This document shows, piece after piece, positions 1 through 64,000 of a stretch of 64,000 bases of DNA. The stretch is from Pelagomonas calceolata (lineage: Eukaryota > Sar > Pelagophyceae > Pelagomonadales > Pelagomonadaceae): contig CAKKNE010000002.1 in the NCBI GenBank assembly GCA_918797485.1, forward strand, positions 2,136,501 to 2,200,500, read 5' to 3'. Position numbers and translations under genes: made by a program. The number at the start of each line of letters is the position of its first letter. The stretch's first letter is position 1. The notes below the pieces were generated by a model. That model searched no databases. It was not told where the DNA came from and worked only from the letters and a program-made list of their open reading frames with translations.

Positions 1-144
1 GCACTTGAGGACGACGACGACGCGCGACGACGACTCGTCGTGCTCGTCGTGACAGCGGTCCTCTGCTACGAGGTCGGCTTCGCCGCCGGAATAGTCGCTG
101 GTGTGGCGCTGGACAAGGCGCCATCAATGCGACGTGTGTACTAA
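1..144 (+). CDS. 3' end of an unidentified gene with a membrane segment (partial)
   Basis: Frame 1 is open from the window edge to a TAA at 142-144 and gives 47 residues. An acidic stretch (LEDDDD) and three arginines precede a hydrophobic segment of about 25 residues (LVVLVVTAVLCYEVGFAAG), followed by a short basic tail. This looks like the C-terminal membrane anchor of a larger protein. The last codons overlap a sequence (CGCCATCAATGCGACG) resembling the core of the introner introns in this window, so the true end could instead be a splice junction. The family cannot be recognised from this fragment. Confidence 0.45.
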   Translation, partial: ALEDDDDARRRLVVLVVTAVLCYEVGFAAGIVAGVALDKAPSMRRVY

Positions 145-163
145 GTCTATATTGTTGTGCTAT

Positions 164-1975
164 TTACGCCTCCGCCGCGTCGAGTTGCCCCCGCGCCCTT
201 GCAACGAACCCGACGAATTCGGAGTATGACACAGTCGCGCCGTCGGGGTCCTTGGCGAAGGCATCAATAACAACCTTCTCGCACTCGGCCCGCGTCATAT
301 TCTCAAAGGCCGCTCCCAAGCCCTTCAGGCCCTCCAGTAGTTCGTCGACGGTGAGCTTGCCGCTCTTGGAGACGTCCCAGTTGTCGAACGCCGTCCTTAA
401 CGGATTGCCGCCGTCCTCGTAGAGTTTTAAAACTTTGCCGACGCGGAGCGAGGCCTCGGACAAGGGTACCGTTTCGGGCGCCTCCTTCGTCTCCTCGTCG
501 GCCGGCGGCACCCAGCCCGCCGCGGCGAGCTGCTCGCAGCCGCGCCGGGCGAAGGCGAGGAACTCGTCGTACGACACGACGCCGTCTCCATCCAACTCAA
601 AGTCCTCTATACATTCATCAACATCTTCCGAACTCAAGTCGCCGAAGGTATCACCCAAGCCCTGCAGCGCCGCGTGGAGCTCCGCGACGGCGAGGTGGCC
701 GTCGTCATTGGTATCGAACTGGCCAAAGGCCTTCTTCAGGTCACCGCCGCCGGACTCAAAGGTCACGAGGAGCTTGGCCAGCTTGAGCGACGTCTTGGCC
801 TTGAAGGGTTGTAGCTGCGGCGGCGCGGCGGCTGGCTCGGCGGCCGGTTCGGCAGCTTCGGGCGCCGCGGGAGGCGCCTCTGGCTCGGCGGGTGCCTCAG
901 GCTCGGCGGGCGCGGCCGTTTCGGGCTCGGCCGGTGCCTCCGGCTCGGCAGGCGACGCAGCGGGCGCCTCGGCGGCCGGTTCGGGCTCGGCGGGCGTCTC
1001 GGCCTTGGCCGCGGACACCACGACGCGCGCCGGCTTGGCCGCGGAGACCACGACGCGCGGCGCCGGCGCCGCCGCGGGCGCGTCGTCGGCGTCGTCGTCG
1101 TCGAAGGTCTCGACCGTCACGTCGGCGAGCGCCGCCGGCGCGTTCATCGGCGCCGCGTCCAGGGCCAGGATCCGGCCGTTGCCTCCATTCGCTTTCCACG
1201 CATCTACCAAAACGCGTTCGCCCGCGGAGCCCACGGGGTTGTGGCGCAGGTCGAGGCGCTGAGGGGGCGTTCTCAAAGCCTGTGCCAAGTATTGGGCGCA
1301 GGCGTCGTCGAGGCCGTTGTAGGACAGGTCGACGGAGCGGAAGGCCACGACGGCGTCGAGCAGTTTTCTGCCGTTGACCGAGGTATTACCGTCGAAGCGC
1401 AGGCCGCACGCCGACAGGCCGAGCGTGACCTCGTCATAAGTTGAAAGCGTCTCACACAAATCCGCGAGCGCGGCGACGCCCGCTTTAGGTGGTGTGCTCA
1501 CCAGCGGGTTCTCATCCAACAATAAAGTGAGCTTGCCCGCGCGGCCTCGGAGCGCCTCGGAGAGTGCCCGGACGCCCTCGGGGCCGATGCGATTCCCGCT
1601 CAAATCGATGAGCGTCAAAGGGTTCGCTTCGATGAGCGACGCGAGCCGCGCGCAGCCTCGATCAGCCACGCGGCAGTGCGCGACGGTGAGCTCCCGCAGC
1701 GAAGATGAAGAAGCCAGTTCCGTCGCGACGTGCGACGCTCCTACATTGCCCAACGACGCGGCCTCAATCCTTAACTCCTCGAGCTCGGGCTTGGCCCGCA
1801 GATGGGCTGTTAACGAATCGCTTGGTCCATCGAGACACGCGAGGACGACGGACTTGGGCCCGTCTCTGGCCAACGGTCCACTCGGTGTCGCCGGCTCGTC
1901 GGCCGTTGATGGTGGAGTTTGGATTTCATCGGGCGGCTCGTTGTAGGCTTTTTGCGGGCCGCAGCAGTTGCCCAT
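164..1975 (-). CDS. LRR and EF-hand protein with N-myristoylation signal
   Basis: 603 residues. The N-terminus MGNCCGPQ fits a myristoylation site (Gly2) with two adjacent cysteines for palmitoylation, so membrane attachment is likely. Residues about 55-270 are leucine-rich repeats of the ribonuclease-inhibitor type (ALTLIDLSGNRIGPEGVRAL-like units). A repetitive Ala/Pro/Glu linker follows (about 285-395), beginning with a duplicated RVVVSAAK unit. The C-terminus has paired EF-hands with loops DTNDDGHLAVAE and DGDGVVSYDE, then a second pair with DVSKSGKLTVDE and a degenerate DPDGATVSYSE. The protein is probably a calcium-responsive scaffold at a membrane; the partner is unknown. It is intronless and its 3' end faces the partial gene at the window edge. 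Confidence 0.85.
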   Translation of the reverse strand: MGNCCGPQKAYNEPPDEIQTPPSTADEPATPSGPLARDGPKSVVLACLDGPSDSLTAHLRAKPELEELRIEAASLGNVGASHVATELASSSSLRELTVAHCRVADRGCARLASLIEANPLTLIDLSGNRIGPEGVRALSEALRGRAGKLTLLLDENPLVSTPPKAGVAALADLCETLSTYDEVTLGLSACGLRFDGNTSVNGRKLLDAVVAFRSVDLSYNGLDDACAQYLAQALRTPPQRLDLRHNPVGSAGERVLVDAWKANGGNGRILALDAAPMNAPAALADVTVETFDDDDADDAPAAAPAPRVVVSAAKPARVVVSAAKAETPAEPEPAAEAPAASPAEPEAPAEPETAAPAEPEAPAEPEAPPAAPEAAEPAAEPAAAPPQLQPFKAKTSLKLAKLLVTFESGGGDLKKAFGQFDTNDDGHLAVAELHAALQGLGDTFGDLSSEDVDECIEDFELDGDGVVSYDEFLAFARRGCEQLAAAGWVPPADEETKEAPETVPLSEASLRVGKVLKLYEDGGNPLRTAFDNWDVSKSGKLTVDELLEGLKGLGAAFENMTRAECEKVVIDAFAKDPDGATVSYSEFVGFVARARGQLDAAEA

Positions 1976-2348
1976 CCTTGCTTATTTGCACCTGGCAGCC
2001 TTTGTCCAAGACCCTGACGCTGCTGCACGACCGGGGCAGCTCGCCGGCGGTGTAAAAATGGGTCCGGCGACCAGCGCTCCTTCCGGTTCGGTTCGGATCC
2101 GCGCTGTTTTCTCGGGCAGCTAACGAGTTTTGCCGGAGTTTGCTGGGGCCGGCAGAAGCGCAAGAGGAGCGTGGCCACGGGTGCGCAGGCTCGGTGAGGT
2201 GCTTGGTAGCCGTGCGAGAGCTCTGCAAAATAATGCTTTCTAGTATGTCTCTGCAGCTAGCTAGCTCTGCTCTCGGCTTTGGAGCAGCTAGCTAGCCCGC
2301 ACAGCTGCATATTTCCGGCCCGCACGCCATCGCCGAAGAGTTCAACCC
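1976..2348. other. divergent intergenic region
   Basis: 373 bp between the LRR/EF-hand gene and CIAO1, which are transcribed away from each other. It holds a degenerate copy of the dispersed 24-bp motif (2240-2261) and a pair of GCAGCTAGCTAGC blocks at 2253-2265 and 2284-2296. No coding frame with support was seen. Confidence 0.6.
2240..2261 (-). promoter_or_regulatory. dispersed 24-bp palindromic motif, degenerate copy
   Basis: CTAGTATGTCTCTGCAGCTAGC keeps both CTAG arms and the TGTCT core. It lies 88 bp upstream of the CIAO1 ATG. Confidence 0.45.
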
Positions 2349-3528
2349 ATGGCCGCAGCCGTGATGCAAGTGGACGACCGCTCAAGCACGCCGACGCCAA
2401 GTATAGCAAGGTGCATCGCGACGCTCGAGGGCCACGAGGAGCGCGTCTGGCACTGCGCCTGGTCGCGCGACGGTAGACAATTAGCGAGCTGCGGGAGTGA
2501 TCGAACAGTCAGGTTGTGGCGGCGCACCGGCGATGCGTTCGTCACCAGCGCGACGCTCGACGACGCTCATGATAGAACGGTGCGGCGCGTCGCCTGGGCG
2601 CCCTGCGGCACGTTGTTAGCAGCCACATCCTTCGACGCGACGTGCTGCGTCTGGCGGCGGTCGCGCCAGGACGACGCGTGGGAGATCCTGGCCACGCTCG
2701 AGGGCCACGAGAACGAAGTCAAAGGTCCGTGACTCAGCGTCTTTTTGTCAACTCTTCTCAGCTTCAAGTTCCGCTGCGGAATCATCGCGTCGCCCTCCAC
2801 GCCATCGACGCGCCGTCTGCTCGATATCGCATCGATGGCGTCGAATCGCTGCGGCTCCGACCGCGTCCCGTGCAGGCTGCGCGTGGAACGCGTCCGCGTC
2901 GCTGCTCGCGACGTGCTCGCGGGACAAGAGCGTGTGGCTGTGGGAGTTTGTGGACGACGAGGCCTTCGAATTGTTGACTGTTTTACACGGGCACGAGGGC
3001 GACGTGAAAACCGTGGACTTCGACACGTGTTCCTCTTTGTCCGAAGATGATTTACTTGTCTCGTGTTCGTATGATGATACGTTGCGGGTCTGGGGTGATG
3101 ATGGGGACGACTGGAGTTGTAGGAGTACGCTCGAGGGTCATGCGTCGACCGTGTGGGATGCTTCGTTCTGTGCCACTTCCAACGGCGCGAGACGGATCGT
3201 GTCCTGCGGCGCGGACCTGAGTGTGCGGGTCTGGGCCGAGGCGGCGCCGGGCGATGCGTCGAAGTGGGTCCAGCTCTCGGTGTTCGAGAACGCGCATAAT
3301 CGCCCGGTCTACTCGTGCGCCGTCTCTGGAAATAGGGTCGCGTCCTGCGGCGCCGACGACGCGTTAATGCTGCTCTCGTTTGATGTTGAGAGTGGAGCGC
3401 TGGCGAAGCTTGGCAGGGTGGACGCCTGTCACGCGGGCGACGCGAACGCGGTGCGCTGGAACCCCGCTTGTGCGGACATGCTGGCGACGGCCGGGGATGA
3501 TGGGGTGGTGCGGGTGTGGCGGGTCTAG
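2349..3528 (+). CDS. CIAO1: WD40 protein CIAO1/CIA1, cytosolic Fe-S assembly
   Basis: Two exons, 2349-2724 and 2876-3528, give 342 residues, close to the usual 330-340 of CIAO1. Seven WD repeats are visible, with hallmark LEGHEERVWHCAWSRDG, LEGHENEVKGCAWN and TCSRDKSVWLWEF. The last two match the CIAO1 signature and are joined only when the 151-bp intron is removed (AAAG|GTCCGTG ... CCCGTGCAG|GCTGCG). CIAO1 is the docking platform of the cytosolic iron-sulfur targeting complex (with CIAO2/MIP18 and MMS19) that loads clusters onto DNA polymerases and helicases. The start was chosen because it is the first ATG before the first WD repeat. Confidence 0.9.
2725..2875 (+). other. intron of CIAO1 with introner-like core
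   Basis: 151-bp GT-AG intron. It contains CCACGCCATCGACGCG and, 30 bp on, the inverted version (CATCGATGGCGTCG), the same core found in the clearer introner introns. No convincing terminal inverted repeat or target duplication remains, so it is either an older copy or a different subfamily. Confidence 0.75.
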
Positions 3529-4221
3529 TTTCTAACGTGGTTTTTGTAGTCTTCTGTACTGGTGGTTTGGGGCTAGTGGGGGTCGTTGTTTTGAGCGCGG
3601 ACTTTCCCCGCTATCAGGTGCTTGGCGATGGATGGGAGGGGTGCTGACGATGGTTGGGCTGGTAGCGAGCCGAGACAGGCACACGCCATACGGCTAGCCC
3701 ATCGATCCAGCCTGCAAGACCATCGTCAAAATGGCACTGCCACCGGGTCGAAATACTTCGCAACGCTGCGCCTGGCCGCCCAACTGGCCGCGCGCATCCG
3801 CCTAGCCCAATCCAATTGCAATCCGATGCGCGCGTACCACGCTTGACTATATCCTCGCGCCCTCTGCTGCAAATTTCGCTGCGGCGGAGCGTCCGGTTTT
3901 CACCGCGCGGCCGCTGAGGATTGCTTACAAGCCCAGCGAACCTCTTCGCCGTGTGCTGAGCACAAATGCGCGGCCACTAGCATGCGTACGGCCTTGGGTC
4001 GGGGAACACCGGTGCGATGGCAAGAGCCTGGCCGCTGCGCTCTGCGGCGGCGCGCCACCGCTGTGGTGAGCGGCAAGCCTTCTATTGCGGACCGCTCCGG
4101 GGCCTCGCGCTGGCAAGCCTCTGCACGACTTACGGTGACGTTCGACCGTTCGAAAACACACACACGTCACACCAGTATATCACGCCCCCCACAAAAAATC
4201 ACCATCAAATCCCCACCGCAG
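3529..4221. other. intergenic region upstream of the LHC gene
   Basis: About 690 bp between the CIAO1 stop and the first clearly coding LHC base. An unbroken frame from an ATG at 3982 leads into the LHC gene, but its composition does not look like a targeting peptide. No copy of the 24-bp motif was found. The A/C-rich stretch 4150-4215 (CACACACACGTCACACC and following) resembles a 5' UTR. Confidence 0.5.
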
Positions 4222-5204
4222 AAGCTCACCGTCGCTCTCGCCTGCCTCCCGGTCGCCGCGGCGTTCGTCGCGCCGGCGCCCGCCGGCGCCTCGGTCAAGG
4301 TCCAGGAGACCAAGGCCGACCTTGAGGCGCTCGCCGTCAAGCTCAACCCGGTCGTTGGCTTCTACGACCCGCTCGGCCTCGCCGACGCCGATTTCTGGGG
4401 AAGAGGCAACGAGTACACCATCGGCTGGCTGCGCCACGCCGAGATCAAGCACGGCCGCGTCGCGATGGCCGGCTTCGTCGGCTACTGTTTGCATCTGTGT
4501 GGAAATCAACCAGTGCGTCGGGTGCACCCGACAATTCTTCACTAAGTCATTTCTCGCTGCTGGCGTCGCGTCGATAGCGTGGAGGACGACACAATGATTC
4601 AACATTCAACATCAACCTTCCATAAAATTTTGATTTCCACAGGCCTCCACGCGAACGGCGTGCAGTTCCCCATCCACATCCCCGGCGACTACTCCACCAA
4701 GTCGCCCGCGGAGCTGTGGGACCAGGTCCCGGAGGCGGGCAAGTGGCAGATCGTCCTCTTCGTCGGCTTCCTCGAGTTCTTCTCTGAGTCCGGCGCGGGC
4801 GGCGCTCACTACACCAAGGGTGGCAAGCCGGGCGCGTTCCCGAGCTTCAACTCGCCGGAGGCCGGCGACCAGTTCAAGATCCCGCACCCGGTGCCGCTCG
4901 ACCTCTGGTACAGGTCCGTGCATAAATCAAACCGTCCACGCCATCGATGCGACACGGACCGCACCAGACTCACTTTTGATTTACGCGCAGGGACCCGGTC
5001 GGCTTCACGAAGAACGCCTCCCCCGAGAAGAAGGAGCGCGGCCGCCTCATCGAGATCAACAACGGCCGCCTCGCCATGCTCGGCCTCTTCGGCTTCCTCG
5101 CCGAGTCCAAGCTCCCGGGCTCCGTGCCCGCGCTCGGCGGCATCGCGCTGCCGTACGACGGCGACTACATGGCCCCGTTCGCCGCCGACTTCCACATCTT
5201 CTAA
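4222..5204 (+). CDS. fucoxanthin-chlorophyll a/c light-harvesting protein
   Basis: Three exons: 4222-4486, 4643-4913 and 4991-5204, about 249 residues from Lys-Leu-Thr. The N-terminal [20 protein letters not shown] is a signal peptide with a Phe-Val-Ala-Pro plastid cleavage motif. Chlorophyll-binding helix signatures follow: [19 protein letters not shown] (helix 1), [15 protein letters not shown] (helix 2) and [20 protein letters not shown] (helix 3). It is an antenna protein of the thylakoid membrane. Both introns are introner-like and their removal restores the family alignment. The initiator ATG is not in this exon: the preceding bases are CACCGCAG, so either a short upstream exon carries it or translation begins at 3982 with an atypical 80-residue extension. 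The 5' end is therefore uncertain. Confidence 0.88.
4487..4642 (+). mobile_element. introner element forming LHC intron 1
   Basis: 156-bp GT-AG intron. Terminal inverted repeats CTGTGTGGAAATCAA (4495-4509) and TTTTGATTTCCACAG (ending at 4642) mark a DNA-transposon-like unit. The internal core TGGCGTCGCGTCGATAGCG is the inverted form of the common core. The 8 bp before the repeat (GTTTGCAT, which supplies the GT donor) and the 8 bp after it (GCCTCCAC) match at only 4 of 8 positions, so any target duplication is decayed. Its first 18 bp after the arm, GAAATCAACCAGTGCGTC, recur in the SHPRH-like intron. Confidence 0.8.
4914..4990 (+). mobile_element. introner element forming LHC intron 2
   Basis: 77-bp GT-AG intron with short inverted ends (GCATAAATCAAA and TTTGATTTACGCGC) and the core CCACGCCATCGATGCGAC. 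It splits an Arg codon (AG|G) in the sequence LWYRDPVGF. Confidence 0.8.
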
Positions 5205-5619
5205 GCGCCTGAAGGTGGACGGCCGCGGTGCGGGTCTGCTGGTGCCCCTTCGATACGCGATGGATGGGATGGCACAGCAGGAGCTTGAGCTTCGGCTACT
5301 TTTCTAAAACTCTTGTAAAAGGCTCACAAACTCCACACCGCTAGAAAACGCAGCTAGCGGCTGTAAGACACTAGCAAGCCAGCCCTCAGCAGCACTTAAG
5401 CGATGCCAGCGGCGCACTGATCGCGATACAATTCGAGAGCATACATCAAAGGCGGATACGCGCGATAGAGCTTCGCTGCGCCACCGCTACTCCTCTTACG
5501 CCAGCTGTGTGTGAGATCTCTACAGTGATCGAGCTGCACCGCGACGCCGTCAGCGCGTAATACATTGAGTGCTGGAGCGTATTGCTGCCGCTGCAAGACA
5601 CCGCAATCGGGGACAAAAA
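5205..5619. other. intergenic region between two plus-strand genes
   Basis: 415 bp containing the 3' flank of the LHC gene and the promoter of the oxygenase-like gene. One 24-bp motif copy lies at 5353-5375. Nothing else was recognised. Confidence 0.5.
5353..5375 (+). promoter_or_regulatory. dispersed 24-bp palindromic motif
   Basis: GCTAGCGGC followed by TGTAAGACACTAGC; 245 bp upstream of the ATG at 5620. Confidence 0.7.
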
Positions 5620-6390
5620 ATGGTCGTCCGCTCCTCCCTGCACCGCACGAAATACTCGCGCGGCCGACCCAACGCCAAGAAGCCCGACGTGCAGCGCGAG
5701 CTGCCACCGGAGCTGCGAACCCAGCAATTATTGACGTTCGATCAAGCCAACTACGACCTCCGCGGCCGCGTCTGCGAGTTACTATCAAAAGTGCCGAGCG
5801 TCGGCGCGACCGGCGACCGCCTCGAGGACTTTGCGATGGCGCCGGACGCCTGGGCCTCGAAGGACCTGCAATGTAAGCTCACGGAGGCGGTTCTTGGTGA
5901 TGACGCGTTCCTGGACGAGTACGACCGCTTCGTGCGGGAGGTCTGCGTCGTGCACGTCAAGAAAAGGCTGGCGGCCTGCGGCTTCTGCGAGCTCGAAGTG
6001 CCGCTGAAGTTTTATTACCAGCGGCCGCCGACGTTGCGCCTCCAGCCTGGGCCGTCCGAACGGCACGTCGCGCGGCACGACGACGCAAAGTACGGCCACC
6101 AGGCCGGCGAGGTGAACTTCTGGCTGCCGCTCACGTCGTTGGCGGAGACGCGGACGACGCTGTGGGTGGAAAGCGCGCCCGGCGCGGACGACTTTAAACC
6201 GCTCGAGGCGGACCTCGGCCGCTGCGGCGTCTTCCACGGCACTTACTGTCGCCACTACGTGCCGCCGAACGCCTCTTCCAAAACACGCGTCTCGCTCGAC
6301 TTCCGGATAGGCGTCGAGGGCTGCTTCGACCCGCGCTGGGTGCTGCGCGGCACGCTCGACGACCACCATCGGCGGGAGATAGTTCTCTAG
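5620..6390 (+). CDS. StrG/phytanoyl-dioxygenase-like oxygenase (putative)
   Basis: 256 residues from the ATG at 5620; an in-frame ATG 51 bp upstream lacks supporting sequence. The second half carries a His-x-Asp pair followed by a conserved block, RHDDAKYGHQAGEVNFWLPL, then TLWVESAPGADDFKP, a second histidine in HGTYCRHYVPPN and TRVSLDFR. This order fits a double-stranded beta-helix Fe(II)/2-oxoglutarate dioxygenase fold of the kind annotated as StrG-like in algae and streptomycetes. The substrate is unknown. The N-terminus is basic (VVRSSLHRTKYSRGRP). Convergent with LSG1, 49 bp apart. Confidence 0.6.
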   Translation: MVVRSSLHRTKYSRGRPNAKKPDVQRELPPELRTQQLLTFDQANYDLRGRVCELLSKVPSVGATGDRLEDFAMAPDAWASKDLQCKLTEAVLGDDAFLDEYDRFVREVCVVHVKKRLAACGFCELEVPLKFYYQRPPTLRLQPGPSERHVARHDDAKYGHQAGEVNFWLPLTSLAETRTTLWVESAPGADDFKPLEADLGRCGVFHGTYCRHYVPPNASSKTRVSLDFRIGVEGCFDPRWVLRGTLDDHHRREIVL

Positions 6391-6439
6391 TTGACGCGTC
6401 GATGGCGTCTAACTGTATGTTGTACTAGTACAAGTGTCA

Positions 6440-8278
6440 TTAGAAGTTCAGGTCGTCATCCACAACGTAGTTCCCGTACGGGTCCTTGTCGCGCTGCTTG
6501 CGGCCCTTCTTCCCGTGCTTGTGGTTCGATCTATTGGAAACGTCCTTCTTCCGCCGCGGCGGCGACGCGACCGGTGCCACTGGAGGCGGCGGCGGCGCGT
6601 CGGAGATCGAAAAGCCCGCCGCGCCGAGCGACTGCAGCACGCGCGCGTGGTGGTGGCCCCCGCGCTCGGCGCGCTTGATCGCGTCGTCGACCTTGCTTCG
6701 CACCGAAGCGGAAGCCAACGCGGTAGCACGCGTGTCCGCCCGGAACGCTTCCAACTCGGCGCCCGTCACCAACGGCGGCGCGTGGCAGTAGAGCAGGTCG
6801 CCGTCGACGTACGCCTTCACAATCAGCCGCCCCGCTCTTCCTAAATCTAGAGCATTGGAGCCGCCACACGTATAATCGCGCGCCCGACACACCTCCTCGA
6901 GCGCCTCGTTCGCCGTCAATGGACCCTGATTCGATGATAAGTGGGTCCCGTACAGCGCGTCGAAGAGCGCCCGCGGCGTCCGCGCGGCGACTAATGAAGC
7001 AGGCGCCGTCGGGTCCCTCATTCTGGCAATTGGGACAACACCAGCACAAAGCAACTCGGCGGCGCCGTGCGTCACGAGTGCCGGAAACACCAACCCAGGA
7101 CAATCACATAATTCCAAACCTGGTCGCACCAATAACGTCTGCAGATGCTTGGTCTTCCCGGGCGTCGCCGACACCGCAGCTCTAGCCCCAACCCCATGCT
7201 TGTCCTTCGACGCGTTCCTCAAAACATTGACGCAGGAGCTCTTGCCGACATTTGGATAGCCCACCATACCGACACACAAAGGCCTTCCTTCACAATCGTC
7301 CGTCCTATTCAAACGGCACGTCCGCGCCAACTGCTCGGCCTGGTTGAGCAGGTCGTGGCGCGACGCGAGGCCGTCGGTATTTGATGGCGTTGTCGCATCG
7401 ACAGCGTCTGCCGGGCCCGTCGCGTCGCTGGCGTCTTCCGCCGCGGCCGTCGCGAGGCCACCGTCTTCCGCCGCGGCAGCCGCCGCGGCCGCCTTCGCCG
7501 CGTCGTCGAGCTCGGCCTGCTCGCGCCGCGCGGAAAAAAAGATCGTCTCGAGGCCGTGCTTATCGAGGAAATGCCGTCTCCAAACCTCCCGTTGCGACGG
7601 AGACAGGTAGTCGGCCTTGTTCACCACTACTTGGACACCTCTGTTGAGGGAGCGGGCGTAGTCCACCAAATCCGGAGGCGCGTACAGATCCGGCCACCGC
7701 GCGTCCACAATGAGTAACACACAGTCGCTCCTCTCTAACGTGCGCCAGAGCTGCCGCCACACTTCTAAATTGCGCTCGAAGGGCGTCGCCACGGACGCCG
7801 AGTTGGCCAGAGACTCCTGTTCTCGTCTAGATCGCTCCGCTTCCTCGGTGGCGGCGATGCCGCGCCGCCACTGGAGAAAGGCCTGCTCCTCCTTCTCCGT
7901 CAATTGGTCTTTGGACGTTTGCTCATCCCACGCGGGCCGCCGGGGCACCGGTAAGCTTCGAAACAGGGCGTCGCCTTGTGCGCGCAGGGGCTTCACGACC
8001 TCCTGCGCCTCGGGGTCCACGAAGACCGCGCGCGACTGCTCCAGGCCCCGCGCGGTCTCGTACGTCTCCGTCTCGCGCTTGGCCCGTTCCAGAAACGACT
8101 CGACGGAGTCGCCGGCCTCGAGGACCGTGGTCGTGTCCTTCTTGACGCGTTGTACAGTATTGCGCTTGGGCTGGACGGTGGCGTCGCGGCCGCTCGACTT
8201 GCCGCGCGCGACGATGAGCGCGCTTCGTTGGGCCTTGGGGCCCGGGCGGCCCTTGCGCGTGCGCTTGATGTCCGGCAT
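6440..8278 (-). CDS. LSG1: circularly permuted GTPase LSG1, 60S maturation
   Basis: 612 residues. The GTPase motifs occur in permuted order: G4 NKAD at about residue 220, G1 GYPNVGKSS at about 340-348, G2 region VSATPGKTK at about 370, G3 DCPG at about 392. This order is typical of the YlqF/YawG family, and the segment LERSDCVLLIVDARWPDLY plus the basic N-terminus (MPDIKRTRKGRPG) point to LSG1. LSG1 releases the export adaptor NMD3 from cytoplasmic pre-60S subunits. An Ala/Asp-rich linker sits between G4 and G1 (about 260-300). The C-terminal tail is Lys-rich and ends with YGNYVVDDDLNF. Confidence 0.9.
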   Translation of the reverse strand: MPDIKRTRKGRPGPKAQRSALIVARGKSSGRDATVQPKRNTVQRVKKDTTTVLEAGDSVESFLERAKRETETYETARGLEQSRAVFVDPEAQEVVKPLRAQGDALFRSLPVPRRPAWDEQTSKDQLTEKEEQAFLQWRRGIAATEEAERSRREQESLANSASVATPFERNLEVWRQLWRTLERSDCVLLIVDARWPDLYAPPDLVDYARSLNRGVQVVVNKADYLSPSQREVWRRHFLDKHGLETIFFSARREQAELDDAAKAAAAAAAAEDGGLATAAAEDASDATGPADAVDATTPSNTDGLASRHDLLNQAEQLARTCRLNRTDDCEGRPLCVGMVGYPNVGKSSCVNVLRNASKDKHGVGARAAVSATPGKTKHLQTLLVRPGLELCDCPGLVFPALVTHGAAELLCAGVVPIARMRDPTAPASLVAARTPRALFDALYGTHLSSNQGPLTANEALEEVCRARDYTCGGSNALDLGRAGRLIVKAYVDGDLLYCHAPPLVTGAELEAFRADTRATALASASVRSKVDDAIKRAERGGHHHARVLQSLGAAGFSISDAPPPPPVAPVASPPRRKKDVSNRSNHKHGKKGRKQRDKDPYGNYVVDDDLNF

Positions 8279-8728
8279 TTGACTGGTCCTCGCTTACGCT
8301 CGCGTCGGCTGGCGTGCAGTGCTGCTGGGCAGTGTGCCGCTGTCTCGCGGCGACTGGCGTGCCCGCTGTGTCGCCGCGGGCGCCGTGTGCAGTGATGCTG
8401 TGCTGCACTGCAGCTAGTCGCTCGCGTTACGGGCGACGGGTCGTGGTTAGAAGCCCAGCAGAGTGCTTCTGGGATACAGCTGCGTAGCTGCACTCACGTA
8501 TCGCTTCGACGGCGTGCTGTGAGGCAAGAGCTCCTGCAAAAGCTCCAGAGTTTTTATCTCCAAAAATCAGCATAGGTGGTGCAACAAACGGCTCGTAAAA
8601 GGAGCTAGAAGTGGATACGGGTGGCGCAGCAGACGCTCCGTGACAGCTGCATCGGTCTTCGGCAGCTGCTGGTCGTGCGCGCGCTCGCAGACGAGCTGTG
8701 TAGCAAGCAGGCCTGCAGCACAAAAAAA
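8279..8728. other. divergent intergenic region
   Basis: 450 bp between LSG1 and the reductase gene. It has clusters of CTGGCGTGC/GCAGTG-type short repeats (8310-8400) but no copy of the 24-bp motif. The plus-strand frame stays open upstream of the chosen start at 8729 without recognisable content. Confidence 0.45.
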
Positions 8729-11233
8729 ATGGCCGAGATCGCCCGCGACGCCATCCTCTACGGCGGCAAGGACGTCGCGAAAGCGCAAAAAGCCGCCGAA
8801 GACCTCCTCCAGAAGCTCGTCGCAAACGGGTGCGACGAGGCGAAAGCAGCCCCATTGTCGCGCAAGGCGGCCGCGTCACTGAACGAAGCGAGATCGGTCA
8901 TTGTCGTCCTTTGTGGAGAGGGCGACGGCGCGCAGGAGCCGAACTTCGATCGATTCTGGCGCTACCTGAAGAGGAGCGCGGATCGCGTCGACCAGCTGAC
9001 GACGGCGGTCTTAGACATTGGAGACGGCGCTTTAGGTGCGCTCGTATCCAAACGCTTCGAGGAGCTCGGGTCAACGCCCATTACTGATGTTGAAAAGGTC
9101 GTCGCGGCTCTGAAGCCGACGGCATCGTCGACAACAGAAATACAAGAGAGACTCTGCGTCCTCTACGCCTCGCAGACGGGCAACGCCGAGTGCATCGCCA
9201 AGGACGTTAAGGTCGAAATTGAGGCGCGGTCACCAACTTGTAGTGTCGTCGTGAAGCCGTTGGACGCGTGGCGCGAACGCGTCGACGGCACGGAGCTGAT
9301 AGGCAAGGGCGCAACCTGTATCATAATAGCCTCGACGACGGGCAACGGCGACGCGCCGGACAATGGGGAGCGCTTCTGGCGGTACGTTCGCAAAAGAGCA
9401 CAACCATCTGATTTACTGGAAGGAGTGCGCTACTGCGTGCTGGGTTTGGGGGATACGAACTACGACAAGTTCTGCCACGTCGGTAAGGTGCTAGATGGTA
9501 GGTTCGCCGAAGTGGGCGCGGACCGGTTCTATGAGCTGGGTTGCGCCGACGAGGCGATGGGCCTCGAGCACGCGGTCGACCCGTGGCTCAACGGGTTGTG
9601 GCCCGCGTTATGTGGTTTGGGGCTGATTGGGGATGGGAGTGTGCGAGAAAAGGTGGACCTGGGGGAGCCGGTGCCCGTGGCGTGCTGTTGCTCCACCGAC
9701 CACGCGGGTTTATTGTTACGCGGCTTCGACGTGGACAAATTCTTAAGGGAGAACCCGCGCGGCCTCGACGAGGCGCAGCTTCCCAAGGTGCGCGAGGCGT
9801 CTTCTGCAGAAGTGACTGCTGCAGAAGAGAACGGCCGCGCGGGCGCCTTCTCGGCCGTGAGGCCTTTCGAGGCGCCCGTGGTCGGGGCTTCAGTATTAGC
9901 GGACGCGAACGGGCGGCGCGTCGTCCACGTCGAACTAGATTTGACGGCGTCCGGGGCGCGCTACGAGCCGGGCGACTCCGTTGGTGTGAGGTGTCCCAAT
10001 GATCATGAGTCTCTGAAAGCGGCGGCCGCGGCTCTCGGTGTGAAGGAGGTGTCCTCATCAGAGCTCATTCACAACGCGGACTTGAGCGCCGCGCCGTCGC
10101 GGTCCGTATTACGCGCATTGGCGGGCTGGTGCTCCGATACGAAGGAGCGCGACCTTTGTTTAGCTCTCGCGGCGCGGCCCGCGGGCAAGCTCTTGTACGA
10201 CGCGTGCGTCGCGCGGCCGCGCCTGAAGGCGTATGAATTACTAGCGGCGCTGCCGTCCTGCAGGCCGCCCTCGGAAGCGGCGCTGGCCGGCGCTCTACCT
10301 AGACTCTCGGCGCGCTACTACTCCGTGGCGTCGTCGCCGTTAACACCGGACGGCGCCGCCCGGAAAGAAATAGTGAGCCTCTGCTTCTCCGTGGTGAAAT
10401 ACGAGGCCGGCGCCGGCACGAACGCCGCCCACTCATTAGAGGGAGCGGACCGCGTCTACGCACGTAAAGGATTGTGCACGACCTGGCTCGACGAATTGGT
10501 GAGGCCCGTCCTCGCCGGCAAGACCATCACGGACAGAGTGCCGTGCTTCCTCAAGCCGTCGGAGGCCTTCGCCCTGCCCGAGGACCCCGACGCGCCGATC
10601 CTCATGGTCGGGCCGGGGACGGGCGTCGCGCCCTTCGTGGGCTTCCTGGAGCACCGCGCGCGCAAGCGCCGCGCGACGGCTGTGAGCGCGCCGCCGCCGC
10701 CGCCATCGGCGTTGCCCGGCGCCCGGCCCGCGCTGCCGGGGGCGCGGCCCGCCTTACCGGGCGCGCGGCCCGCCTTACCCGGAGCGCGGCCGTCCTTACC
10801 CGGAGCGCGGCCCTCGGTGCAACGGGCGCCGCAAAAGCCAAAGACGACGACGACGACGCTCTACTTCGGCTGCCGCGCGCGGGACGTCGACTGGCTCTAT
10901 AGGGAACGCATGCAGGCGCACGCGTCCGCCGGCCTCGACCTGAGGCTCGCCTTTTCTAGAGAGGACCCTGATACAAAAGTGTACGTGCAGCACCTGGTCA
11001 AGGAGGACGCGCGCAAGGTCGCGCAGCTCCTGAGCGACGGCGTGGGGCGGGTCTACGTTTGTGGTGATGGCGCGAATATGGCGCGCGACGTCCACCACGC
11101 GCTCGCGCACTCGTTGGTGGCCGCGGGCAAGGCCGCGGACAAGGGCGCCGCGCTCGCGGCGCTCGAGGTGCTCAAGAAGGACGGGCGGCTGCTGCACGAC
11201 ATCTGGTCGCCCATCGACGAGTACGAGGACTAG
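8729..11233 (+). CDS. MTRR: methionine synthase reductase-like diflavin reductase
   Basis: 834 residues from ATG 8729, which sits in an A-rich context. The order is a degenerate flavodoxin-like module (about 45-125), a complete flavodoxin domain starting at VLYASQTGNAECIA (about 140-300), an FAD domain with RYYSVASSPL, and an NADP domain with GPGTGVAPFVGFLEHR and TLYFGCRARDVDWLY. The segment GLGDTNYDKFCHVGKVLDGR followed by an Asp-Asp-type GLE..VDPW..GLWPAL resembles methionine synthase reductase more than cytochrome P450 reductase, and no N-terminal membrane anchor is present. The enzyme would reactivate cobalamin-dependent methionine synthase. A 21-bp repeat (five copies, LPGARPA) interrupts the NADP domain. 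Cytochrome P450 reductase or a CIAPIN1-type reductase remains possible. Confidence 0.78.
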   Translation: MAEIARDAILYGGKDVAKAQKAAEDLLQKLVANGCDEAKAAPLSRKAAASLNEARSVIVVLCGEGDGAQEPNFDRFWRYLKRSADRVDQLTTAVLDIGDGALGALVSKRFEELGSTPITDVEKVVAALKPTASSTTEIQERLCVLYASQTGNAECIAKDVKVEIEARSPTCSVVVKPLDAWRERVDGTELIGKGATCIIIASTTGNGDAPDNGERFWRYVRKRAQPSDLLEGVRYCVLGLGDTNYDKFCHVGKVLDGRFAEVGADRFYELGCADEAMGLEHAVDPWLNGLWPALCGLGLIGDGSVREKVDLGEPVPVACCCSTDHAGLLLRGFDVDKFLRENPRGLDEAQLPKVREASSAEVTAAEENGRAGAFSAVRPFEAPVVGASVLADANGRRVVHVELDLTASGARYEPGDSVGVRCPNDHESLKAAAAALGVKEVSSSELIHNADLSAAPSRSVLRALAGWCSDTKERDLCLALAARPAGKLLYDACVARPRLKAYELLAALPSCRPPSEAALAGALPRLSARYYSVASSPLTPDGAARKEIVSLCFSVVKYEAGAGTNAAHSLEGADRVYARKGLCTTWLDELVRPVLAGKTITDRVPCFLKPSEAFALPEDPDAPILMVGPGTGVAPFVGFLEHRARKRRATAVSAPPPPPSALPGARPALPGARPALPGARPALPGARPSLPGARPSVQRAPQKPKTTTTTLYFGCRARDVDWLYRERMQAHASAGLDLRLAFSREDPDTKVYVQHLVKEDARKVAQLLSDGVGRVYVCGDGANMARDVHHALAHSLVAAGKAADKGAALAALEVLKKDGRLLHDIWSPIDEYED
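10712..10816 (+). repeat. 21-bp tandem repeat inside the reductase CDS
   Basis: Five in-frame copies of a 21-bp unit encode LPGARPA/LPGARPS heptads, preceded by a short proline run. The copies differ mainly at third positions, so the array is not brand new. It sits between two NADP-binding motifs. Confidence 0.85.
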
Positions 11234-11329
11234 TTGACGATATGTGTTTGAGTACGGTCCGCCGGCGCCGAGGTTTCTCGCCGCCGCCGGACGCTTCATG
11301 TTTTAATTGTAGTCAACAATATACTTAGA

Positions 11330-12949
11330 TCACTGCATAAATCCAGGCAACGGCACGCGGAACTCCTGACCAACCGCAACTCCAGCAGGCACGACGACCG
11401 AGTACCGCTGTCCGCGACCCCGCGGGTCGGGATCGGTGAACTCGACGTTCATGCCGGGGCGCGCGCCCGCGGGACACCGTAGATTGATGAACCGCTGTGG
11501 GGGCGGCGGCCGCCGCTGCCCAGCGAGCCGCGCCCGCGCGCCCGCGATCGCGGCCTGGAAGTCGAGCAGCGCGCGCGGCGCGCGCGGCGCCGGCGGCATC
11601 GGGACGTACTGCAACTGAGGAGGCGCGACGCCCCGGCGCCGCGCGTCGAGCTGCGCCGCCGCGTGCCGCCGCATAGTCTCAGCTTCTTGCTCGGGTCGGT
11701 GCGCCATCATCAGGTCGTGCGCCCGCTGGCCGCCGTGACACTTCGCCGGGTCGTGGGACTCGTGCGGCTGCAGACAAATAAAGCAAAAGCTTTTGCCGCA
11801 GCCGCCCGGCGGCGCGCATAACACGTGGTTACAGCCGCCGACCTTCGTGATGCCGTTGCCGCAGGCCGGGCACCGCTTCGTGTCGGAGCCGAGGGACTTG
11901 AGCACGTCCTCGCCCTCGTCCACGTCCTCGCACGGCTTGCCCGGGTGCGCGTGGGCGCCGCACTTGATGCAGTAGGACCGCTCGCAGGGCTTGCCCGGTA
12001 GCCCCGGGCACTGGACAATGCCGTCCTCGGGCTCGTCGCCCTTCAGCACGACGCCGCGCGCGCCGCAGACGCACTCCAGCCGCGCGGCCACATCACTACG
12101 CAGCGCCACCGCCGCGTCGCGTTCCGCCGCCCGCGCCTCGAGGTCCTCGAGCTCCCACGCCGACAGGCACCCCTTGACGTGGTCCGTGCCGACGAGCGCC
12201 TTGCAGCTCGGACACTTGACCTGGGAGGCGCCGGCGCCCTTCGTGCCCGTGACTGTCAGGTAGTTCCGGAAGCACGGCTTGCAGAACCAGTGGAGCTCGT
12301 CACCCTCGCACGGCACCGAGTCCGTCAGCGCGAACGTGTCGCAGCAGATGCCGCACTCGACGCCGTCGGCGCCGTCGACCGATTCGATCTTGCTGAAGGC
12401 CTCGGCAACCGCGTTGCGGCCCGCGTAGAGCGCCAGCCGGTTCCCCAGGAACAAGAGTTCGCCCTCGAGAAAGACAGGGTCGGCGAACATCCCGTTCACG
12501 ACGGATTGATCGACCGCGCCCCAGAACTCGTCGGCGCACGCCGCCAGCATGTCCCAGAGCGGCTCGTCCGGCCGGTCGCGCTTCCACCGCCACTGATCGA
12601 GGGCCCCGCGCGCGACGCAGCAGCGGAAAAGCTTCCGAACCAGCCGCGACTTCGCGTTCTCGCCGGCGGCGCGCCACTTGGCCTCCGCCGTCTCGAGCGG
12701 CGACTTCGGCGCGCCGACGCCGCCGCGGCGCATCGCCGGCGTCTTCTCGAGGCGCTCCGTCTCGCGCTGCTTCGCGGCGGCTGCCTCGTCCGTCGAGATG
12801 CCCGTCGTGGCCTTGCGCTCGCGCTTTTCCACGTGCGTGATCTCGACGTCGTCGTCCGAGTCCTCGTCGCGGGCTCGTTTTTTCTTTTGCCGCAGCGGCG
12901 GCGGCGGCGGCGCATCGTCCAGCTGCGTCAAATCTATCACTTCCGCCAT
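11330..12949 (-). CDS. RBR-type (RING-IBR-RING) ubiquitin ligase
   Basis: 539 residues. RING1 starts at CGICCDTF (about 197) and ends with CPSCKALVG; an IBR follows with CVCGARG, CPGLPGKPC and YCIKCGAHAHPGKPC. RING2 is CPACGNGITKVGGCNHVLC, whose GGCNHV cysteine corresponds to the catalytic Cys of RBR ligases, followed by FCFICLQPHESHDPAKC. The N-terminus is acidic and basic low-complexity sequence (DLTQLDDAPPPPP, then KKKRARDEDSDDD). Such enzymes accept ubiquitin on RING2 before transfer. The substrate is unknown. Convergent with the reductase gene, about 96 bp apart. Confidence 0.85.
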   Translation of the reverse strand: MAEVIDLTQLDDAPPPPPLRQKKKRARDEDSDDDVEITHVEKRERKATTGISTDEAAAAKQRETERLEKTPAMRRGGVGAPKSPLETAEAKWRAAGENAKSRLVRKLFRCCVARGALDQWRWKRDRPDEPLWDMLAACADEFWGAVDQSVVNGMFADPVFLEGELLFLGNRLALYAGRNAVAEAFSKIESVDGADGVECGICCDTFALTDSVPCEGDELHWFCKPCFRNYLTVTGTKGAGASQVKCPSCKALVGTDHVKGCLSAWELEDLEARAAERDAAVALRSDVAARLECVCGARGVVLKGDEPEDGIVQCPGLPGKPCERSYCIKCGAHAHPGKPCEDVDEGEDVLKSLGSDTKRCPACGNGITKVGGCNHVLCAPPGGCGKSFCFICLQPHESHDPAKCHGGQRAHDLMMAHRPEQEAETMRRHAAAQLDARRRGVAPPQLQYVPMPPAPRAPRALLDFQAAIAGARARLAGQRRPPPPQRFINLRCPAGARPGMNVEFTDPDPRGRGQRYSVVVPAGVAVGQEFRVPLPGFMQ

Positions 12950-13120
12950 CGCTGCGCCGCGTCTTGTTAGCTGCAGAGTGGTCCACTGATTTGGGCTTCG
13001 CAGCGCGCGGCTTTTCGGCCCTCGCGTCAGCCGCTCAGCGAGAGGTCTCGGCGCGCGCGTCGGAGAGCACGCAGCGCTGCCGGATAAGCCAGCAATCTGG
13101 CCGGCAGATGCCGTGCAAAA

Positions 13121-13143
13121 CTAGTATGTGTCTACACGCTAGC
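13121..13143 (-). promoter_or_regulatory. dispersed 24-bp palindromic motif, variant
   Basis: CTAGTATGTGTCT then ACACGCTAGC; both arms are kept. It ends 36 bp upstream of the HSP70-like ATG and lies 170 bp from the RBR start. Confidence 0.55.
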
Positions 13144-13179
13144 AAGCTCCTTTGCTCTGGAGCCCATACGGCGCACAAG

Positions 13180-15213
13180 ATGGCCGCATCAGCGCCCAGG
13201 CTCGTGCTATGGCTAGCCGCCAGCGCGCTGGGGCTCTCCCCAAGCCTGCGTGCGCGTTCGCTGCCGGCGCGAGCAGTGAGAGCGCCTGTGGTTCAAAACC
13301 TGCAACCGCTGGCGCCCCGCGCGCGCGACCTCACGCGCCGCGCCAGCGACATGGAGCGGTCCTACGACGGCGTCGACCTCACCGCCAGCGACGCAACCGA
13401 TGTGATGGACGAAGAAGGCTGGTTCGAGGACGACGACGAGCGCGACGCGGCCATAGACATCCTGGCGGACCGCGACGAGAACAACGAGGAGGTCGACACG
13501 TCTTCCGTGTATTTTTTTGGGAACGACGACGACGACGACGAGGAATTAAGGCGATTACTTAGTGAACTGGAGAGCCAGTTCGCCGGCAAAGACGACGCGG
13601 CCTCGCGGTCTATTTTAGCATCGGTAGAGGAGTGCGGGAAGGTCTTGGAGAAGGAGCACACGCCCGTGGCGCTGGACGCGCGCGCTGCACTAGCGTTTGC
13701 CGCGACGGCGCGAGGCGACGCGCCCGTCGATGAACTAGATGTAGAAAGAATCCCAACAGTAGACGATGAATTAGTAGAGGCCTTCCAGGCATTAAATACA
13801 GACGACTTCGACGGCCACCTGGACGAGATGTACGGCTGGCTCGTCGGGAACAGTTCCGAAGCGACTCATGCTGGAAGTACTTCATCTAAAACAAGGTTCG
13901 GACGGACCGTGGGCTTGGATCTGGGCACCACAAACAGCGCAGCCGCCGTCGTCGACGCCGACGGCGCGCCCAAATTGCTGCCACCCGGTTTAACCCCGTC
14001 GGTGGTATGTTTTATCGACGGCGAACTGGAGACGGAGCCTGTGGATCGAGCAGGCAGAGTAGCGCTGCGGGACGATGACGGCCGGGGCGTCGTCGCGGTC
14101 GTGGGCAAAGAAGCCGAACAGATGAGAGACGGCGTCCACGCCGCGTCCGTGTGTTCTCGGGTGAAGCGGGTATTAGCCCGGGACGCGACGCCGCGGGAGA
14201 TGCGCCGCGTGTCGGCGGGCGAGTCGGAGAAGCTGACGCACACCACTACCCTAAGGATCCCGGCGCTGCCGAATAGAGTTGCAGCCTCCGAAGTGTCCGC
14301 GGAAGTGGTCCGGAAGCTGCGGGACGACGCGTTGGCGTTTCTGGACGGCCACGCCGGCGCCGCGACGAAATGTGTGGTGGGCGTCCCGGCCCGTTTTGAT
14401 GAAGCGGCCGTCGAGGCGACGAAGACCGCGTGTTTGTTAGGTGGTTTTGAGTCCGCAGAGACGATTCTGGAGCCCGTCGCGGCGGCTTTAGCGTACTCGG
14501 CGACGAAGCAAGTCGGCAAGGAGACGGTTTTGGTGTTCGACCTCGGAGGTGGCACTTTTGACTGCTGCGTCGTGGAGTTGGATGGGAATAGGGCGGAGCT
14601 CATAGCATTAGGTGGGGATGCGAAACTCGGTGGCGATGACTTTGATGCCGCAGTTGCTGAACATCTGGCCGACCGGTTCTACGACGCGCACGGTCTGTCC
14701 GTCAAAGCGGCGACGGCTAGATTGCGTTTATTAGCCGAGGCGGAGCGGTGCAAGATCGCTTTATCTAGATCCAACGCTACCAAAGCGTTCGCCCGCGGTT
14801 TAGCTAGAGTCGGTTCTGATGGGAGACGCGCGCGGGGCGGCCGGCCCCTCGATCTAGAATGCGACATAACGCGGCCCGTGCTGGACGCGCTCTGCCAACC
14901 GTTGTTAGCGAGGCTGGAGAAAGCCATGCGCGCGACGTGCGCCGAGGCCGGCGTCGCGTTGCCCGGTGATAAGGGCACTCGATCGCTGGACGGCGTGCTG
15001 CTGGTCGGCGGCGCGACGCGGACGCCGGCGGTCGGGCGCATGCTCCGCGCGGCGACGGGCCTGCCCCTCGCGAAGATCGCGGCGCACGGGTCTGTCCACC
15101 CGGACGAGGCGGTGGCGCTCGGCGCCGCCGTCCGCGCGGCGGCGCTCGACGCGAGCAGCGTCGGGGCTGCTGCGCCGGACGCGTCCGTCGTCGACAAACG
15201 AGCTGCTGTGTAA
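13180..15213 (+). CDS. HSP70-type ATPase lacking the substrate-binding domain
   Basis: 677 residues from ATG 13180; longer in-frame starts upstream overlap the promoter motif and were not used. The N-terminus MAASAPRLVLWLAASALGL is a signal peptide followed by an Arg-rich stretch, suggesting plastid or ER-route targeting. Residues about 60-235 are a strongly acidic extension with no known domain. The HSP70 nucleotide-binding domain follows: phosphate-1 GLDLGTTNSA (about 244), phosphate-2 VLVFDLGGGTFDC and adenosine motif GVLLVGGATRTPAVG. The protein stops shortly after ALGAAVRAAAL, where the linker and peptide-binding domain would begin. It may be a stand-alone ATPase like other atypical HSP70s; a missed 3' exon is possible but there are only 21 bp before the next gene. 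Confidence 0.85.
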   Translation: MAASAPRLVLWLAASALGLSPSLRARSLPARAVRAPVVQNLQPLAPRARDLTRRASDMERSYDGVDLTASDATDVMDEEGWFEDDDERDAAIDILADRDENNEEVDTSSVYFFGNDDDDDEELRRLLSELESQFAGKDDAASRSILASVEECGKVLEKEHTPVALDARAALAFAATARGDAPVDELDVERIPTVDDELVEAFQALNTDDFDGHLDEMYGWLVGNSSEATHAGSTSSKTRFGRTVGLDLGTTNSAAAVVDADGAPKLLPPGLTPSVVCFIDGELETEPVDRAGRVALRDDDGRGVVAVVGKEAEQMRDGVHAASVCSRVKRVLARDATPREMRRVSAGESEKLTHTTTLRIPALPNRVAASEVSAEVVRKLRDDALAFLDGHAGAATKCVVGVPARFDEAAVEATKTACLLGGFESAETILEPVAAALAYSATKQVGKETVLVFDLGGGTFDCCVVELDGNRAELIALGGDAKLGGDDFDAAVAEHLADRFYDAHGLSVKAATARLRLLAEAERCKIALSRSNATKAFARGLARVGSDGRRARGGRPLDLECDITRPVLDALCQPLLARLEKAMRATCAEAGVALPGDKGTRSLDGVLLVGGATRTPAVGRMLRAATGLPLAKIAAHGSVHPDEAVALGAAVRAAALDASSVGAAAPDASVVDKRAAV

Positions 15214-15234
15214 CAAATTAACTTTATCCTGAAA

Positions 15235-15849
15235 TCATGTTAGGCAGTCCCTGACTCGCCGTTCCATGTTTTCGGCGCCGAGCGCTTCGACGGCCGCGAC
15301 GTTCCGCCTCCAGACGTCGTGGCCGTCCTTCGACTCCAAGGCCCGCTCGACGTCGGCCTCGCGCAGCAGGTGGAGCACGGGGAAGGGCGACCGATTCGTC
15401 CAGTGCGACGCGGCGTCCTCTGGAGCGTCGCCGAACTGGTAGGCCGGATGAAACGTGGCTAATTGGATCGCCCCGCGGTGGCCCGCCGAGTCTATGGCGT
15501 CGTCGACGGCGTCGACGAGGTCGAGGTAGTCCTCGAAGGCGCAGGCGTCGCTGATGGCGATCGCCACCGTCGCGTTTTCTGTCGCTACAACCGCGTCGAA
15601 CTCGCGGCGCGCACATTCCAAGGCGTCAGTGGTGGTGGATTCGACGATGCGGAGATCACCGTGCTGGAGCGGCGCGCCCGCCCACGGACACAGGTTCAGG
15701 CCGACGACGACGTCGCGGATCCACTTCCGCGTTGATTTTACTGGGCAGGCGGCATCACTGTGGCTGTACACGCGTGACGCGACGCGCCGCGAGCTTCGGT
15801 AGAGCAGTCCGTGGGCTGACGCAGCGACCACCAGCCGTACGCTCCGCAT
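15235..15849 (-). CDS. DUF1415 family protein, organelle-targeted
   Basis: 204 residues. After a basic presequence (MRSVRLVVAASAHGLLYRSS), the body matches the bacterial DUF1415 family: TRKWIRDVVVGLNLCPWAG near the N-terminus, LATFHPAYQFG in the centre and RSPFPVLHLLREADVERAL near the end. The conserved Cys-Pro and His residues suggest an enzyme, but no activity is established. The presequence suggests mitochondrion or plastid. Its 3' end is 21 bp from the HSP70-like stop. Confidence 0.85.
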   Translation of the reverse strand: MRSVRLVVAASAHGLLYRSSRRVASRVYSHSDAACPVKSTRKWIRDVVVGLNLCPWAGAPLQHGDLRIVESTTTDALECARREFDAVVATENATVAIAISDACAFEDYLDLVDAVDDAIDSAGHRGAIQLATFHPAYQFGDAPEDAASHWTNRSPFPVLHLLREADVERALESKDGHDVWRRNVAAVEALGAENMERRVRDCLT

Positions 15850-16176
15850 TGCAGCTCAGAGCCCAGAGGCAGGTTCAGTGATTACAGTGGAGACAAGGCG
15901 GACGGCTGAGATGAGTGGCTTGGCGGCTGCGTCTTGATATATATGGTAATAATCAACCTTTCAACACCACGGTTGTGCCTTAGCACGCCCGCTTTGCGTC
16001 TGGCGCCGCGGTAGAGCTAGCGGCATGTAAGACACTAGCCAAGGACGAGCCTGAGATATTCAGGCTCCAAACTCGCCTATTTCGAGTGCACGGTAGCTGC
16101 GCAGCCGCATTTGTCTATTAGACAGCCACTCGCTGCCATCCAGACCAAGAACGTCGCCGCCGGCCCTCCATAAGAC
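15850..16176. other. divergent intergenic region
   Basis: 327 bp with a TATATATGG stretch (15937-15945) and a 24-bp motif copy at 16016-16039, positioned between DUF1415 and HIP. Confidence 0.5.
16016..16039 (+). promoter_or_regulatory. dispersed 24-bp palindromic motif
   Basis: GCTAGCGGCA then TGTAAGACACTAGC, a near-consensus copy; 138 bp upstream of the HIP ATG and 167 bp from the DUF1415 start. Confidence 0.75.
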
Positions 16177-17304
16177 ATGCCTCTACCAGCCTCCCTAGCG
16201 GGTCACGCCGCGGGCGCGAAGGAGCTGCTCGCCGCGGTCACTAAGGACCCGAGCCTGCTCGAAGACCCAAGCCTCGCCTTCCTGAAGGAGTTCTGCGCGA
16301 ATTATCCTCCCGAGGCGCCCGAGGCCGAGACGGACGACGACGCTGGTGGCGAATTCATGAAGCGCGAGAAGACGCCGTTCCCCGCGGTGCCGGCGAACGC
16401 GGCCGAGGCGCCGGACGACGCCGACTGGTCGATCGCGTCGACGAAGAAGAGCGCTGCAAGCGCTGCAGCGCCGGCGGAGGCCCTCGACCTCTACACCGAA
16501 GCCTTACAAGCGGAGGCCGCGACCGCGTGTTTGTCCGCGACGACGCTCGCGAAGCGCGCCGAAGTCCTCTTGAAGCTCGAGCGGCCGGCGGCGGCCATCA
16601 ATGATTGTGATGCGGCTCTGAAGCTCAACCCCGACTCGTGCCGCGCGCTGAAGACGCGAGGAAAAGTCCGCGCGGCCCTCGGCGAGTTCGTCGAGGCGAA
16701 TTTAGATCTGAGCAAGGCCCAATCGATAGACTTCGACCCGGACCTCGCTTCTTTATGCGCCGAGGTCAAGGCCAAGGCCGCGGAGACGAGCGCCAAGCAA
16801 AGGGAAAAGGAGCGCGCGGCGGATCTGGAGAAGAAGAAGAAGGCCGCGGCCGAGCGCCACCGCCGCGCGCAGGAGGCGCAGGCGCGGAGCGCGCCGCCGC
16901 CGCCGAGTGGTGGGATGCCAGGGATGGGAGGTGGAATGCCGGCGGGCGTGCCGCCGGGCATGGCCGGCATGGCGCAGGGCATGATGAACGACCCCGACGT
17001 CATGGCGGCCATGTCGAACCCGAAGGTCATGGCCGCCTTCCAGGAGATGATGGCCGGCGGCGCGCCGAACCCCGCGAAGATGATGCAGTACATGCAGGAT
17101 CCCGACGTCGGGCCCGTGCTCCAGAAGATGATGGGCAAGTTCGGCGGCGGCATGGGCGGCATGCCTGGTATGCCGGGCGGCATGGGCGGGATGGGTGGCA
17201 TGGGTGGCATGGGTGGGGGCGGCGGCTTCGACGCGGGCGCGCCCGACATCGAGGAGGTAGGAGAGGATCTTCCGGACCTCGAGGAGGTCGACGAGGTCGA
17301 CTAG
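16177..17304 (+). CDS. ST13: Hsc70-interacting protein HIP/ST13
   Basis: 375 residues. The N-terminal helical dimerisation region (LEDPSLAFLKEFCANYPPE) is followed by about three TPR units (LYTEALQAEAATACLSATTL, LKLERPAAAINDCDAAL, NPDSCRALKTRGKVRAALG), a highly charged helix, a Gly/Met-rich stretch (GGMPGMGGGM) and a C-terminal STI1/DP2 domain (NDPDVMAAMSNPKVMAAF). This order is that of HIP/FAM10, a co-chaperone that binds the HSP70 ATPase domain and slows ADP release. It ends in acidic residues (EEVGEDLPDLEEVDEVD). The convergent PurE gene begins 14 bp past the stop. Confidence 0.9.
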   Translation: MPLPASLAGHAAGAKELLAAVTKDPSLLEDPSLAFLKEFCANYPPEAPEAETDDDAGGEFMKREKTPFPAVPANAAEAPDDADWSIASTKKSAASAAAPAEALDLYTEALQAEAATACLSATTLAKRAEVLLKLERPAAAINDCDAALKLNPDSCRALKTRGKVRAALGEFVEANLDLSKAQSIDFDPDLASLCAEVKAKAAETSAKQREKERAADLEKKKKAAAERHRRAQEAQARSAPPPPSGGMPGMGGGMPAGVPPGMAGMAQGMMNDPDVMAAMSNPKVMAAFQEMMAGGAPNPAKMMQYMQDPDVGPVLQKMMGKFGGGMGGMPGMPGGMGGMGGMGGMGGGGGFDAGAPDIEEVGEDLPDLEEVDEVD

Positions 17305-17318
17305 AAATAAGTGTGTTA

Positions 17319-17861
17319 CTACATGACCGTCGTCGACTTCGGCGCTTCCTTGCGCTCGAGGTACGCCTTCCAGCCGCTCCCTTCCAAGACCTCGGCCTTG
17401 CCGAGGACCTCGTCGCGCTGCGACGCCGCGTAGGCCTCGAGCGCGTCGGCGAGCGCGTCGTTCGACGTCGACAGGATGCGCGCCGCCAGCAGCCCCGCGT
17501 TCGTCGCGTTGCCGATGGCGACCGTCGCGACGGGCACGCCCCGCGGCATCTGCACGATCGAGTGCAGCGAATCGACGCCCGACAGCGCGGACGTCTTCAC
17601 GGGCACGCCGACGACGGGCAGCGGCGTCATCGCGGCGACCATGCCCGGCAGATGCGCGGCGCCGCCCGCGCCAGCCACTATTACTTTCAAGCCTCTGCGT
17701 CTGGCGCTCCGCGCGTACTCTACGAGTCGATCCGGCGTGCGGTGCGCGCTCACGATCGTGCACTCGTACTCGATTTTGAACTTCTCGAGCATCTCGCAGG
17801 CTGCCTTCATGACCGGCAGGTCGCTGTCGCTGCCCATGATCACGCCCACGAGTGGCGCCAT
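17319..17861 (-). CDS. purE: PurE, 5-(carboxyamino)imidazole ribonucleotide mutase
   Basis: 180 residues, a stand-alone class I PurE. Diagnostic motifs are [13 protein letters not shown] at the N-terminus, [14 protein letters not shown] with the catalytic histidine, [18 protein letters not shown], and [30 protein letters not shown]. It converts N5-CAIR to CAIR in purine synthesis. Eukaryotes often carry PurE fused to PurK or SAICAR synthase; here it is a single domain. No clear targeting sequence precedes the first motif, so it is probably cytosolic unless an upstream exon exists. Confidence 0.93.
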
Positions 17862-17944
17862 GGTTGATTTTGCAGTGTTTTATGTCGCAGCGATAGCGTA
17901 AGACGAGAGATTTGGCACAGCAGCCGCCGCGCGCGCCGCAGCAG

Positions 17945-17968
17945 AGCTAGCGGCAGGTAAGACACTAG
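17945..17968 (+). promoter_or_regulatory. dispersed 24-bp palindromic motif
   Basis: GCTAGCGGCAGG then TAAGACACTAGC, between divergent PurE (84 bp) and the methyltransferase gene (177 bp). Confidence 0.75.
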
Positions 17969-18144
17969 CGGATTTTGGGCTCGTGAGCCGCCTATACCTG
18001 CGCTGCGCGGCGCATCGCTCGGTCAGCGAAGCCTTCTTCGCAGTTCTTTGCAACGCTGGGACCCTCCCATCTGTGGGCCCACGCGTTGCCCAAAATCAGC
18101 GTGACCCTTCTCAAACCACTGCCTGAGCCAGGCGCCATTGATCG

Positions 18145-19722
18145 ATGAGCTGTCCCATTTGCACGGCGCCGGTGGAGAACGAGTCGTGCGAAACGTGCGG
18201 CTCGCTCGAAGGCGTCGACGCGAGCGGTTTCGCGGCGTCGCGGGTCTTCGGCTACGACTGGGCGGCGGGCTCGGTGGCGCCCTGGCGCGACGCGCAAGGC
18301 CGCGCCTACGCGACCCCCTCGGAGCTGGCCGAGGTCGCGCTGGTTGCCGCGGGCCTCGAACGCGGTGGCTACGCGATCGATTTAGGGTGCGGCGACGCAG
18401 CGATCCTGCGCGCTGCGGCGACGCGGTACGGCTGCCGCGGGCTCGGCCTCGACATCGACGATGGCGCCTTGGCCGACGCTGCGCGCGCCATCGAGGCTGA
18501 TGGCGTCGGCGAGCTCGTGAGCGTCCGTCGCGGCGACCTGAACGAGTTCGATCTGGCTTGCGAGATCGACCACGCGGATGCACCGGTCGTCGTGACGTGT
18601 TATCTGCTGCCCGCGACGCTCCGGGAGCTGCGACCGAAGTTGGAGGACGCCTGTCGCCGCGGCGCTGCCGTCGTCCTGTTCCGGTGGGACTGCGGCTTAG
18701 CTTGGCAGGGCCCGGTTGGCCGCCACGACGACCGCGGGTTCACTGTGTACCGGCAGGATCCGGACCGGCTCTCGCCGCTCATCGAGGTGTTGGGCGTCGA
18801 AGCTTTACAGTACTTAGACACGGCGTCGTTGGGCTGCCTGAACGCGTGCGCGCGGGCGTTTGGCAAACAGTCCGAGGCTACCGGGCGCTCGCCGTGCGAG
18901 GATGAGGCCTATCGGCGGTTGCGCGCGCATCCGAAGTTCCGACGCCACGATGGCAAGATGCCCGAGCCAAGCATCCACAGACCGGCGCGGGGCGGCGGAT
19001 TTCCGGGCTGGATCTATGTGTTGAACGACTGGGAACGGTATTGGGTGTTTAAGGCTCGTGGAGAATTCCGTGGCTATGTTGGGGTACCCGCGGACGCCTT
19101 TAGCTTCCGACGAATCGTGTACATCTTGGGCCACGCTAATGTGACGCGCTGTCCACCGAAATACAGCCAATGCCGTCCGAGCCCCGACAAAGTAGCATGG
19201 TCGCGAGACTACGACAGATACGTGGGATGGTCGGACCGCCTGTCGATGCTCGTTGAGGTGCTCGACGTCAACGCGTTGCGTCACATGGATGCGACGTCGC
19301 TGGGGCGTCTGAGCGCGTGCGCCAAGGCATTTGGCCACAAGCTGGAGAGACCTTGTTTACCCGATGCGGAGGGGCCGGACCGTTGGCGCTCGCTCTGCGA
19401 GGACGCAGCATGTTATCGCTTGCGCGGGGACGTCTATAAACGCTTGCATGCGGACAAACGGTTTCGAGAATCTGATGCGTTTGTTTACACCGGACAGTTC
19501 CCACGATTCGATAGCTCCGTGTGGGGGCGGGACGGATTATTCTCGGGCTGGCTACACGTATTGTTCGATTGGGAGCAGGCCCTCAAATTCGAGCGTTGCG
19601 GCGGCTTCAACGCGTTTGATCTGAGCGATAAGCTCAGACACATCGAGGAGATGAATAGCGGCGCGCAGAGCTTTCGACGATGGAAACGCATCCTGGGCCA
19701 CTTGGGGGGGTCGATGCATTAG
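18145..19722 (+). CDS. methyltransferase fused to two F-box-like repeat units
   Basis: 525 residues. A Cys4 motif (CPICTAPVENESCETCGS) opens the protein. Residues about 65-190 are a class I SAM-dependent methyltransferase: motif I AIDLGCGDAAILRAAA, an acidic end of strand 2 (GLGLDID), and VVTCYLLPATL. From about 205 a duplicated unit appears. Unit 1 starts PLIEVLGVEALQYLDTASLG with CLNACARAFG and ends FPGWIYVLNDWERYW ... FRRIVYILGH. Unit 2 starts MLVEVLDVNALRHMDATSLG with LSACAKAFG and ends FSGWLHVLFDWEQAL ... FRRWKRILGH. The start of each unit resembles an F-box. The substrate is unknown; the architecture is unusual. Confidence 0.75.
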   Translation: MSCPICTAPVENESCETCGSLEGVDASGFAASRVFGYDWAAGSVAPWRDAQGRAYATPSELAEVALVAAGLERGGYAIDLGCGDAAILRAAATRYGCRGLGLDIDDGALADAARAIEADGVGELVSVRRGDLNEFDLACEIDHADAPVVVTCYLLPATLRELRPKLEDACRRGAAVVLFRWDCGLAWQGPVGRHDDRGFTVYRQDPDRLSPLIEVLGVEALQYLDTASLGCLNACARAFGKQSEATGRSPCEDEAYRRLRAHPKFRRHDGKMPEPSIHRPARGGGFPGWIYVLNDWERYWVFKARGEFRGYVGVPADAFSFRRIVYILGHANVTRCPPKYSQCRPSPDKVAWSRDYDRYVGWSDRLSMLVEVLDVNALRHMDATSLGRLSACAKAFGHKLERPCLPDAEGPDRWRSLCEDAACYRLRGDVYKRLHADKRFRESDAFVYTGQFPRFDSSVWGRDGLFSGWLHVLFDWEQALKFERCGGFNAFDLSDKLRHIEEMNSGAQSFRRWKRILGHLGGSMH

Positions 19723-19742
19723 AGATATGTAAGTATGACAAG

Positions 19743-21272
19743 TTACGAATTCTTCCGCGTCACGCCCCCCTCCTTGTTCGCGCCGGGGCAGTCGTGCGTC
19801 GCCGCGTGCTCGTGGTCCAGCTGGGAAAAGAAGGCGTGCGCCTTCTCCGGCGCGACGCGCGCGACCCAGACGTCCATGAGGCCCGACGAGCAGGCCCCAA
19901 AGTCGGAATCGGTGGCGCCGCCGGCGACGACGTCGCCGTCCGGCGCGACTACTAACGCGTTGAGGTCGTCCCGGCCGAGCTCCCCGAACTGCGCGACCCA
20001 CCGTCGCGAGCCATCAAACGCGTCGAGCTCCGCGATCCAGGCGTCCGACTTGCCAGCGATGGTCTTGTTGAAATCGCCATAGGTCTGGCCGCCCACATAA
20101 ACACTCTCGCCGTCCGGCGAGACGGCGACCGCGTTCAGGAAGTCGACGCGGTTCGTCCCCAGGACCACGGACCACATGATCCGACCCGTTCGTCCATCGA
20201 GCTTCGCGACGAACCCATCCCGTCCGCCGGGCTTGCCCGGGGCAGACGCCGGGTCCTCGGAGCCGCTCCCGTCGACGATGGCCGCGCCGAACGTCGAGCC
20301 CGCGACATACACCGCGTCGCCAGGGCCGGTACTCGCCATGGCCGTCGGCTCCTCGGCCCGCTCGGAGCCGATCTGCTTCACCCAGAGCTCCTCGCCGGTC
20401 TTGCCGTCGTGCTTCGTGACCCAGACGTCGCCCTTGCCAATGAACGACCCGTCGGCGACTTCCCCAAACGTCTGGCCGCACGCGAAGACGGCCGAACCGG
20501 ACGCTGTGGACGCGACCGCCGCGACCGTATCGGACTTCTCCGAGCCGATCTGCCGCGTCCAGAGGTGTCTTCCATCATCTCCAGAAAAAGCGCCCAGCCA
20601 CGCGTCGCCCATCCCAAAATGCCTGTGGTAGTGGTCGTCGTAGTCGTTCTCGTCGTGGTGGTCGTCCACATGACCGTAGGTCTGGCCCGCCGCGAAGAAG
20701 ATCGACAACCAGGCGTCCGAGGCCACGCCCAGGATGGAATCCTTCTTCTCTGAACCTGCTTGCAAGACGCCCTCGCCGCCATCATCATGATGCCGGCCCC
20801 ACTGGCCCCTCCCCTTATCATCCCATCTTCCTCTCCAACCGTCCATCGTCCCCGCGAGGCCCTCCTCGCCCCAGTGCCCGTAGGTCCAGCCGCCGCCGAC
20901 GACATGACCATCCCCGGCCGCCAATCCCTCGACCTTGTCCTCCCTATTGGTCCCTATTTGTGTCGACCACTCGTGCTCTCCAGTATGAGAAATCCCGGCC
21001 ATCCAGACGTCGCCGTAGCCTCGATGTTCGCCGCCCACAGCTCCCATCGTACTTCCAGCGCAGTAGACGCGCTCCGTCGACGCGTCGATCGCCAGCGCTC
21101 GCAACTCGTCATTTCTATGAGAACCGAACTGCACGATCCACTCCGTGCCCTCTTCTCCGCCGCATTTCACGACGCCATTGATCGACGTGCAAGTTTGGTC
21201 CGCATTGTCCAGGGTGTCCTCTCCCCAAACGCTGCCCAGCGCCGCGGCGGCGAGGAAATGCCGTCGGAGCAT
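19743..21272 (-). CDS. secreted beta-propeller protein with SBBP-like repeats
   Basis: 509 residues from ATG 21272, chosen because MLRRHFLAAAALGSVWG is a good signal peptide; the frame stays open further upstream but would overlap the next promoter. The body has about eight repeats of roughly 50-60 residues with the pattern W..Q.GS...D....A......VY..G.T.G (for example LWTRQIGSEKSDTVAAVAST and IMWSVVLGTNRVDFLNAVAV), as in SBBP/PQQ-like beta-propellers of secreted bacterial and algal proteins. One repeat carries a His/Asp/Tyr-rich loop (DDHHDENDYDDHYHRHFG) that could bind metal. The function is unknown. Confidence 0.75.
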   Translation of the reverse strand: MLRRHFLAAAALGSVWGEDTLDNADQTCTSINGVVKCGGEEGTEWIVQFGSHRNDELRALAIDASTERVYCAGSTMGAVGGEHRGYGDVWMAGISHTGEHEWSTQIGTNREDKVEGLAAGDGHVVGGGWTYGHWGEEGLAGTMDGWRGRWDDKGRGQWGRHHDDGGEGVLQAGSEKKDSILGVASDAWLSIFFAAGQTYGHVDDHHDENDYDDHYHRHFGMGDAWLGAFSGDDGRHLWTRQIGSEKSDTVAAVASTASGSAVFACGQTFGEVADGSFIGKGDVWVTKHDGKTGEELWVKQIGSERAEEPTAMASTGPGDAVYVAGSTFGAAIVDGSGSEDPASAPGKPGGRDGFVAKLDGRTGRIMWSVVLGTNRVDFLNAVAVSPDGESVYVGGQTYGDFNKTIAGKSDAWIAELDAFDGSRRWVAQFGELGRDDLNALVVAPDGDVVAGGATDSDFGACSSGLMDVWVARVAPEKAHAFFSQLDHEHAATHDCPGANKEGGVTRKNS

Positions 21273-21659
21273 GGCACGGCTGGTCCTTGCGTGCCGTTGG
21301 TGCTCTGCGTTGCTCTGCGGGCAGCGATGTAGCGATTTCGCGTGCACGCGGAGCTTACAAATTTTGGTAAAGCACGGGTTTTGTCGGAGGCCGTTCAAGA
21401 TGTCGGAGAGGTGGAAGCTACCCTTCCGACGCGTGGCTCGCGTCCAAAGCCAGGGCGCCGAGCTGGTCCGGTGTGGCACCACAGCGCGGTTGGTGCACAG
21501 CGCGAGCGCAAGCGCGAGGCCGCAAACAAACGCAAAGGCTGCCACCGCGAGCGAGAGTCGCCTTCGAACCGCCGCTCGCTGCCCACCTGCGCGGGGCAGC
21601 CGTTTCGCTCTGCCCATTTGTTGCACGAGCAGCTGTAGGCAAAAGCAGGACAGTAAGCC
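21273..21659. other. divergent intergenic region
   Basis: 387 bp between the propeller gene and the next plus-strand gene. No 24-bp motif is present. The minus-strand frame is open through part of it and includes a hydrophobic stretch (LSLAVAAFAFVCGLALALAL), so a longer N-terminus for the propeller protein cannot be excluded. Confidence 0.4.
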
Positions 21660-23663
21660 ATGGAGCAGGCCAGCGTCCAGGAGACCTATCTCCAGTTGTG
21701 GGAGGCGCTCTGCCAGGGCCACGACGGGAGTAGGGAAGGAAGGCGCCTCAAGCTTCAGGTCGTCGACACTATTTTATTCAGAGGCGGCCGGCCGTGCGGC
21801 TGGGTCTTTACGGACAAGGAAGGTTTTGTGCGGGCGAAGCACCGATCTAGGTTGGAGTGGGTGCAGATCACGCGGCATTTGTTGAGGCTATTGCCATCGA
21901 ATGCGGATCGGGACGAGGCCGCTGCTGTCCTAAGGTATGTGACGCCACATTCATCAAAGCTCCAGACTTTAGTGCTGAACCGGAGGGAGCTGCAAGACTT
22001 GGGAGGCTCGCCGGCGGCCTGCTCGTCCGCACTAGGTGGTGGTGAATTAGTCGCATTACAAGCAGCACCACAACCCTACGTCGGAGACGGGTCCGGCGTC
22101 TTCGCGTGCCGGTGCCGCTTCGGCGAGCCCGAGTTCATCAGGAGGATCGCGGCGGATCCCGGCACGCTAGATGCGCAGTTGACCATCGCTACTTCAGTGA
22201 CTCGGGAATACGTGGATTGGCCTGAGAAGCGTGCTGGGAAGAAAATGATCTCCGAGAGGTCTCGAGCGGCGGACCCGAAAGGAGTTAAACGAGGAAAGCA
22301 ATGTGCAAATGCAACGGGTTCCGTGGCGGCGCACGCGTCCCATGTAAGGGGCGTGGAAGCCCCTCGTGGATTGACCTGCGAGTTTTCTTTCGACAAAAAA
22401 GGACGACCCACCTTATGTCACGTCCTGGATTTAAGTGGATCTTCGCAGCGCATAGCGAATTGCCCGACGCCTCTCTCAAATGGCCTTCCTCATGAATATA
22501 TTTCGCCGACGTCGGACGAGTTCCCCACGCGGTCCCCGGACTTTGCTTATTCGCCGCCCTCAAATCCAAAATGCGACGAGGCCTTCGCGCCGTCTTCGCG
22601 ACCTCAGGCGTGGGGCGGCGCGTCGAACGCGGCCGTGAAAAGTGACGCGAAGCGGCGGTCGCAGAAGTTCCGGCAGCAGCTCGACGCCGCGTCGCTGTGG
22701 GAGTGCGCTCCCGCGCCGGCGCCAAAAGCTGCCCCATCCTTGGATGAAGTGCCGCGCTCCCAGACTGCCACGTCGTCTCGTATTCGACAGCTCGACGGCC
22801 GCATCTTCTTGAGACCGGAGGCGAAATCAGATAGGAGGATCGCGTCGCAAGTGGCGCTGGAACGGCAGTTCGCGATGCGCGACGGCGACGCCGGGCGCGA
22901 ATTGCGGGCGGCCTGTGAAAGAGCAGAGAAACAGCGCCAGTCGATTCGACGAGAGCAAGAGGTTGAAAAAAGAAGGCGCGACAGGTACATCGAGGTCGAA
23001 GATGGATTAGATGTGATCCGGACGAACCCACTCATCGACGCCCGGAAGGCGGCGGAAGAAGAAAGATTAGCTGCGAATCTGAGGAGGCAGCGGGACATCC
23101 AAAAGCAACGCGAGGAGACGCAGTTGAGGTTGGAGAAGCTGTCGCAGCCTCTCAGGAGGCCGAAGTCGGCGCCGGCCCGACGACCCATCTCGACGGCGCC
23201 GGCGCCGGCGCGACGACGCCGGCCTAAAACTGGGAGACGAAAGCCCAGAAAGAGCGACCTTTCGACGAAGCGCTGGCGCGAGGCCGAGGCCGAAGCGCAA
23301 CAATATCCTTTATATGGAGAAAAGACCGTGCGCTGCGTCCGCATGCGCGATCCCCGCACGCTGGCGAAGCAGTGGGACCAGCAGGTCCGCGACGGCGCAA
23401 TCTGGTGGGTTGGGAAGCCGCTGGAGAACGCGCCGCCGCCGCCGGGCGAGCCGGACCCCGACAATCTGTGGGACTGCGTCGGGAAGCGGAACCCCAACGC
23501 CAAGATGCCGTCGCCGGTCGGGCGCTGCCCTTCCACAGCATCCGTGGGTCTGACGGACTCGGAGGTGCGGCTCGCGCGCGCGTTCACGAACCAGAATCTC
23601 GTCGAGAGGTTGGTGCCGCGGAAGGAGCTTTCTCCTCGGTCCTACATGGCGGGGAAGGCTTAA
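21660..23663 (+). CDS. unknown charged protein with central coiled coil
   Basis: 667 residues, not recognised. Residues 1-200 are globular (ETYLQLWEALCQGHDG, CGWVFTDKEGFVRAK, SGVFACRCRFGEPEFIRRI). Residues about 330-500 are Arg/Glu-rich and helical (ERAEKQRQSIRREQEVEKRR; RKAAEEERLAANLRRQRDIQ), likely a coiled coil. A proline and arginine stretch (RRPKSAPARRPISTAPAPAR) precedes a conserved-looking C-terminal block (VRCVRMRDPRTLAKQWDQQV, DGAIWWVGKPLENAPPPPG, DNLWDCVGKRNPNAKMPSP). The style resembles ciliary or cytoskeletal proteins of stramenopiles, but that is inference. Confidence 0.7.
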   Translation: MEQASVQETYLQLWEALCQGHDGSREGRRLKLQVVDTILFRGGRPCGWVFTDKEGFVRAKHRSRLEWVQITRHLLRLLPSNADRDEAAAVLRYVTPHSSKLQTLVLNRRELQDLGGSPAACSSALGGGELVALQAAPQPYVGDGSGVFACRCRFGEPEFIRRIAADPGTLDAQLTIATSVTREYVDWPEKRAGKKMISERSRAADPKGVKRGKQCANATGSVAAHASHVRGVEAPRGLTCEFSFDKKGRPTLCHVLDLSGSSQRIANCPTPLSNGLPHEYISPTSDEFPTRSPDFAYSPPSNPKCDEAFAPSSRPQAWGGASNAAVKSDAKRRSQKFRQQLDAASLWECAPAPAPKAAPSLDEVPRSQTATSSRIRQLDGRIFLRPEAKSDRRIASQVALERQFAMRDGDAGRELRAACERAEKQRQSIRREQEVEKRRRDRYIEVEDGLDVIRTNPLIDARKAAEEERLAANLRRQRDIQKQREETQLRLEKLSQPLRRPKSAPARRPISTAPAPARRRRPKTGRRKPRKSDLSTKRWREAEAEAQQYPLYGEKTVRCVRMRDPRTLAKQWDQQVRDGAIWWVGKPLENAPPPPGEPDPDNLWDCVGKRNPNAKMPSPVGRCPSTASVGLTDSEVRLARAFTNQNLVERLVPRKELSPRSYMAGKA

Positions 23664-23693
23664 TTATGTGGCACATCTGCTCGTTTGGATTCC

Positions 23694-23716
23694 TAGTGTC
23701 TTACATGCCGCTAGCT
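23694..23716 (-). promoter_or_regulatory. dispersed 24-bp palindromic motif
   Basis: CTAGTGTCTTACA then TGCCGCTAGC, in a tandem (+/+) gap 237 bp upstream of ATG 23953 and 31 bp past the preceding stop. Confidence 0.75.
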
Positions 23717-23952
23717 CGGCGGGAACTTCGCAGCTCGGATATCGAGGGCTTACAGCTCACGTTTGATCGACCTGAAGCACACACGTTGCCTATTTTTGGC
23801 CGTGATCGCTTTTGCCTCCGCGAAACGGTGGCTGAAGGCAGCCAGAGGGAGGTTTTTACCACTGCTCTGCTTAGCTAGCGCCACCTAGAGCCGACGCGAG
23901 GCTGCCGTATAGATCACTGCTGCTGATTTATCACTGCTGCTGCTACAGCAGC

Positions 23953-24495
23953 ATGGCTCTCCGTCTCACAACCCTCCTGCTGATCTGCACACGAATACGC
24001 GCCTTCGCACCCGCCCGACCACTCGCCACGAAGCGCAGCGCCTTCGCACCCGCCCGACCACTGAAGCGCAGCACGCGACTCCACGCCGTGCCCTCCGTGC
24101 AAAAGCGCGGCGGCGACGCGATGATCCTCACGGCGCTGAGCGTCTGGCAGGCGCTGCTGCGCGCGCCCTGGGCCACGGACCCCGACGCTTATTTGACGGT
24201 GGACTTCGAGGGGGCGGTCATCCGCGGCAGCCGCCTCGCATTGTGTTTGTACATCGCGGAGAAAGTTTTTAAAGCGCTGCGGGCGCCGGAGAGCGTGCGC
24301 GAGGTGCCTGTGCCGGTCGAGGCCGCGGCCGTCGCGCTGCTGCTCAACCTCGGGATCGAGTACACGCTCTGCACCTGCCCGCTGCCGGACGCGCTCGCGC
24401 ACTCGGTCGGCGGCTCGCCGGCGGACGTCGCGACGACGTACCTCACGATCGTCGCGTGGCGGATCATCTACGCGAGCAGGAGCGGGCGGATGTAA
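23953..24495 (+). CDS. plastid-targeted membrane protein of unknown function
   Basis: 180 residues. A signal peptide (MALRLTTLLLICTRIRA) runs into AFAPARP, the Phe-Ala-Pro cleavage motif of secondary-plastid preproteins. That motif is duplicated 13 residues later (AFAPARPLKRS) by a 39-bp tandem repeat. The mature part has hydrophobic helices (ALSVWQALLRA, GSRLALCLYIAEKVFKAL, VEAAAVALLLNLGIEY, TTYLTIVAWRIIYA) and a Cys-x-Cys (TLCTCPLP). No family was recognised. Convergent with ThiG, 19 bp apart. Confidence 0.75.
   Translation: MALRLTTLLLICTRIRAFAPARPLATKRSAFAPARPLKRSTRLHAVPSVQKRGGDAMILTALSVWQALLRAPWATDPDAYLTVDFEGAVIRGSRLALCLYIAEKVFKALRAPESVREVPVPVEAAAVALLLNLGIEYTLCTCPLPDALAHSVGGSPADVATTYLTIVAWRIIYASRSGRM
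24001..24062 (+). repeat. 39-bp tandem duplication in a transit-peptide region
   Basis: GCCTTCGCACCCGCC followed by CGACCACT occurs at 24001-24023 and again at 24040-24062 with no mismatch, duplicating the AFAPARPL targeting motif in frame. Confidence 0.85.
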
Positions 24496-24514
24496 AATAT
24501 TTGTACTAATAATA

Positions 24515-25399
24515 CTACTTTGATATGTCGAGGAGCGGCGACGACGCCACGGCCGTCTTCGAGATGGCCATGGGCCGCGCGGTGTACGCGAGCCGGCCGG
24601 CCTCTGTCGCGAGCTTGAAGGCGCGCGCCATCGCCGGCGCGTCGTCGGCGCGCGCGACGGCCGAGTTCGCCAGCACCGCGTCGGCGCCGAGCTCCATCGC
24701 CAGGGCCGCATCCGACGGGCACCTGAGTCCCGCGTCGACGACGACGGGCACGCCCGCCTGCTCGACGATGACGCCGATGCACGACGACGCGTCGATGCCC
24801 TGGCCCGAGCCGATCGGCGAGCCCAGGGGCATGACCGTGGCACACCCAATGTCCTCGAGATGTCGACACAGGACCGGGTCCGGCGAGCAGTACGGGAGCA
24901 CGGCGAAGCCCTCCTTTACGAGTTGTCTAGCCGCGGCCAGCGTCCCCACGGGGTCCGGTAGTAGGTACGTCGAGTCCGTGATGACCTCGAGCTTCACAAA
25001 GTTGTTGTCGTCCTGGCCCAGGGTTTTTGCTACTTCTCTTCCTAGACGCGCGACCCTCACAGCGTCTTCCGCGGTCGTGCACCCGGCCGTGTTCGGCAGC
25101 AGCCAGACCTTGTTCCAGTCGATGGACGTCTCCAGCATGCTCGTGACGGCGCCCTCGACGCGGCGCACCGCGACGGTCACGACCTCGGCCTCGGACGCCG
25201 CGATGGAATCGGCCATGTCCTGCGCGGTCTTGTACTTGCCCGTGCCCAGGAACAGGCGCGAGTTGAACGTCTTGCCGGCGATCACGAGCTGGTCGTTGCT
25301 CGGTGGTGCCACTGTCAGTGGGCTGCGGCGCGTCGCCGTGGCCGAGAGGGCGCTGGCGGCGCTGAGCAGGCTCAGGGTGGCGAGGCGGCGCGGCATCAT
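24515..25399 (-). CDS. thiG: ThiG, thiazole synthase (nuclear copy)
   Basis: 294 residues. After an N-terminal signal-like segment ([22 protein letters not shown]), the protein matches ThiG along its length: [56 protein letters not shown] containing the Schiff-base lysine, [20 protein letters not shown] and [14 protein letters not shown]. ThiG condenses deoxyxylulose phosphate, dehydroglycine and ThiS thiocarboxylate into the thiazole of thiamine. In many red-lineage algae thiG is plastid-encoded; here the presequence and GC-rich surroundings indicate a nuclear gene whose product returns to the plastid. Gene transfer from plastid or bacterium are both possible. Confidence 0.93.
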
Positions 25400-25750
25400 C
25401 CGTCGAGTCGTTCTGTGGCTGTCGCGGCGTACCGATGCGATGTTCTGGGCGCTCGTCTAGGTTATACCGAATTGCTCGCGGCCTGTTTTAACAGCCAGCT
25501 CTGGACTGCAGCGAGCTGGAGCCAAGAGCACAGCTCACAAACGCGGCGCAGGCGTGCCTACGCTAATCTACACGCCCGCAGTGGTCCTCACGACTCACAA
25601 CAGGACGCTACAGAGGAACGAAGAGACGCAACGCCTCGCCGCACAGCCTGCACACTCTCCTTGAGCAGTGGTGCTTGTTGAGGACTCAGCGCGCCACACC
25701 TCCGGAGCAGTGGTGCTTGTCGAGGACTCGTAGCCCCCGAGACGTTTGCA
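25400..25750. other. divergent intergenic region with a direct repeat
   Basis: 351 bp between ThiG and the formyltransferase. A 25-bp direct repeat (25663-25687 and 25705-25729) lies just upstream of the formyltransferase start. No 24-bp motif. Confidence 0.5.
25663..25729 (+). repeat. 25-bp direct repeat, two copies 42 bp apart
   Basis: GAGCAGTGGTGCTTGT followed by YGAGGACTC occurs twice with one mismatch, ending 21 bp before the formyltransferase ATG, so it probably lies in the 5' UTR or core promoter. Confidence 0.75.
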
Positions 25751-26815
25751 ATGATGCGCCTCGGCCTCACCTTAACCGTGCTGCGCTCGGCGCGCGCGCT
25801 GCGGCAGCTCACGCGACGGCACGCCAGTGCGAGTGCAGGCGAGAAGAAGCGCGTCGTCTTCCTGGGCAGCCCGGGCGTCGCGGCGCTTACCCTAGGACGC
25901 TTGCTCGACGCCGATTCCAATTTCGAGGTCGTCGCGGCCGTGAGCCAGCCGCCCGCCCCGAAGGGTCGCAAGCGCGTCCTGCAGCCCTGCGAGGTGCAGG
26001 CTTTAGCCGAGGAGCGCGGCCTACGATGCCTGACGCCGGCGAAGGCGCGCGATCCGGACTTTCTGGACGAGCTTTCAGCATTAAAACCGGACGTGTGCGT
26101 GACGGCGGCCTATGGGCAATTCCTGCCCAAGAGCTTTTTGAGCATACCATCGCTGGGCACGCTAAACATCCACCCTTCGTTACTCCCGCGGTGGCGCGGC
26201 GCGGCGCCGGTGCAGCGGTCTCTGGAAAATGGCGACGAGAAAGTGGGCGTCACTGTTTTACAAACGGTCCTGAAGATGGACGCCGGCCCCATCGCCGCTC
26301 AAAGTGTACCTAGACCCGTCACGGAGGGCGACACGGCCGCGACTTTACTCGACGAGTTGTTTAACGAGGGCTGCGACCTGCTCATAAATGACGTGCTCCC
26401 TTCACTGTTCGACGGGTCGCTTGAAATGCGGGAACAAAATGACGATGACGTGACGGAGGCGCCCAAACTCACGAAGGACGAGGGCTTTCTGAACATACAC
26501 GAGTCTCCGGACGCGCGGTCCGTCGCGGAGGCGTGCCGCGATAAAGTGAGAGCCTTCGCGCCTTGGCCGGGCACGTTCCTCAACGTCCGGGCGGGCGACG
26601 CGGCGTATCGGCTGAAGGTGCTCGAGGCGCGTATTGGTGATGCCGTTGACGGTGTGAGCTACCGCAAGCCGGCACTCTCAATACCGTGCGCGGACGGCTC
26701 TGTTTTGGATTTGTTGAGGGTGCAGCCGCCGAACAAGAAGGCGATGGACGCGGCGTCGTTCTGGAACGGGCTGCGCGGGGCGGAGCTGGAGTTTTTGGGG
26801 CTCGAGGACCCATGA
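25751..26815 (+). CDS. fmt: methionyl-tRNA formyltransferase, organellar
   Basis: 354 residues. A mitochondrial-type presequence (MMRLGLTLTVLRSARALRQL) precedes KRVVFLGSPGVAALTLGRLL. The catalytic region is intact: TLNIHPSLLPRWRGAAPVQR with the Asn-His pair, then the Asp-Ala-Gly motif KMDAGPIAAQ. A C-terminal formyltransferase domain follows (SYRKPALSIPCADGSVLDLL). It formylates initiator Met-tRNA for organelle translation using 10-formyl-tetrahydrofolate. Convergent with the next gene, 20 bp apart. Confidence 0.92.
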   Translation: MMRLGLTLTVLRSARALRQLTRRHASASAGEKKRVVFLGSPGVAALTLGRLLDADSNFEVVAAVSQPPAPKGRKRVLQPCEVQALAEERGLRCLTPAKARDPDFLDELSALKPDVCVTAAYGQFLPKSFLSIPSLGTLNIHPSLLPRWRGAAPVQRSLENGDEKVGVTVLQTVLKMDAGPIAAQSVPRPVTEGDTAATLLDELFNEGCDLLINDVLPSLFDGSLEMREQNDDDVTEAPKLTKDEGFLNIHESPDARSVAEACRDKVRAFAPWPGTFLNVRAGDAAYRLKVLEARIGDAVDGVSYRKPALSIPCADGSVLDLLRVQPPNKKAMDAASFWNGLRGAELEFLGLEDP

Positions 26816-26835
26816 TAAACTGACAAAATTTAGTA

Positions 26836-27270
26836 CTAGGGCCTCGTCGCGTTCAGAGGCGTCACGCTCCCGTGATTGTGCCGCCTTCTAGGACTCACGA
26901 GCACGGCGAACAACGTCGCGGAGAAGAGCGCCAGCAGCACTAAAGCCGCGAGCTTGTGCGTCGGCGCGCTCCGGTACGCGTACTGCGCCTGCCTCCGGCC
27001 GCGGTCCCCGGCCGCGCCGTAAATTTTGCGGGCAACGGCCGCGAACGCCGTGCTCCGCGAGGCCGGCGGCCGCGCCGCGTAGCGCCTTTCATACCTCACC
27101 TGGTCGAAGGTCGTGTCCTGGGCGCAGTTCAGCACCCACGCCGGCTCGGGCAGCGCATCAGTCATCTCGATGGCCGCGCAGCCGGGGTCCGCGCAGGCGT
27201 TGGAGGTGCAGAGCGCCTGGCGCGCCTCGTCGTCGTCGAGGTCGTCGGCGTATTCCAGTGGTTTGTCCAT
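26836..27270 (-). CDS. small tail-anchored membrane protein, unknown
   Basis: 144 residues. An acidic N-terminus (DKPLEYADDLDDDEARQALC) with several cysteines is followed by an Arg/Tyr-rich middle and one C-terminal hydrophobic segment (LAALVLLALFSATLFAVLVS), then a short Arg/His tail. The topology fits a tail-anchored protein. No family was recognised. Support comes from the uninterrupted frame, the membrane segment and its position 20 bp from a convergent gene end. Confidence 0.6.
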   Translation of the reverse strand: MDKPLEYADDLDDDEARQALCTSNACADPGCAAIEMTDALPEPAWVLNCAQDTTFDQVRYERRYAARPPASRSTAFAAVARKIYGAAGDRGRRQAQYAYRSAPTHKLAALVLLALFSATLFAVLVSPRRRHNHGSVTPLNATRP

Positions 27271-27554
27271 TGCTTTGTCCTGTACTGCGGCGTGCTCCCT
27301 GTTTTAGCCTTTGGGAGCACCACCGCACGAGCTAGGCTGCCGCTGCGTCGTCGCTAGCGCTGTACGCTTCAAAATAAGAAGCTGCGGTGCTGGTAGCGCG
27401 AGACGCCTTCCAAGCAACCAGTTGTTTTGCGGTGGGCAAAAGCGTCTTCTAGCGTATAAGCCCTCTAGGCCTGCGAACGCCGTCCGCCCCCATACGCCGT
27501 CGCCCCGAGTGTTAGCTTTTTCACATAACTTCATATACGCGAGGGGGAGCGAAC

Positions 27555-28736
27555 CTAGCGGCACTTCGCCAAGCACCGATCAATCCCGTCCTCCTCGAAC
27601 TCGCGTTTCGACATCCAGAACTCGCTCCGCTCGCGCATGATGTCAGCCAAGACTGAACCACCCAAGAACACCAAGTGCTTCCTGCGGGGCGGGTCCTCGA
27701 TGCGGAGCTTGAACTTTTTCAGGCGGTCCTCGTTGCCGTTCAGCACTTCGGCGAGGTAGCGCTGTGTGATGTCCCTCTCCAATCTAGAAGGTAAGCCGGG
27801 GTACATGGACGAACCACCCGATAACACTATATGCTTGTAGTACTCGGCCCGCGTGTCGATATCGGCCGACTGGATCATATCAAACACCAGATGGCCCATG
27901 CCCTTGGACTCGACATCGATGAGCGAAGGATCAAACAAGCACTCCGGCGCCTCGAAGCGTTCTCTTCCGAGCTTGATGACTCGGCCATCTGGTAGGGTGT
28001 GCGTCGTTTCTAGGACGGTCGTCTCCTGGGCGAGTCTACGTTCAATGTTCACGTCGTGCGCCACGTAGCAGAACTTCTCCTTGATCTGGCGCACGGTTTC
28101 GAAATCAGCAGTACGGTTAAAAGCGTAGCCCCTCAGTAACAAGAGTTTGATGAGGTACCTCGTAACATGTCGGCCCGCGACGTCTAATCTCCTAATCAAG
28201 TTTTGCGGGACGAATCCGTCGAAGACCGGTACGACGTGCGTCACGCCGTCGCCCGTGTCGACGACACACCCAGTAAGTAACCCTTGAGCGTACAGAGTAA
28301 GCATCGCTTGGATCGACACGTTGCAGTGCCCGAACCCGTACAACTCGAACATGGCCGTCACCAGCTTCTTCCGATTCGCCAACGGGTTCATGGGCGGCTC
28401 CGTGAGCATGATCTTGTAGTCCTTGGGGTCAATACCGAGCTTCTCATAAAACGTATAGTTCCACAGTAACTCCATGTCGTCCCAGTCCTTGACGATGCCG
28501 TTTTCTACTGGATACGAGCAGTCGAGGGACATGCGGACCGCAGCCGCCTCGTCGCCGCACATGACCTCCTTGAGCGTGACGTCCTCGGAGATGGCCTCCT
28601 CGGCCCGCAGGATGGGGCGGCCGACCATGGACGGGAAGATGCTCCTCGGGAAATTTTCTGAGGCATACCCTACTTTGACAAATCCAGTACCGTTGTCGCA
28701 GACGACGCAGTGGCTGTCGCCGAGCGACGCGGCCAT
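27555..28736 (-). CDS. ARP2: actin-related protein 2 (Arp2/3 complex)
   Basis: 393 residues from ATG 28736 (family length about 394); a longer in-frame start was rejected because the extension would run through the promoter motif. Actin-fold motifs are intact: [20 protein letters not shown] (phosphate 1), [32 protein letters not shown] (phosphate 2) and [20 protein letters not shown]. The Arp2-specific [20 protein letters not shown] is present. It nucleates branched actin filaments in the Arp2/3 complex, which many algae have lost. The C-terminus [20 protein letters not shown] is typical of Arp2. Confidence 0.96.
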
Positions 28737-29131
28737 GGCTGGCTGCCGCGGCGGCGGGCGTGTAAAGCTCCGGCGCGCGCGGCGCGGCCCGTTTCGCGGC
28801 AGGCCAGCGAGCGGGAGAGAGGACGCGTTTCGCTGGCAGGTTTGTCGCAAACCGCAGTGTGTCCCGCTACCGCAGGGCTCGGTCAAATCCGCGCAAATTG
28901 CTGGAGCTAGCGGACTGTAAGTCACTAGCGAGCAAGCAGGGTTAGGGGTTCTGTCTCAGCACCGTAAAATCAGAGTATAGGGGTTTCACCGAGGCCGTTC
29001 TACTCACCACCAAGGCGTGCTATCAACGAAAGACGCAGCCCAGATTAGTCCCAGCACCGCGCCACCAGCAGAGGCGACCCGCACGTCTGATGAGTACAAA
29101 TTATGTTACGCCCGATCGATCAACCCCAAAA
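28737..29131. other. intergenic region upstream of ARP2
   Basis: 395 bp between the cyclin stop and the ARP2 start, both on the minus strand. It holds one 24-bp motif copy at 28906-28929. No other feature was recognised. Confidence 0.5.
28906..28929 (+). promoter_or_regulatory. dispersed 24-bp palindromic motif
   Basis: GCTAGCGGAC then TGTAAGTCACTAGC; 170 bp upstream of ARP2, the only gene start bordering this gap. Confidence 0.75.
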
Positions 29132-30031
29132 CTACCCCTTACCGCCGCCGCCGACGATCGACCGGACCTCGGTCAAACAGGCCGTGTACTTGTCCGGCTG
29201 GATGTACAGGTCGTAGCCGATGCCCGTCAGAAAGAACTTCTCCATGGCGTTCACGGCCTCCAGCTCTAAAGTTTGCCCAGGCAAGGCGCAGCGCCACGCG
29301 ACGGTAAAATCGATATTCCGCAGGCACCGGTCGTCCCAGTACTTCTGGCTGATCATGAGCGCTGTGAGCAAATACCGCCGCCACGTCCGGTCCGTCAATT
29401 TCAGCGAGGGCTGGTAGGCGAAGAACCGAATAAGTAAGATCAACGCGATGACGTTGCACTCCGGCGTATACCGACAGATCTTCGCCATATCTCTCAAGAA
29501 AGATCTAATAGTAGCCAAGTTCGGCTCCGCCGCGACACTATCTTCGAAGGCCTGCACCGTTTTTTCAGGTGGCTGGTCCTCGACCTCGGCTCGTGCTCGC
29601 ATCATGAACTCTAGCAGAGCTGCGATACCCGCCAAGATCTCGGACCAGTTCGCTTGCTGGAGCAAGCGCGGGTCCACGTTCGCGTTGACGCCGATCGCGC
29701 GCAAACCCTCCTCCGCCGCGGGTGCGGTTGCTGTTTTTGTCCGTTTCGGCGACGGCGCGCTCGGCGCGTCGTCCGGAGATCTCCGCTTCGCGGAGTGCGT
29801 CGACGACGGCGCGGAGGCGGGCGAGGGCACGGCCGGCGGCGCCTCGGGTGGGGGAGCGGGCGGCGCGATGGCCGCGCGCGCGGCCTGGGCGTCGCCCTCG
29901 AGCGTCCAGCCGCCGATTTCCGTTTCCCAGTCGACGACGGACGCCGGCACGGGCCCGTCCGTCGCCTCGGCCTCCCAGAACTCGAGGCGCTCCTCGCAGC
30001 GCAGGGCTTGGAGGTCGGTTTCGTGGACCAT
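29132..30031 (-). CDS. cyclin Y/PCL-type cyclin
   Basis: 299 residues from ATG 30031. The N-terminal half is low-complexity (Pro/Ala/Ser-rich with KRRSPDDAPSAPSPKRTKT, a possible nuclear signal). The C-terminal cyclin box carries YTPECNVIALILLIRFFAYQ, LTDRTWRRYLLTALMISQKY with WDDRCLRNIDF, and ELEAVNAMEKFFLTGIGYDL. This pattern (Trp-Arg-Arg, K-x-WDD, N-x-D) matches the cyclin Y/Pho80-like group, which activates CDK14/Pho85-type kinases. It ends in a short Gly-Lys tail. Confidence 0.82.
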   Translation of the reverse strand: MVHETDLQALRCEERLEFWEAEATDGPVPASVVDWETEIGGWTLEGDAQAARAAIAPPAPPPEAPPAVPSPASAPSSTHSAKRRSPDDAPSAPSPKRTKTATAPAAEEGLRAIGVNANVDPRLLQQANWSEILAGIAALLEFMMRARAEVEDQPPEKTVQAFEDSVAAEPNLATIRSFLRDMAKICRYTPECNVIALILLIRFFAYQPSLKLTDRTWRRYLLTALMISQKYWDDRCLRNIDFTVAWRCALPGQTLELEAVNAMEKFFLTGIGYDLYIQPDKYTACLTEVRSIVGGGGKG

Positions 30032-30411
30032 GGTTGTTGTTTGTTGCGAGCGAACGGGCGGGCGACAGCGGGGGAGCAAGCTATGTACAGGGGGGGCGCC
30101 GCGGCGTTCCTATCGTCGCGGCGGCGCTACAGCACTGTTTCAGGCACAGCGCGGGCGGCGCCGTTTCTCGGGCGTCGGCGGCGTCACCACACACTGTTTC
30201 CCATGCAAGGAGGGGCACAGGTTTTTGAGGCCGCTGGCACTTCGCGCGGCGCGGGGGCGCCAGGCAGCTGGCCTTCGAGGACAGATAGAACTCTGGAGTC
30301 TCCCAAGAGAGTGGCTTGTACCGGTATCGCGGGACTTCAGCAGGACTTGTCTCAGAGATTTTCATTGGCTAGTGTCTTGCATGTCGCTAGCTAACTTTTG
30401 ACCAAAAAACG
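30032..30411. other. divergent intergenic region
   Basis: 380 bp between the cyclin gene and the next plus-strand gene. One 24-bp motif copy (30368-30391) sits 20 bp before the ATG at 30412, the closest placement in the window. Confidence 0.5.
30368..30391 (-). promoter_or_regulatory. dispersed 24-bp palindromic motif
   Basis: GCTAGTGTCTTGCA then TGTCGCTAGC; 20 bp upstream of ATG 30412, so it is probably transcribed or sits at the start site. Confidence 0.72.
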
Positions 30412-31691
30412 ATGAGTACGCCGACTAAAACGCCCGGGCTACCGCAAGGTATCATTACGCCTTCGTGCGACATAACTCCGACGCGCGAAACCGCCCGCGA
30501 GGACGCCGCGTACGACGATTTTGCCTTGACCCAAAACGACTGCTCCGAGGCGCCGCGAGACGACGCGGCGCCGTCCTCGGCGCCCGCGGTAAGCGTTGAG
30601 CCCGCGTACGACGGCGCCGAGCCGTCGCCCTCCTCGCCCTTCACCTACGACGGCGACGGCGACCGCGCCGAGCCCGCGGGCGGTTTCAACTCTTTCGATC
30701 CGTTCCCGGGAATCCCGGCGCCGACCAAGCCGGAGGAGGTTCACGAGGCCGCCGCCGCCGAGCCAGAGACGGCGGACGACGACGCGCCGGCGACGCGCGC
30801 GCTCAGCACGCTGAGCCTCGTCGGAGATGACCTGGACCCCTACGCCGGCGCGGAAGAAGAGGACCTCGACGGCGTCGACTCGATCCTGGACGCCATCCTC
30901 GGCGAGGAGGAGGAGGGCCGCACGCCGTCGCCGCCGCCCATAAATAGGGAAGGCGAGGCCTGGGCCGAGGTCGCGCGCTTGCGGCGCCAGGTCGCGTCCC
31001 TGACACGCCTTCGGGACGCCGTCGACCGCTCGCTCGACGCCGACCGGGCGTGCGCCCAACGCCTCCGCGTCGACACCCTCGAGGTCCGGAAACTGCGGCG
31101 CGAGCCTGTGCGGAAATCAAATTTCAGGCGCCCCACGCCATCGGCGCGATGATGCCTCCGTAGCTACATCTGCGTGGAGTTTCCAGGCCATCGACGCGAT
31201 CATCGTCGCGATGTTGTCCCCGTGATCGCGACGGCTCGATGGGATGGAGGTTCAGAAACTAAGTCACTGGTTGATTTCCCCACAGGCGCGCGCTCCGTGG
31301 CCTGCGGCAGCTCCACCGCGCCTACGCGGAGCGCGACCAGAACGCGCGCCAGGTCCGCGCGTTGATCCAAGCGGAGCGCGAGCAGCGGGTGTTGCTCGAG
31401 GAGGCGACGTTGCGAGAATGCGCCGCGTACGAACGCGGCGTCAACGACGCGGAGCGCGCGCTCCTCGAGCCCACTGTGCGGAAGCAGATCCGCGCGGAGC
31501 GGCGGGAGCGGCCCGCGGAGGCTGTATCAGCCGCCGTCCGGCGCGCGTGCCTCCAGGCCGTGGGCGTCGGCGTGCTCGTCGGCGCGACCGTCTACTACTT
31601 CCACGACGACGGCACCGATTTCCAGGTGCCCGCGCGCGTCGCGCACCACGTCGAGCTCGCGCTCACGCACGCGAAACTAGCGCTTTCATAA
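30412..31691 (+). CDS. acidic coiled-coil protein with one membrane segment, unknown
   Basis: Two exons, 30412-31097 and 31286-31691, give 363 residues. The first 180 residues are acidic and Pro-rich (DPYAGAEEEDLDGVDSILD). A helical Arg/Leu-rich stretch spans the junction (EAWAEVARLRRQVASLTRLR; ALRGLRQLHRAYAERDQNAR). Near the C-terminus is one hydrophobic segment (AVGVGVLVGATVYYF). The coiled-coil frame continues only if the intron begins at the GC of GCGCGAGC (31098) and ends at CCCCACAG (31285); the nearby GT at 31108 would shift the frame. Function unknown. Confidence 0.7.
31098..31285 (+). mobile_element. introner element forming a GC-AG intron
   Basis: 188-bp intron. Inverted ends CTGTGCGGAAATCAA (31106-31120) and TTGATTTCCCCACAG (31271-31285) enclose two cores (CCACGCCATCGGCGCG and GGCCATCGACGCG), suggesting nesting or internal duplication. 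The 8 bp before the left end, GCGCGAGC, match the 8 bp after the right end, GCGCGCGC, at 7 of 8 positions: a target-site duplication whose first two bases GC serve as the 5' splice site. Confidence 0.8.
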
Positions 31692-31700
31692 TAAACTAAC

Positions 31701-33068
31701 TTACAAGGGAGCATCCTTCCCGGACGCGGCGAAGGCGCGGCGCCACTGGTCCTCGCGCCGCGTCGAGCGCTCGAGTTTCGTCAAAGCCACGACCAACTGC
31801 TTCTCCAACGCATCATATTGCCGGCGGAGCTCGATCGGCACCGCCCGCTTCGCGGCGACGGCGTTGTCCCGCTCCAGGATCGCGACATCCCGCGCCGCGA
31901 CGGCCGTCTGCGCCTGCTGCGCGAGCTGCGCGCAGTGCAGGCGCAGCTCGTCGCTCTCGCGATGGTGCTTCGCGGCGGCCTCCCGCGCGTCGCACTCGAG
32001 CTGGGCGATCCGCTTCCCCAGCTTCTCGCTCTCGGCGGCCGACGCGAGCGACGGCTTCTCCGCCGCCCGCAGCCGCTGCAGGAGCCGCTCGTTCTCAACC
32101 GACGCATTCATCGACGCGGTCTGGAGCACGCCGACGCGCTTCTGCCGCTCCGCGTGCTGGCGCTCGAGGTCGGCGAGGCGCCGCCGGAGCCGCTCGTTCT
32201 CGCCCGCGGCGGCGGCCCGCAGGCCCTCCGTCTCTGCGGCCTTGACGGCCGCGGCGCTCTTGAGCTCGGCGATGCGCTGGCGCAGCATATTGATCTCCTT
32301 CGCGGCGACGGCCTCGTTTTGGGCTGCCGCGGCGCGGCCGTCGGCCGCCTTTTTCGCGTCGACCTGGGCCGCCCGCGCCTGGTCGGTCAGTTTCCTCCGA
32401 CCGGCCGCGCAGCGCTGCTCCAGCGTCGCGTTGGCGGCGCCGAGCTCGGCGACGCGCGCCGTGAGGCGCGCAATTTCATCCGTGGATTCGGCGGCGGCCC
32501 GCTCGAGCGTCTCTATCCGTTTTTGCCGCGCGGCGTCGGCCGCCTCGAGCTCGCCGCCGCGCCGTTTTGCCTTCGCGAGCGCCTCCCGCAGCTTCTCGTT
32601 CTCTCGGCCCACGGGCGCGTCGAGCTCGGCGACGCGCCGTCGTAGGCGTTCGTTCTCGGCCTGCACCAATGCGAGCGTCGCCGGCGACGCCTCGACGTGC
32701 CGTGGTGGCGGCGGCGGCGGGCAGGCGGCGCGGGCGACGGCGTTCGCGGCACTGGGCCCGTCCCAGGCGCAGGCCGCATCCCGCCGCGCCCGCACGTCGA
32801 GCGCCGCCCGCTCCGCCTCGATGGCGGCCACTGCTTTTGCGTGCTTGGCCAGGCGCGCGTGCAGCTCCTCGCTTCGAGAGGTTCGTACGGCCTCGCGGTG
32901 GCGCTGCCCGATGCGGGCCATGAGCTCGTCCCTATCCTCCTGGTCCGCCGGGCTCGGGACGCTCGCACGGGGCAGCGTGTCGTCTTCCCACCGGGCGGGC
33001 ATGGACCTGCTTCGCCTGCCGCCGGACGGTCGCCGGCGTGGGTAGAGGGCCATTGCTGCTCGCTCCAA
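31701..33068 (-). CDS. long coiled-coil protein, unknown
   Basis: 455 residues. A basic N-terminus (RRRPSGGRRSRSMPARWEDD) and a Pro run (PPPPPPRHV) precede about 320 residues of uninterrupted heptad-like helix rich in Ala, Glu, Arg and Leu, with repeated N-E-R-L-R-R units (VQAENERLRRRVAELD, GENERLRRRLADLERQ, VENERLLQRLRAAEK). Such spacing suggests a repeat of about 70 residues. It is probably cytoskeletal, centrosomal or basal-body related, by analogy only. The stop is 9 bp from the convergent gene end. Confidence 0.75.
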   Translation of the reverse strand: MERAAMALYPRRRPSGGRRSRSMPARWEDDTLPRASVPSPADQEDRDELMARIGQRHREAVRTSRSEELHARLAKHAKAVAAIEAERAALDVRARRDAACAWDGPSAANAVARAACPPPPPPRHVEASPATLALVQAENERLRRRVAELDAPVGRENEKLREALAKAKRRGGELEAADAARQKRIETLERAAAESTDEIARLTARVAELGAANATLEQRCAAGRRKLTDQARAAQVDAKKAADGRAAAAQNEAVAAKEINMLRQRIAELKSAAAVKAAETEGLRAAAAGENERLRRRLADLERQHAERQKRVGVLQTASMNASVENERLLQRLRAAEKPSLASAAESEKLGKRIAQLECDAREAAAKHHRESDELRLHCAQLAQQAQTAVAARDVAILERDNAVAAKRAVPIELRRQYDALEKQLVVALTKLERSTRREDQWRRAFAASGKDAPL

Positions 33069-33198
33069 TTCAGCCGCGGCTGGTCCTTAGGCAGCACCAA
33101 TTCGAATTATGGCTACCGCGGCGCCTTGCGCAACATCCCGAGATCACAAGGGCAGCAGTTCGGCCGCGTTCGGCGCGAGAGCTTAATCAAATTAGCTT

Positions 33199-33221
33199 GC
33201 TAGTGCCTTAACGACGCTAGC
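33199..33221 (-). promoter_or_regulatory. dispersed 24-bp palindromic motif, variant
   Basis: GCTAGTGCCTTA then ACGACGCTAGC; 131 bp from the minus-strand gene start. Confidence 0.65.
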
Positions 33222-33366
33222 AAGTGATTCCCGCAGAGATATGTAGTAAGTACTTTCCCGTACCACGTTGAGTAAGCCAAACAGTGCAGAAGGCTCTCCG
33301 TAGTATTCCTATATTTTATTCTTTATTATAAGTATGATCGATATAAGTATCCCCAACAGGTATATT

Positions 33367-33390
33367 GCTAGTGTCTTACTGGACGCTAGG
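33367..33390 (-). promoter_or_regulatory. dispersed 24-bp palindromic motif
   Basis: GCTAGTGTCTTACT then GGACGCTAGG; 129 bp upstream of the ATG at 33519. Same orientation as the copy at 33199. Confidence 0.68.
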
Positions 33391-33518
33391 TCTCATACCA
33401 GCGCGCCACCAACGGCCTGTGAGCTGTAAGCTGTAGTTCGAGAGACGCCCGCATTCATGCGTAACGAGCAGATCGAAGCGTGCTGTCTCATTTGACGCCT
33501 AGACCGCCCGTACACACA

Positions 33519-34130
33519 ATGGCCCCATCAGAGCCTAAAAAGGAGAAAAAGGAGCGGACCCTCACGGGCCTCCACGTGCGCAAAAATCTGCGCCGCATGG
33601 CCAGCGGCGGCAGCAGCCGAAAAGACGAAGAAGCGGCAAACGAGGACCTGCTTCGCGCCGACCGCGCCGAGGCCGCGGCGGCTGCGGCGGACGCCTGGCT
33701 GTGCGAGGCGCGCCTGGCGCACGGGCGCGAGGTGGCGGCGCGCGCGGCCGCGGATTGCGATAACAGGGACGCGCTCGACCGCGCCGAGGCCGCGACCGTC
33801 GCCGCCACTGCTGCGCTGGAGCTTGAGCGGCGCCGGGCGTGCGTGCTTGCGGACGAGAAGCGCGTGCTCATAGCTGAAGTGAAGCGCCTGCGTGGCGCGG
33901 CCGAGGCCGCGGCGCAGGACGCGGCTGCGGCGCGCGCGGACCGAACGCGCCTCAAGAACGAGCGGCGGGCCCTCGCGAGGGAACTCCAGGCGACACGCAC
34001 GGCGCTCGCGGCGGCCTCGAAGGCGCCACCGCCGCCAGCACCACCGCGCCCACCGCCGCCGCGGCCCCGCGCGTCGTCGTCCGAGGATCCCGAGGACGCC
34101 GTCGTCCTCGAGATGCTGGGGATCTGTTAG
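33519..34130 (+). CDS. short coiled-coil protein, unknown
   Basis: 203 residues from ATG 33519 (an in-frame ATG at 33480 adds 13 residues). A Lys-rich head (SEPKKEKKERTLTGLHVRKN) is followed by an Ala/Arg/Glu helix of about 130 residues, a proline stretch (APPPPAPPRPPPPRPR) and an acidic end (SSSEDPEDAVVLEMLGIC). It is compositionally similar to the adjacent divergent coiled-coil gene, but no shared motif was found. Confidence 0.6.
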   Translation: MAPSEPKKEKKERTLTGLHVRKNLRRMASGGSSRKDEEAANEDLLRADRAEAAAAAADAWLCEARLAHGREVAARAAADCDNRDALDRAEAATVAATAALELERRRACVLADEKRVLIAEVKRLRGAAEAAAQDAAAARADRTRLKNERRALARELQATRTALAAASKAPPPPAPPRPPPPRPRASSSEDPEDAVVLEMLGIC

Positions 34131-34145
34131 TAGTTGAATTGTGTG

Positions 34146-34742
34146 TTACCTATCTGGTGGCAGCGGCTCCCCCTCGACGTAGTTGCGCCAGGGGACGTCC
34201 TCGATGTCGTCGAGCTGTGGGTCCCACGCGCCGGTGTGCAGGTCCTCGAGCCCGAGCCGCTCGCGCGCCTCCTCGCTCAGCAGCTGGACGACGACGCGAT
34301 CCAGATCCACGCAGACCCAGTCGTCGCCCGCGCCGCGCTGGTGGCCCTCGGCGCGTGGCCTCGGGCCCGGTCGCCGCTTCGCCTCGACGAGCAGCGCGTC
34401 GGCCAGCGCGCGGAGGTGCCGCTGCGACCGCGCCGACGCGAGGACCATCGCGTCGCACAAGTCGACGTTGCGCGGCCGTAGGGTCGTGACGTCGACGGCG
34501 CCCTCGGCTTCGAGGAGCGTTGCGACGGTTTTGGCGTCGAGCGGCTCAGTTGTCGGAGCGCGCCGCGCTCGCGTTTTGCCGCTTTTCTCCTTCTTCGTCG
34601 CCGGCGGCTTCCAGGTCCACGCGTCGGCGGCGTCGTCTCCTCCTGTGCTGCTTTGGAGTCGAGTGCTGCCCTGCAGCGTGATTGGTCGGACTGCACGGCA
34701 GCGGAGCGCGTTGAAAGCGCTGGCATTGATGCGAGCTAGCAT
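34146..34742 (-). CDS. rsfS: ribosomal silencing factor RsfS/iojap, organellar
   Basis: 198 residues. A mitochondrial-like presequence (MLARINASAFNALRCRAVRP) and a basic linker precede the RsfS domain: VDVTTLRPRNVDLCDAMVLA, RSQRHLRALADALLVEAKRR, DDWVCVDLDRVVVQLLSEEA and RERLGLEDLHTGAWDP. RsfS/MALSU1 binds uL14 and blocks subunit joining in organelle ribosomes. The presequence favours the mitochondrion; a plastid location is possible. Its 3' end is 15 bp from the convergent gene. Confidence 0.88.
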   Translation of the reverse strand: MLARINASAFNALRCRAVRPITLQGSTRLQSSTGGDDAADAWTWKPPATKKEKSGKTRARRAPTTEPLDAKTVATLLEAEGAVDVTTLRPRNVDLCDAMVLASARSQRHLRALADALLVEAKRRPGPRPRAEGHQRGAGDDWVCVDLDRVVVQLLSEEARERLGLEDLHTGAWDPQLDDIEDVPWRNYVEGEPLPPDR

Positions 34743-35045
34743 TATCTGGCGTCAATGCTCATGAATAGGCGCGCTGTAGCCGTTTTTTGCCATGCTCTCT
34801 GCGAGGCTAGCGGCCTGTAAGACACTAGCGCCAAATCGTGCAGCTATCCTTCTTCGGCCTACCCGTCGAAGTCTCAGTTGAGACCTCTCTGAAGCCGCAT
34901 CACACGTTTTTGCCGCAACGCCGCGGAGCGCCGCAACAGCGCCAAGAGCCGACGAGGCGGCAGCCCCAAAGAGGCAGCCCCCGCAAACAACGAGGCACAG
35001 CGGAGCGTCGACGAGGCGGCTGCCCCACGACCGGAGCAGAACCCA
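34743..35045. other. divergent intergenic region
   Basis: 303 bp with a 24-bp motif copy at 34806-34829 and a purine-rich repeated GACGAGGCGGC segment (34952-34962 and 35010-35020) in the likely 5' UTR of the p25-alpha gene. Confidence 0.5.
34806..34829 (+). promoter_or_regulatory. dispersed 24-bp palindromic motif
   Basis: GCTAGCGGCC then TGTAAGACACTAGC, consensus copy; 64 bp upstream of RsfS and 217 bp upstream of the p25-alpha gene. Confidence 0.78.
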
Positions 35046-35927
35046 ATGGCGCTCTACGACGCGCTCCGCGTGAGCCCGACGGTGGACTTCGCCGCCGAGT
35101 TACTCCACGACCGCGGCAGTGACGAGATAGCCACGCTGCTCGAGGAATGTGGTATTGGGAGCGGCCCCGAGCTCCTCGCGAGGCTGCGGGGCCCGCCGCC
35201 CGGAGATGATGATGTAAACGCGCGCGTCGCGACGCTCAAGGAGACGTCGGGCCGCGTCCGGGACGAGATCGTCGTCCTGGAAAGAGTCAAAGACAAAATC
35301 CACCCCGGCCACGACGAGGCCGAGCAGGCCCTGGAAGGACTGGACTCGCAAATCCGGGCGCTCAAGGCGACGACCACTCGTTTGGAGGGCTACGAGACTG
35401 CATTAATACCACCTCCAGAAGGAGTGAGTGGAGGTGGCGCGAACGCCGCGAAAACACTGCGAAGTACATTAAATCAAGGCCCCCTCCACGACCCGACGCC
35501 GTGGTACGTCGACACCGGGCCTAGAAGGGACCCGGACAAGCCCGTCGACTTGCGGGCCGTCTTCGACGCGTTCTGCGCCCTGTACCGCCAAACGCACATG
35601 TCGAACATGACCTTCTGGAAGTTCTCGAACGACTCGTCGCTGATCGACGAGAACTACGTAAAAGCGGACGTCGACATCTTCTGGACCAAGATCGCCAAAT
35701 CGCGGCAGCACATCCCCTTCGAGGACTTTTTGCAGCTCGTGGACTTGATTGCCGAGCGCAAGGGCGTAGACCGCGCGGAACTGGACTTCTACATTGTGGA
35801 AAACGCCAAGCCGAAGATGACGGGTACCCGGGGCGCGGAGGCCTTCAGCTTCTGCAAGTGGGACGAGCAGAAGGCTGCGGAGAAGAAGCGAAGGCTCGAG
35901 GCCGAGGAGGCCAAGGGGACCGCGTGA
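35046..35927 (+). CDS. p25-alpha (TPPP-like) domain protein
   Basis: 293 residues. An N-terminal helical region (VATLKETSGRVRDEIVVLER) leads to a C-terminal p25-alpha-like domain, residues about 170-265: LRAVFDAFCALYRQTHMSNM, FWKFSNDSSLIDENYVKADV, DIFWTKIAKSRQHIPFEDFL and QLVDLIAERKGV. This is the pattern of TPPP and apicortin relatives, which bind and bundle microtubules and are associated with flagellated lineages. The tail is Lys/Glu-rich (KKRRLEAEEAKGTA). The binding partner is inferred from the family. Confidence 0.72.
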   Translation: MALYDALRVSPTVDFAAELLHDRGSDEIATLLEECGIGSGPELLARLRGPPPGDDDVNARVATLKETSGRVRDEIVVLERVKDKIHPGHDEAEQALEGLDSQIRALKATTTRLEGYETALIPPPEGVSGGGANAAKTLRSTLNQGPLHDPTPWYVDTGPRRDPDKPVDLRAVFDAFCALYRQTHMSNMTFWKFSNDSSLIDENYVKADVDIFWTKIAKSRQHIPFEDFLQLVDLIAERKGVDRAELDFYIVENAKPKMTGTRGAEAFSFCKWDEQKAAEKKRRLEAEEAKGTA

Positions 35928-35955
35928 AGGGGCGCGCGTAAGAACGAAGAGCAAC

Positions 35956-36936
35956 TTAGGGGGTACTGCGCGCCGAGAATCTTCGGTGGGGCCCGGACTG
36001 CGCCGCAGCAGATAATCTTCGGGTGACGAGCGGGAATTGAACGACGACCGCGCCCGCGTCCGCGGCGCCCTCGTACGCGTAGCCCAATTCCTTCTCTACG
36101 TCTAGGTCGATGCCCGCGCGGACCCCGGCCATGTCCGCCGACGAGAGCGCGGTCGTCGTCGTGGCTGGCGGCGCGACGCTCACCAGAGAGGTCTCGTCCG
36201 TCGCGCACTGCATGCCCATCACGTCCGTCAGGTGGCGGAAGAGGTCGAGGGGGCGCTTCCTCAGTCCTTCGAGTCGCACGCAGACGACGTTCGCCGGCGC
36301 GTCGCGGCAGCTGTCGCGGCGGTTGCGGTACCGCGCCGCCCGCAGCTTGAGGCCGTCGGCGTGGCTGCCCGGCGGCGCGCGCAGCTCGCCGTAGCACGGG
36401 ACCGTGCTGTTGCCGCAGAACGTCTCCGGCGCCGGCTCGCGCGTCGCCGTCTCGGCGCTCTCCAGCAGAAAAATAATGATATGGTTCGCCGAGACCTTCT
36501 TGAGGTCTAGAAGCCCACTCCGCGCGCCCAGCGCGGCGCCCTGCGCGAATTTTGTAGGACCGTGGTCGGTGAGCGGCAGCCAGAAGGACCCGTTCGCGCA
36601 GTTCTTCTTCAGGAGCTCCTCGACCCAGGCCGCATTTGGATCAGCGATGGCTTGCCGGCGCCACCAGGGCCGCAGGTCCGGGGCGTCATTATTTGATCGA
36701 GCGGCCGCGTCGCCCTTGACGACGACGGTGCGCCCTTGGGGCGAGCGCACGGCGCGCGGCGCGGGCAGCGGGTAGCCGATGGGGATGCGGGGCGCGGAGC
36801 CGACGCCGTGATGGGGCCAATCGCTGCCGACGCGGCGCGTGCCGCCGGCCCAAGCCGTCGCGACCAGGGTCGCGCCCACGAGGACGGCGCGCGTGGCGGC
36901 TGCCGGTCCCATCAGCAGGGATGGGGGGTTTTGCAC
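35956..36936 (-). CDS. secreted or membrane-bound protein, unknown
   Basis: 326 residues (318 if translation starts at the second ATG, 36912, which gives the better signal peptide MGPAAATRAVLVGATLVATA). The mature part contains several cysteines (KKNCANGSFWLPL, FCGNSTVPCYGEL, RDSCRDAPANVVCVRLEGL, MGMQCATDETSL) and the segment KRPLDLFRHLTDVMG, faintly reminiscent of the end of sulfotransferases. No family can be assigned. Its stop is about 29 bp past the convergent p25-alpha stop. Confidence 0.6.
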   Translation of the reverse strand: MQNPPSLLMGPAAATRAVLVGATLVATAWAGGTRRVGSDWPHHGVGSAPRIPIGYPLPAPRAVRSPQGRTVVVKGDAAARSNNDAPDLRPWWRRQAIADPNAAWVEELLKKNCANGSFWLPLTDHGPTKFAQGAALGARSGLLDLKKVSANHIIIFLLESAETATREPAPETFCGNSTVPCYGELRAPPGSHADGLKLRAARYRNRRDSCRDAPANVVCVRLEGLRKRPLDLFRHLTDVMGMQCATDETSLVSVAPPATTTTALSSADMAGVRAGIDLDVEKELGYAYEGAADAGAVVVQFPLVTRRLSAAAQSGPHRRFSARSTP

Positions 36937-37356
36937 CAGCGGAAATCTGCAGGGGCAGCGCGTGGCGAGGCTGCGATCAGCTCAAAAAGTTGTCTCAAGG
37001 GCTGCCGATTCTAGCCCTCCTGGAGTTGCTCCCAACTGAGTCCCCTCTTTTTTTTGCACGCTTGCTTGCTGGTGTACCGTAGGTATGGTACCATACGGTA
37101 CCATACTTATGGTACCCCGAGGGGCCTTAAATAAAAAAAAGCTTTGCTTAGAGCTAGGCCGCCTAGCCACCCGGCCGCCGCGGGGTCTGCGTGACCGAAC
37201 GCCCACCAAAAAATTATGTGGCGGTCACGGGGATTTTTTTTCTGCAGAACCCGCACAGTCGAGCCGGTCCCCGCATCTATCATAGATAGATAGAACGTTT
37301 AGACATAGGGGGAGAGGTACACGGTGGCACACATGTCAGGGGAGAGAGGGGAAGCT
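36937..37356. other. tandem intergenic region with nested palindromes
   Basis: 420 bp between two minus-strand genes. It contains GTATGGTACCATAC (37083-37096, perfect palindrome), GGTACCATA-CT-TATGGTACC (37097-37116), GGCTAGGCGGCCTAGC-like symmetry on the minus strand (about 37154-37168), and a hairpin with 8-bp arms CGTGACCG (37190-37197) and CGGTCACG (37222-37229). Homopolymer A and T runs of 8 bases flank these. No 24-bp motif. Confidence 0.6.
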
Positions 37357-40300
37357 TCAGTAGTCGGCGCCGTCGCCGTCGGAGGAGGACGAGTCGTCGT
37401 CGCGCATGCGGCGGTGCGCCGGCGGCGGCTCGTCGTCCGAGGCGTCGTCGTCGGACATGTCCTCGACGAACGCGGCGAGCCCAGCGAGGTAACGCAGCTT
37501 GTGGTGCGGCATCTTCTTCACGTCGCCGGCCGTCGCGAGGACCGAGAGCGCGTCCGTGCCGCCGCCGCCGCCGGCGGCCTGGGCCTCGCGCGAGCGGTAG
37601 GCGATGAGCCGCTCCTCGGCCGTGCCGCGCAGGAAGTAGCTCGTCGTCGACACCGAGCGCTCCTGGCCGATGCGGTGGCAGCGGTTCATGGCCTGCGCCT
37701 CTTCGCCGACGGAGAGGAACGGTTCGAGCAGGAACAGGTGGCGCGCAGCCGTCAGCGTCAGGCCCGCGGCCGCCGCGCCGGCGTGGAGGACGAACACAGC
37801 ACAGTCGGGGTCCTCGCGCCACTTCTTGACCGCCTCCTGCATCGCGTCGGCGGAGTCGCCCTTTGCGACGGAGACACAGTCGAGGCCCGCGCCCTTCAGA
37901 GCTAAGACGCAGTGCTGCACCGCCGGCTTGATCGAGCTGACGACGACAGCTTTTTCGGCGGGGCCGCCGGCGATAGCCGCCGTGACATCTCTCAGGAGTC
38001 GCTTCATCTTTGTCGACGGCGCCTGGCGCGCCGTCAGGATGTGCGCGAGCAGGTTGGGCGGGATGTTCGGGTACGCGTGGCGGTCCGCGAGGCGTACCGG
38101 GACAGAGGGAGGCGCGAGCTCCTCGAGCGCGGCCTTGGGCGCGTGCGGCGTCCACTCCGGCGGCCGCGCGGCGTCGAGCGGCGGCGGCGGCGCGTCGGCC
38201 ATGGGCTCGTCTCCATCATCTTCTTCAATCTCGGGGGCCGGCGGCGGCGCGCGCGGGGGCTCCGTCACGAGCACGCAGTCTCTCACGACATACTCGCGGC
38301 GACACAAAACGCACGGCGCGGCGAGGCGCCCATCGTTGGCCAGGGCGACGGCCCGGTCGCGCGGCACGCCCCGGCGCGCCGCCTGGTCCACGCCGTTCGA
38401 GAGCACCTGCTGCTGGGCGCAGCCGAGGCACACGGCGTGCACGCACGGCGTGTAACACAGCGAGGCGATTGAAGATGGAGCGTTCGGGTCCGTGTTGAAC
38501 GACGCAAAGCACACGGGGCACTTGCCGGCCTTGCCGCCCTCCTCGAGCTTGGCGAGGTCCTGGAGACCGCTCTGCTCGACGCGGGCCTGGAGTTCGATCT
38601 TCGTGGAACCTCTATTCTCGAAGAAGGCGCGCGCCTCGCGCGGCATCGGTCGGAGCACTGCCTTGCGCGCCTTGACGTAAGCGTCGCGCTTCCTCTTCCA
38701 GGCCGCGTAGAGCTCGTGCTTCTTGTCCGGTCCCGCGGCGGCCGCGCGCGCGCCGAGCCGCGCGACGAGCTCCGAGTCGCGCTCCGGCGCGTGGGCCTTC
38801 TCGACGGCCTCGACGGCCGCCTTCTGCTCGGCCGTCGCGTCCGCACCCAGGACTTCCAACGCGCGCATGTAGTCGCGCTCGCCGTCGCGCGCCGCCTTCA
38901 TGTGGTTAAGAGCTTCGTCCTCTAGACCTTTGAGCGCGTCGTCGCCGCGCCGCTGCTGCAAGACGTGGAGCTGCGACCGGGCGTCGGACGCGAGCGACGC
39001 CGCCTCGGCCGCCTCGCTTCGGAGATGCGCGGCCGACGCCGCCTCGACCTGGGCCGCGTGCGCGCGCACGTCGGCAGCGACGACGGCGTCGAGGGCCTCG
39101 CGGCACGCGTCGTCGCGCGGGCGCCGCCGCCGCAGCTCGTCGAGCGTCCGCGTCGCGGCGGCCTGCGCCGTGTCGCGCGCCGCCGCCGCCGCGTCGCGCT
39201 GCGTGCGGTGCTCGTCGGCCGACGAGCGCAGGCGCGTCAGCAGCTCGCGCACCGTGATCAGCTTGAGGTGGTTCTCGGCCGTGGCCTTCGCCGCCTGCTG
39301 CGTGATCTCGCGTGCCGCCTTCCACGCAAAGATCCGTAGCGGGCCGCGGCCGGGGCGCAGGGCGCCCGCGTCGTCCAGGCCGTCGACTAATGCTTCGATT
39401 CGTTCGAGGACGGGCGCCGTCTCCGCCACGCCGCGCTTGGCCAGGTGGCGCCGCACGTCCGCGGGCCGCAAGCCGAAGTTAATCACAAATCTAGCAATGG
39501 CGCGGCGGCGGCGCCTCACGACGAACGCGCGCTGAGCGTCCGTGAAAGCGTCCAGGTCCGCCGCCAGGTGCTCCTCGGCGGCGCCCGCCCCGAGCGCGAG
39601 CTTGTGCAACAACCACCAGAGGCAGCCCGCGAGCGCGCCGGCCCGGAACTGGAGGCGCGACTCCTCGAGGTCCGCGGCGTAGGACGCGGTCTCGTGGAGG
39701 CGCTGCATGAGGGTCAGCGTAGAGTACTGCCGGTCCGTCGCGCGCGCGCGCGAGTTGGCGTTCCCGTGGCCGACGAAGTTCTCGCGGCCGACGCCGGTGC
39801 GGTCCTCGCGCGCGCCTCTCGCGAGCCGGTCCTGCACGCCCTGGGCCTGGCGCGCCGCGGCTTGGTTTCTATCAGAGGCGCCAAAGTGCGCGATGGCGTC
39901 GCCGGGCGTCATAAGCGGCGGAGAATAGGCGAGGACGCCTGCCCCCGAGCCTTGGGCGCTTCTGGACCGCGCGTCGCGGCAGCGCTGGTCGTAGATGCGG
40001 CAGACCTCGTTGAAGCGCCTAAAGTCCGTGAGCGCGTCGGCCCGCGTATCCTGGACCTTGACCCTTCCATCCAGCCCGACGCACGACTGGCGCAGCACCT
40101 CGAGGCACACCTGCTTGTGGCGGCTCAGGTCGCGGTTCGCCTCGCGCGACATGCCGGTCGTCGACGCGGGCATCGCCCCGACGACGGCGCCCACGGCCGC
40201 GTCGATGGCGCGCAGCGCCAGTTGTTCCGAGGAGCCATCTTCCAGGTCGACGGCGACGACGCGGTCGCCGCGCGCCGGCAGCTCCAAGATCGGCCGGCCC

Positions 40301-42373
40301 TCGGCCGGGCCCGACGCCCAGACCTGGGCCTTGGACCGCCGGAGGGCCACGCGCCTCAGTAAAAGTTCGAGCCGCTCCAGCGCGACGGGGTCCTGCTCGC
40401 TCCACGGCTTCTGGACGCAGTGGCTCCAGAAGCCGTCGGTCGCATCAGACAAGGAAAAGGGCAGTACTCCCAGAAAACGTAATTCGCCGTTGAGGTCCTG
40501 GATGCCCTGCGTCAGCGGCGTGCCGCTGACCATCCACCTGGACGTCGTATGTAAAGCAGCGCAGGTCCGCGCGACGGCCGTGTTCGGCGACGAGACCATC
40601 TGCATCTCGTCGAGGACGACGCGCCTGTGCGGTAAGCCTAAGACGCTTCGTGCGAGGACGCCAAGCACTCTCGCGCTGCGTCGAGGCGGCCAGAATAGTA
40701 AATAATACCTCCAGGCTGGCCTGACGCACTGGTTGATTTCGCACTGCGACGCGCGTCCAGCGGATCTGCGCGAGCGGGTTCACGTCGCCGCGCCCAGAAT
40801 ACGGGCCGCCGGCCTGCATCGTGTTGTAGGTGACGATCACGATGTCGTGGTCCGCCAGTCTCTCCAGCGACCTTTTCCGGACGGCGAAGAACTCCTCGGA
40901 CTTCTTCTGCGAGCCCTTGCTCCGCGGCGCGATCAGTGCCTCGCGCTTTTTGTCGGTGACGAAGACCTTGACGGATAACGGGTTCGAGGCCACGATCGAC
41001 TTAGTGATCTCGTTGACCCACTGCGACACGAGCGCCGGCGGCACGACGATGAGCGTGGCGCGCGACGCGACGAGCGGGCCCTCTTCATTATGATTCTTCG
41101 CGAGCCCAGGCGCCTTGAGCTGTTCGACCGTGGCCGGCGCGGCACACACTAAGCCCAGTAATTCAACCGTTTTCCCCATGCTTATCTCGTCACATAATAA
41201 CCCGCCCGACGCAGTCGGCGGCTCCTCGAGGCGGCACTCGCCTAAGTCGGGAGCGAACCAGTACTCGCCGCCGTCCGCGAAGGCTCGCTTCTCCCAAAAT
41301 AAATCGTTGAGGTTGCGGCCCTCCATCTGGCGCATCCAGCGGATCGCCTGGAGCTGGTAGGGCTTCATCGGCAGCGCGATCCGAGACGGCTGCGGGTCTT
41401 CCGCGCAGCCCGTGTGCTCGGCGGAGCGCATGACGCCCTCGAGCGTGAAGGGCGCCGCGCTTCCATTTTGTGAGGACGTCGCGAAGAGGTCTAGCTGCGT
41501 TGGTGGCGCTGCGCGCGGCGTCACGGCGCCGGCGAGCGTCGTGAGGCCGTTGAGCACGTTCCGGACCGAGGGGTCGGCGATGAGATAGAAGAGAACCCTC
41601 GTCGCGTAGGCTCTTATTTCAACAGTGAAATCCGCTCCCTCGACCTTCGTCACGTAACATAAACACTTGAGGCACGGCGGCATGTTTTTGGGGAGTTGGG
41701 CCGGGGAAGCTAACGAAGCAGCCGACGCGAGGAACGTCGCCGCGTCGTCGTCCTGTGCTAGGATCTTGCCCGCCGCGACGTCATCTTCTAAACGTCGGAC
41801 GGTCGTCGTGACGCCGTCGTTCGGCTTCGCGGCCTCGCCGTCGTTATCGTAGTTCACGGGACCGTAATGCCTTTGAGTTTCTTTGCGCGTCGCTTTCACG
41901 CCCCGGCAGAGCTTCTTCACGACGCTCGAGGCGTCGGTGCCCGACGGTAGCGAGAACTCGAGCGTGCGGGACCCCACGAACCGACAGGGCTCGTCGACAG
42001 CCGTCCATTGCATGGTCATAGCGCCCGACGCCTCGGAGCTCCACTGATAGACCGTGCCATTCCTTTCCAACCGCTCGAACTTCTCGATGGGGCGCGCGAA
42101 ACGCGCGCGGGGGCCGACCCTTACTTCTCCGGTGCGGACGGGCGCGCGCGGCGCGCCGCTCGCGAAGCCGATCGTCGCGGCCGCCGGCGGCAGGGCGAGG
42201 GTCCGCGGGCCGGGCTCCGCCTTGACGCGCGGCTTCTTCGCGCGCTTGGGCTTGGCGTCGCCTTCCGCGGCGGCGCGCTTGGCCGGCTTCTTGGCCGCCG
42301 GCTTGGCCGGTTTCTTTTCGGTTTTAACCTTCTCGGTTTTCACGGTGACCGTGCTCTTGCGTTTGGGCGGCAT
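37357..42373 (-). CDS. SHPRH/RAD5-like SNF2 helicase with RING finger
   Basis: Exons 40755-42373 and 37357-40624 give 1628 residues. A basic N-terminus (PPKRKSTVTVKTEKVKTEKK) leads to a SNF2 ATPase: LPMKPYQLQAIRWMRQMEGR, Walker A GGLLCDEISMGKTVELLGLV, ATLIVVPPALVSQW, and motif II RVVLDEMQMV, which is reconstituted only across the intron. About 600 residues of helical linker follow, then a C3HC4-type RING (CPVCFASF ... CVHAVCLGCAQQ ... CVLCRREY) and the second helicase lobe (KAVVVSSIKPAVQH; LTLTAARHLFLLEPFLSVGE; AMNRCHRIGQ). RING within the helicase and DE.QMV match SHPRH, which polyubiquitinates PCNA during lesion bypass. Confidence 0.88.
40625..40754 (-). mobile_element. introner element forming a GC-AG intron in the SNF2 gene
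   Basis: 130-bp intron. On the gene strand the element reads CAGTGCGAAATCAACC ... ACCGCACAG with short inverted ends. It is flanked by a perfect 8-bp duplication GCGCGTCG; removing one copy plus the element joins TGG-AC to GCGCGTCGTC and restores IRWTRVVLDE. The donor is therefore GC, the first two bases of the duplication. The block GAAATCAACCAGTGCGTC is shared with LHC intron 1. Confidence 0.85.
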
Positions 42374-42705
42374 GTTAGCGTCCTTCCTTCGATACTGTGG
42401 TGCCGGGTGGCGTTAATGACGTGGAGGTCTCACCGTCTGCGTCCACGCAGGAGCTCGAAGGCGCGCTTCGCGCGCTTGCCTTCGCCTCGGCTTTCAAAAA
42501 GTCCGCGCTGCACGATCAGCTGCTGCCGTTTCGCGCTCCAATCGACGCGCGCTGTGGAGCAGTGTAGACAACAATGCTCGGCTACGCTGTGTACGTCACG
42601 TTTGCGTCTAATGCGATGACCGCAGCGCGATTAGGAGATCGATCTAGCGACCTGTAAGACACACTAGGAAACCAAGCCTCACACTGTGAGTCACAGACAC
42701 AGAAG
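42374..42705. other. tandem intergenic region
   Basis: 332 bp between the SpoU methylase stop and the SNF2 start. It has a 24-bp motif copy at 42644-42667 and nothing else recognised. Confidence 0.45.
42644..42667 (+). promoter_or_regulatory. dispersed 24-bp palindromic motif
   Basis: CTAGCGACC then TGTAAGACACACTAG, with two extra bases in the right arm; 271 bp upstream of the SNF2 gene, the only gene start bordering this gap. Confidence 0.65.
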
Positions 42706-43538
42706 TTAAGCAGACAAGTCCCCAAGGATCCCGTGCAGCGCCCCGACCTCGGCGGACGTCGCCGCGGCCCGTCGCAACACCCGCCGCGCGACCGCGAGGC
42801 GGGGATCCGCTGCCACCTGCGTGGAAAGCAAATTCCAGGCGCCCACGCCATCGACGCGACGTTGATTTCCACACAGGCGGACACCTTGCCGCGGCTCGTC
42901 GCGCGGAAACCCTCGTCGGCCCCGAGCGCCGCGCCCAGGCGAGACACGAGCGCGTCGATGGTCGCGTCGGGCGCGACGTCGGGCGCCGCCGGCGCCTCGG
43001 AGTCCGCCCTCGCATAAATGTCCGCCAGCGCGATGGAGACCGCGTGCGACAGGTTCAGCGACTCGGCGCTATCAATCTCGACGGACGCGCCGCACCGCGC
43101 GAGCTCCTCCGCCCGCAACCCGTCCGCCTCCCGCCCGAACACGAGCGCCGTCCTACCGTCAACGCGCGCCGCGAGCGCCGGCGCGGCCGCCGCGAATTGA
43201 TCATTTGCGCGTCCGCGCCCGGAAAACGCCACGGAGAACTCGACGTCCCGTAACGCATCGTCCAAGGTGTCACATACAATGGTCCGCTCGTCCCGCACCG
43301 CGCGGCCCTGGGGCATCGCGAAGCGCCTTTCATAGGTCGCGTCGGCGTCGCGGTCGTACTCTGGTTTGACTAATTTCAGCCGCCCGACCTCGAAGCAGGC
43401 GCACAGACGCAATGCTTGTCCAACGTTTGAAGCGTACTGCGGCCCAACTAGCACGACGTCGATGTGCTGCAGTCGGAGAGCGCTGGTGACCGGCAGGTGC
43501 AGCAGCAGCAGCATGCATGCAACGCAGCGTTTCTGGCG
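42706..43538 (-). CDS. SpoU/TrmH-family RNA 2'-O-methyltransferase
   Basis: Exons 42885-43538 and 42706-42816 give 254 residues. A signal-type N-terminus (MRQKRCVACMLLLLHLPVTS ALRL) suggests plastid import. The SPOUT knot follows: IDVVLVGPQYASNVGQALRL (motif 1 with the Asn-x-Gly), TALVFGREADGLRAEELARC (motif 2) and SLNLSHAVSIALADIYAR (motif 3). The layout is that of the TrmJ-like group, which methylates tRNA position 32 or rRNA. The intron lies in the C-terminal tail; splicing at GTGTCCGC gives SRGKVAADPRLAVARRVLRR and a stop 36 codons later. Confidence 0.85.
42817..42884 (-). mobile_element. 68-bp introner element
   Basis: The smallest clear introner here. On the gene strand it runs from CTGTGTGGAAATCAA through the core GTCGCGTCGATGGCG to GCTTTCCACGCAG, nearly all inverted repeat plus core. 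The flanking 8-mers GTGTCCGC and GTGGCAGC agree at 6 of 8 positions, and the upstream one provides the GT donor. Confidence 0.85.
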
Positions 43539-43622
43539 CATGGTTCGTGTGCGACCTCGATCCGGAACAATGCCACAATCTATTCGTCCAGAGAGCGTCT
43601 GATCAGCGCGTTTGCTCACTTT

Positions 43623-43646
43623 GCTAGTGTCTTACCTCACGCTAGC
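43623..43646 (-). promoter_or_regulatory. dispersed 24-bp palindromic motif
   Basis: GCTAGTGTCTTACC then TCACGCTAGC, between divergent SpoU (85 bp) and the lumenal protein gene (96 bp). Confidence 0.75.
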
Positions 43647-43741
43647 ACCTCGATCCTGGGCATTTGCGAGGTTCACGGGGCTCAGAGATCATCAGCAGCT
43701 CGTCGGTAGATAGCTGAGTCGTTGTCCGACCACAAGAAACC

Positions 43742-44279
43742 ATGCGCGTATCAATCTCTGCTGTCCTGGCAGCTATCTTGCCAACCGATGCGCTGCAGCT
43801 CACGCGGCGCCAGCTTGCCGGCGCCGCAGCGTTTGGATTCGTGCCGGCCGCGCGGGCCGACGTGCCAGTCGACCCCTTCAACAGCATGTGCCTCGGCTTC
43901 GGCTGCAACTCGCCGCAGGGCGTCGACAGCCCCGGTGCGCCGGCGCCGACCGACGAGGACTCGATCCCCTGGAAGCAAGCCTTGGAGCTCATCGAGGCGA
44001 AGAAGGTCAAGAGTGTGGAATTCAACGACGTCGCGATGGACAAATGCTGGGTCGTGACGAGCGACGGGCGGTTTAGGGTCGGAGAGGGGTACCCGTGAAT
44101 TGCGGCGTCCTTTGGTAGTTATACGAAGATACGCCATCGACGCGTATCTGACGGCGTCTGTGCCACACAGGATCGAGGACGGCCGGTCGTGGTCGTCGCC
44201 GCTCTTCGTGACGCGGATCTTGGACAACAACCAGATCCCGCGGACGTACGTCGGGGGGCTCAAGCGGAAGTCTAGGTAA
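43742..44279 (+). CDS. thylakoid-lumen protein with twin-arginine signal, unknown
   Basis: Exons 43742-44094 and 44171-44279 give 153 residues. The N-terminus is bipartite: MRVSISAVLAAILPTDALQL as signal/transit sequence, then LTRRQLAGAAAFGFVPAARA, a twin-arginine thylakoid signal with an Ala-x-Ala cleavage site. The mature part is small and contains SMCLGFGCNS and IEAKKVKSVEFNDVAMDKCW. Splicing creates GEGYPIEDGRSWSSPLFVTR and ends LKRKSR. No family was recognised. The last codons overlap the convergent NSUN gene by 8 bp. Confidence 0.78.
44095..44170 (+). other. intron with introner-like core
   Basis: 76-bp GT-AG intron containing TACGCCATCGACGCG, ending GTGCCACACAG. The right end resembles introners but no matching left repeat or duplication is clear, so it is probably an older insertion. 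Confidence 0.7.
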
Positions 44280-45399
44280 CAACAACATTAGGAGTCTTCT
44301 CGAGGCGCGCCACGAAGAGCCCCGACGTCTCGCCGCCCGCCGGGAAGCGCACCGTGCCCGGGATTGAACCCGCGACGGCGACTGGCGGCACTTCTAGAGA
44401 CATAAGCCGCGCCGCCGGCTCGTCCCGTAGAAAGGCCTCTACAACATCTTCGTTCTGCGCTTTCGTCAGCGAGCACGTCCCGTAGACCAAAACGCCGCCT
44501 CTTCTTAATCTCCCGAAGCCGTTCCGTAATAAAGCAGCCTGCAGCTCTAGCAGCGACGAACACCGTTCGGCGGAGACGTTGTCGACGGCCGTGCCCTTCT
44601 CGACCATCTTCTGGACGTGCGCGTGCGAGCCGTCGGTCGTGCAGTCGGCGTCCACTAGCACGCGGTCGTAGGCTTCTGCACAGTCCTCCTCGGGAAGGGC
44701 TTTCAGGCGCTTCGCCTCGCGCTGCCGCGCGGACTTGTTCAGGCGCTTTCTGGCGCCGCGCTGTTCGAACGAATCGGCCGCACGCGAGTCATACAACAAC
44801 TCCCGCTCGTCGGGGAAGCGCCGGCCGTCGCTCCTGTATAGGCGAACGCGCGCCGCGCCTGCCGGGTCGTGGTGCGCATCTAATAATTTGCGCGCGACGC
44901 TGAGGCGCTTCTCGGAGACGTCGACGCCGTCGACGGCACCGTTCACACCCACGGCCTCGGCGAGACACAACAGCTTCGCGCCCGGCGCGCAGCAGAGGTC
45001 GAGGACGCGGTCGCCCTCATTACAACCGAGCGCGCGCGCCGCGTAGCCCGACGCCGCGTCCATGGCGAAGACCCGGCGGTCCTCGTACGGCGCGCTTCCC
45101 TTCAAACGCCGCGCCGCCGGCATGCGCAGGAAGCCGGGCAGCCACGCCACGGGCTCGGCGTCGAGCGTGCTGCGTATCGCGTCCGTTTCGCTCGCGTCCT
45201 TCACGCGCGCGTAGCGGTACCGCGGGGCGAGGTCCGCGACCCGGGCTATTTGTAATCCCTGCTCGCCGTACCACGCGGCGAGTTCGGATGGTAGCTCGTC
45301 GCTGGCCGCCTCTGCGGTGTCGTCTTCATTGCTGGCCGTCGCTGCGGCTGCGGCGTCCATGCTGGCCGTCGCTGCGGCGGCCTCGTCAATGCTCGTCAT
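44272..45399 (-). CDS. NSUN-family RNA cytosine-5 methyltransferase
   Basis: 375 residues. The catalytic domain has motif I RVLDLCCAPGAKLLCLAEAV, motif II GAVDGVDVSEKRLSVARKLL, motif IV RVLVDADCTTDGSHAHVQKM, and motif VI VLVYGTCSLTKAQNEDVVEA. The two cysteines of motifs IV and VI, used for catalysis and release, are present, but motif IV reads DADCTTDGS instead of the common DxPCSGxG. The N-terminus is Ala-rich with a repeated TAS-x-DAAAAATAS unit. A PUA-like N-terminal region (ARVKDASETDAIRSTLDAEP) precedes the methylase fold. The RNA target is unknown. Confidence 0.87.
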   Translation of the reverse strand: MTSIDEAAAATASMDAAAAATASNEDDTAEAASDELPSELAAWYGEQGLQIARVADLAPRYRYARVKDASETDAIRSTLDAEPVAWLPGFLRMPAARRLKGSAPYEDRRVFAMDAASGYAARALGCNEGDRVLDLCCAPGAKLLCLAEAVGVNGAVDGVDVSEKRLSVARKLLDAHHDPAGAARVRLYRSDGRRFPDERELLYDSRAADSFEQRGARKRLNKSARQREAKRLKALPEEDCAEAYDRVLVDADCTTDGSHAHVQKMVEKGTAVDNVSAERCSSLLELQAALLRNGFGRLRRGGVLVYGTCSLTKAQNEDVVEAFLRDEPAARLMSLEVPPVAVAGSIPGTVRFPAGGETSGLFVARLEKTPNVVVT

Positions 45400-45575
45400 C
45401 GCTGCGGCGGCGTGCAGAGGCTGTGCTGTCAGGAGCTCTTTTGTAGGCTACTGATGGGCGTTTCGAGCCGGGTAAGCGGCTGCAGCTCGAAGCGTGAACT
45501 GTGTCAGACGATAGCACAGCGCTGAGCAGCGCTGTGCGCCTACGAATTGCAGCTTTTTGGCTTTTTGCTGTTGTT

Positions 45576-45599
45576 GCTAGTATGTTACAGGCCGCTAGC
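45576..45599 (-). promoter_or_regulatory. dispersed 24-bp palindromic motif
   Basis: GCTAGTATGTTACA then GGCCGCTAGC, between divergent NSUN (177 bp) and cyclophilin (72 bp). Confidence 0.75.
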
Positions 45600-45670
45600 T
45601 CGGCGCGCTGGCAAAAAAATCGATTCCGCAGCCAAGCGCGGCCAAAAGGCATCGATTACGCAAGATAATC

Positions 45671-46138
45671 ATGTCCACAGTCAAGGTATCAACAACTTTT
45701 GGACAGATCACGCTCAAGCTGCGGCCGGACGCGGCGCCCAAGACAGTAGAGCACTTTTGCAAGCTCGCACCGCTGTTTGATGGATGCTGCTTCTATAGGA
45801 GTGATTTTGTTATTCAGGGCGGGCTGCAGCGCGCCGACGGCTCATCCGTACCAAACCCGATGAAGCCGATTCCGGTCAACGAAACCCATACGGACGTGGT
45901 CCTCTCGAACGTCCGCGGCACGGCGGCCTTCGGGCACTGGGACGTGCCGGACGCTGGCAACTCGGACTGGTTCATCAACCTGAAGGAGAATAGCCATTTG
46001 GACAGCGCTTATGGTGGCTACGCGGTCTTCGCGGCCGTCGACCCGGGCGACGCGGCCTCGTTCGCGACGATCGATTCGATCGCTCGGAACATTCTGGAAG
46101 GAGGGAAGCCGACGATCAACTTCGTACACGTGGAGTAA
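45671..46138 (+). CDS. cyclophilin-type peptidyl-prolyl isomerase
   Basis: 155 residues, a single cyclophilin domain: TTFGQITLKLRPDAAPKTVE at the N-terminus, HFCKLAPLFDGCCFYRSDFV with the catalytic arginine region, VIQGGLQRADGSS, then GNSDWFINLKENSHLDSAYG instead of the canonical S.FFI..., and GYAVFAAVDPGDAASFATID. The domain is short and resembles the bacterial-type or CeCyp16-like group. No targeting signal is seen, so it is probably cytosolic. Only 11 bp separate its stop from the motif copy of the next gene. Confidence 0.88.
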   Translation: MSTVKVSTTFGQITLKLRPDAAPKTVEHFCKLAPLFDGCCFYRSDFVIQGGLQRADGSSVPNPMKPIPVNETHTDVVLSNVRGTAAFGHWDVPDAGNSDWFINLKENSHLDSAYGGYAVFAAVDPGDAASFATIDSIARNILEGGKPTINFVHVE

Positions 46139-46148
46139 TTAAAATGTC

Positions 46149-46172
46149 GCTAGCGGCCTGTAAGACACTAGC
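46149..46172 (+). promoter_or_regulatory. dispersed 24-bp palindromic motif
   Basis: GCTAGCGGCC then TGTAAGACACTAGC, consensus copy; 11 bp past the cyclophilin stop and 165 bp upstream of ATG 46337. Confidence 0.78.
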
Positions 46173-46336
46173 AATCGCCGGCGCTTGCAAGCTTTGCGGG
46201 CGTTTCTTGCCGCATCAATGCAAAAATGAGGACGTGAAGTGTGCGTTAGCCCCTTTACGCCTTCGACGCGACGCGCTGCGAGTTCTAAAGGCGCAGCGCT
46301 AAGTGCACGCGCTGCAGCCAAGACAGACAAAAAAGT

Positions 46337-47215
46337 ATGGCGCCCTGCCGCCACCGCGTCGCCGGCGTAGCAGACATGCTCGGCACGCCGGACGTGCCCG
46401 CCTACCAGGAGGCCTGCCTCGCGGCGCGACTCACAAGATTAAGGGTGCTGGGCTGGCCGCTCGCGCTGCGCTTGTGTACCACGGACGATGGGAATGAAGA
46501 CGCGACGCTCGACGAGCTGCGGGTGTACATGAAGGAGACGCATCGATTGAGGGAAGCGCACGGCCAGGGCATCCCCTGGTGGAGTGCGGAGTACGGGCCG
46601 GAACGAGCGCCCGTCGTTGGTGCGAACGCGCCCGACGGGCCCCTCAAGTCGGCGGGCCTCTCGCGATCATCGACGCTTTTACAGGTAGTGCGCGAGGCCG
46701 CTTCAAAGGGCCCGCCCGCGTCTCGACGAAGCTGGTTCCCTACACCAAAGGCGCGCAAGGGATTGGTCGGTGTCGTCTTCTACAGCGCGACGTGTCGCGT
46801 GTGGAACTGGGGCGGCGTCTGGACCTTTCCACAATTGTTGAATGACTACGGCGTGCCCATTGTCTTTGTCTACGTCAGCGAGTACTCTGTTACCGATTCG
46901 GACGCATTAACAGATTCAAGCTATGTACCGGTCGTCGACCAGCCGAAAGAAGAAAACTGGAAGGCGGCGAACTGCTTGTTATTTGGTGTGCCCATGGTCG
47001 CGGCGGCGCTGGGCTGGCGGCCGGACCGCGTCGACCAGTATGTTGATGGAATGGACCGCGCCCTAGAAAGCGCGTACGAGGCGGCGCCTTGGAGGGTGTA
47101 TGTGCTCGACGCGGCTTCATCTACCATCGCGTTCCGGACGGGGCCGGGCCCTCTGAATGGGATCGCCAAAGCCAGGGCTTTGAGCGACTTCCTCGCTGCG
47201 AACCGGGAGTTTTGA
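46337..47215 (+). CDS. iodothyronine deiodinase-like protein (Cys form)
   Basis: 292 residues. The C-terminal half has a thioredoxin-like fold with the deiodinase order: GLVGVVFYSATCRVWNWGG, where animals have S-x-(Sec/Cys)-P-P, then VPIVFVYVSEYSVTDSDALT, ENWKAANCLLFGVPMV and VDGMDRALESAYEAAPWRVY followed by VLDAASSTIAFRTGPGPLNG, comparable to the family's D.M.......Y.a.peRlyvi..g.i...G..GP.gy. Cysteine (codon TGT) stands at the selenocysteine position. Algal and bacterial members are of uncertain activity; a dehalogenase or thiol oxidoreductase role is plausible. The N-terminal 130 residues are unassigned. Confidence 0.68.
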   Translation: MAPCRHRVAGVADMLGTPDVPAYQEACLAARLTRLRVLGWPLALRLCTTDDGNEDATLDELRVYMKETHRLREAHGQGIPWWSAEYGPERAPVVGANAPDGPLKSAGLSRSSTLLQVVREAASKGPPASRRSWFPTPKARKGLVGVVFYSATCRVWNWGGVWTFPQLLNDYGVPIVFVYVSEYSVTDSDALTDSSYVPVVDQPKEENWKAANCLLFGVPMVAAALGWRPDRVDQYVDGMDRALESAYEAAPWRVYVLDAASSTIAFRTGPGPLNGIAKARALSDFLAANREF

Positions 47216-47235
47216 TTTTAACATCTGTTGTTTTA

Positions 47236-48003
47236 CTACGCGGTCCACGTACGCCTCTTCGCCACGTACAACCCGACCTCGTTGCGCCTCAACAAATTGG
47301 GCGTAGCGAATGGGTCGTGGTAGCCGTAGGTCAGCGTCTCCTCGGGGCGGCGGACCTCGTAGCCGTGCTTTGCCAGCGCGGCCTCGAGCCTTGCCCGTTC
47401 CTTGGCGACGCGCTGCTCTGATGGTGGCTTACCGGAGAAACGTACGAAGGCGGCCTGTGTAGCAAGATGATGTCGCGTCGATGGCGTTGGGGGAAATCCA
47501 CGCTCTCGAAAGACGTCGTCGCGAGCGCCCAGATTGAGTCGATGACACCGAGTCGGCACCATGTGCGGCTTGATCTGCCGTAGCGCCATCGACGAATCGG
47601 TCGGCACAGGTAGGGACCGGACCGTCTCGTTGGCGCTCATCACGAACGAGACCTTCGTGGCACGCTCGGAAGTCTCCATGCGCACTGGGGCTGTCATGCT
47701 CATGCTCCGAGACGTCTTCTTCAAGGAGACGCCTCGGACTCGGTTCTTCCCACCAAATATATAGCCGGCGCATGCTCCAAACCCGGGGCCCATCGATTGT
47801 CTCATCGGCGTCCCTTTCATCGTCGCCTCGGCGACAACGTAAGCGTCGTAGCTTCGTATCTCGACGCCTCCAGGCAATTTCTCGACGACGCTGTACTTGG
47901 GTCTTTCGAGCAGCTCGCTGACGCGCCACGCGTAGAGGCCGAGCCCGTAACGTATCGTCACTAATGCGCCCACAATGCCCCCGATGACCTTACTCGCAAT
48001 CAT
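47236..48003 (-). CDS. SOUL heme-binding protein
   Basis: Exons 47560-48003 and 47236-47454 give 220 residues. An N-terminal hydrophobic segment (KVIGGIVGALVTIRYGLGLY) precedes the SOUL domain: RPKYSVVEKLPGGVEIRSYD, YVVAEATMKG, KTSRSMSMTAPVRMETSERA, KVSFVMSANETVRSLPVPTD and, across the intron, LRQIKPHM-AAFVRFSGKPPS. The end, ETLTYGYHDPFATPNLLRRN EVGLYV, is the usual SOUL C-terminus. The family binds heme or tetrapyrroles; in algae it occurs in plastids and eyespots. Splicing at CACATG|GTGCCG and CACAG|GCCGCC restores the alignment. Confidence 0.9.
   Translation of the reverse strand: MIASKVIGGIVGALVTIRYGLGLYAWRVSELLERPKYSVVEKLPGGVEIRSYDAYVVAEATMKGTPMRQSMGPGFGACAGYIFGGKNRVRGVSLKKTSRSMSMTAPVRMETSERATKVSFVMSANETVRSLPVPTDSSMALRQIKPHMVPTRCHRLNLGARDDVFRERGFPPTPSTRHHLATQAAFVRFSGKPPSEQRVAKERARLEAALAKHGYEVRRPEETLTYGYHDPFATPNLLRRNEVGLYVAKRRTWTA
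47455..47559 (-). other. intron with introner-like core
   Basis: 105-bp GT-AG intron of the SOUL gene containing CAACGCCATCGACGCGAC and ending GCTACACAG. It has the core and the CACAG end, but the left inverted repeat and target duplication are not clear. Confidence 0.75.
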
Positions 48004-48325
48004 TTTGCGCTCGTAGTTGTCTCAGGTGTTGTATTTCGACAGATGCCTGTCTCAGTAGCTTGGTACGACCGCTGCGGCTCGGAGAGCGCTGGTGCGTCAG
48101 TGTGCTCTCCCGACCAAAGAAATGCTGCACGCGGGCAACCGATTGCCGAAGCGCTTCTGAACTAAGAATGCTTTGATACCTGACGCGTTGCAACCTTGCA
48201 GCGCAGTCGCTGATGGCGCACTCGACCGGGCCTCGGTGTGAAAGCGCTGGCGTGCGGGTTGGAAGCGATCTCTCAGACGAAGCGCATCTCTCGCAGACGA
48301 AAGGGACGTCATTTCTCACTCAACC
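48004..48325. other. tandem intergenic region
   Basis: 322 bp between the SecE stop and the SOUL start (both minus). No motif copy, repeat or coding frame with support was seen. Confidence 0.4.
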
Positions 48326-49045
48326 TTACAGCCCCGCCCCCGCGGCGGCCGCGGACGCCGCCTGCGCCGCGGCCTTCGCGGCCTTCTCGGCGATGACCTC
48401 CTTGGCCGGGTAGTGGAAGAGCGGGTCCAGGGCGAACTGGAGGAACTTGTCCACCCCCAGCACGTAGATCACCATGACCGCCGTGATCACCACGACTAGT
48501 CCCAGCGTGTTCAGAACTTCTTGCGGCCCCGGCCAGATGATCAGATCTAATTCTTTTTTCATCCCCTCCACCACACCTAAGCCGTCGGAGTACGCGAGGG
48601 CCTCCTCCTCTTTTTGCGTTTCTTCGACGGCCGTGTCGACCATGGACTGCAGGACGTTCTTCTGTTCCGTGGCCTCGAAGACCTCCTTCGGCTTTGTCGC
48701 CTTGAGGTCGAGCTCGGCAGCTCTAGCTTTGATTCGTTCGCGGATGTCGGCGTATTGGTCCGCTTCAACGGCGGGCGCCTCCTCGACGGTCTCTGTCGCT
48801 GTCTCCAAGATTTCTACAGCGGCGGCGTCCTCCTCCGGCTGCTCGTCGCCGGGCAGGTCGTCCTTGTCCCGCGTGAGGCCCGGGATGTTGGAGTCGGGCA
48901 GCGGCTTCGACGACGAGGCCAGCTGCGTATGCCTGTGGCGCGGCGCGGCGAGGCGCGGCCGCGGCGCGAAGGTCGTGGCGCGCTGCGCGAGCAGGACGAA
49001 TAAGAAGCTGGTCGCCGGCCTTCGTCGTCGCGTTGGTGGTGCCAT
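48326..49045 (-). CDS. secE: plastid SecE, thylakoid preprotein translocase subunit
   Basis: 239 residues from ATG 49045; the in-frame extension upstream would run through the promoter motif. The presequence is bipartite: a hydrophobic signal (ATSFLFVLLAQRATTFAPRP) with a Phe-Ala-Pro cleavage motif. An acidic spacer (DLPGDEQPEEDAAAVEILET) and an amphipathic region follow. The C-terminus is SecE: GMKKELDLIIWPGPQEVLNT, with the conserved W-P, then one membrane helix LGLVVVITAVMVIYVLGVDK. An Ala-rich tail ends the protein. It would pair with SecY for Sec-dependent insertion into thylakoids. Confidence 0.88.
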   Translation of the reverse strand: MAPPTRRRRPATSFLFVLLAQRATTFAPRPRLAAPRHRHTQLASSSKPLPDSNIPGLTRDKDDLPGDEQPEEDAAAVEILETATETVEEAPAVEADQYADIRERIKARAAELDLKATKPKEVFEATEQKNVLQSMVDTAVEETQKEEEALAYSDGLGVVEGMKKELDLIIWPGPQEVLNTLGLVVVITAVMVIYVLGVDKFLQFALDPLFHYPAKEVIAEKAAKAAAQAASAAAAGAGL

Positions 49046-49436
49046 TTGTGCGGCTGCGGCGGCGTGGCGCTGCGTAGTGTCGCTGCAAGGGTGGCTACGT
49101 GATCGCTGTGGACAACTCTGGAGCGCTCCCGCGAAGGTGGCTGTGTGCGCTGCGTCTGAGCAAGTATGCAGACGACTCAACGAGGTGTCTGTGTGCCTTC
49201 CTGGCACACTGCAATGGCACTTAGTTGTTGCATCAATGAGCATAATACCTAGCGTAATAACACTAGAACACGCGCTCTGAGGCGTATCTTGCACGCCTCC
49301 CGCGCCCCGCAGGAGTCGTGGCTCCCAAGAAACCGCGTAGCTCTCAAAGCAAAAAAAGCCTCTCAAAGCAATTCGCGCGCGCCGCCCGCCGCACCGCTAC
49401 TCGAGCCGAAAGGCAACGGCACAGGCCGTACGCGTC
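49046..49436. other. divergent intergenic region
   Basis: 391 bp between SecE and the next gene, with one shortened 24-bp motif copy at 49248-49267. Nothing else recognised. Confidence 0.45.
49248..49267 (+). promoter_or_regulatory. dispersed palindromic motif, shortened copy
   Basis: CCTAGCGTAATAACACTAGA keeps both CTAG arms and the CACTAG end but lacks about 3 bp of the centre; 203 bp upstream of SecE and 170 bp upstream of ATG 49437. Confidence 0.45.
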
Positions 49437-50723
49437 GTGGACGCACTCATTTCGAACGCCGGGGCAGCCATCAAAGCAATGGTGCTCACCACCGATGACA
49501 GCCTAGAGGACATCCTGGCTGAGACTGTGGCCGCGGCGGAACAAGCGCTGCGTGAAATGAAAGGAGAGGCCGCGCCGCCGCCGCCGCCGCCGCCCGCGCC
49601 TTCCCTGAAACCGTGGTGCGGCGCCTGCGAATTGGCCGGCGACGGCCTCCGCGTCGCCGCGGGCTGCGCGGTGGCGAACGGCAGCGTCGCGTTCTACGAC
49701 GCCGACCAGAAGGCAGACGAACCGGTGCTGTCCGTCGCCTGCGACGCCGTGGCGGCGAGCTACACACTAGGAACTGACGGTGTGACATTCCGCGCCGACG
49801 ATCTCGCGTACGGCGTGCGCTTCGAAGATCCAGGGGACGTGGCGGGCTTCTGCCGGGCCGTCGCGGCCACGGCGCGCGCGACACGCATTTTCGAGCTCCG
49901 GGCGTCGGCGGATGAGAGAGTGGTACAAAGGGAGGACCTCTGCGAGGTCGCAGTTAAGGTCTATCAAGGTGGTGAGCTGGTGCTCGACGACCCGGACGCG
50001 GCCTGCGCGGCGGACGGTTCCGTCGAACCGGTGCCGGGCCTCGGTGCGCGTGTCGTCGGCGCGCGGCGCGGGAGTGCCATCGGTATGATGATAGGCGACC
50101 GCTGGGTCGAGGCGGTCATAGGGCACATCGCTGGTGGCGACGTGGTCGAGGACCCGCCACTACTCGAAAAAGAGGTCATCGAGGAGCGGGTCGTGACACC
50201 ACCTCCGAAAATCCGGCCCGTGTCCTTGGAGAAGGCGCGGCGCCAGCTCGATGACCTGCTCCTCCGAGCCAAGGAAGAGCCTGGAGAGGACCCGCGCGTG
50301 GCCGAATTGCTGCAAGAGCGCGACGTGTTGCGGTCGAAACTGCGCGGCAACGAGGACGCGCTCGCCAAGCTGCGCGCGTTCATGGAGGACCTGAAGAAGC
50401 CGCGGCGTATGGAAGAGCCCGAAATCCCGCCCGCGGCGCGCGCCTGGAAGGCCGAGGTCGACGCCGAGGTCGCGTGTAGCAAAGCGGCCATGGCCGCGGA
50501 GCAGGCCCGCCTCGCGGCGCGGAACGCGGCCGTGATGGCGGCGGTGCCCGCGCCGCGCGAGATCCCTCCGGTCAACGGCCCGATCGCGGACGCGCTATTG
50601 CGATCCATAGCGTTCGACCTCGAGGTGCTGGAGCGGCGGGGGAGCGCCGCGGACCACGCGCGGTACCTGGACGGGCTGCGGGCGGTCTTGCGGCGGGAGG
50701 AGGGGCGTAGGGACCTGTTCTAG
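49437..50723 (+). CDS. unknown protein with PH/EVH1-like region and coiled coil
   Basis: 428 residues. An N-terminal amphipathic helix (DSLEDILAETVAAAEQALRE) and proline run precede residues about 60-165, which look like a PH/EVH1-type barrel (VAFYDADQKADEPVLSVACD; GVTFRADDLAYGVRFEDPGD; VAGFCRAVAATARA as the closing helix). A charged coiled coil follows (SLEKARRQLDDLLLRAKEEP; VAELLQERDVLRSKLRGNED), then another helix and a conserved-looking end (LEVLERRGSAADHARYLDGL). The order recalls FKBP15-like or WH1/coiled-coil adaptors, but the evidence is weak. Downstream, an introner-like core lies in the 3' flank. Confidence 0.62.
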   Translation: MDALISNAGAAIKAMVLTTDDSLEDILAETVAAAEQALREMKGEAAPPPPPPPAPSLKPWCGACELAGDGLRVAAGCAVANGSVAFYDADQKADEPVLSVACDAVAASYTLGTDGVTFRADDLAYGVRFEDPGDVAGFCRAVAATARATRIFELRASADERVVQREDLCEVAVKVYQGGELVLDDPDAACAADGSVEPVPGLGARVVGARRGSAIGMMIGDRWVEAVIGHIAGGDVVEDPPLLEKEVIEERVVTPPPKIRPVSLEKARRQLDDLLLRAKEEPGEDPRVAELLQERDVLRSKLRGNEDALAKLRAFMEDLKKPRRMEEPEIPPAARAWKAEVDAEVACSKAAMAAEQARLAARNAAVMAAVPAPREIPPVNGPIADALLRSIAFDLEVLERRGSAADHARYLDGLRAVLRREEGRRDLF

Positions 50724-51259
50724 GTAGGATTCGTTCGGTTCGGGCACGGGTTTGCGCGCGAACGTCGCGTCGATGGCGTAAGGGGGACACCCAGTCAAAT
50801 CGGGGTTATCAATGGCGCTTTAAGACAGGCTATTGAAGACGAAAAGACTGCTTAAGTAGGCTTTGTCGCTTGGCTAGTGTGCTAATGTACCCTAGGTAAC
50901 TATTTTGCGAGTACAGCGAGACGAGTTTATTGCTCGCAAGTGGCAGTGTCTGACATATCAGAGACGATCAAGCCGCCGCACGGACGTCTGCGCACCTCTC
51001 GAAGCGCTCGACGCAGCACGACGCGCCGGCTCGCCGCAGCTTGTGGCAAAATCGCCATTTTGCCCAGCTGGCTTAGGAGCCGCCGACACACGCCGCCGAT
51101 GGCAAGAGACGCCGCCGACGCCCCACGGCAGCCACCTAACCCCTACTCTCGCACGCAGGTCCCCCACCAACACGTCGCAGCGACGATAGCGTAGACAAGT
51201 CGGTCGAGTCGGCAGCCTTTTCGGAGGCCCCCCACTCCCGCACAGCACACTTAGCGACC
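50724..51259. other. tandem intergenic region upstream of RPS14
   Basis: 536 bp. It contains an introner-like core (GTCGCGTCGATGGCG, about 50764-50778) 40 bp past the preceding stop, a 24-bp motif variant at 50873-50896, and a C-rich stretch before the RPS14 start that may be 5' UTR. An unrecognised 5' UTR intron is possible. Confidence 0.5.
50873..50896 (-). promoter_or_regulatory. dispersed 24-bp palindromic motif, variant
   Basis: GCTAGTGTGCTAAT then GTACCCTAGG in a tandem (+/+) gap; 364 bp upstream of RPS14. Confidence 0.55.
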
Positions 51260-51706
51260 ATGTCCAAAAAAGCCGAGGTCGTCAAGGAGGTGACCACCCT
51301 GGGCCCCAAGCTCACCGAGGGCGAGACGCTCTTCGGCGTCGCGCACATCTTCGCGTCGTTCAACGACACGTTCGTGCACGTCACTGATCTGTCGGGCCGT
51401 GAGACCCTCGTCCGCGTGACGGGCGGCATGAAGGTCAAGGCCGACCGCGACGAGGCGTCGCCCTACGCGGCCATGCTTGCCGCGCAGGACGTCGCCGTGC
51501 GCTGCAAGGAGCTCGGCGTGACGGCGCTGCACATCAAGATCCGCGCGACGGGCGGCAACAAGACGAAGACGCCGGGCCCCGGCGCCCAGTCGGCGCTGCG
51601 CGCGCTCGCGCGCGCGGGCCTCAAGATCGGCCGCATCGAGGACGTGACGCCGATCCCGTCCGACTCGACGCGCCGCAAGAGCGGTCGCCGCGGTCGCCGC
51701 CTCTAG
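51260..51706 (+). CDS. RPS14: 40S ribosomal protein S14 (uS11)
   Basis: 148 residues, full length. [60 protein letters not shown] and [20 protein letters not shown] are essentially the eukaryotic uS11 signature, with the basic C-terminus [14 protein letters not shown]. It sits at the small-subunit platform. Intronless here, whereas animal RPS14 is intron-rich. Confidence 0.98.
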
Positions 51707-51809
51707 GCGTGCTGTTGCTTCTGTAATAGTTGACACATTAGTTACAATTCCCGCGTCTGCAGCACGAGGGCCGTCTGGTCCTCGTCGATGGCGTCGAGCG
51801 TGAAGTTCC

Positions 51810-52415
51810 TCACTCACTCGCGTCCGGCTCGGAGAGGATCCACTCCACGCCCCACTTGTCCCCGCGCTTCGCGAGGCTGAACGTGTAAAGGACGTCGTCG
51901 ATCTTGACGCGTCTTACGTAGCGGTCCTCGCCGTCGCGGAGCTCCGAGACCGTCGTCGGGTCCGAGGCGCCCGTGAGGAGCTTGCAGTAGGGCTCGGAGC
52001 GCAGCGCGACCCAGAAGTCGTTCAGACGAGCCACGTCGCGCGGCGCGAGCGACCGGAAGAAGTCGCTCCGGAAGGAGAAGGGGTCGACGTGGGCGGCATC
52101 ATATAAAGCTTTCACGCCGTCGGTAGAACGGTACTCCTCGTGGTCCCACTGGATGTCGTCGCGCCGCCCGAAGTCCACGGAGCGCGTTTTGAGGCCTTCG
52201 AGTAAGGCGTCCAGCGTCGCCGCGGCCCCGATGCGTCGAAACAACGCGAGCGTCTCCAGAAAATTGGCGTTTTCGCTGTTCTCGTCGTAGAGCCGCGCCG
52301 GCCGCGCGACGCCGCGGACTTGCGAGGCCTGGTGGGCCAGTCTCCTGTTGTTGCGCGGCGACGCCGGCGCGTGGAACGCAGCAGCCTCGACGATCAATAA
52401 GCAGAAGAGCCTCAT
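51810..52415 (-). CDS. plastid-targeted protein of unknown function
   Basis: 201 residues. MRLFCLLIVEAAAFHAPASP is a signal peptide with an Ala-Phe-His-Ala-Pro plastid motif. The mature part contains NFLETLALFRRIGAAATLDA, YRSTDGVKALYDAAHVDPFS and SFRSDFFRSLAPRDVARLND, then a beta-rich end (RRVKIDDVLYTFSLAKRGDK, WGVEWILSEPDASE). No family was recognised. Just past the stop, another frame (NFTLDAIDEDQTALVLQTRE L) runs to a TAA and contains an introner-like core, so the C-terminus might differ if a splice is missed. Confidence 0.7.
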   Translation of the reverse strand: MRLFCLLIVEAAAFHAPASPRNNRRLAHQASQVRGVARPARLYDENSENANFLETLALFRRIGAAATLDALLEGLKTRSVDFGRRDDIQWDHEEYRSTDGVKALYDAAHVDPFSFRSDFFRSLAPRDVARLNDFWVALRSEPYCKLLTGASDPTTVSELRDGEDRYVRRVKIDDVLYTFSLAKRGDKWGVEWILSEPDASE

Positions 52416-52759
52416 CGTTCGCAGCTACGAAGCAGCGGAACAAAACTGGTGCCACGATCTTTTTTTACTGTAGGCTGATGCTATGCGATTTTTGGGGCCG
52501 CAGTTGTCCAGCAGAGGTGGACAGCGTGTAGAGGAGTTACGGAGTCTGCTCAGCGACGTACAGCGCGCTCACGGAAGAAATCTGCCTTAATTTTGGGAGC
52601 TAGCGGTAAGATACTAGGCATTTTTTCGGAACCCGCGACGTAACTAGCCTGAGCCTAAGCGGCTCTGAAGCGGCTCTGTGGGCGCTGGGAGTACCGTGGT
52701 GGCAAGGATTAACTCCGAGGGGCGGTCCGGTGTAAAAACGACATCGACAGCAAAAAGTG
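52416..52759. other. tandem intergenic region
   Basis: 344 bp between the RING-H2 stop and the plastid-protein start (both minus), with a shortened 24-bp motif at 52599-52619. Confidence 0.45.
52599..52619 (+). promoter_or_regulatory. dispersed palindromic motif, shortened copy
   Basis: GCTAGCGGTAAGATACTAGGC: arms and TAAGA kept, three central bases missing; 184 bp upstream of the plastid-protein gene. Confidence 0.6.
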
Positions 52760-53716
52760 TTACGCGGCGGCGTCGACGGCGTCGGAGGGTTCGGGCGACG
52801 GTTCGAGCGAGGGCACTTCATCATTTTTCGCCGGCGACGCGACGACGCGGCCCGAGGCGAAGAGCGCGGCGACGAGGTCGTCCTTCTCGACGCACGCGTC
52901 GTCCTCCACACCCAAGTCGTCCATGAGCGCCTTGAGGCGTTTCACGGACCAGTCCCTCAGGTCGGACTCGTCCATGACGACGACGTCGTCCTCGGTGTCG
53001 TAGACGTCGACGACGCCCGCCTCGACGACGCGTCTTACTAGGTCACGCTTCTCGCCAGGTACATCGCTATCTACCGGCAGCAATGCTCGCAATTCCGACA
53101 TGGACTTGCGGAAGAGCTGGCTCATGGAACATCGTGGCCGTCGCTTCGACATGCGCTCGGCCCGACCCTCTTCGAAGGACGCGTCGTCCGTCGGCAGCTC
53201 ATATCTACAATTCGGGCAGGTGCAATGTTTGATCAACCAGTCCTTGACGCAGCCGGGGTGGTAGACGTGGCCACACGGCAGCTTCGCGACCTCGTCGCCT
53301 TCGCTCAGCGCCTCGAGGCAGACGCAGCACGTCGAATTCTCTCCACTCAGCTCGTCGGCTCTGGCTGGTTGGACGGGTAAATTGGCGAGGGTGGCCGCCG
53401 ACGCGGGCGGCGGTCCTTTCGGCTCCTGGGCCTCGGCGACGCGCCGCGCCGCCTCGGTGCGCTCGAGCGCCGCCTGCAATCGCAACTCCGAGGCCGCGAG
53501 GGCCGCGAGGATGGCGAGCGACGACCCCGGCTGCAGGCTCAGGCCGTTCGTCGTTCCATTATTGGCCACGAGCGTCCCGTTCCTATGTATAATCATCTGC
53601 GGCTGCGCGCGCGCGCGGCCGTCGAGTAGAATAAAGTTGCCGTGGTTGCCCTGGCCGAGGCGGATGATGCGCGGCTGCGGCCGGGGGCGCGGCTCGGCCG
53701 ACGCGCCGGCGCCCAT
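52760..53716 (-). CDS. RING-H2 ubiquitin ligase with SAP-like C-terminus
   Basis: 318 residues. MGAGASAEP could be N-myristoylated. A helical Ala-rich region (LAALAASELRLQAALERTEA) precedes a RING-H2 at about 130-175: CCVCLEALSEGDEVAKLPCG, HVYHPGCVKDWLIKHCTCPN, C. The C-terminal third has two helix-turn-helix units ending in D-L-V (MSELRALLPVDSDVPGEKRD LVRRV; VKRLKALMDDLGVEDDACVE KDDLV) that resemble SAP motifs. An acidic tail follows. It is a probable E3 ligase of unknown substrate. Confidence 0.82.
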   Translation of the reverse strand: MGAGASAEPRPRPQPRIIRLGQGNHGNFILLDGRARAQPQMIIHRNGTLVANNGTTNGLSLQPGSSLAILAALAASELRLQAALERTEAARRVAEAQEPKGPPPASAATLANLPVQPARADELSGENSTCCVCLEALSEGDEVAKLPCGHVYHPGCVKDWLIKHCTCPNCRYELPTDDASFEEGRAERMSKRRPRCSMSQLFRKSMSELRALLPVDSDVPGEKRDLVRRVVEAGVVDVYDTEDDVVVMDESDLRDWSVKRLKALMDDLGVEDDACVEKDDLVAALFASGRVVASPAKNDEVPSLEPSPEPSDAVDAAA

Positions 53717-54080
53717 GGCGGCGTCGGCGCCCGCTGCGTGGTGTGCTGTTCCGCCTTAAGTGCTGCCCACTTGCGCGCGCCTCGGTCGTAATCGGCCCGG
53801 GAATCAATCAGGACACAGTGATGGCTGCCCCACGCCGCCCGGGGCCCTCCTCGCCGTCCCGGCACGTCTTACAAACTCCGTGCACTGGGAGAGCAAGCCC
53901 TGCCAGAGACCACAGCGGCCAGATTGAGCAGGCAGTCCCGCTGCCCGTGGGCCGTCGCCGCACGTGAAAAGCCAGCAATCCCCTTGGAATTACCAGAGGA
54001 AGCGCTGGCCGCCAAAAAAACGGGAGCGGGGGCGCTCCGTAGCGCACTTACAGCCACAGGGAGAAGCATAGCAGCACAAA
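53717..54080. other. divergent intergenic region
   Basis: 364 bp between the RING-H2 gene and the next plus-strand gene. No motif copy, repeat or supported coding frame was seen. Confidence 0.4.
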
Positions 54081-54698
54081 ATGACCTCCTACGGTATCTG
54101 GCGCGACAAATACCCTCCGAAGCCTGACATTCCGGACGCGGCGCTCTGGAAGGACAAATATAAGCAGCCGCTGCGCTCATCCAGCGCGTACCAGGCGTCC
54201 ATCGCCCAACCGAGCCGCCCGAAAAGCGTGCGGAGACGGCGCCGGCGGCCGACGCAGTACCAGCGAGACGCGTCGACTGTTGGCAGCTTCGACACGTTGA
54301 GCTACCACGACGGCGCGCGGACCATCGTCATGGTCCACCGCAACGACATCTGGTGCCGCGAGCACCGAAAGGTACTCGATCCTTGGGTTGTCGGGGTCTT
54401 CCAAAGGCCCGACTGCCGCTACCTTGAGCTCCGCGCGAAGCGCGAGGCGCCGCGGGGCTTGGAGGTGAGTCTGCGCATCAGCGATCGACAGATTAACGCG
54501 CGGGCGCATCCGTACGACCTGCAGCACTGGGCGACGCGCGTGCTCCCGTTCGCCGTCGAGCTGTACTTTCCCGGCCGGGACCGGGCCCTGCCCCGGCTGC
54601 GGTTGCGGAGAGACTTCTTCAAGTATCTCATCGACGACGTCATCCTCGACACGCCGAATAGCGTCCGGGCGACGCTGAACGTCGCCATGGTAAACTAA
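54081..54698 (+). CDS. unknown basic protein
   Basis: 205 residues. The N-terminus has two similar units (YGIWRDKYPPKPDIPDA and ALWKDKYKQPLRSSSAY), then a basic stretch (RPKSVRRRRRRPTQYQRD), then a compact region (ARTIVMVHRNDIWCREHRKV; LDPWVVGVFQRPDCRYLELR; ALPRLRLRRDFFKYLIDDVI). The repeated W-x-D-K-Y unit is reminiscent of short cytoskeletal motifs, but no family was identified. Convergent with WDR55, 17 bp apart. Confidence 0.65.
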   Translation: MTSYGIWRDKYPPKPDIPDAALWKDKYKQPLRSSSAYQASIAQPSRPKSVRRRRRRPTQYQRDASTVGSFDTLSYHDGARTIVMVHRNDIWCREHRKVLDPWVVGVFQRPDCRYLELRAKREAPRGLEVSLRISDRQINARAHPYDLQHWATRVLPFAVELYFPGRDRALPRLRLRRDFFKYLIDDVILDTPNSVRATLNVAMVN

Positions 54699-54715
54699 TC
54701 ACATGTTAACTAAAA

Positions 54716-55714
54716 CTAGAGGCCGTCGAAGAAGGTCTCCTTCTTCGCCTTCTTCTTCGGCTTGGCGTCGTCGTCCGAGTCGTCGGAGGAGTCGCTCTCC
54801 TCAGCCAGCATCTGCTTGATGCGGCTGGCGTTTGTCGCGTCGAAGAAGCGCACGACATTGTCGTGGCTCAGCGAGGCCACGAGCTCGTCGCCGGACGTCT
54901 TCGCGAGGACCTCGACGGGGAAGCCGCCGTGGGCGCCGATACCGCCGATGTCCGTCAACGACGCGTCCTCGCCCTCCTCGTAGGCCCGGACGACGCCGTC
55001 GCCGGTGCCCGTCAAGACAACATCCTGGACGGCCACCAAGGCTTCCACCGAGTCGTGCTCCGACGCGATCACCGAAGGTTCCTTGTCCAAGTCCTTGCGG
55101 CTCCAGACCAGCAAGGGACCCGTCGCCGTGCCCGCGACGACGGAATGCGGCGTGACGCAGCACGAGAGCAGCTCGTCCTCGAAGGGGTCCGTTTCCCCGA
55201 TGCTCTTCAAGTTCTTGCGGAGGTCCATCGCCGCTAGTACGCCGTCGGCGCCCGCCGAAACGAGTACCTCGTCTCGGATCGCGCACAGCCCCGAGACGTA
55301 GTCCGCGTGTGGCTGCGTCGAGATGGCCGGACCGCGGTCTCCGCTCAAGCGAGCGTCCCGCAGCGCGATGCGACCGCCGTCGTCGCCGACAGCCAGTAAA
55401 CCTCGCGTGCTCAGCATCGCCGTCACCTTGTCGCCGCGGCCCTTCGCCTTCCAGGCCTTGGCGCCGCCGTTCGTGTCCCAGCAGCAGACCGCGCCGTCGC
55501 CGTAGCCGGCGCAGAGGCCGCCGCCCCACGCGACGGCCGACGCCGCGCCGCGGTCGCCGTGCCAAACACGAGCCAGCGGCTGCGCTTGTTTCGTGCTGTG
55601 GATCTCCACCCTCCCATCGACGCAGCCGACGGCGAAGTGCCGCCTGCTCTCGGGTTGCCATGCCAGGGCGATGGGCTGGGCCTCCAGGGTCTTGGGTTGC
55701 GGGGCTTTAGGCAT
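54716..55714 (-). CDS. WDR55: WD40 protein WDR55/Jip5
   Basis: 332 residues from ATG 55714. Seven blades begin with QPIALAWQPESRRHFAVGCV DGRVEI. The markers HADYVSGLCAIRDEVLVSAG, DDELLSCC-type ELLSCCVTPHSVVAGTATGP, EHDSVEALVAVQDVVLTGTG and GGFPVEVLAKTSGDELVASL SHD match WDR55/Jip5, as does the acidic/lysine tail ending in KKETFFDGL. WDR55 is a nucleolar factor in rRNA processing of the large subunit. Confidence 0.87.
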   Translation of the reverse strand: MPKAPQPKTLEAQPIALAWQPESRRHFAVGCVDGRVEIHSTKQAQPLARVWHGDRGAASAVAWGGGLCAGYGDGAVCCWDTNGGAKAWKAKGRGDKVTAMLSTRGLLAVGDDGGRIALRDARLSGDRGPAISTQPHADYVSGLCAIRDEVLVSAGADGVLAAMDLRKNLKSIGETDPFEDELLSCCVTPHSVVAGTATGPLLVWSRKDLDKEPSVIASEHDSVEALVAVQDVVLTGTGDGVVRAYEEGEDASLTDIGGIGAHGGFPVEVLAKTSGDELVASLSHDNVVRFFDATNASRIKQMLAEESDSSDDSDDDAKPKKKAKKETFFDGL

Positions 55715-55813
55715 GCTTATCGTGCAGCGATTGCAGTGGGCTCTTCGAAAACGTGTCCTGGCGTGCAAATTGAACTGCGTGCGGCAAGCCTGCACGTCGC
55801 GGGGATAGTCGGA

Positions 55814-55837
55814 GCTAGCGGCATGTAAGACACTAGC
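55814..55837 (+). promoter_or_regulatory. dispersed 24-bp palindromic motif
   Basis: GCTAGCGGCA then TGTAAGACACTAGC, between divergent WDR55 (100 bp) and the gene at 55998 (161 bp). Confidence 0.78.
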
Positions 55838-55997
55838 ACGAAATCAGGGCAGCTGCCGATTTGTGCGCATTATGCCGTAGCGGTTAACGAGTGCAGCACA
55901 AACTAACACTGCGAGCATACTGGGCAGCTGAGCCAAGTCTTAGCAGCGTTCAGCCACCAGAGAGGGTGACAAGTCAGAGAGAGCGTTTTAAAAATAA

Positions 55998-56873
55998 ATG
56001 GCTGAGCGCAGCGTCCGCGGCAGCGTCGTCAAAGCGATAGCAGCGGAAGCCACGCGCCGCAAGCGCGATGCGGACAGCGCCACCGAAACGCCAGCCGCCG
56101 AGGAAGGACCACGCCGCAGCCGCCCCCGGCGCGCCTGCCGCGACGCTCCTGTCCAGACCCTCGCCGCCGCCGCGCCCGCTGCGGCGGCCGCGTCGCAGCC
56201 GTCGCTCCCGCTGAAGGGCAAGCTCCTGGTCATCCACGCGAACACGAAGACCTATGGCCGCGGCGGCGACACCGCGGCCGCGGGGGACGATCACAGATTA
56301 GTCGCGGCCAAGCGGTCGAACCGCGAAGATTTCAAGTTTGCCGCCAAGGATTATATAGCGATGCGCGACGGCGGCGTCTACTCGGGCGATCCCCGGGAAA
56401 ACAAGCTGCTGCCGCTCCCAAGACCGACGTACACGGAGTTCATCAACCGGGCCCAGCGCGCCAAGGCGTTAGACCGCCTCTTCTTTGTCTTTTGTCCGCC
56501 AGATGCGCCGCGGTTGCCCCGGTTGAACTATCGCGCCTACGAGCGCGTCGTGTATGCTGGTGTGTCGTTCAGGCGCTTTGCCAAAATCTGGCAACCGGAG
56601 CGCCACCATTTCTTCAAGCCCCAATTTCAAGCGAGGGTCATGGCCATGCTCCTCGCGCGGAACCGCGCGCAGCGCTCTGGGTCCGCCTTCGGAGTGCTCC
56701 CGGACGAGCTCCTGCACGACATCCTGGCCTTCGCGTCGAGCAAGAAGGACGCGCGCCGCGACGACTACGACGACCTCGCGACCGTGAATTCGGGCCAGCG
56801 CCACTTGTTCCTGCCGGCGCCGGGGTCGAGCGGCATCCGCGACCATCTCTTCGACGCGGTCTTTGGTCTATAA
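55998..56873 (+). CDS. unknown basic protein with F-box-like end
   Basis: 291 residues. The N-terminus is basic and low-complexity (RRKRDADSATETPAAEEGPR RSR). The centre contains LKGKLLVIHANTKTYGRGGD and LPLPRPTYTEFINRAQRAKA, then LDRLFFVFCPPDAPRLPRLN and VVYAGVSFRRFAKIWQPERH. Near the end, FGVLPDELLHDILAFASSKK resembles the start of an F-box. No family was recognised. Convergent with the next gene, 29 bp apart. Confidence 0.6.
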   Translation: MAERSVRGSVVKAIAAEATRRKRDADSATETPAAEEGPRRSRPRRACRDAPVQTLAAAAPAAAAASQPSLPLKGKLLVIHANTKTYGRGGDTAAAGDDHRLVAAKRSNREDFKFAAKDYIAMRDGGVYSGDPRENKLLPLPRPTYTEFINRAQRAKALDRLFFVFCPPDAPRLPRLNYRAYERVVYAGVSFRRFAKIWQPERHHFFKPQFQARVMAMLLARNRAQRSGSAFGVLPDELLHDILAFASSKKDARRDDYDDLATVNSGQRHLFLPAPGSSGIRDHLFDAVFGL

Positions 56874-56902
56874 ATTTGTATGCTCTGCTAGAGCTTGGCC
56901 GC

Positions 56903-59900
56903 CTAAGTCCCCTCGGCCGCGAACACGGAGCGGACCTTGGACTGGACCTGCGCGACAGACGATGAGTCGCGTCGATATACGGACGCAGACCGTGACCTTG
57001 ATGATGAGGTCGCGCTCGACGTGGACCGAGAGGCCCAGGTTCAGGCCCTTGCACACGGGCTTCTCGAGGCCCGCGGCAGCGGCGAGCTTGTGGTACTCCT
57101 GCGCCGGGGCGTTGCGTTAGAAAAGTGCTTGAGTCGTTGTAAAGGACGCCGGTCGAGCGCCTCGAGACCGGTCGTCACGAGCGCGGCGGCGAGCTCGGCG
57201 GAGGCGACGGTCGGGGTCACGACATCGATTCCGCGGACCTTGATGCAGCCCTGGTACTTGCCGCTATACTTGCGGACGTAGTGGTAGAGGCCGGTCCCGT
57301 AGAAGAGCGTCGCCGCGACGACCGAGCGACAGGCCTCGAGCACGGACGTCGGCGTGTTGACGGGCAGCGCCTCGCGCCGCGCGACGACGTCGTAGGCGGC
57401 GGCGGCCTGTGCGGCAACGCGGTTCGGTCCCGGACGGTCGACGGAAGCGGACGCCGGGTCGCGCCGCTTGCGGTGTCGCGTAGGCGCCGTTCTTCTTGTG
57501 GGACTTGTCGGTGCCCGTGTTCTCGCTCGTGATCGAGAACGTGTAGACTTGGTTGCCGTCGTCGTCCTTAACGAAGTTGGTGCCACTGGAATTTTGGCCT
57601 TGAGTCCGCGCCTTGAGCACGCCGAAGCCGAGCGCGGTGAGCCCGCCTACCCTCGAGCCGCCCTTGACGCGAGCGTGCTGCGCGCGCGAGATGACGTGGT
57701 GCCGCGTCGGCGTGAGGAGGGCCGCGACCTTGTCGCCGACCGTGCGGTGCGGCTCGTCGTAGGCCGCCAGGAACGACCGCACCTCGGGGTAGGCAGCGAA
57801 GCGGTCGCGTAGGAGCTGGATGGCACTCGCCTGCGCGATTGAGTCGTGAGTCGCGTCAATGGCGTCGGACGCAGGTAGGCGACCTCGTCCGGCGCCAGGA
57901 GCGTCGCTCGCGAGAGGCACAACGCCAAGCGGGCCTTGATGCCGCCGGCGGCCTTGATCTGCTCGGCGCGCGTGGGCAGCTTCGGGCCCTCGTCCATGCG
58001 CGTCAGGGCGGCGGGTACATGCATGTACAGGCGGCCGCCGGGAGAGAAGTAGCAGGCTTGTCCGTGTCGCGCACCCACCTCCCAGTTGTCCGTGTCGTGC
58101 TCGGCCGCCTCGGCTCTGGCCTTGAACTTCGGCATCGCGTTCGTCGCGACGCGCTTCGACTTGGGCGTCAGGAGCGGCTTGAGCGCAAGCGGCTTCTTGG
58201 GCGCCGCGGGCGCCGCGCCGTCGGCCGGCTCGGCCGCGAGGAAGATCGCAAGCGCCTCCGTCTGCGCGGCCGGGGCCGTCGGGTCCCGCACGACCGGTTG
58301 CGACGGCGGTCGCGCTCGCGAGCACGTGTGAGCGATACCGCCGTGGTGGCCCACTCTGCGTAGCGAGTTGCACGCGTCGCACGTCGGATCGAACGCACGC
58401 GCGGGCGCGGCCGGCACGAGCGCGGTCTCCGTCGCGGCGGGCTCGAGCGTCGCGGCCGGGGCCGTCGGCACGAGCGCCGGCGCGCCCGCGTCGACGTCCA
58501 TCGGCTCGGCGTCGTCGTCCTCGTCGCTTTCCTCGACCGCGAAGTCGTCATCGTCCGAATCGTCGTCCGAATCGTCGGTAGACTCGGGAACGGACGCTTC
58601 GATGAACTCGGCCTCGGCTTCGGCGTCGATCTCTTCCGGCTCTTCGATCACCGCGGGCTCGATGACGAGGGGTGCCGCGTCGTCTTCGTTCCAGCGCTCC
58701 TCTTCGAAGCGCGGGTCGGGACGCACCGCGTAGCCGAAGATGGCGTTGAGATCAACCGCTTTGACGGGCCCTCCGGCCAGCTCGGCCGGCAGCTCCATAT
58801 CTTGCTGCTCGCGTAGCAGGCGCGCGTCTAGGGACCAGTCGGCCTCGGCGTCCGAGTCGGAGTCTGAGTCTAAGAGAGAGTCGACCGATTCATCATCAGA
58901 CGAGTCTTCTCCCAACGAAGCCACGCGGCGGCGCGACGGGAAGTCCGTGGCGGCGTCGTCCTCGTCTAAAGCGTCGAACAGACCCCTGGGTAAGAGCAGC
59001 ACGCCGTCCTCGGTCGAGGGCGCGCCGTCGCCGTCGAGCTCGTCGGACATGGGCTGCAGGTGATCTTCGGCCGGCCGCGGCTCGACCAGCATCGGCGCCG
59101 CGCCGCTGTCGTCGTCGACGTCCATGGCGTCGGCCTTGGCCTCGGCCGGTTCCTCGAACCTGCGTGGGACTGAGTGAAGCCGCCGTAAAGTGAAAATTTT
59201 GGCACCGACGCGAGACGTGATGGTCAGCTGCGTGCCGGGCGCCATCGTTGCAATAGCTCGTAAGTGCAAACCCTTGGACCCGTCGGAAGCCGTATGGCGG
59301 ACCACGACACAATTGGCCTCGCCGGGCGGCGCCCGTTTCTTCACTAATTCTCTTCCGACCTACGTGTGGAAACGAGTAAAGCGGCCGTAAAGTAGAACTT
59401 GGGCGTACCTTGCCGGACGGGAGGATCGTGACGATGCGGTCGCGTCGCACCGGCTCCCGCAGCATCAGGGCCTTGCCCCCGACGCTCCCGCCAGCTATCT
59501 CGACCTGCGCGCGGAGGTACGTCAAAACCGAAAATCCCGAGGAGGTGCGCTGACTTCGACGGCGCAGGGCGTCATCACGACCACCGACCCGTTGGGCAGC
59601 CGGAGCTTTTTTTGCCTGCGCGCGAGACCGTCTCGGACGGCCGACGGAAGCAAGGGCGCCGGAGTATACTGCATGTCGAGCTGGGCGATGGCGAAAATGT
59701 TGCCCATGACGCGGACGGCCCGTTCACCTGCGAAAAAGGGATAAAGCAACGGTTCGGCGTCGGACGCTATTCCGCGCCGTGTACGTGGCTCCCGAGCGCC
59801 GGCTTGGCAATCAGTTCAAACCGCAGCTCCGTGCCGACGCGGACGAGCGGAGCGGAGCGCTTGGGCGCCGTGCCACCGATCGTCTTCTGCCCCGTGTAGA

Positions 59901-60717
59901 CAGGGTCGCGGTTCCGCGTCGAGCGCACTGGCCGCCGCCGCGCCGGCTGCGCGGGCTGCTCGGGCGCCGCCGCGCGGCCGCCCGAGGGCGCCCAGTCGGT
60001 CGAGTCGTCCTCGTAGGAGCGCACCTTGTGCGCGGCGACCTCGGGCTCGGCGAGCGCCGGCCGCGTCGGCATGCGCTCGAAGAGCTCGCGGGACGTGACG
60101 GTGTCCTGCATCGCCTGCGACGTGGCGAGTTGATGTTGAATGGAGGATCGAAACACCGCACCTTCTTGGCGAATTTCTCGAAGTCGAACCCTTCGCGCTT
60201 CAGCATCTCGCGGTCCAGCTCGAAAAACCGCGTCGGCAGGTTGCCGCCCTCGCCGAACACGGGCGCCATGTCGTCCTTGCCTATGCGTAGAAACGTTGGA
60301 ACGGGCTGCGCGCGACGACGACCGCGCCGGCTCGCGCATTTGACCAGTTGGAACTGCGCCTGGGCGTAGCGCATGCGCCAGGCGCGCGACTTGTAGGTAA
60401 ACAACGACGTGCCGGCCTTGCGCCAGAAGGGCGTCGAGCCGTCTTCTCCCGTCCTGCGGGCGTCGGCCGAGTGAGGCGCGCGAGAAAAAGGCCCGCGGCG
60501 GCGCGGCGGCGAAGAACACCGATTCGAGTAGCGGACGCCGGTCCATGCGTCTGCGGAGGGGAACGAGGCGTGAGAACGATGACGCGTCGAGCGCGCGGAG
60601 GATGTCGGCCATGCCCCAGGCCCGGCCTTCGCTGCTGGGCCCCCGCTCCACCCGGAAGGTGCAGCCGGTCCAGTCGTCGCGCGCCTCGTTCTTGTGGTTG
60701 TTCTCGTCCGTCGCCAT
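56903..60717 (-). CDS. 12-exon gene, acidic nuclear-type protein with possible SET-like fold
   Basis: Twelve exons (from the 5' end: 60518-60717, 60323-60453, 60162-60280, 59790-60114, 59555-59727, 59409-59504, 59217-59359, 57884-59159, 57453-57830, 57179-57406, 56991-57098, 56903-56947) give 1073 residues in one frame. Introns are 42-80 bp; the one at 59728-59789 needs a GC donor. Exons 6-7 encode GGSVGGKALMLREPVRRDRI, then GEANCVVVRHTASDGSKGLH and LRAIATMAPGTQLTITFEE, which has the order of a divergent SET domain (G-x-A, NC, A-x-I-x-P-G-x-x-L-T). Exon 8 is very acidic (DDSDDDSDDDDFAVEESDED) with a Cys pair CDACNSLRR. The rest is unrecognised. The 42-bp intron at 60281-60322 keeps frame either way. 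Confidence 0.7.
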
Positions 60718-61125
60718 GGTCCTCTGCGCCGCGCTTGCGCCGTAGACGGCCGCCGCCCCAGATCGTTCTGCGCTCTGCGATTTTTTTGATTCGCAAAGGG
60801 GCCTCGCGCCCCCTGGCCGGGTCCGCGGCGCGGGCGCGGCCCGGGAGGGCTCGGGGGCCTTGGGGGAGGCAATACTACGAAGTTCCTAGTCGCTGGAGGC
60901 GTCGGGGACCCGTTGCGCGCGGTGCGCGCGGTGGACACATCGACGCCTTGGGGCCGCTGCAAGTACACGTATCACATTACGGGTGGCGGCGGCGGGAGGT
61001 ACGCGGTGTCGGCGCGCGACAGGGTCACGACGACGGCGTCGACGGCGTCGGCGTCGGAGGGGTTCGCGGCCCGACGGCGAGCACAGGGCACGAGGCACCG
61101 GCCGACGTGGCCCTCCTATGGCTTG
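60718..61125. other. tandem intergenic region
   Basis: 408 bp between the U-box stop and the 12-exon gene start (both minus). It contains a T7 run and GC-rich DNA. The plus strand is open here (TTKFLVAGGVGDPLRAVRA) but has no supported start or end. No 24-bp motif. Confidence 0.4.
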
Positions 61126-62814
61126 CTACTCCGACTCCGTCTTCAGGGCCTCCGGCGGGCCGACGCTCGCCGCGGCCGCGTCACACTCGTCGCGGAAGCG
61201 CGCGATGGCCTTGCGGAGCGCGTGGTTCGGCACGACCTCGGTCGACTCCAGTCGCTGATTTGTGAGAGGCGACGTCCCGTGGGCCGCGAACCAGCGCTCG
61301 ATGGCCCGCCGCTCGTAGGAGTGGCCGTCGGGCGCGAGACAAGGATCGACCATGGCGTTCAGTGTGATCGGGCACCGGTACTCGTCGGGCAGGTGCTTGA
61401 CGCGGGGCGCCCGCGTCCGGCCGACGCGCGTCCACGCGTCCCCGGAGCCGTCGCCGTCCCAGCGGTAGACGACAAACTGCTCGTCGTCGGACACGTCCTC
61501 CTCGCGATCCTCAGACGTGTCCGGTGCCGGAACCCGCCGCCGGCGGGCCGCTCGGAAGACGCCAAGCTCGCCCCGGAGGCGCCCCTCGTAGAGCGCGCGG
61601 TCGCTCTCGAGCGGCAGCGCGTCGTCGGCGCCCGTGCGTCGCCGCGCGCGCGCTGCTCGCCGCTCCGCGACGTCGGCGCGCCGCTCTGCCCTGTCGCACC
61701 GGTCTTGCAGCTGCTGCGTAATGGCCGTGAGGTCCTCCGCGCGCCGCGAGAACCGCTGTAGCACCTCGCGCCGTTCGCGCGCGTCCTGCGTCAGCGCCGC
61801 CGCCCGCACCGCGTGCGCCCGCGCCTCCTTCGCCAGGGCTGCGGCCCGCAGCCGCTCCGCCTTCAGGGCCCCGCGCAGCAGCACGACTTCGTCGTCGGAC
61901 TCGTCGTCATCGCGCGAGCGGAACGCGCCTCGTAATAAAGCGCGCTCGACGGCGTCCAGCGCGCCGCGCTCCCTTTCCACATCGGTGTCGTCGCGGCCCG
62001 ACTCGCAGAGCTGGCGCAGACCGCCCAGCATCGCCGAGTACGCGCGCGTGATGCGCGCCTCGACCTCCCGGCATCTCTTGGAATCGCCCTGCGCCATCGC
62101 CGCATCCAAATCACCATCTAATTGGGAAAGGACGGGCGCGCTCGGGCCCCGCGCGCGGTCCAGCGCGCCGGTCAGCGTCTCGACGCGCTGGCGCCGCGGC
62201 ACGGGCGGGCCCTCGTCCGAGCTCGACACCGTCGACGATCGTAAGATAGCTGAGACCTGGGGCATCCTTTGTGGTGGCGGCGGCGTATTTACCGAAGTGG
62301 TCAGCCGGTAGGGCGCCGCCCGAATCGTGCACCGCGCCGGCTCCTGGACCCGGAACCCGTCGAGCGCTCTTGATACACTTTGCGCGGCCTCGTTGGACCC
62401 CGTCTCGACGAAGGCCGCGCTACCATTTCCGTGGGCGAAGGGGCCGCGCACCTCTACGATGGACGCGCCCGCGCGCAGCGACGCGTCCCGCAGGAAGCTG
62501 CGCACGGCCGCGCCGTCGTCGCGCTCGACCTGCGGCAGCGCCGCCACCACCACAACCGCGTCCAAGGAACACCGCGGCGGCGCCTGGGTCCGTCGCAATT
62601 GCGCGTACGCGGCCATGGCGTCGCGCGGCCACGGGAACTCGGCGTCCGTCTCGACGACGGGCCGCGGCCGCCGGATCCAGAGCGACGCCCGTAATGCGTC
62701 GAAGGCCTTTCTCCACGGCCCGGCCGTCTCCAGCTCCGACAGCTCAGCGGACGCGTCGGAGGCGTGGCCGGTGTTCGCGTCGGAGACCTGGCCGCCCGAG
62801 TCGCGTGGCTCCAT
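61126..62814 (-). CDS. U-box ubiquitin ligase with coiled coil
   Basis: 562 residues. The N-terminal third has an R3H/RNA-binding-like segment (AVVVVAALPQVERDDGAAVR; SIVEVRGPFAHGNGSAAFVE), which could be a degenerate RRM. The middle is a long Arg/Ala/Glu helix (LRAAALAKEARAHAVRAAAL; RRAEDLTAITQQLQDRCDRA). The C-terminal U-box, about 470-545, reads HLPDEYRCPITLNAMVDPCL, APDGHSYERRAIERWFAAHG and TSPLTNQRLESTEVVPNHAL. U-box proteins act as E3/E4 ligases with E2 partners. The putative RRM is weak. Confidence 0.85.
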   Translation of the reverse strand: MEPRDSGGQVSDANTGHASDASAELSELETAGPWRKAFDALRASLWIRRPRPVVETDAEFPWPRDAMAAYAQLRRTQAPPRCSLDAVVVVAALPQVERDDGAAVRSFLRDASLRAGASIVEVRGPFAHGNGSAAFVETGSNEAAQSVSRALDGFRVQEPARCTIRAAPYRLTTSVNTPPPPQRMPQVSAILRSSTVSSSDEGPPVPRRQRVETLTGALDRARGPSAPVLSQLDGDLDAAMAQGDSKRCREVEARITRAYSAMLGGLRQLCESGRDDTDVERERGALDAVERALLRGAFRSRDDDESDDEVVLLRGALKAERLRAAALAKEARAHAVRAAALTQDARERREVLQRFSRRAEDLTAITQQLQDRCDRAERRADVAERRAARARRRTGADDALPLESDRALYEGRLRGELGVFRAARRRRVPAPDTSEDREEDVSDDEQFVVYRWDGDGSGDAWTRVGRTRAPRVKHLPDEYRCPITLNAMVDPCLAPDGHSYERRAIERWFAAHGTSPLTNQRLESTEVVPNHALRKAIARFRDECDAAAASVGPPEALKTESE

Positions 62815-63299
62815 CCTATTCTAGCGTTGTGTCCGCACGGATTAGTTGTGCAGCTCTGGGGCTCTGGTCTCTGAGTCGCTGTGTGCTTGTTGCTGAGGCT
62901 CGAGATTCGCCTCAGGCTGTGCCCTAGGTCAAACGAGTGTGACGGATCGGTCACACGAGGTTGTGGTATATCTATATCAGCGCCCTGGCCCCAAAATCTC
63001 GAGCAAGGCTAAAGCTAGCGGCCTGTAAAGACACTAGCAAGCAAAAAAACCGGAATCGCGACGCGTCCCAGGCGCCGGGCACTCTTCTTTTGATGCATCC
63101 CACCCCGACGGGACACGTATAGGACGCCGGCCGAAGCGGAGCAGCAAACCAAAACGCAGCGCAGAGAGGGCTGCCTGGTGCGTCGCGCGAGGCACACCGC
63201 TGGTGAAACCAAGCCGCGGGCGCCCACGAGAGATGCTACTCCATCATGAGGCTGCGCGAGCCGTCCGCTTGAACGCATAAAGAGGCTGCCCACAGCACC
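62815..63299. other. divergent intergenic region
   Basis: 485 bp between the U-box gene and the gene at 63300, with one 24-bp motif copy at 63014-63038. Nothing else recognised. Confidence 0.5.
63014..63038 (+). promoter_or_regulatory. dispersed 24-bp palindromic motif (25-bp form)
   Basis: GCTAGCGGCC then TGTAAAGACACTAGC, one extra A in the centre; 200 bp upstream of the U-box gene and 262 bp upstream of ATG 63300. Confidence 0.72.
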
Positions 63300-64000
63300 A
63301 TGTCTCTGGCGGCCCCACCGCCGGCCACGCCCGATCATCTCGCCGCTGTGCCGGCCACGCCCGTGCTCGACGAGCCCAGCGCATTACTATCACCAACCGT
63401 GTTGAAGGCGTCGCCCCCGCGGTCGCCGCTGCGGTCGCCCGGCGCGCTCTCGGACCTGTCGCGGAGCCCCGGCAAGCTCATCTCGCCGCGCAAGGCCAAG
63501 CTCGCCCTGAAGACGGCGACTTTTAAGGCGAAGCCGCTTGAGAGTCCGACGGCCATCGAAGATGTGCTACGGAGGTCCAATTTCCTGGGAGACTTCAATT
63601 CTCCTGGTTCAAAATCGACGGCGTCGTCCTTCGACGCGGGGCCCTACAGCCGCAAAAGGTCGATAAGACTCCCCTCGGAGCCAAAAACGAAGCGGTTGAA
63701 GAGGAGGCAGCTGCCCGCGCTTGGGCCTCCACCTGTCGAGAGACGGGCCTCACTGGGAGAACCTCTAGACGTACAAAAACTGAACGAGCAAGCCAGAGAA
63801 GCGTCTACATCAACCTTACCGAAAGATCAGAGAGCCCTCGCGCGCATCCAAACGAGGAAACGCAAGGAAGCTTCCGCGGTCGTCATGTCCCGTAGAAAAG
63901 CTCTACTACCTCATTTAGAAGGCATCACCTACATCCACGACGAGCTCGGCAAAGCGAGAACGTCAGCCCTCGGCAAGTGGTGGCCCGGCGACCCGAAATA
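63300..64000 (+). CDS. Ser-Pro-rich basic nuclear-type protein (3' end outside window)
   Basis: The frame is open from ATG 63300 to the window edge, 233 codons without a stop. The N-terminal 100 residues are rich in Ser-Pro and Thr-Pro (PPATPDHLAAVPATPVLDEP; PPRSPLRSPGALSDLSRSPG), which are candidate CDK/MAPK sites, followed by basic clusters (SRKRSIRLPSEPKTKRLKRR) that could be nuclear signals and a helical basic region (KDQRALARIQTRKRKEASAV). Then GITYIHDELGKARTSALGKW. It may be a chromatin or cell-cycle protein; the family is not recognised. Confidence 0.7.
   Translation, partial: MSLAAPPPATPDHLAAVPATPVLDEPSALLSPTVLKASPPRSPLRSPGALSDLSRSPGKLISPRKAKLALKTATFKAKPLESPTAIEDVLRRSNFLGDFNSPGSKSTASSFDAGPYSRKRSIRLPSEPKTKRLKRRQLPALGPPPVERRASLGEPLDVQKLNEQAREASTSTLPKDQRALARIQTRKRKEASAVVMSRRKALLPHLEGITYIHDELGKARTSALGKWWPGDPK

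Follow-up and report, generated by a model that had tools for sequence, protein, structure and literature searches.

A long heterotypic palindrome at many gene 5′ regions of the alga Pelagomonas calceolata, a candidate promoter-organising site

Why does one 24-bp imperfect palindrome recur at the 5′ ends of genes in Pelagomonas calceolata? To our knowledge, promoter logic is little known beyond animals, fungi, plants and a few parasites. In the window, the whole 64-kb stretch of DNA analysed here, a sequence-only reading had listed 20 copies. All 20 coordinates hold one, some displaced by 1–4 bases by alignment (Table 1), and 19 were called by a weight matrix of two blocks (32.6 bits, spacer 0–4, call threshold 12 bits) that found 0 at 12 bits or more in the reversed window. 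The copy at 49248 is a short, degenerate form (CTAG-N10-CTAG) that the matrix does not call. Five of the 19 called copies are weak, at 12–20 bits (2239, 13120, 42643, 50873 and 52595).

Table 1. Palindrome copies in the 64-kb window, with their setting and matrix score
Feature	Coordinates	Strand	Form	Setting	Score (bits)
copy	2239..2261	-	degenerate, spacer 1	divergent gap	19.2
copy	5353..5375	+	spacer 1	tandem gap, precedes gene 5620(+)	37.8
copy	13120..13143	-	degenerate	divergent gap 11330-12949(-) / 13351(+); overlaps longer ATG ORF 13108-15213	13.1
consensus copy	16016..16039	+		divergent gap	40.0
copy	17946..17969	+		divergent gap	36.7
copy	23692..23715	-		tandem gap, precedes gene 24121(+)	38.0
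copy	28906..28929	+		tandem gap, 5′ of 27555-28736(-), actin family (Pfam)	34.4
copy	30368..30391	-		divergent gap; ATG of 30412(+) 20 bp away	32.6
copy	33199..33221	-	spacer 1	first of pair sharing one divergent gap	27.7
copy	33367..33390	-		second of pair sharing one divergent gap (with 33199)	35.1
consensus copy	34806..34829	+		divergent gap	40.0
copy	42644..42667	+	degenerate, CTAG-N16-CTAG	tandem gap, 5′ of 40751-42373(-)	16.6 (matrix position 42643)
copy	43623..43646	-		divergent gap	36.5
copy	45576..45599	-		divergent gap	35.7
consensus copy	46149..46172	+		tandem gap, precedes gene 46337(+)	40.0
copy	49248..49267	+	short, degenerate, CTAG-N10-CTAG	divergent gap	seen in the sequence, not matrix-called
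copy	50873..50896	-	degenerate	tandem gap before 51260(+), ribosomal protein S11 family (Pfam)	19.8
copy	52599..52618	+	short, CTAG-N10-CTAG	tandem gap, 5′ of 51810-52415(-)	12.1 (matrix position 52595)
copy	55814..55837	+	consensus	divergent gap	40.0
copy	63014..63038	+	one extra A	divergent gap	29.0

The palindrome is abundant throughout the P. calceolata genome (32.4 Mb in 8 contigs, matching RCC100), with 2,385 copies at up to three mismatches versus 1 in the control, and 497 exact copies versus 0. The window is richer than the genome, holding 12 copies at up to three mismatches against the 4.7 expected from the genome-wide 2,385. Its copies do not depend on training within it: a matrix trained solely on a separate 200 kb recovered 18 (losing that at 42643), whereas order-2 Markov controls gave a mean of 0.1 matches over 30 runs. 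Scanning IMG/VR with the exact pattern returned 0 matches, on which ground we rejected a viral origin, and the early motif reported for a pelagophyte virus in the excerpted text of PMC5917014 differs from the palindrome. Among the top 2–20 papers returned by each literature search, none is about it, judged by title and abstract start; both letter strings co-occur in two papers that, by title, concern unrelated subjects. In the main text of the P. calceolata genome paper, the part of that publication covered (PMC9481584), the words 'motif', 'promoter' and 'intergenic' each occur 0 times. Separately, the palindrome led us to pelagophyte-like DNA inside two bacterial metagenome bins.

The consensus is GCTAGCGG-N2-TGTAAGACACTAGC, a 24-bp element with heterotypic arms, or approximately A-GCTAGCGG-NN-TGTAAGACACTAGC-AA with its flanks. 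Genome-wide, left arms pair with right arms 2,154 times (control 9), left with left 6 times (control 11) and right with right 40 times (control 2). We rejected a symmetric homodimer site, as left–left pairs do not exceed the control level and right–right pairs are rare. Among noncoding CTAG pairs, spacer 14 is the peak (13 in the window and 25 in the other 200 kb); spacer 10 (2 and 3) is no more frequent than certain others, such as spacer 44 (1 and 4). Mismatches are distributed very unevenly across motif positions (chi-square P = 1e-15; 38 copies with spacer 2 and at least 20 bits).

Placement was analysed in a 264-kb sample, using genes and start codons from HMM calls made for this analysis; gene order there alternates, giving 59 divergent, 58 convergent and 49 tandem gaps. 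The palindrome occurs about once per 4.4 kb in the sample, which is around 1.9 times denser in copies than the genome average. Of 60 copies at 12 bits or more, divergent gaps hold 40 and tandem gaps 18; a convergent and an intron-like gap have 1 each, and called coding sequence contains 0. These copy counts depart from an even noncoding spread for the divergent (P = 2e-4), convergent (P = 0.002) and intron-like (P = 0.008) classes. Counted by gap, 38/59 divergent, 18/49 tandem, 1/58 convergent and 1/23 intron-like gaps carry the motif. Copies are non-random relative to genes, restricted to promoter regions and depleted from coding and 3′ regions, rather than equally common there. In the window, the 19 matrix copies fall 12 in divergent, 7 in tandem, 0 in convergent and 0 in coding regions, which confirms, with the gene calls made here, the divergent-or-tandem, coding-free placement first proposed; the absence of convergent copies holds within the window but not in the 264 kb, where there is the one just mentioned. 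One copy, at position 154762 of the C1 sample, shares 4 bases with the end of a called gene. Mechanical ATG-to-stop ORFs of at least 200 aa, which include antisense and over-extended ORFs and cover 76.8% of bases, overlap 12 of the 60 copies and 3 of the 19 in the window (13120, 30368 and 42643). At the eight exact-copy loci that were extracted, all within the first 0.46 Mb of C1, the copy lies 5′ of a called gene in 8 of 8.

The proposal that about half of the genes use the element agrees with our count, in which 94 of 167 gene 5′ ends face a motif-bearing gap (264 kb). Divergent gaps without a palindrome are common (21/59), and only 2/59 hold two copies, compared with about 8 expected if each gene had its own copy at the tandem rate. 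Copies show a mild tendency towards the centre of divergent gaps (KS P = 0.03). Among copy-free divergent or tandem gaps longer than 150 bp (n = 55, intron-like included), the top enriched 7-mer was CACTAGC, a half-site of the palindrome (9/55), and a search for a second motif yielded mainly half-sites, plus GGCTGCCCC.

Orientation is free. The sequence-only reading had noted a bias in tandem gaps (5/7 in the window), which disappears in the 264 kb, where 7 copies have the same orientation as the gene and 11 the opposite (P = 0.48); in divergent gaps, orientation relative to the nearer gene divides 22 versus 18. Copies in tandem gaps lie 94 to 405 bases from the start codon. Orientation independence and variable gene distance, here taken to the start codon, are as in sites of the yeast general regulatory factor (GRF) and CGCG type. 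The idea of a splice site, suggested by GTAAG within the motif, was dropped given the lack of strand preference and the single copy in 23 intron-like gaps.

The genes concerned are a mixed set. Among 40 window genes scored for any Pfam family at E ≤ 0.001, 19 of 26 motif-bearing and 9 of 14 motif-less genes were positive, which is not clearly different; this tally enters genes 48326 and 49479, adjoining the degenerate copy at 49248, as motif-less and leaves out called genes 43886, 57871, 59767, 61126 and 63300 together with five exon-like fragments. A link to conserved genes was rejected on these counts, and because motif genes are not clearly more Pfam-positive than the rest, we see no functional programme. 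The families found (HSP70, Hip, AIRC, actin, cyclin, RsfS, SpoU and RsmB methylases, cyclophilin, ribosomal S11 and WDR55) point to mixed or housekeeping targets, not a single pathway.

The element is retained in a second Pelagomonas lineage, with coding identity of 85% and noncoding identity of 76% plus many gap columns. Both copies that could be aligned letter by letter (2/2) keep their place, orientation and spacer length, and their identity (42/47) is above that of noncoding DNA. Of their five substitutions, one falls in the free spacer and four change to letters found at that position in 2–9 of 38 copies. Against this, other 24-column windows of those two gaps are just as conserved (65/293 and 167/397 reach 21/24).

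The 264-kb results support a cis element in the 5′ regions of genes, best read as a transcription-factor or promoter element, as had been proposed. We give a probability of roughly 0.7 to the prediction, made partly by analogy, that it is a double-stranded DNA site for one sequence-specific protein, or one fixed heteromeric complex, that organises promoters, often bidirectional ones. Such a putative protein or complex would recognise the 24-bp element and would mark the promoters of a large, functionally mixed gene set, usually through a single copy in either orientation; a lone copy between divergent genes would act for the two of them. Yeast GRFs and the vertebrate CGCG element suggest, by analogy, that the bound protein would most likely keep the promoter nucleosome-free, and initiation could then occur on both sides of the site. 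A point against this explanation is that 32 bits is long for a single factor.

The high frequency of the palindrome at gene 5′ ends, mostly once per promoter, would also fit a core-promoter element rather than an upstream factor site: an initiator, or a substitute for TATA, set at a fixed register to the transcription start. Core elements are lineage-specific in other stramenopiles (PMC3599244, in the part available). We consider this alternative unlikely: oomycete core elements prefer the forward strand (same source), whereas the palindrome shows no strand preference (7 versus 11). Its tandem-gap distances also range widely, although they are measured to the codon and not to the transcription start, and a coarse composition and k-mer look 3′ of the motif saw no sharp core signal. 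Quite unlikely, too, is a boundary, insulator, cohesin- or origin-binding site that occupies promoter gaps by chance. Insulator sites are likewise long, information-rich and orientation-free, and the palindrome mostly occurs once per gap with a preference for divergent gaps; yet a copy every 4.4 kb or so seems a tighter spacing than origins or domain borders would have, copies also sit in tandem gaps of ordinary genes, and convergent gaps, where boundaries would be expected too, hold 1 of 60.

The thousands of near-identical copies, nearly confined to promoter gaps, could also suggest a small dispersed mobile element or relic, without function, that inserts preferentially in open promoters, and four copies have another dispersed repeat, the separate R1, nearby. 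We rejected R1 as the carrier: it is a family of its own, at differing distances from those four copies and in both orientations. A mobile origin is very unlikely given that, across the 60 copies, base preferences fade beyond about 2 flanking bases, and a search of their flanks for a longer repeat or transposon consensus carrying the palindrome (264 kb) found none. Mismatches cluster at few positions, unlike neutral decay; sites have stayed in place in a lineage whose noncoding identity is 76%; and intron-like and convergent gaps each hold just 1/60 copies. The RNA hairpin in the 5′ UTR that the sequence-only reading had entertained fares worst. A short stem can form between the arms (−5.3 kcal/mol on one strand and −9.2 on the other, for the consensus only), but we regard a hairpin as extremely unlikely because columns 6 and 19, both conserved, pair in 0/38 copies. 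Variation at column 1 is independent of that at column 24 (Fisher P = 0.40), leaving no arm covariation, both strands are used alike, and an Rfam search of the window gave no family at the gathering score.

A protein-bound promoter site remains our preferred reading. More tentatively, the long heterotypic palindrome and its putative protein may constitute one lineage-specific code that nucleates bidirectional promoters for many pelagophyte genes. Because the element is so long and common, it offers a direct handle on promoter logic in an abundant ocean alga: many promoters could be recognised from sequence alone, gene models and metagenome contigs of pelagophytes could be oriented and recognised by the palindrome, and a candidate binding protein could be fished with the 24-bp bait.

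Among known systems, introner elements and MITEs resemble the Pelagomonas element in being short and dispersed with many near-identical copies, and introner-like intron lengths have been reported for P. calceolata; unlike them, the element has no longer consensus, lies in an intron-like gap in 1/60 cases and is never inside called coding sequence. Yeast GRF sites carry far less information than the Pelagomonas element, although the Abf1 site is likewise built of two blocks with a free spacer. Promoter placement, abundance and mixed targets are shared with the sites of Abf1, Reb1 and Rap1, which are known proteins, whereas the Pelagomonas binder is putative; these yeast factors reportedly curb noncoding transcription in the divergent direction, raising directionality (PMC9481977, in the part available), which weakens the bidirectional step of the analogy. 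The oomycete INR, FPR and DPEP motifs are, like our element, stramenopile, promoter-restricted and lineage-specific; they are described in the available part of PMC3599244 as short, near the start site, each in an estimated 7–18% of promoters, and strand-biased, and the Pelagomonas element does not share their forward-strand bias. The vertebrate CGCG element, TCTCGCGAGA, is a palindrome of TATA-less promoters enriched at housekeeping genes, and one tested promoter fragment was reported to be bidirectional, with activity in either orientation and at no fixed distance (PMC6192621, in the part available). Its sequence is not matched by the Pelagomonas consensus, and it is 10 bp and symmetric, whereas the Pelagomonas element has about 22 fixed bases, heterotypic arms and a free 2-bp spacer. 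According to the same excerpt, 22 of 453 tabulated human CGCG elements lie in coding-pair bidirectional promoters, compared with 40 of 60 sampled Pelagomonas copies in divergent gaps.

All 20 copies listed by the sequence-only reading held up on direct inspection: 19 are matched by a weight matrix (two blocks of 8 + 14 positions, spacer 0–4, 32.6 bits), and the copy at 49248, for which the matrix makes no call, has the form CTAG-N10-CTAG. With up to 3 mismatches at the exact spacer, the window holds 11 copies, compared with 0 expected from shuffles, and 1 additional copy at a different spacing. At 12 bits, the matrix found 19 copies in the window and 41 in 200 kb of contig C1 (1000001–1200000; with the window, the 264-kb sample), whereas reversed-sequence controls yielded 0 and 1, respectively. 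Because the matrix had been refined on the very sequences scanned, we cross-trained it: training on C1 recovered 18 window copies and training on the window recovered 42 C1 copies, whereas order-2 Markov controls averaged 0.1 and 0.07 (30 runs each). The genome holding the window (C2:2136501–2200500) comprises 32,445,274 bases in 8 contigs; the Pelagomonas calceolata RCC100 assembly is reported to consist of a nuclear genome of 32.4 Mb in six contigs together with the plastid and mitochondrial genomes, and to carry 16,667 predicted genes averaging 0.45 introns each (PMC9481584). Across the whole genome, exact copies number 497 (control, 0), and 2,385 copies match with up to 3 mismatches at fixed spacer (control, 1). 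By the 3-mismatch test, the sample contains 37 copies where the genome average predicts 19.4, a density around 1.9 times that average; scaling by the sample's matrix-to-pattern match ratios (60 to 37 and 60 to 31) extrapolates to about 3,900–4,200 copies in total.

Gene calls came from a 3-periodic Markov HMM whose training set was the long ORFs of the same 264 kb. Gene order alternates above chance (59 divergent, 58 convergent and 49 tandem gaps; P = 1e-7, a value that depends on our own gene calls); divergent gaps measure about 400 bp, convergent gaps far less (median, 86 bp). At 12 bits, 40 of the 60 copies lie in divergent gaps (occupying 38 of 59) and 18 in tandem gaps (18 of 49), so that a copy lies in front of 94 of the 167 gene 5' ends, at a median of about 182 bp from the start codon (98 gene–copy pairs). 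Only two gaps carry two copies. Relative to an even spread over noncoding bases, divergent gaps are enriched (P = 2e-4) and convergent gaps depleted (P = 0.002). The earlier claim that copies in the window are confined to gene 5' gaps extends to the 264-kb sample for coding sequence (0 of 60) and for the 58 divergent or tandem copies, but not for one copy in a convergent gap (among 58) and one in an intron-like gap (among 23); in the 264 kb, copies are neither random with respect to gene starts nor equally common in convergent gaps or coding sequence. A 4-base overlap with a gene end occurs for one tandem copy, and lowering the threshold to 10 bits adds one weak coding match (10.9 bits). In an HMM-free check, mechanical ORFs of at least 200 aa cover 76.8% of bases and overlap 12 of 60 copies (at 150 aa, 82% and 19 of 60). 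At eight exact-copy loci taken from the initial 0.46 Mb of C1, the copy is 5' of a called gene in 8 of 8 cases. The motif is a real, abundant, promoter-restricted cis element; it is probably also a transcription-factor site, one of the options first suggested.

The consensus is GCTAGCGG-NN-TGTAAGACACTAGC, with free spacer bases and with A preferred at the base flanking the left arm and AA at the two bases flanking the right (65–68%). Little or no variation occurs in the CTAG cores or at positions 6, 7 and 15 (0–2 of 38 copies deviate), and positions 8, 24, 16, 11 and 1 are lax (7–15 of 38). In noncoding DNA of the sample, CTAG pairs peak at spacer 14 (38), followed by 13 (11) and 12 (7), with spacer 10 (5) equal to spacer 44 (5); full-arm CTAGCG/CACTAG pairs number 31, 8, 2 and 3 at spacers 14, 13, 12 and 10. 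Because the arms differ by rule (CTAGCG in the left, CACTAG in the right) and heterotypic pairs dominate at motif spacing genome-wide (left–right, 2,154 versus control 9; left–left, 6 versus 11; right–right, 40 versus 2), the motif only approximates a palindrome: it has a polarity, which is not aligned with gene direction. On C1, about 0.4 Mb (~2.52–2.93 Mb) has no exact copies on either strand, with looser copies extending to 2.59 Mb; right–right pairs cluster there (5 of the 40, between 2.72 and 2.91 Mb). This stretch may correspond to the centromeric region of low GC content described in PMC9481584.

Three observations speak against an RNA element, including the 5' UTR hairpin proposed earlier as one option: neither strand is preferred, the would-be stem contains a mismatch that is itself conserved, and the end columns change independently of each other. 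The uneven spread of mismatches over positions, and flanks that differ from copy to copy, speak against a decaying repeat. Because both are argued against, we favour a model in which a protein or fixed complex would recognize the motif as double-stranded DNA, with a presumed effect on expression.

When prokaryote species genomes were scanned for the exact pattern, it turned up on three contigs, which belong to two 'Spirochaeta' metagenome bins of marine origin. Across about 1.6 of its 8 kb, L029 is 96% and 90% identical to P. calceolata, and most of the contig has no DNA match in that genome; L031 is syntenic with C6:2669–2679k (80–87% identity). These contigs are probably misbinned pelagophyte nuclear DNA and look to include a second Pelagomonas lineage (~85% coding identity). 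In L046, the entire contig of L031 (9.9 kb), identity to P. calceolata is 85% in coding and 76% in noncoding sequence, the latter with 787 gap columns; its two motif copies align without gaps (21 of 24 and 21 of 23), and their 30-bp flanks are 13–18 of 30 identical. One of the five substitutions affects a free spacer base; each of the other four gives a letter that 2–9 of 38 sample copies carry at the corresponding position. Comparable conservation is seen in many further windows of these gaps, so the comparison shows retention of motif sites, not exceptional conservation. On contigs L043–L046, 7 of eight copies lie upstream of a called gene. Three further copies fall within syntenic blocks, two of which begin within 2 bases of the motif edge (letters were compared for L046's two copies). 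A dispersed repeat, R1 (~160 bp, conserved head ..ACGGTGCTAGGACTAGTGGGCGGAGCCCC), occupies at least about 40 places genome-wide among the matches listed, some copies being head only or tail only; a segment of L044 (~2038–2198) that contains one R1 copy and runs up to the palindrome is absent from the syntenic P. calceolata place.

Contigs, motif copies and R1 repeats by location
Feature	Location	Remark
L029	CAJWEZ010000013.1	Pelagophyte-like contig, in one of two bacterial 'Spirochaeta' bins of species-level genome collection
L030	NZGT01000179.1	As L029
L031	NZGT01000054.1	As L029
Motif copy	L044:2198	Within syntenic block
Motif copy	L044:4290	Within syntenic block; called gene only distantly downstream (~1.2 kb)
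Motif copy	L043:9064	Within syntenic block
Motif copy	L044:461	Outside alignments to P. calceolata
Motif copy	L044:5352	Outside alignments to P. calceolata
Motif copy	L045:7906	Alignment to C6 stops before motif; placement versus genes cut off by contig end
R1	L044:299–455	
R1	L044:2050–2172	
R1	C1:1004898	
R1	C1:1082874	
R1	C1:1107977	
R1	C1:1126253	
R1	C1:1142268	

Motif use may be wider than counted, because CACTAGC is still the top 7-mer (9 of 55) in copy-less divergent or tandem gaps longer than 150 bp. A second word, GGCTGCCCC, is enriched in these palindrome-less gaps of the sample (9 of 55); its 8-mer GCTGCCCC occurs in 14 of 55 of them and in 6 of 57 palindrome-bearing gaps.

Literature searches did not turn up a description of the motif. 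Its probable kind, a promoter factor site, is already known; its length, heterotypic polarity and dominance set it apart. In lying between divergent genes, mostly once per gap, and in the varied functions of its target genes, it resembles both the vertebrate CGCG element, a promoter palindrome reported to drive transcription in both directions (PMC6192621), and the yeast general regulatory factors (Abf1, Reb1, Rap1), although the latter reportedly keep divergent noncoding transcription in check (PMC9481977).
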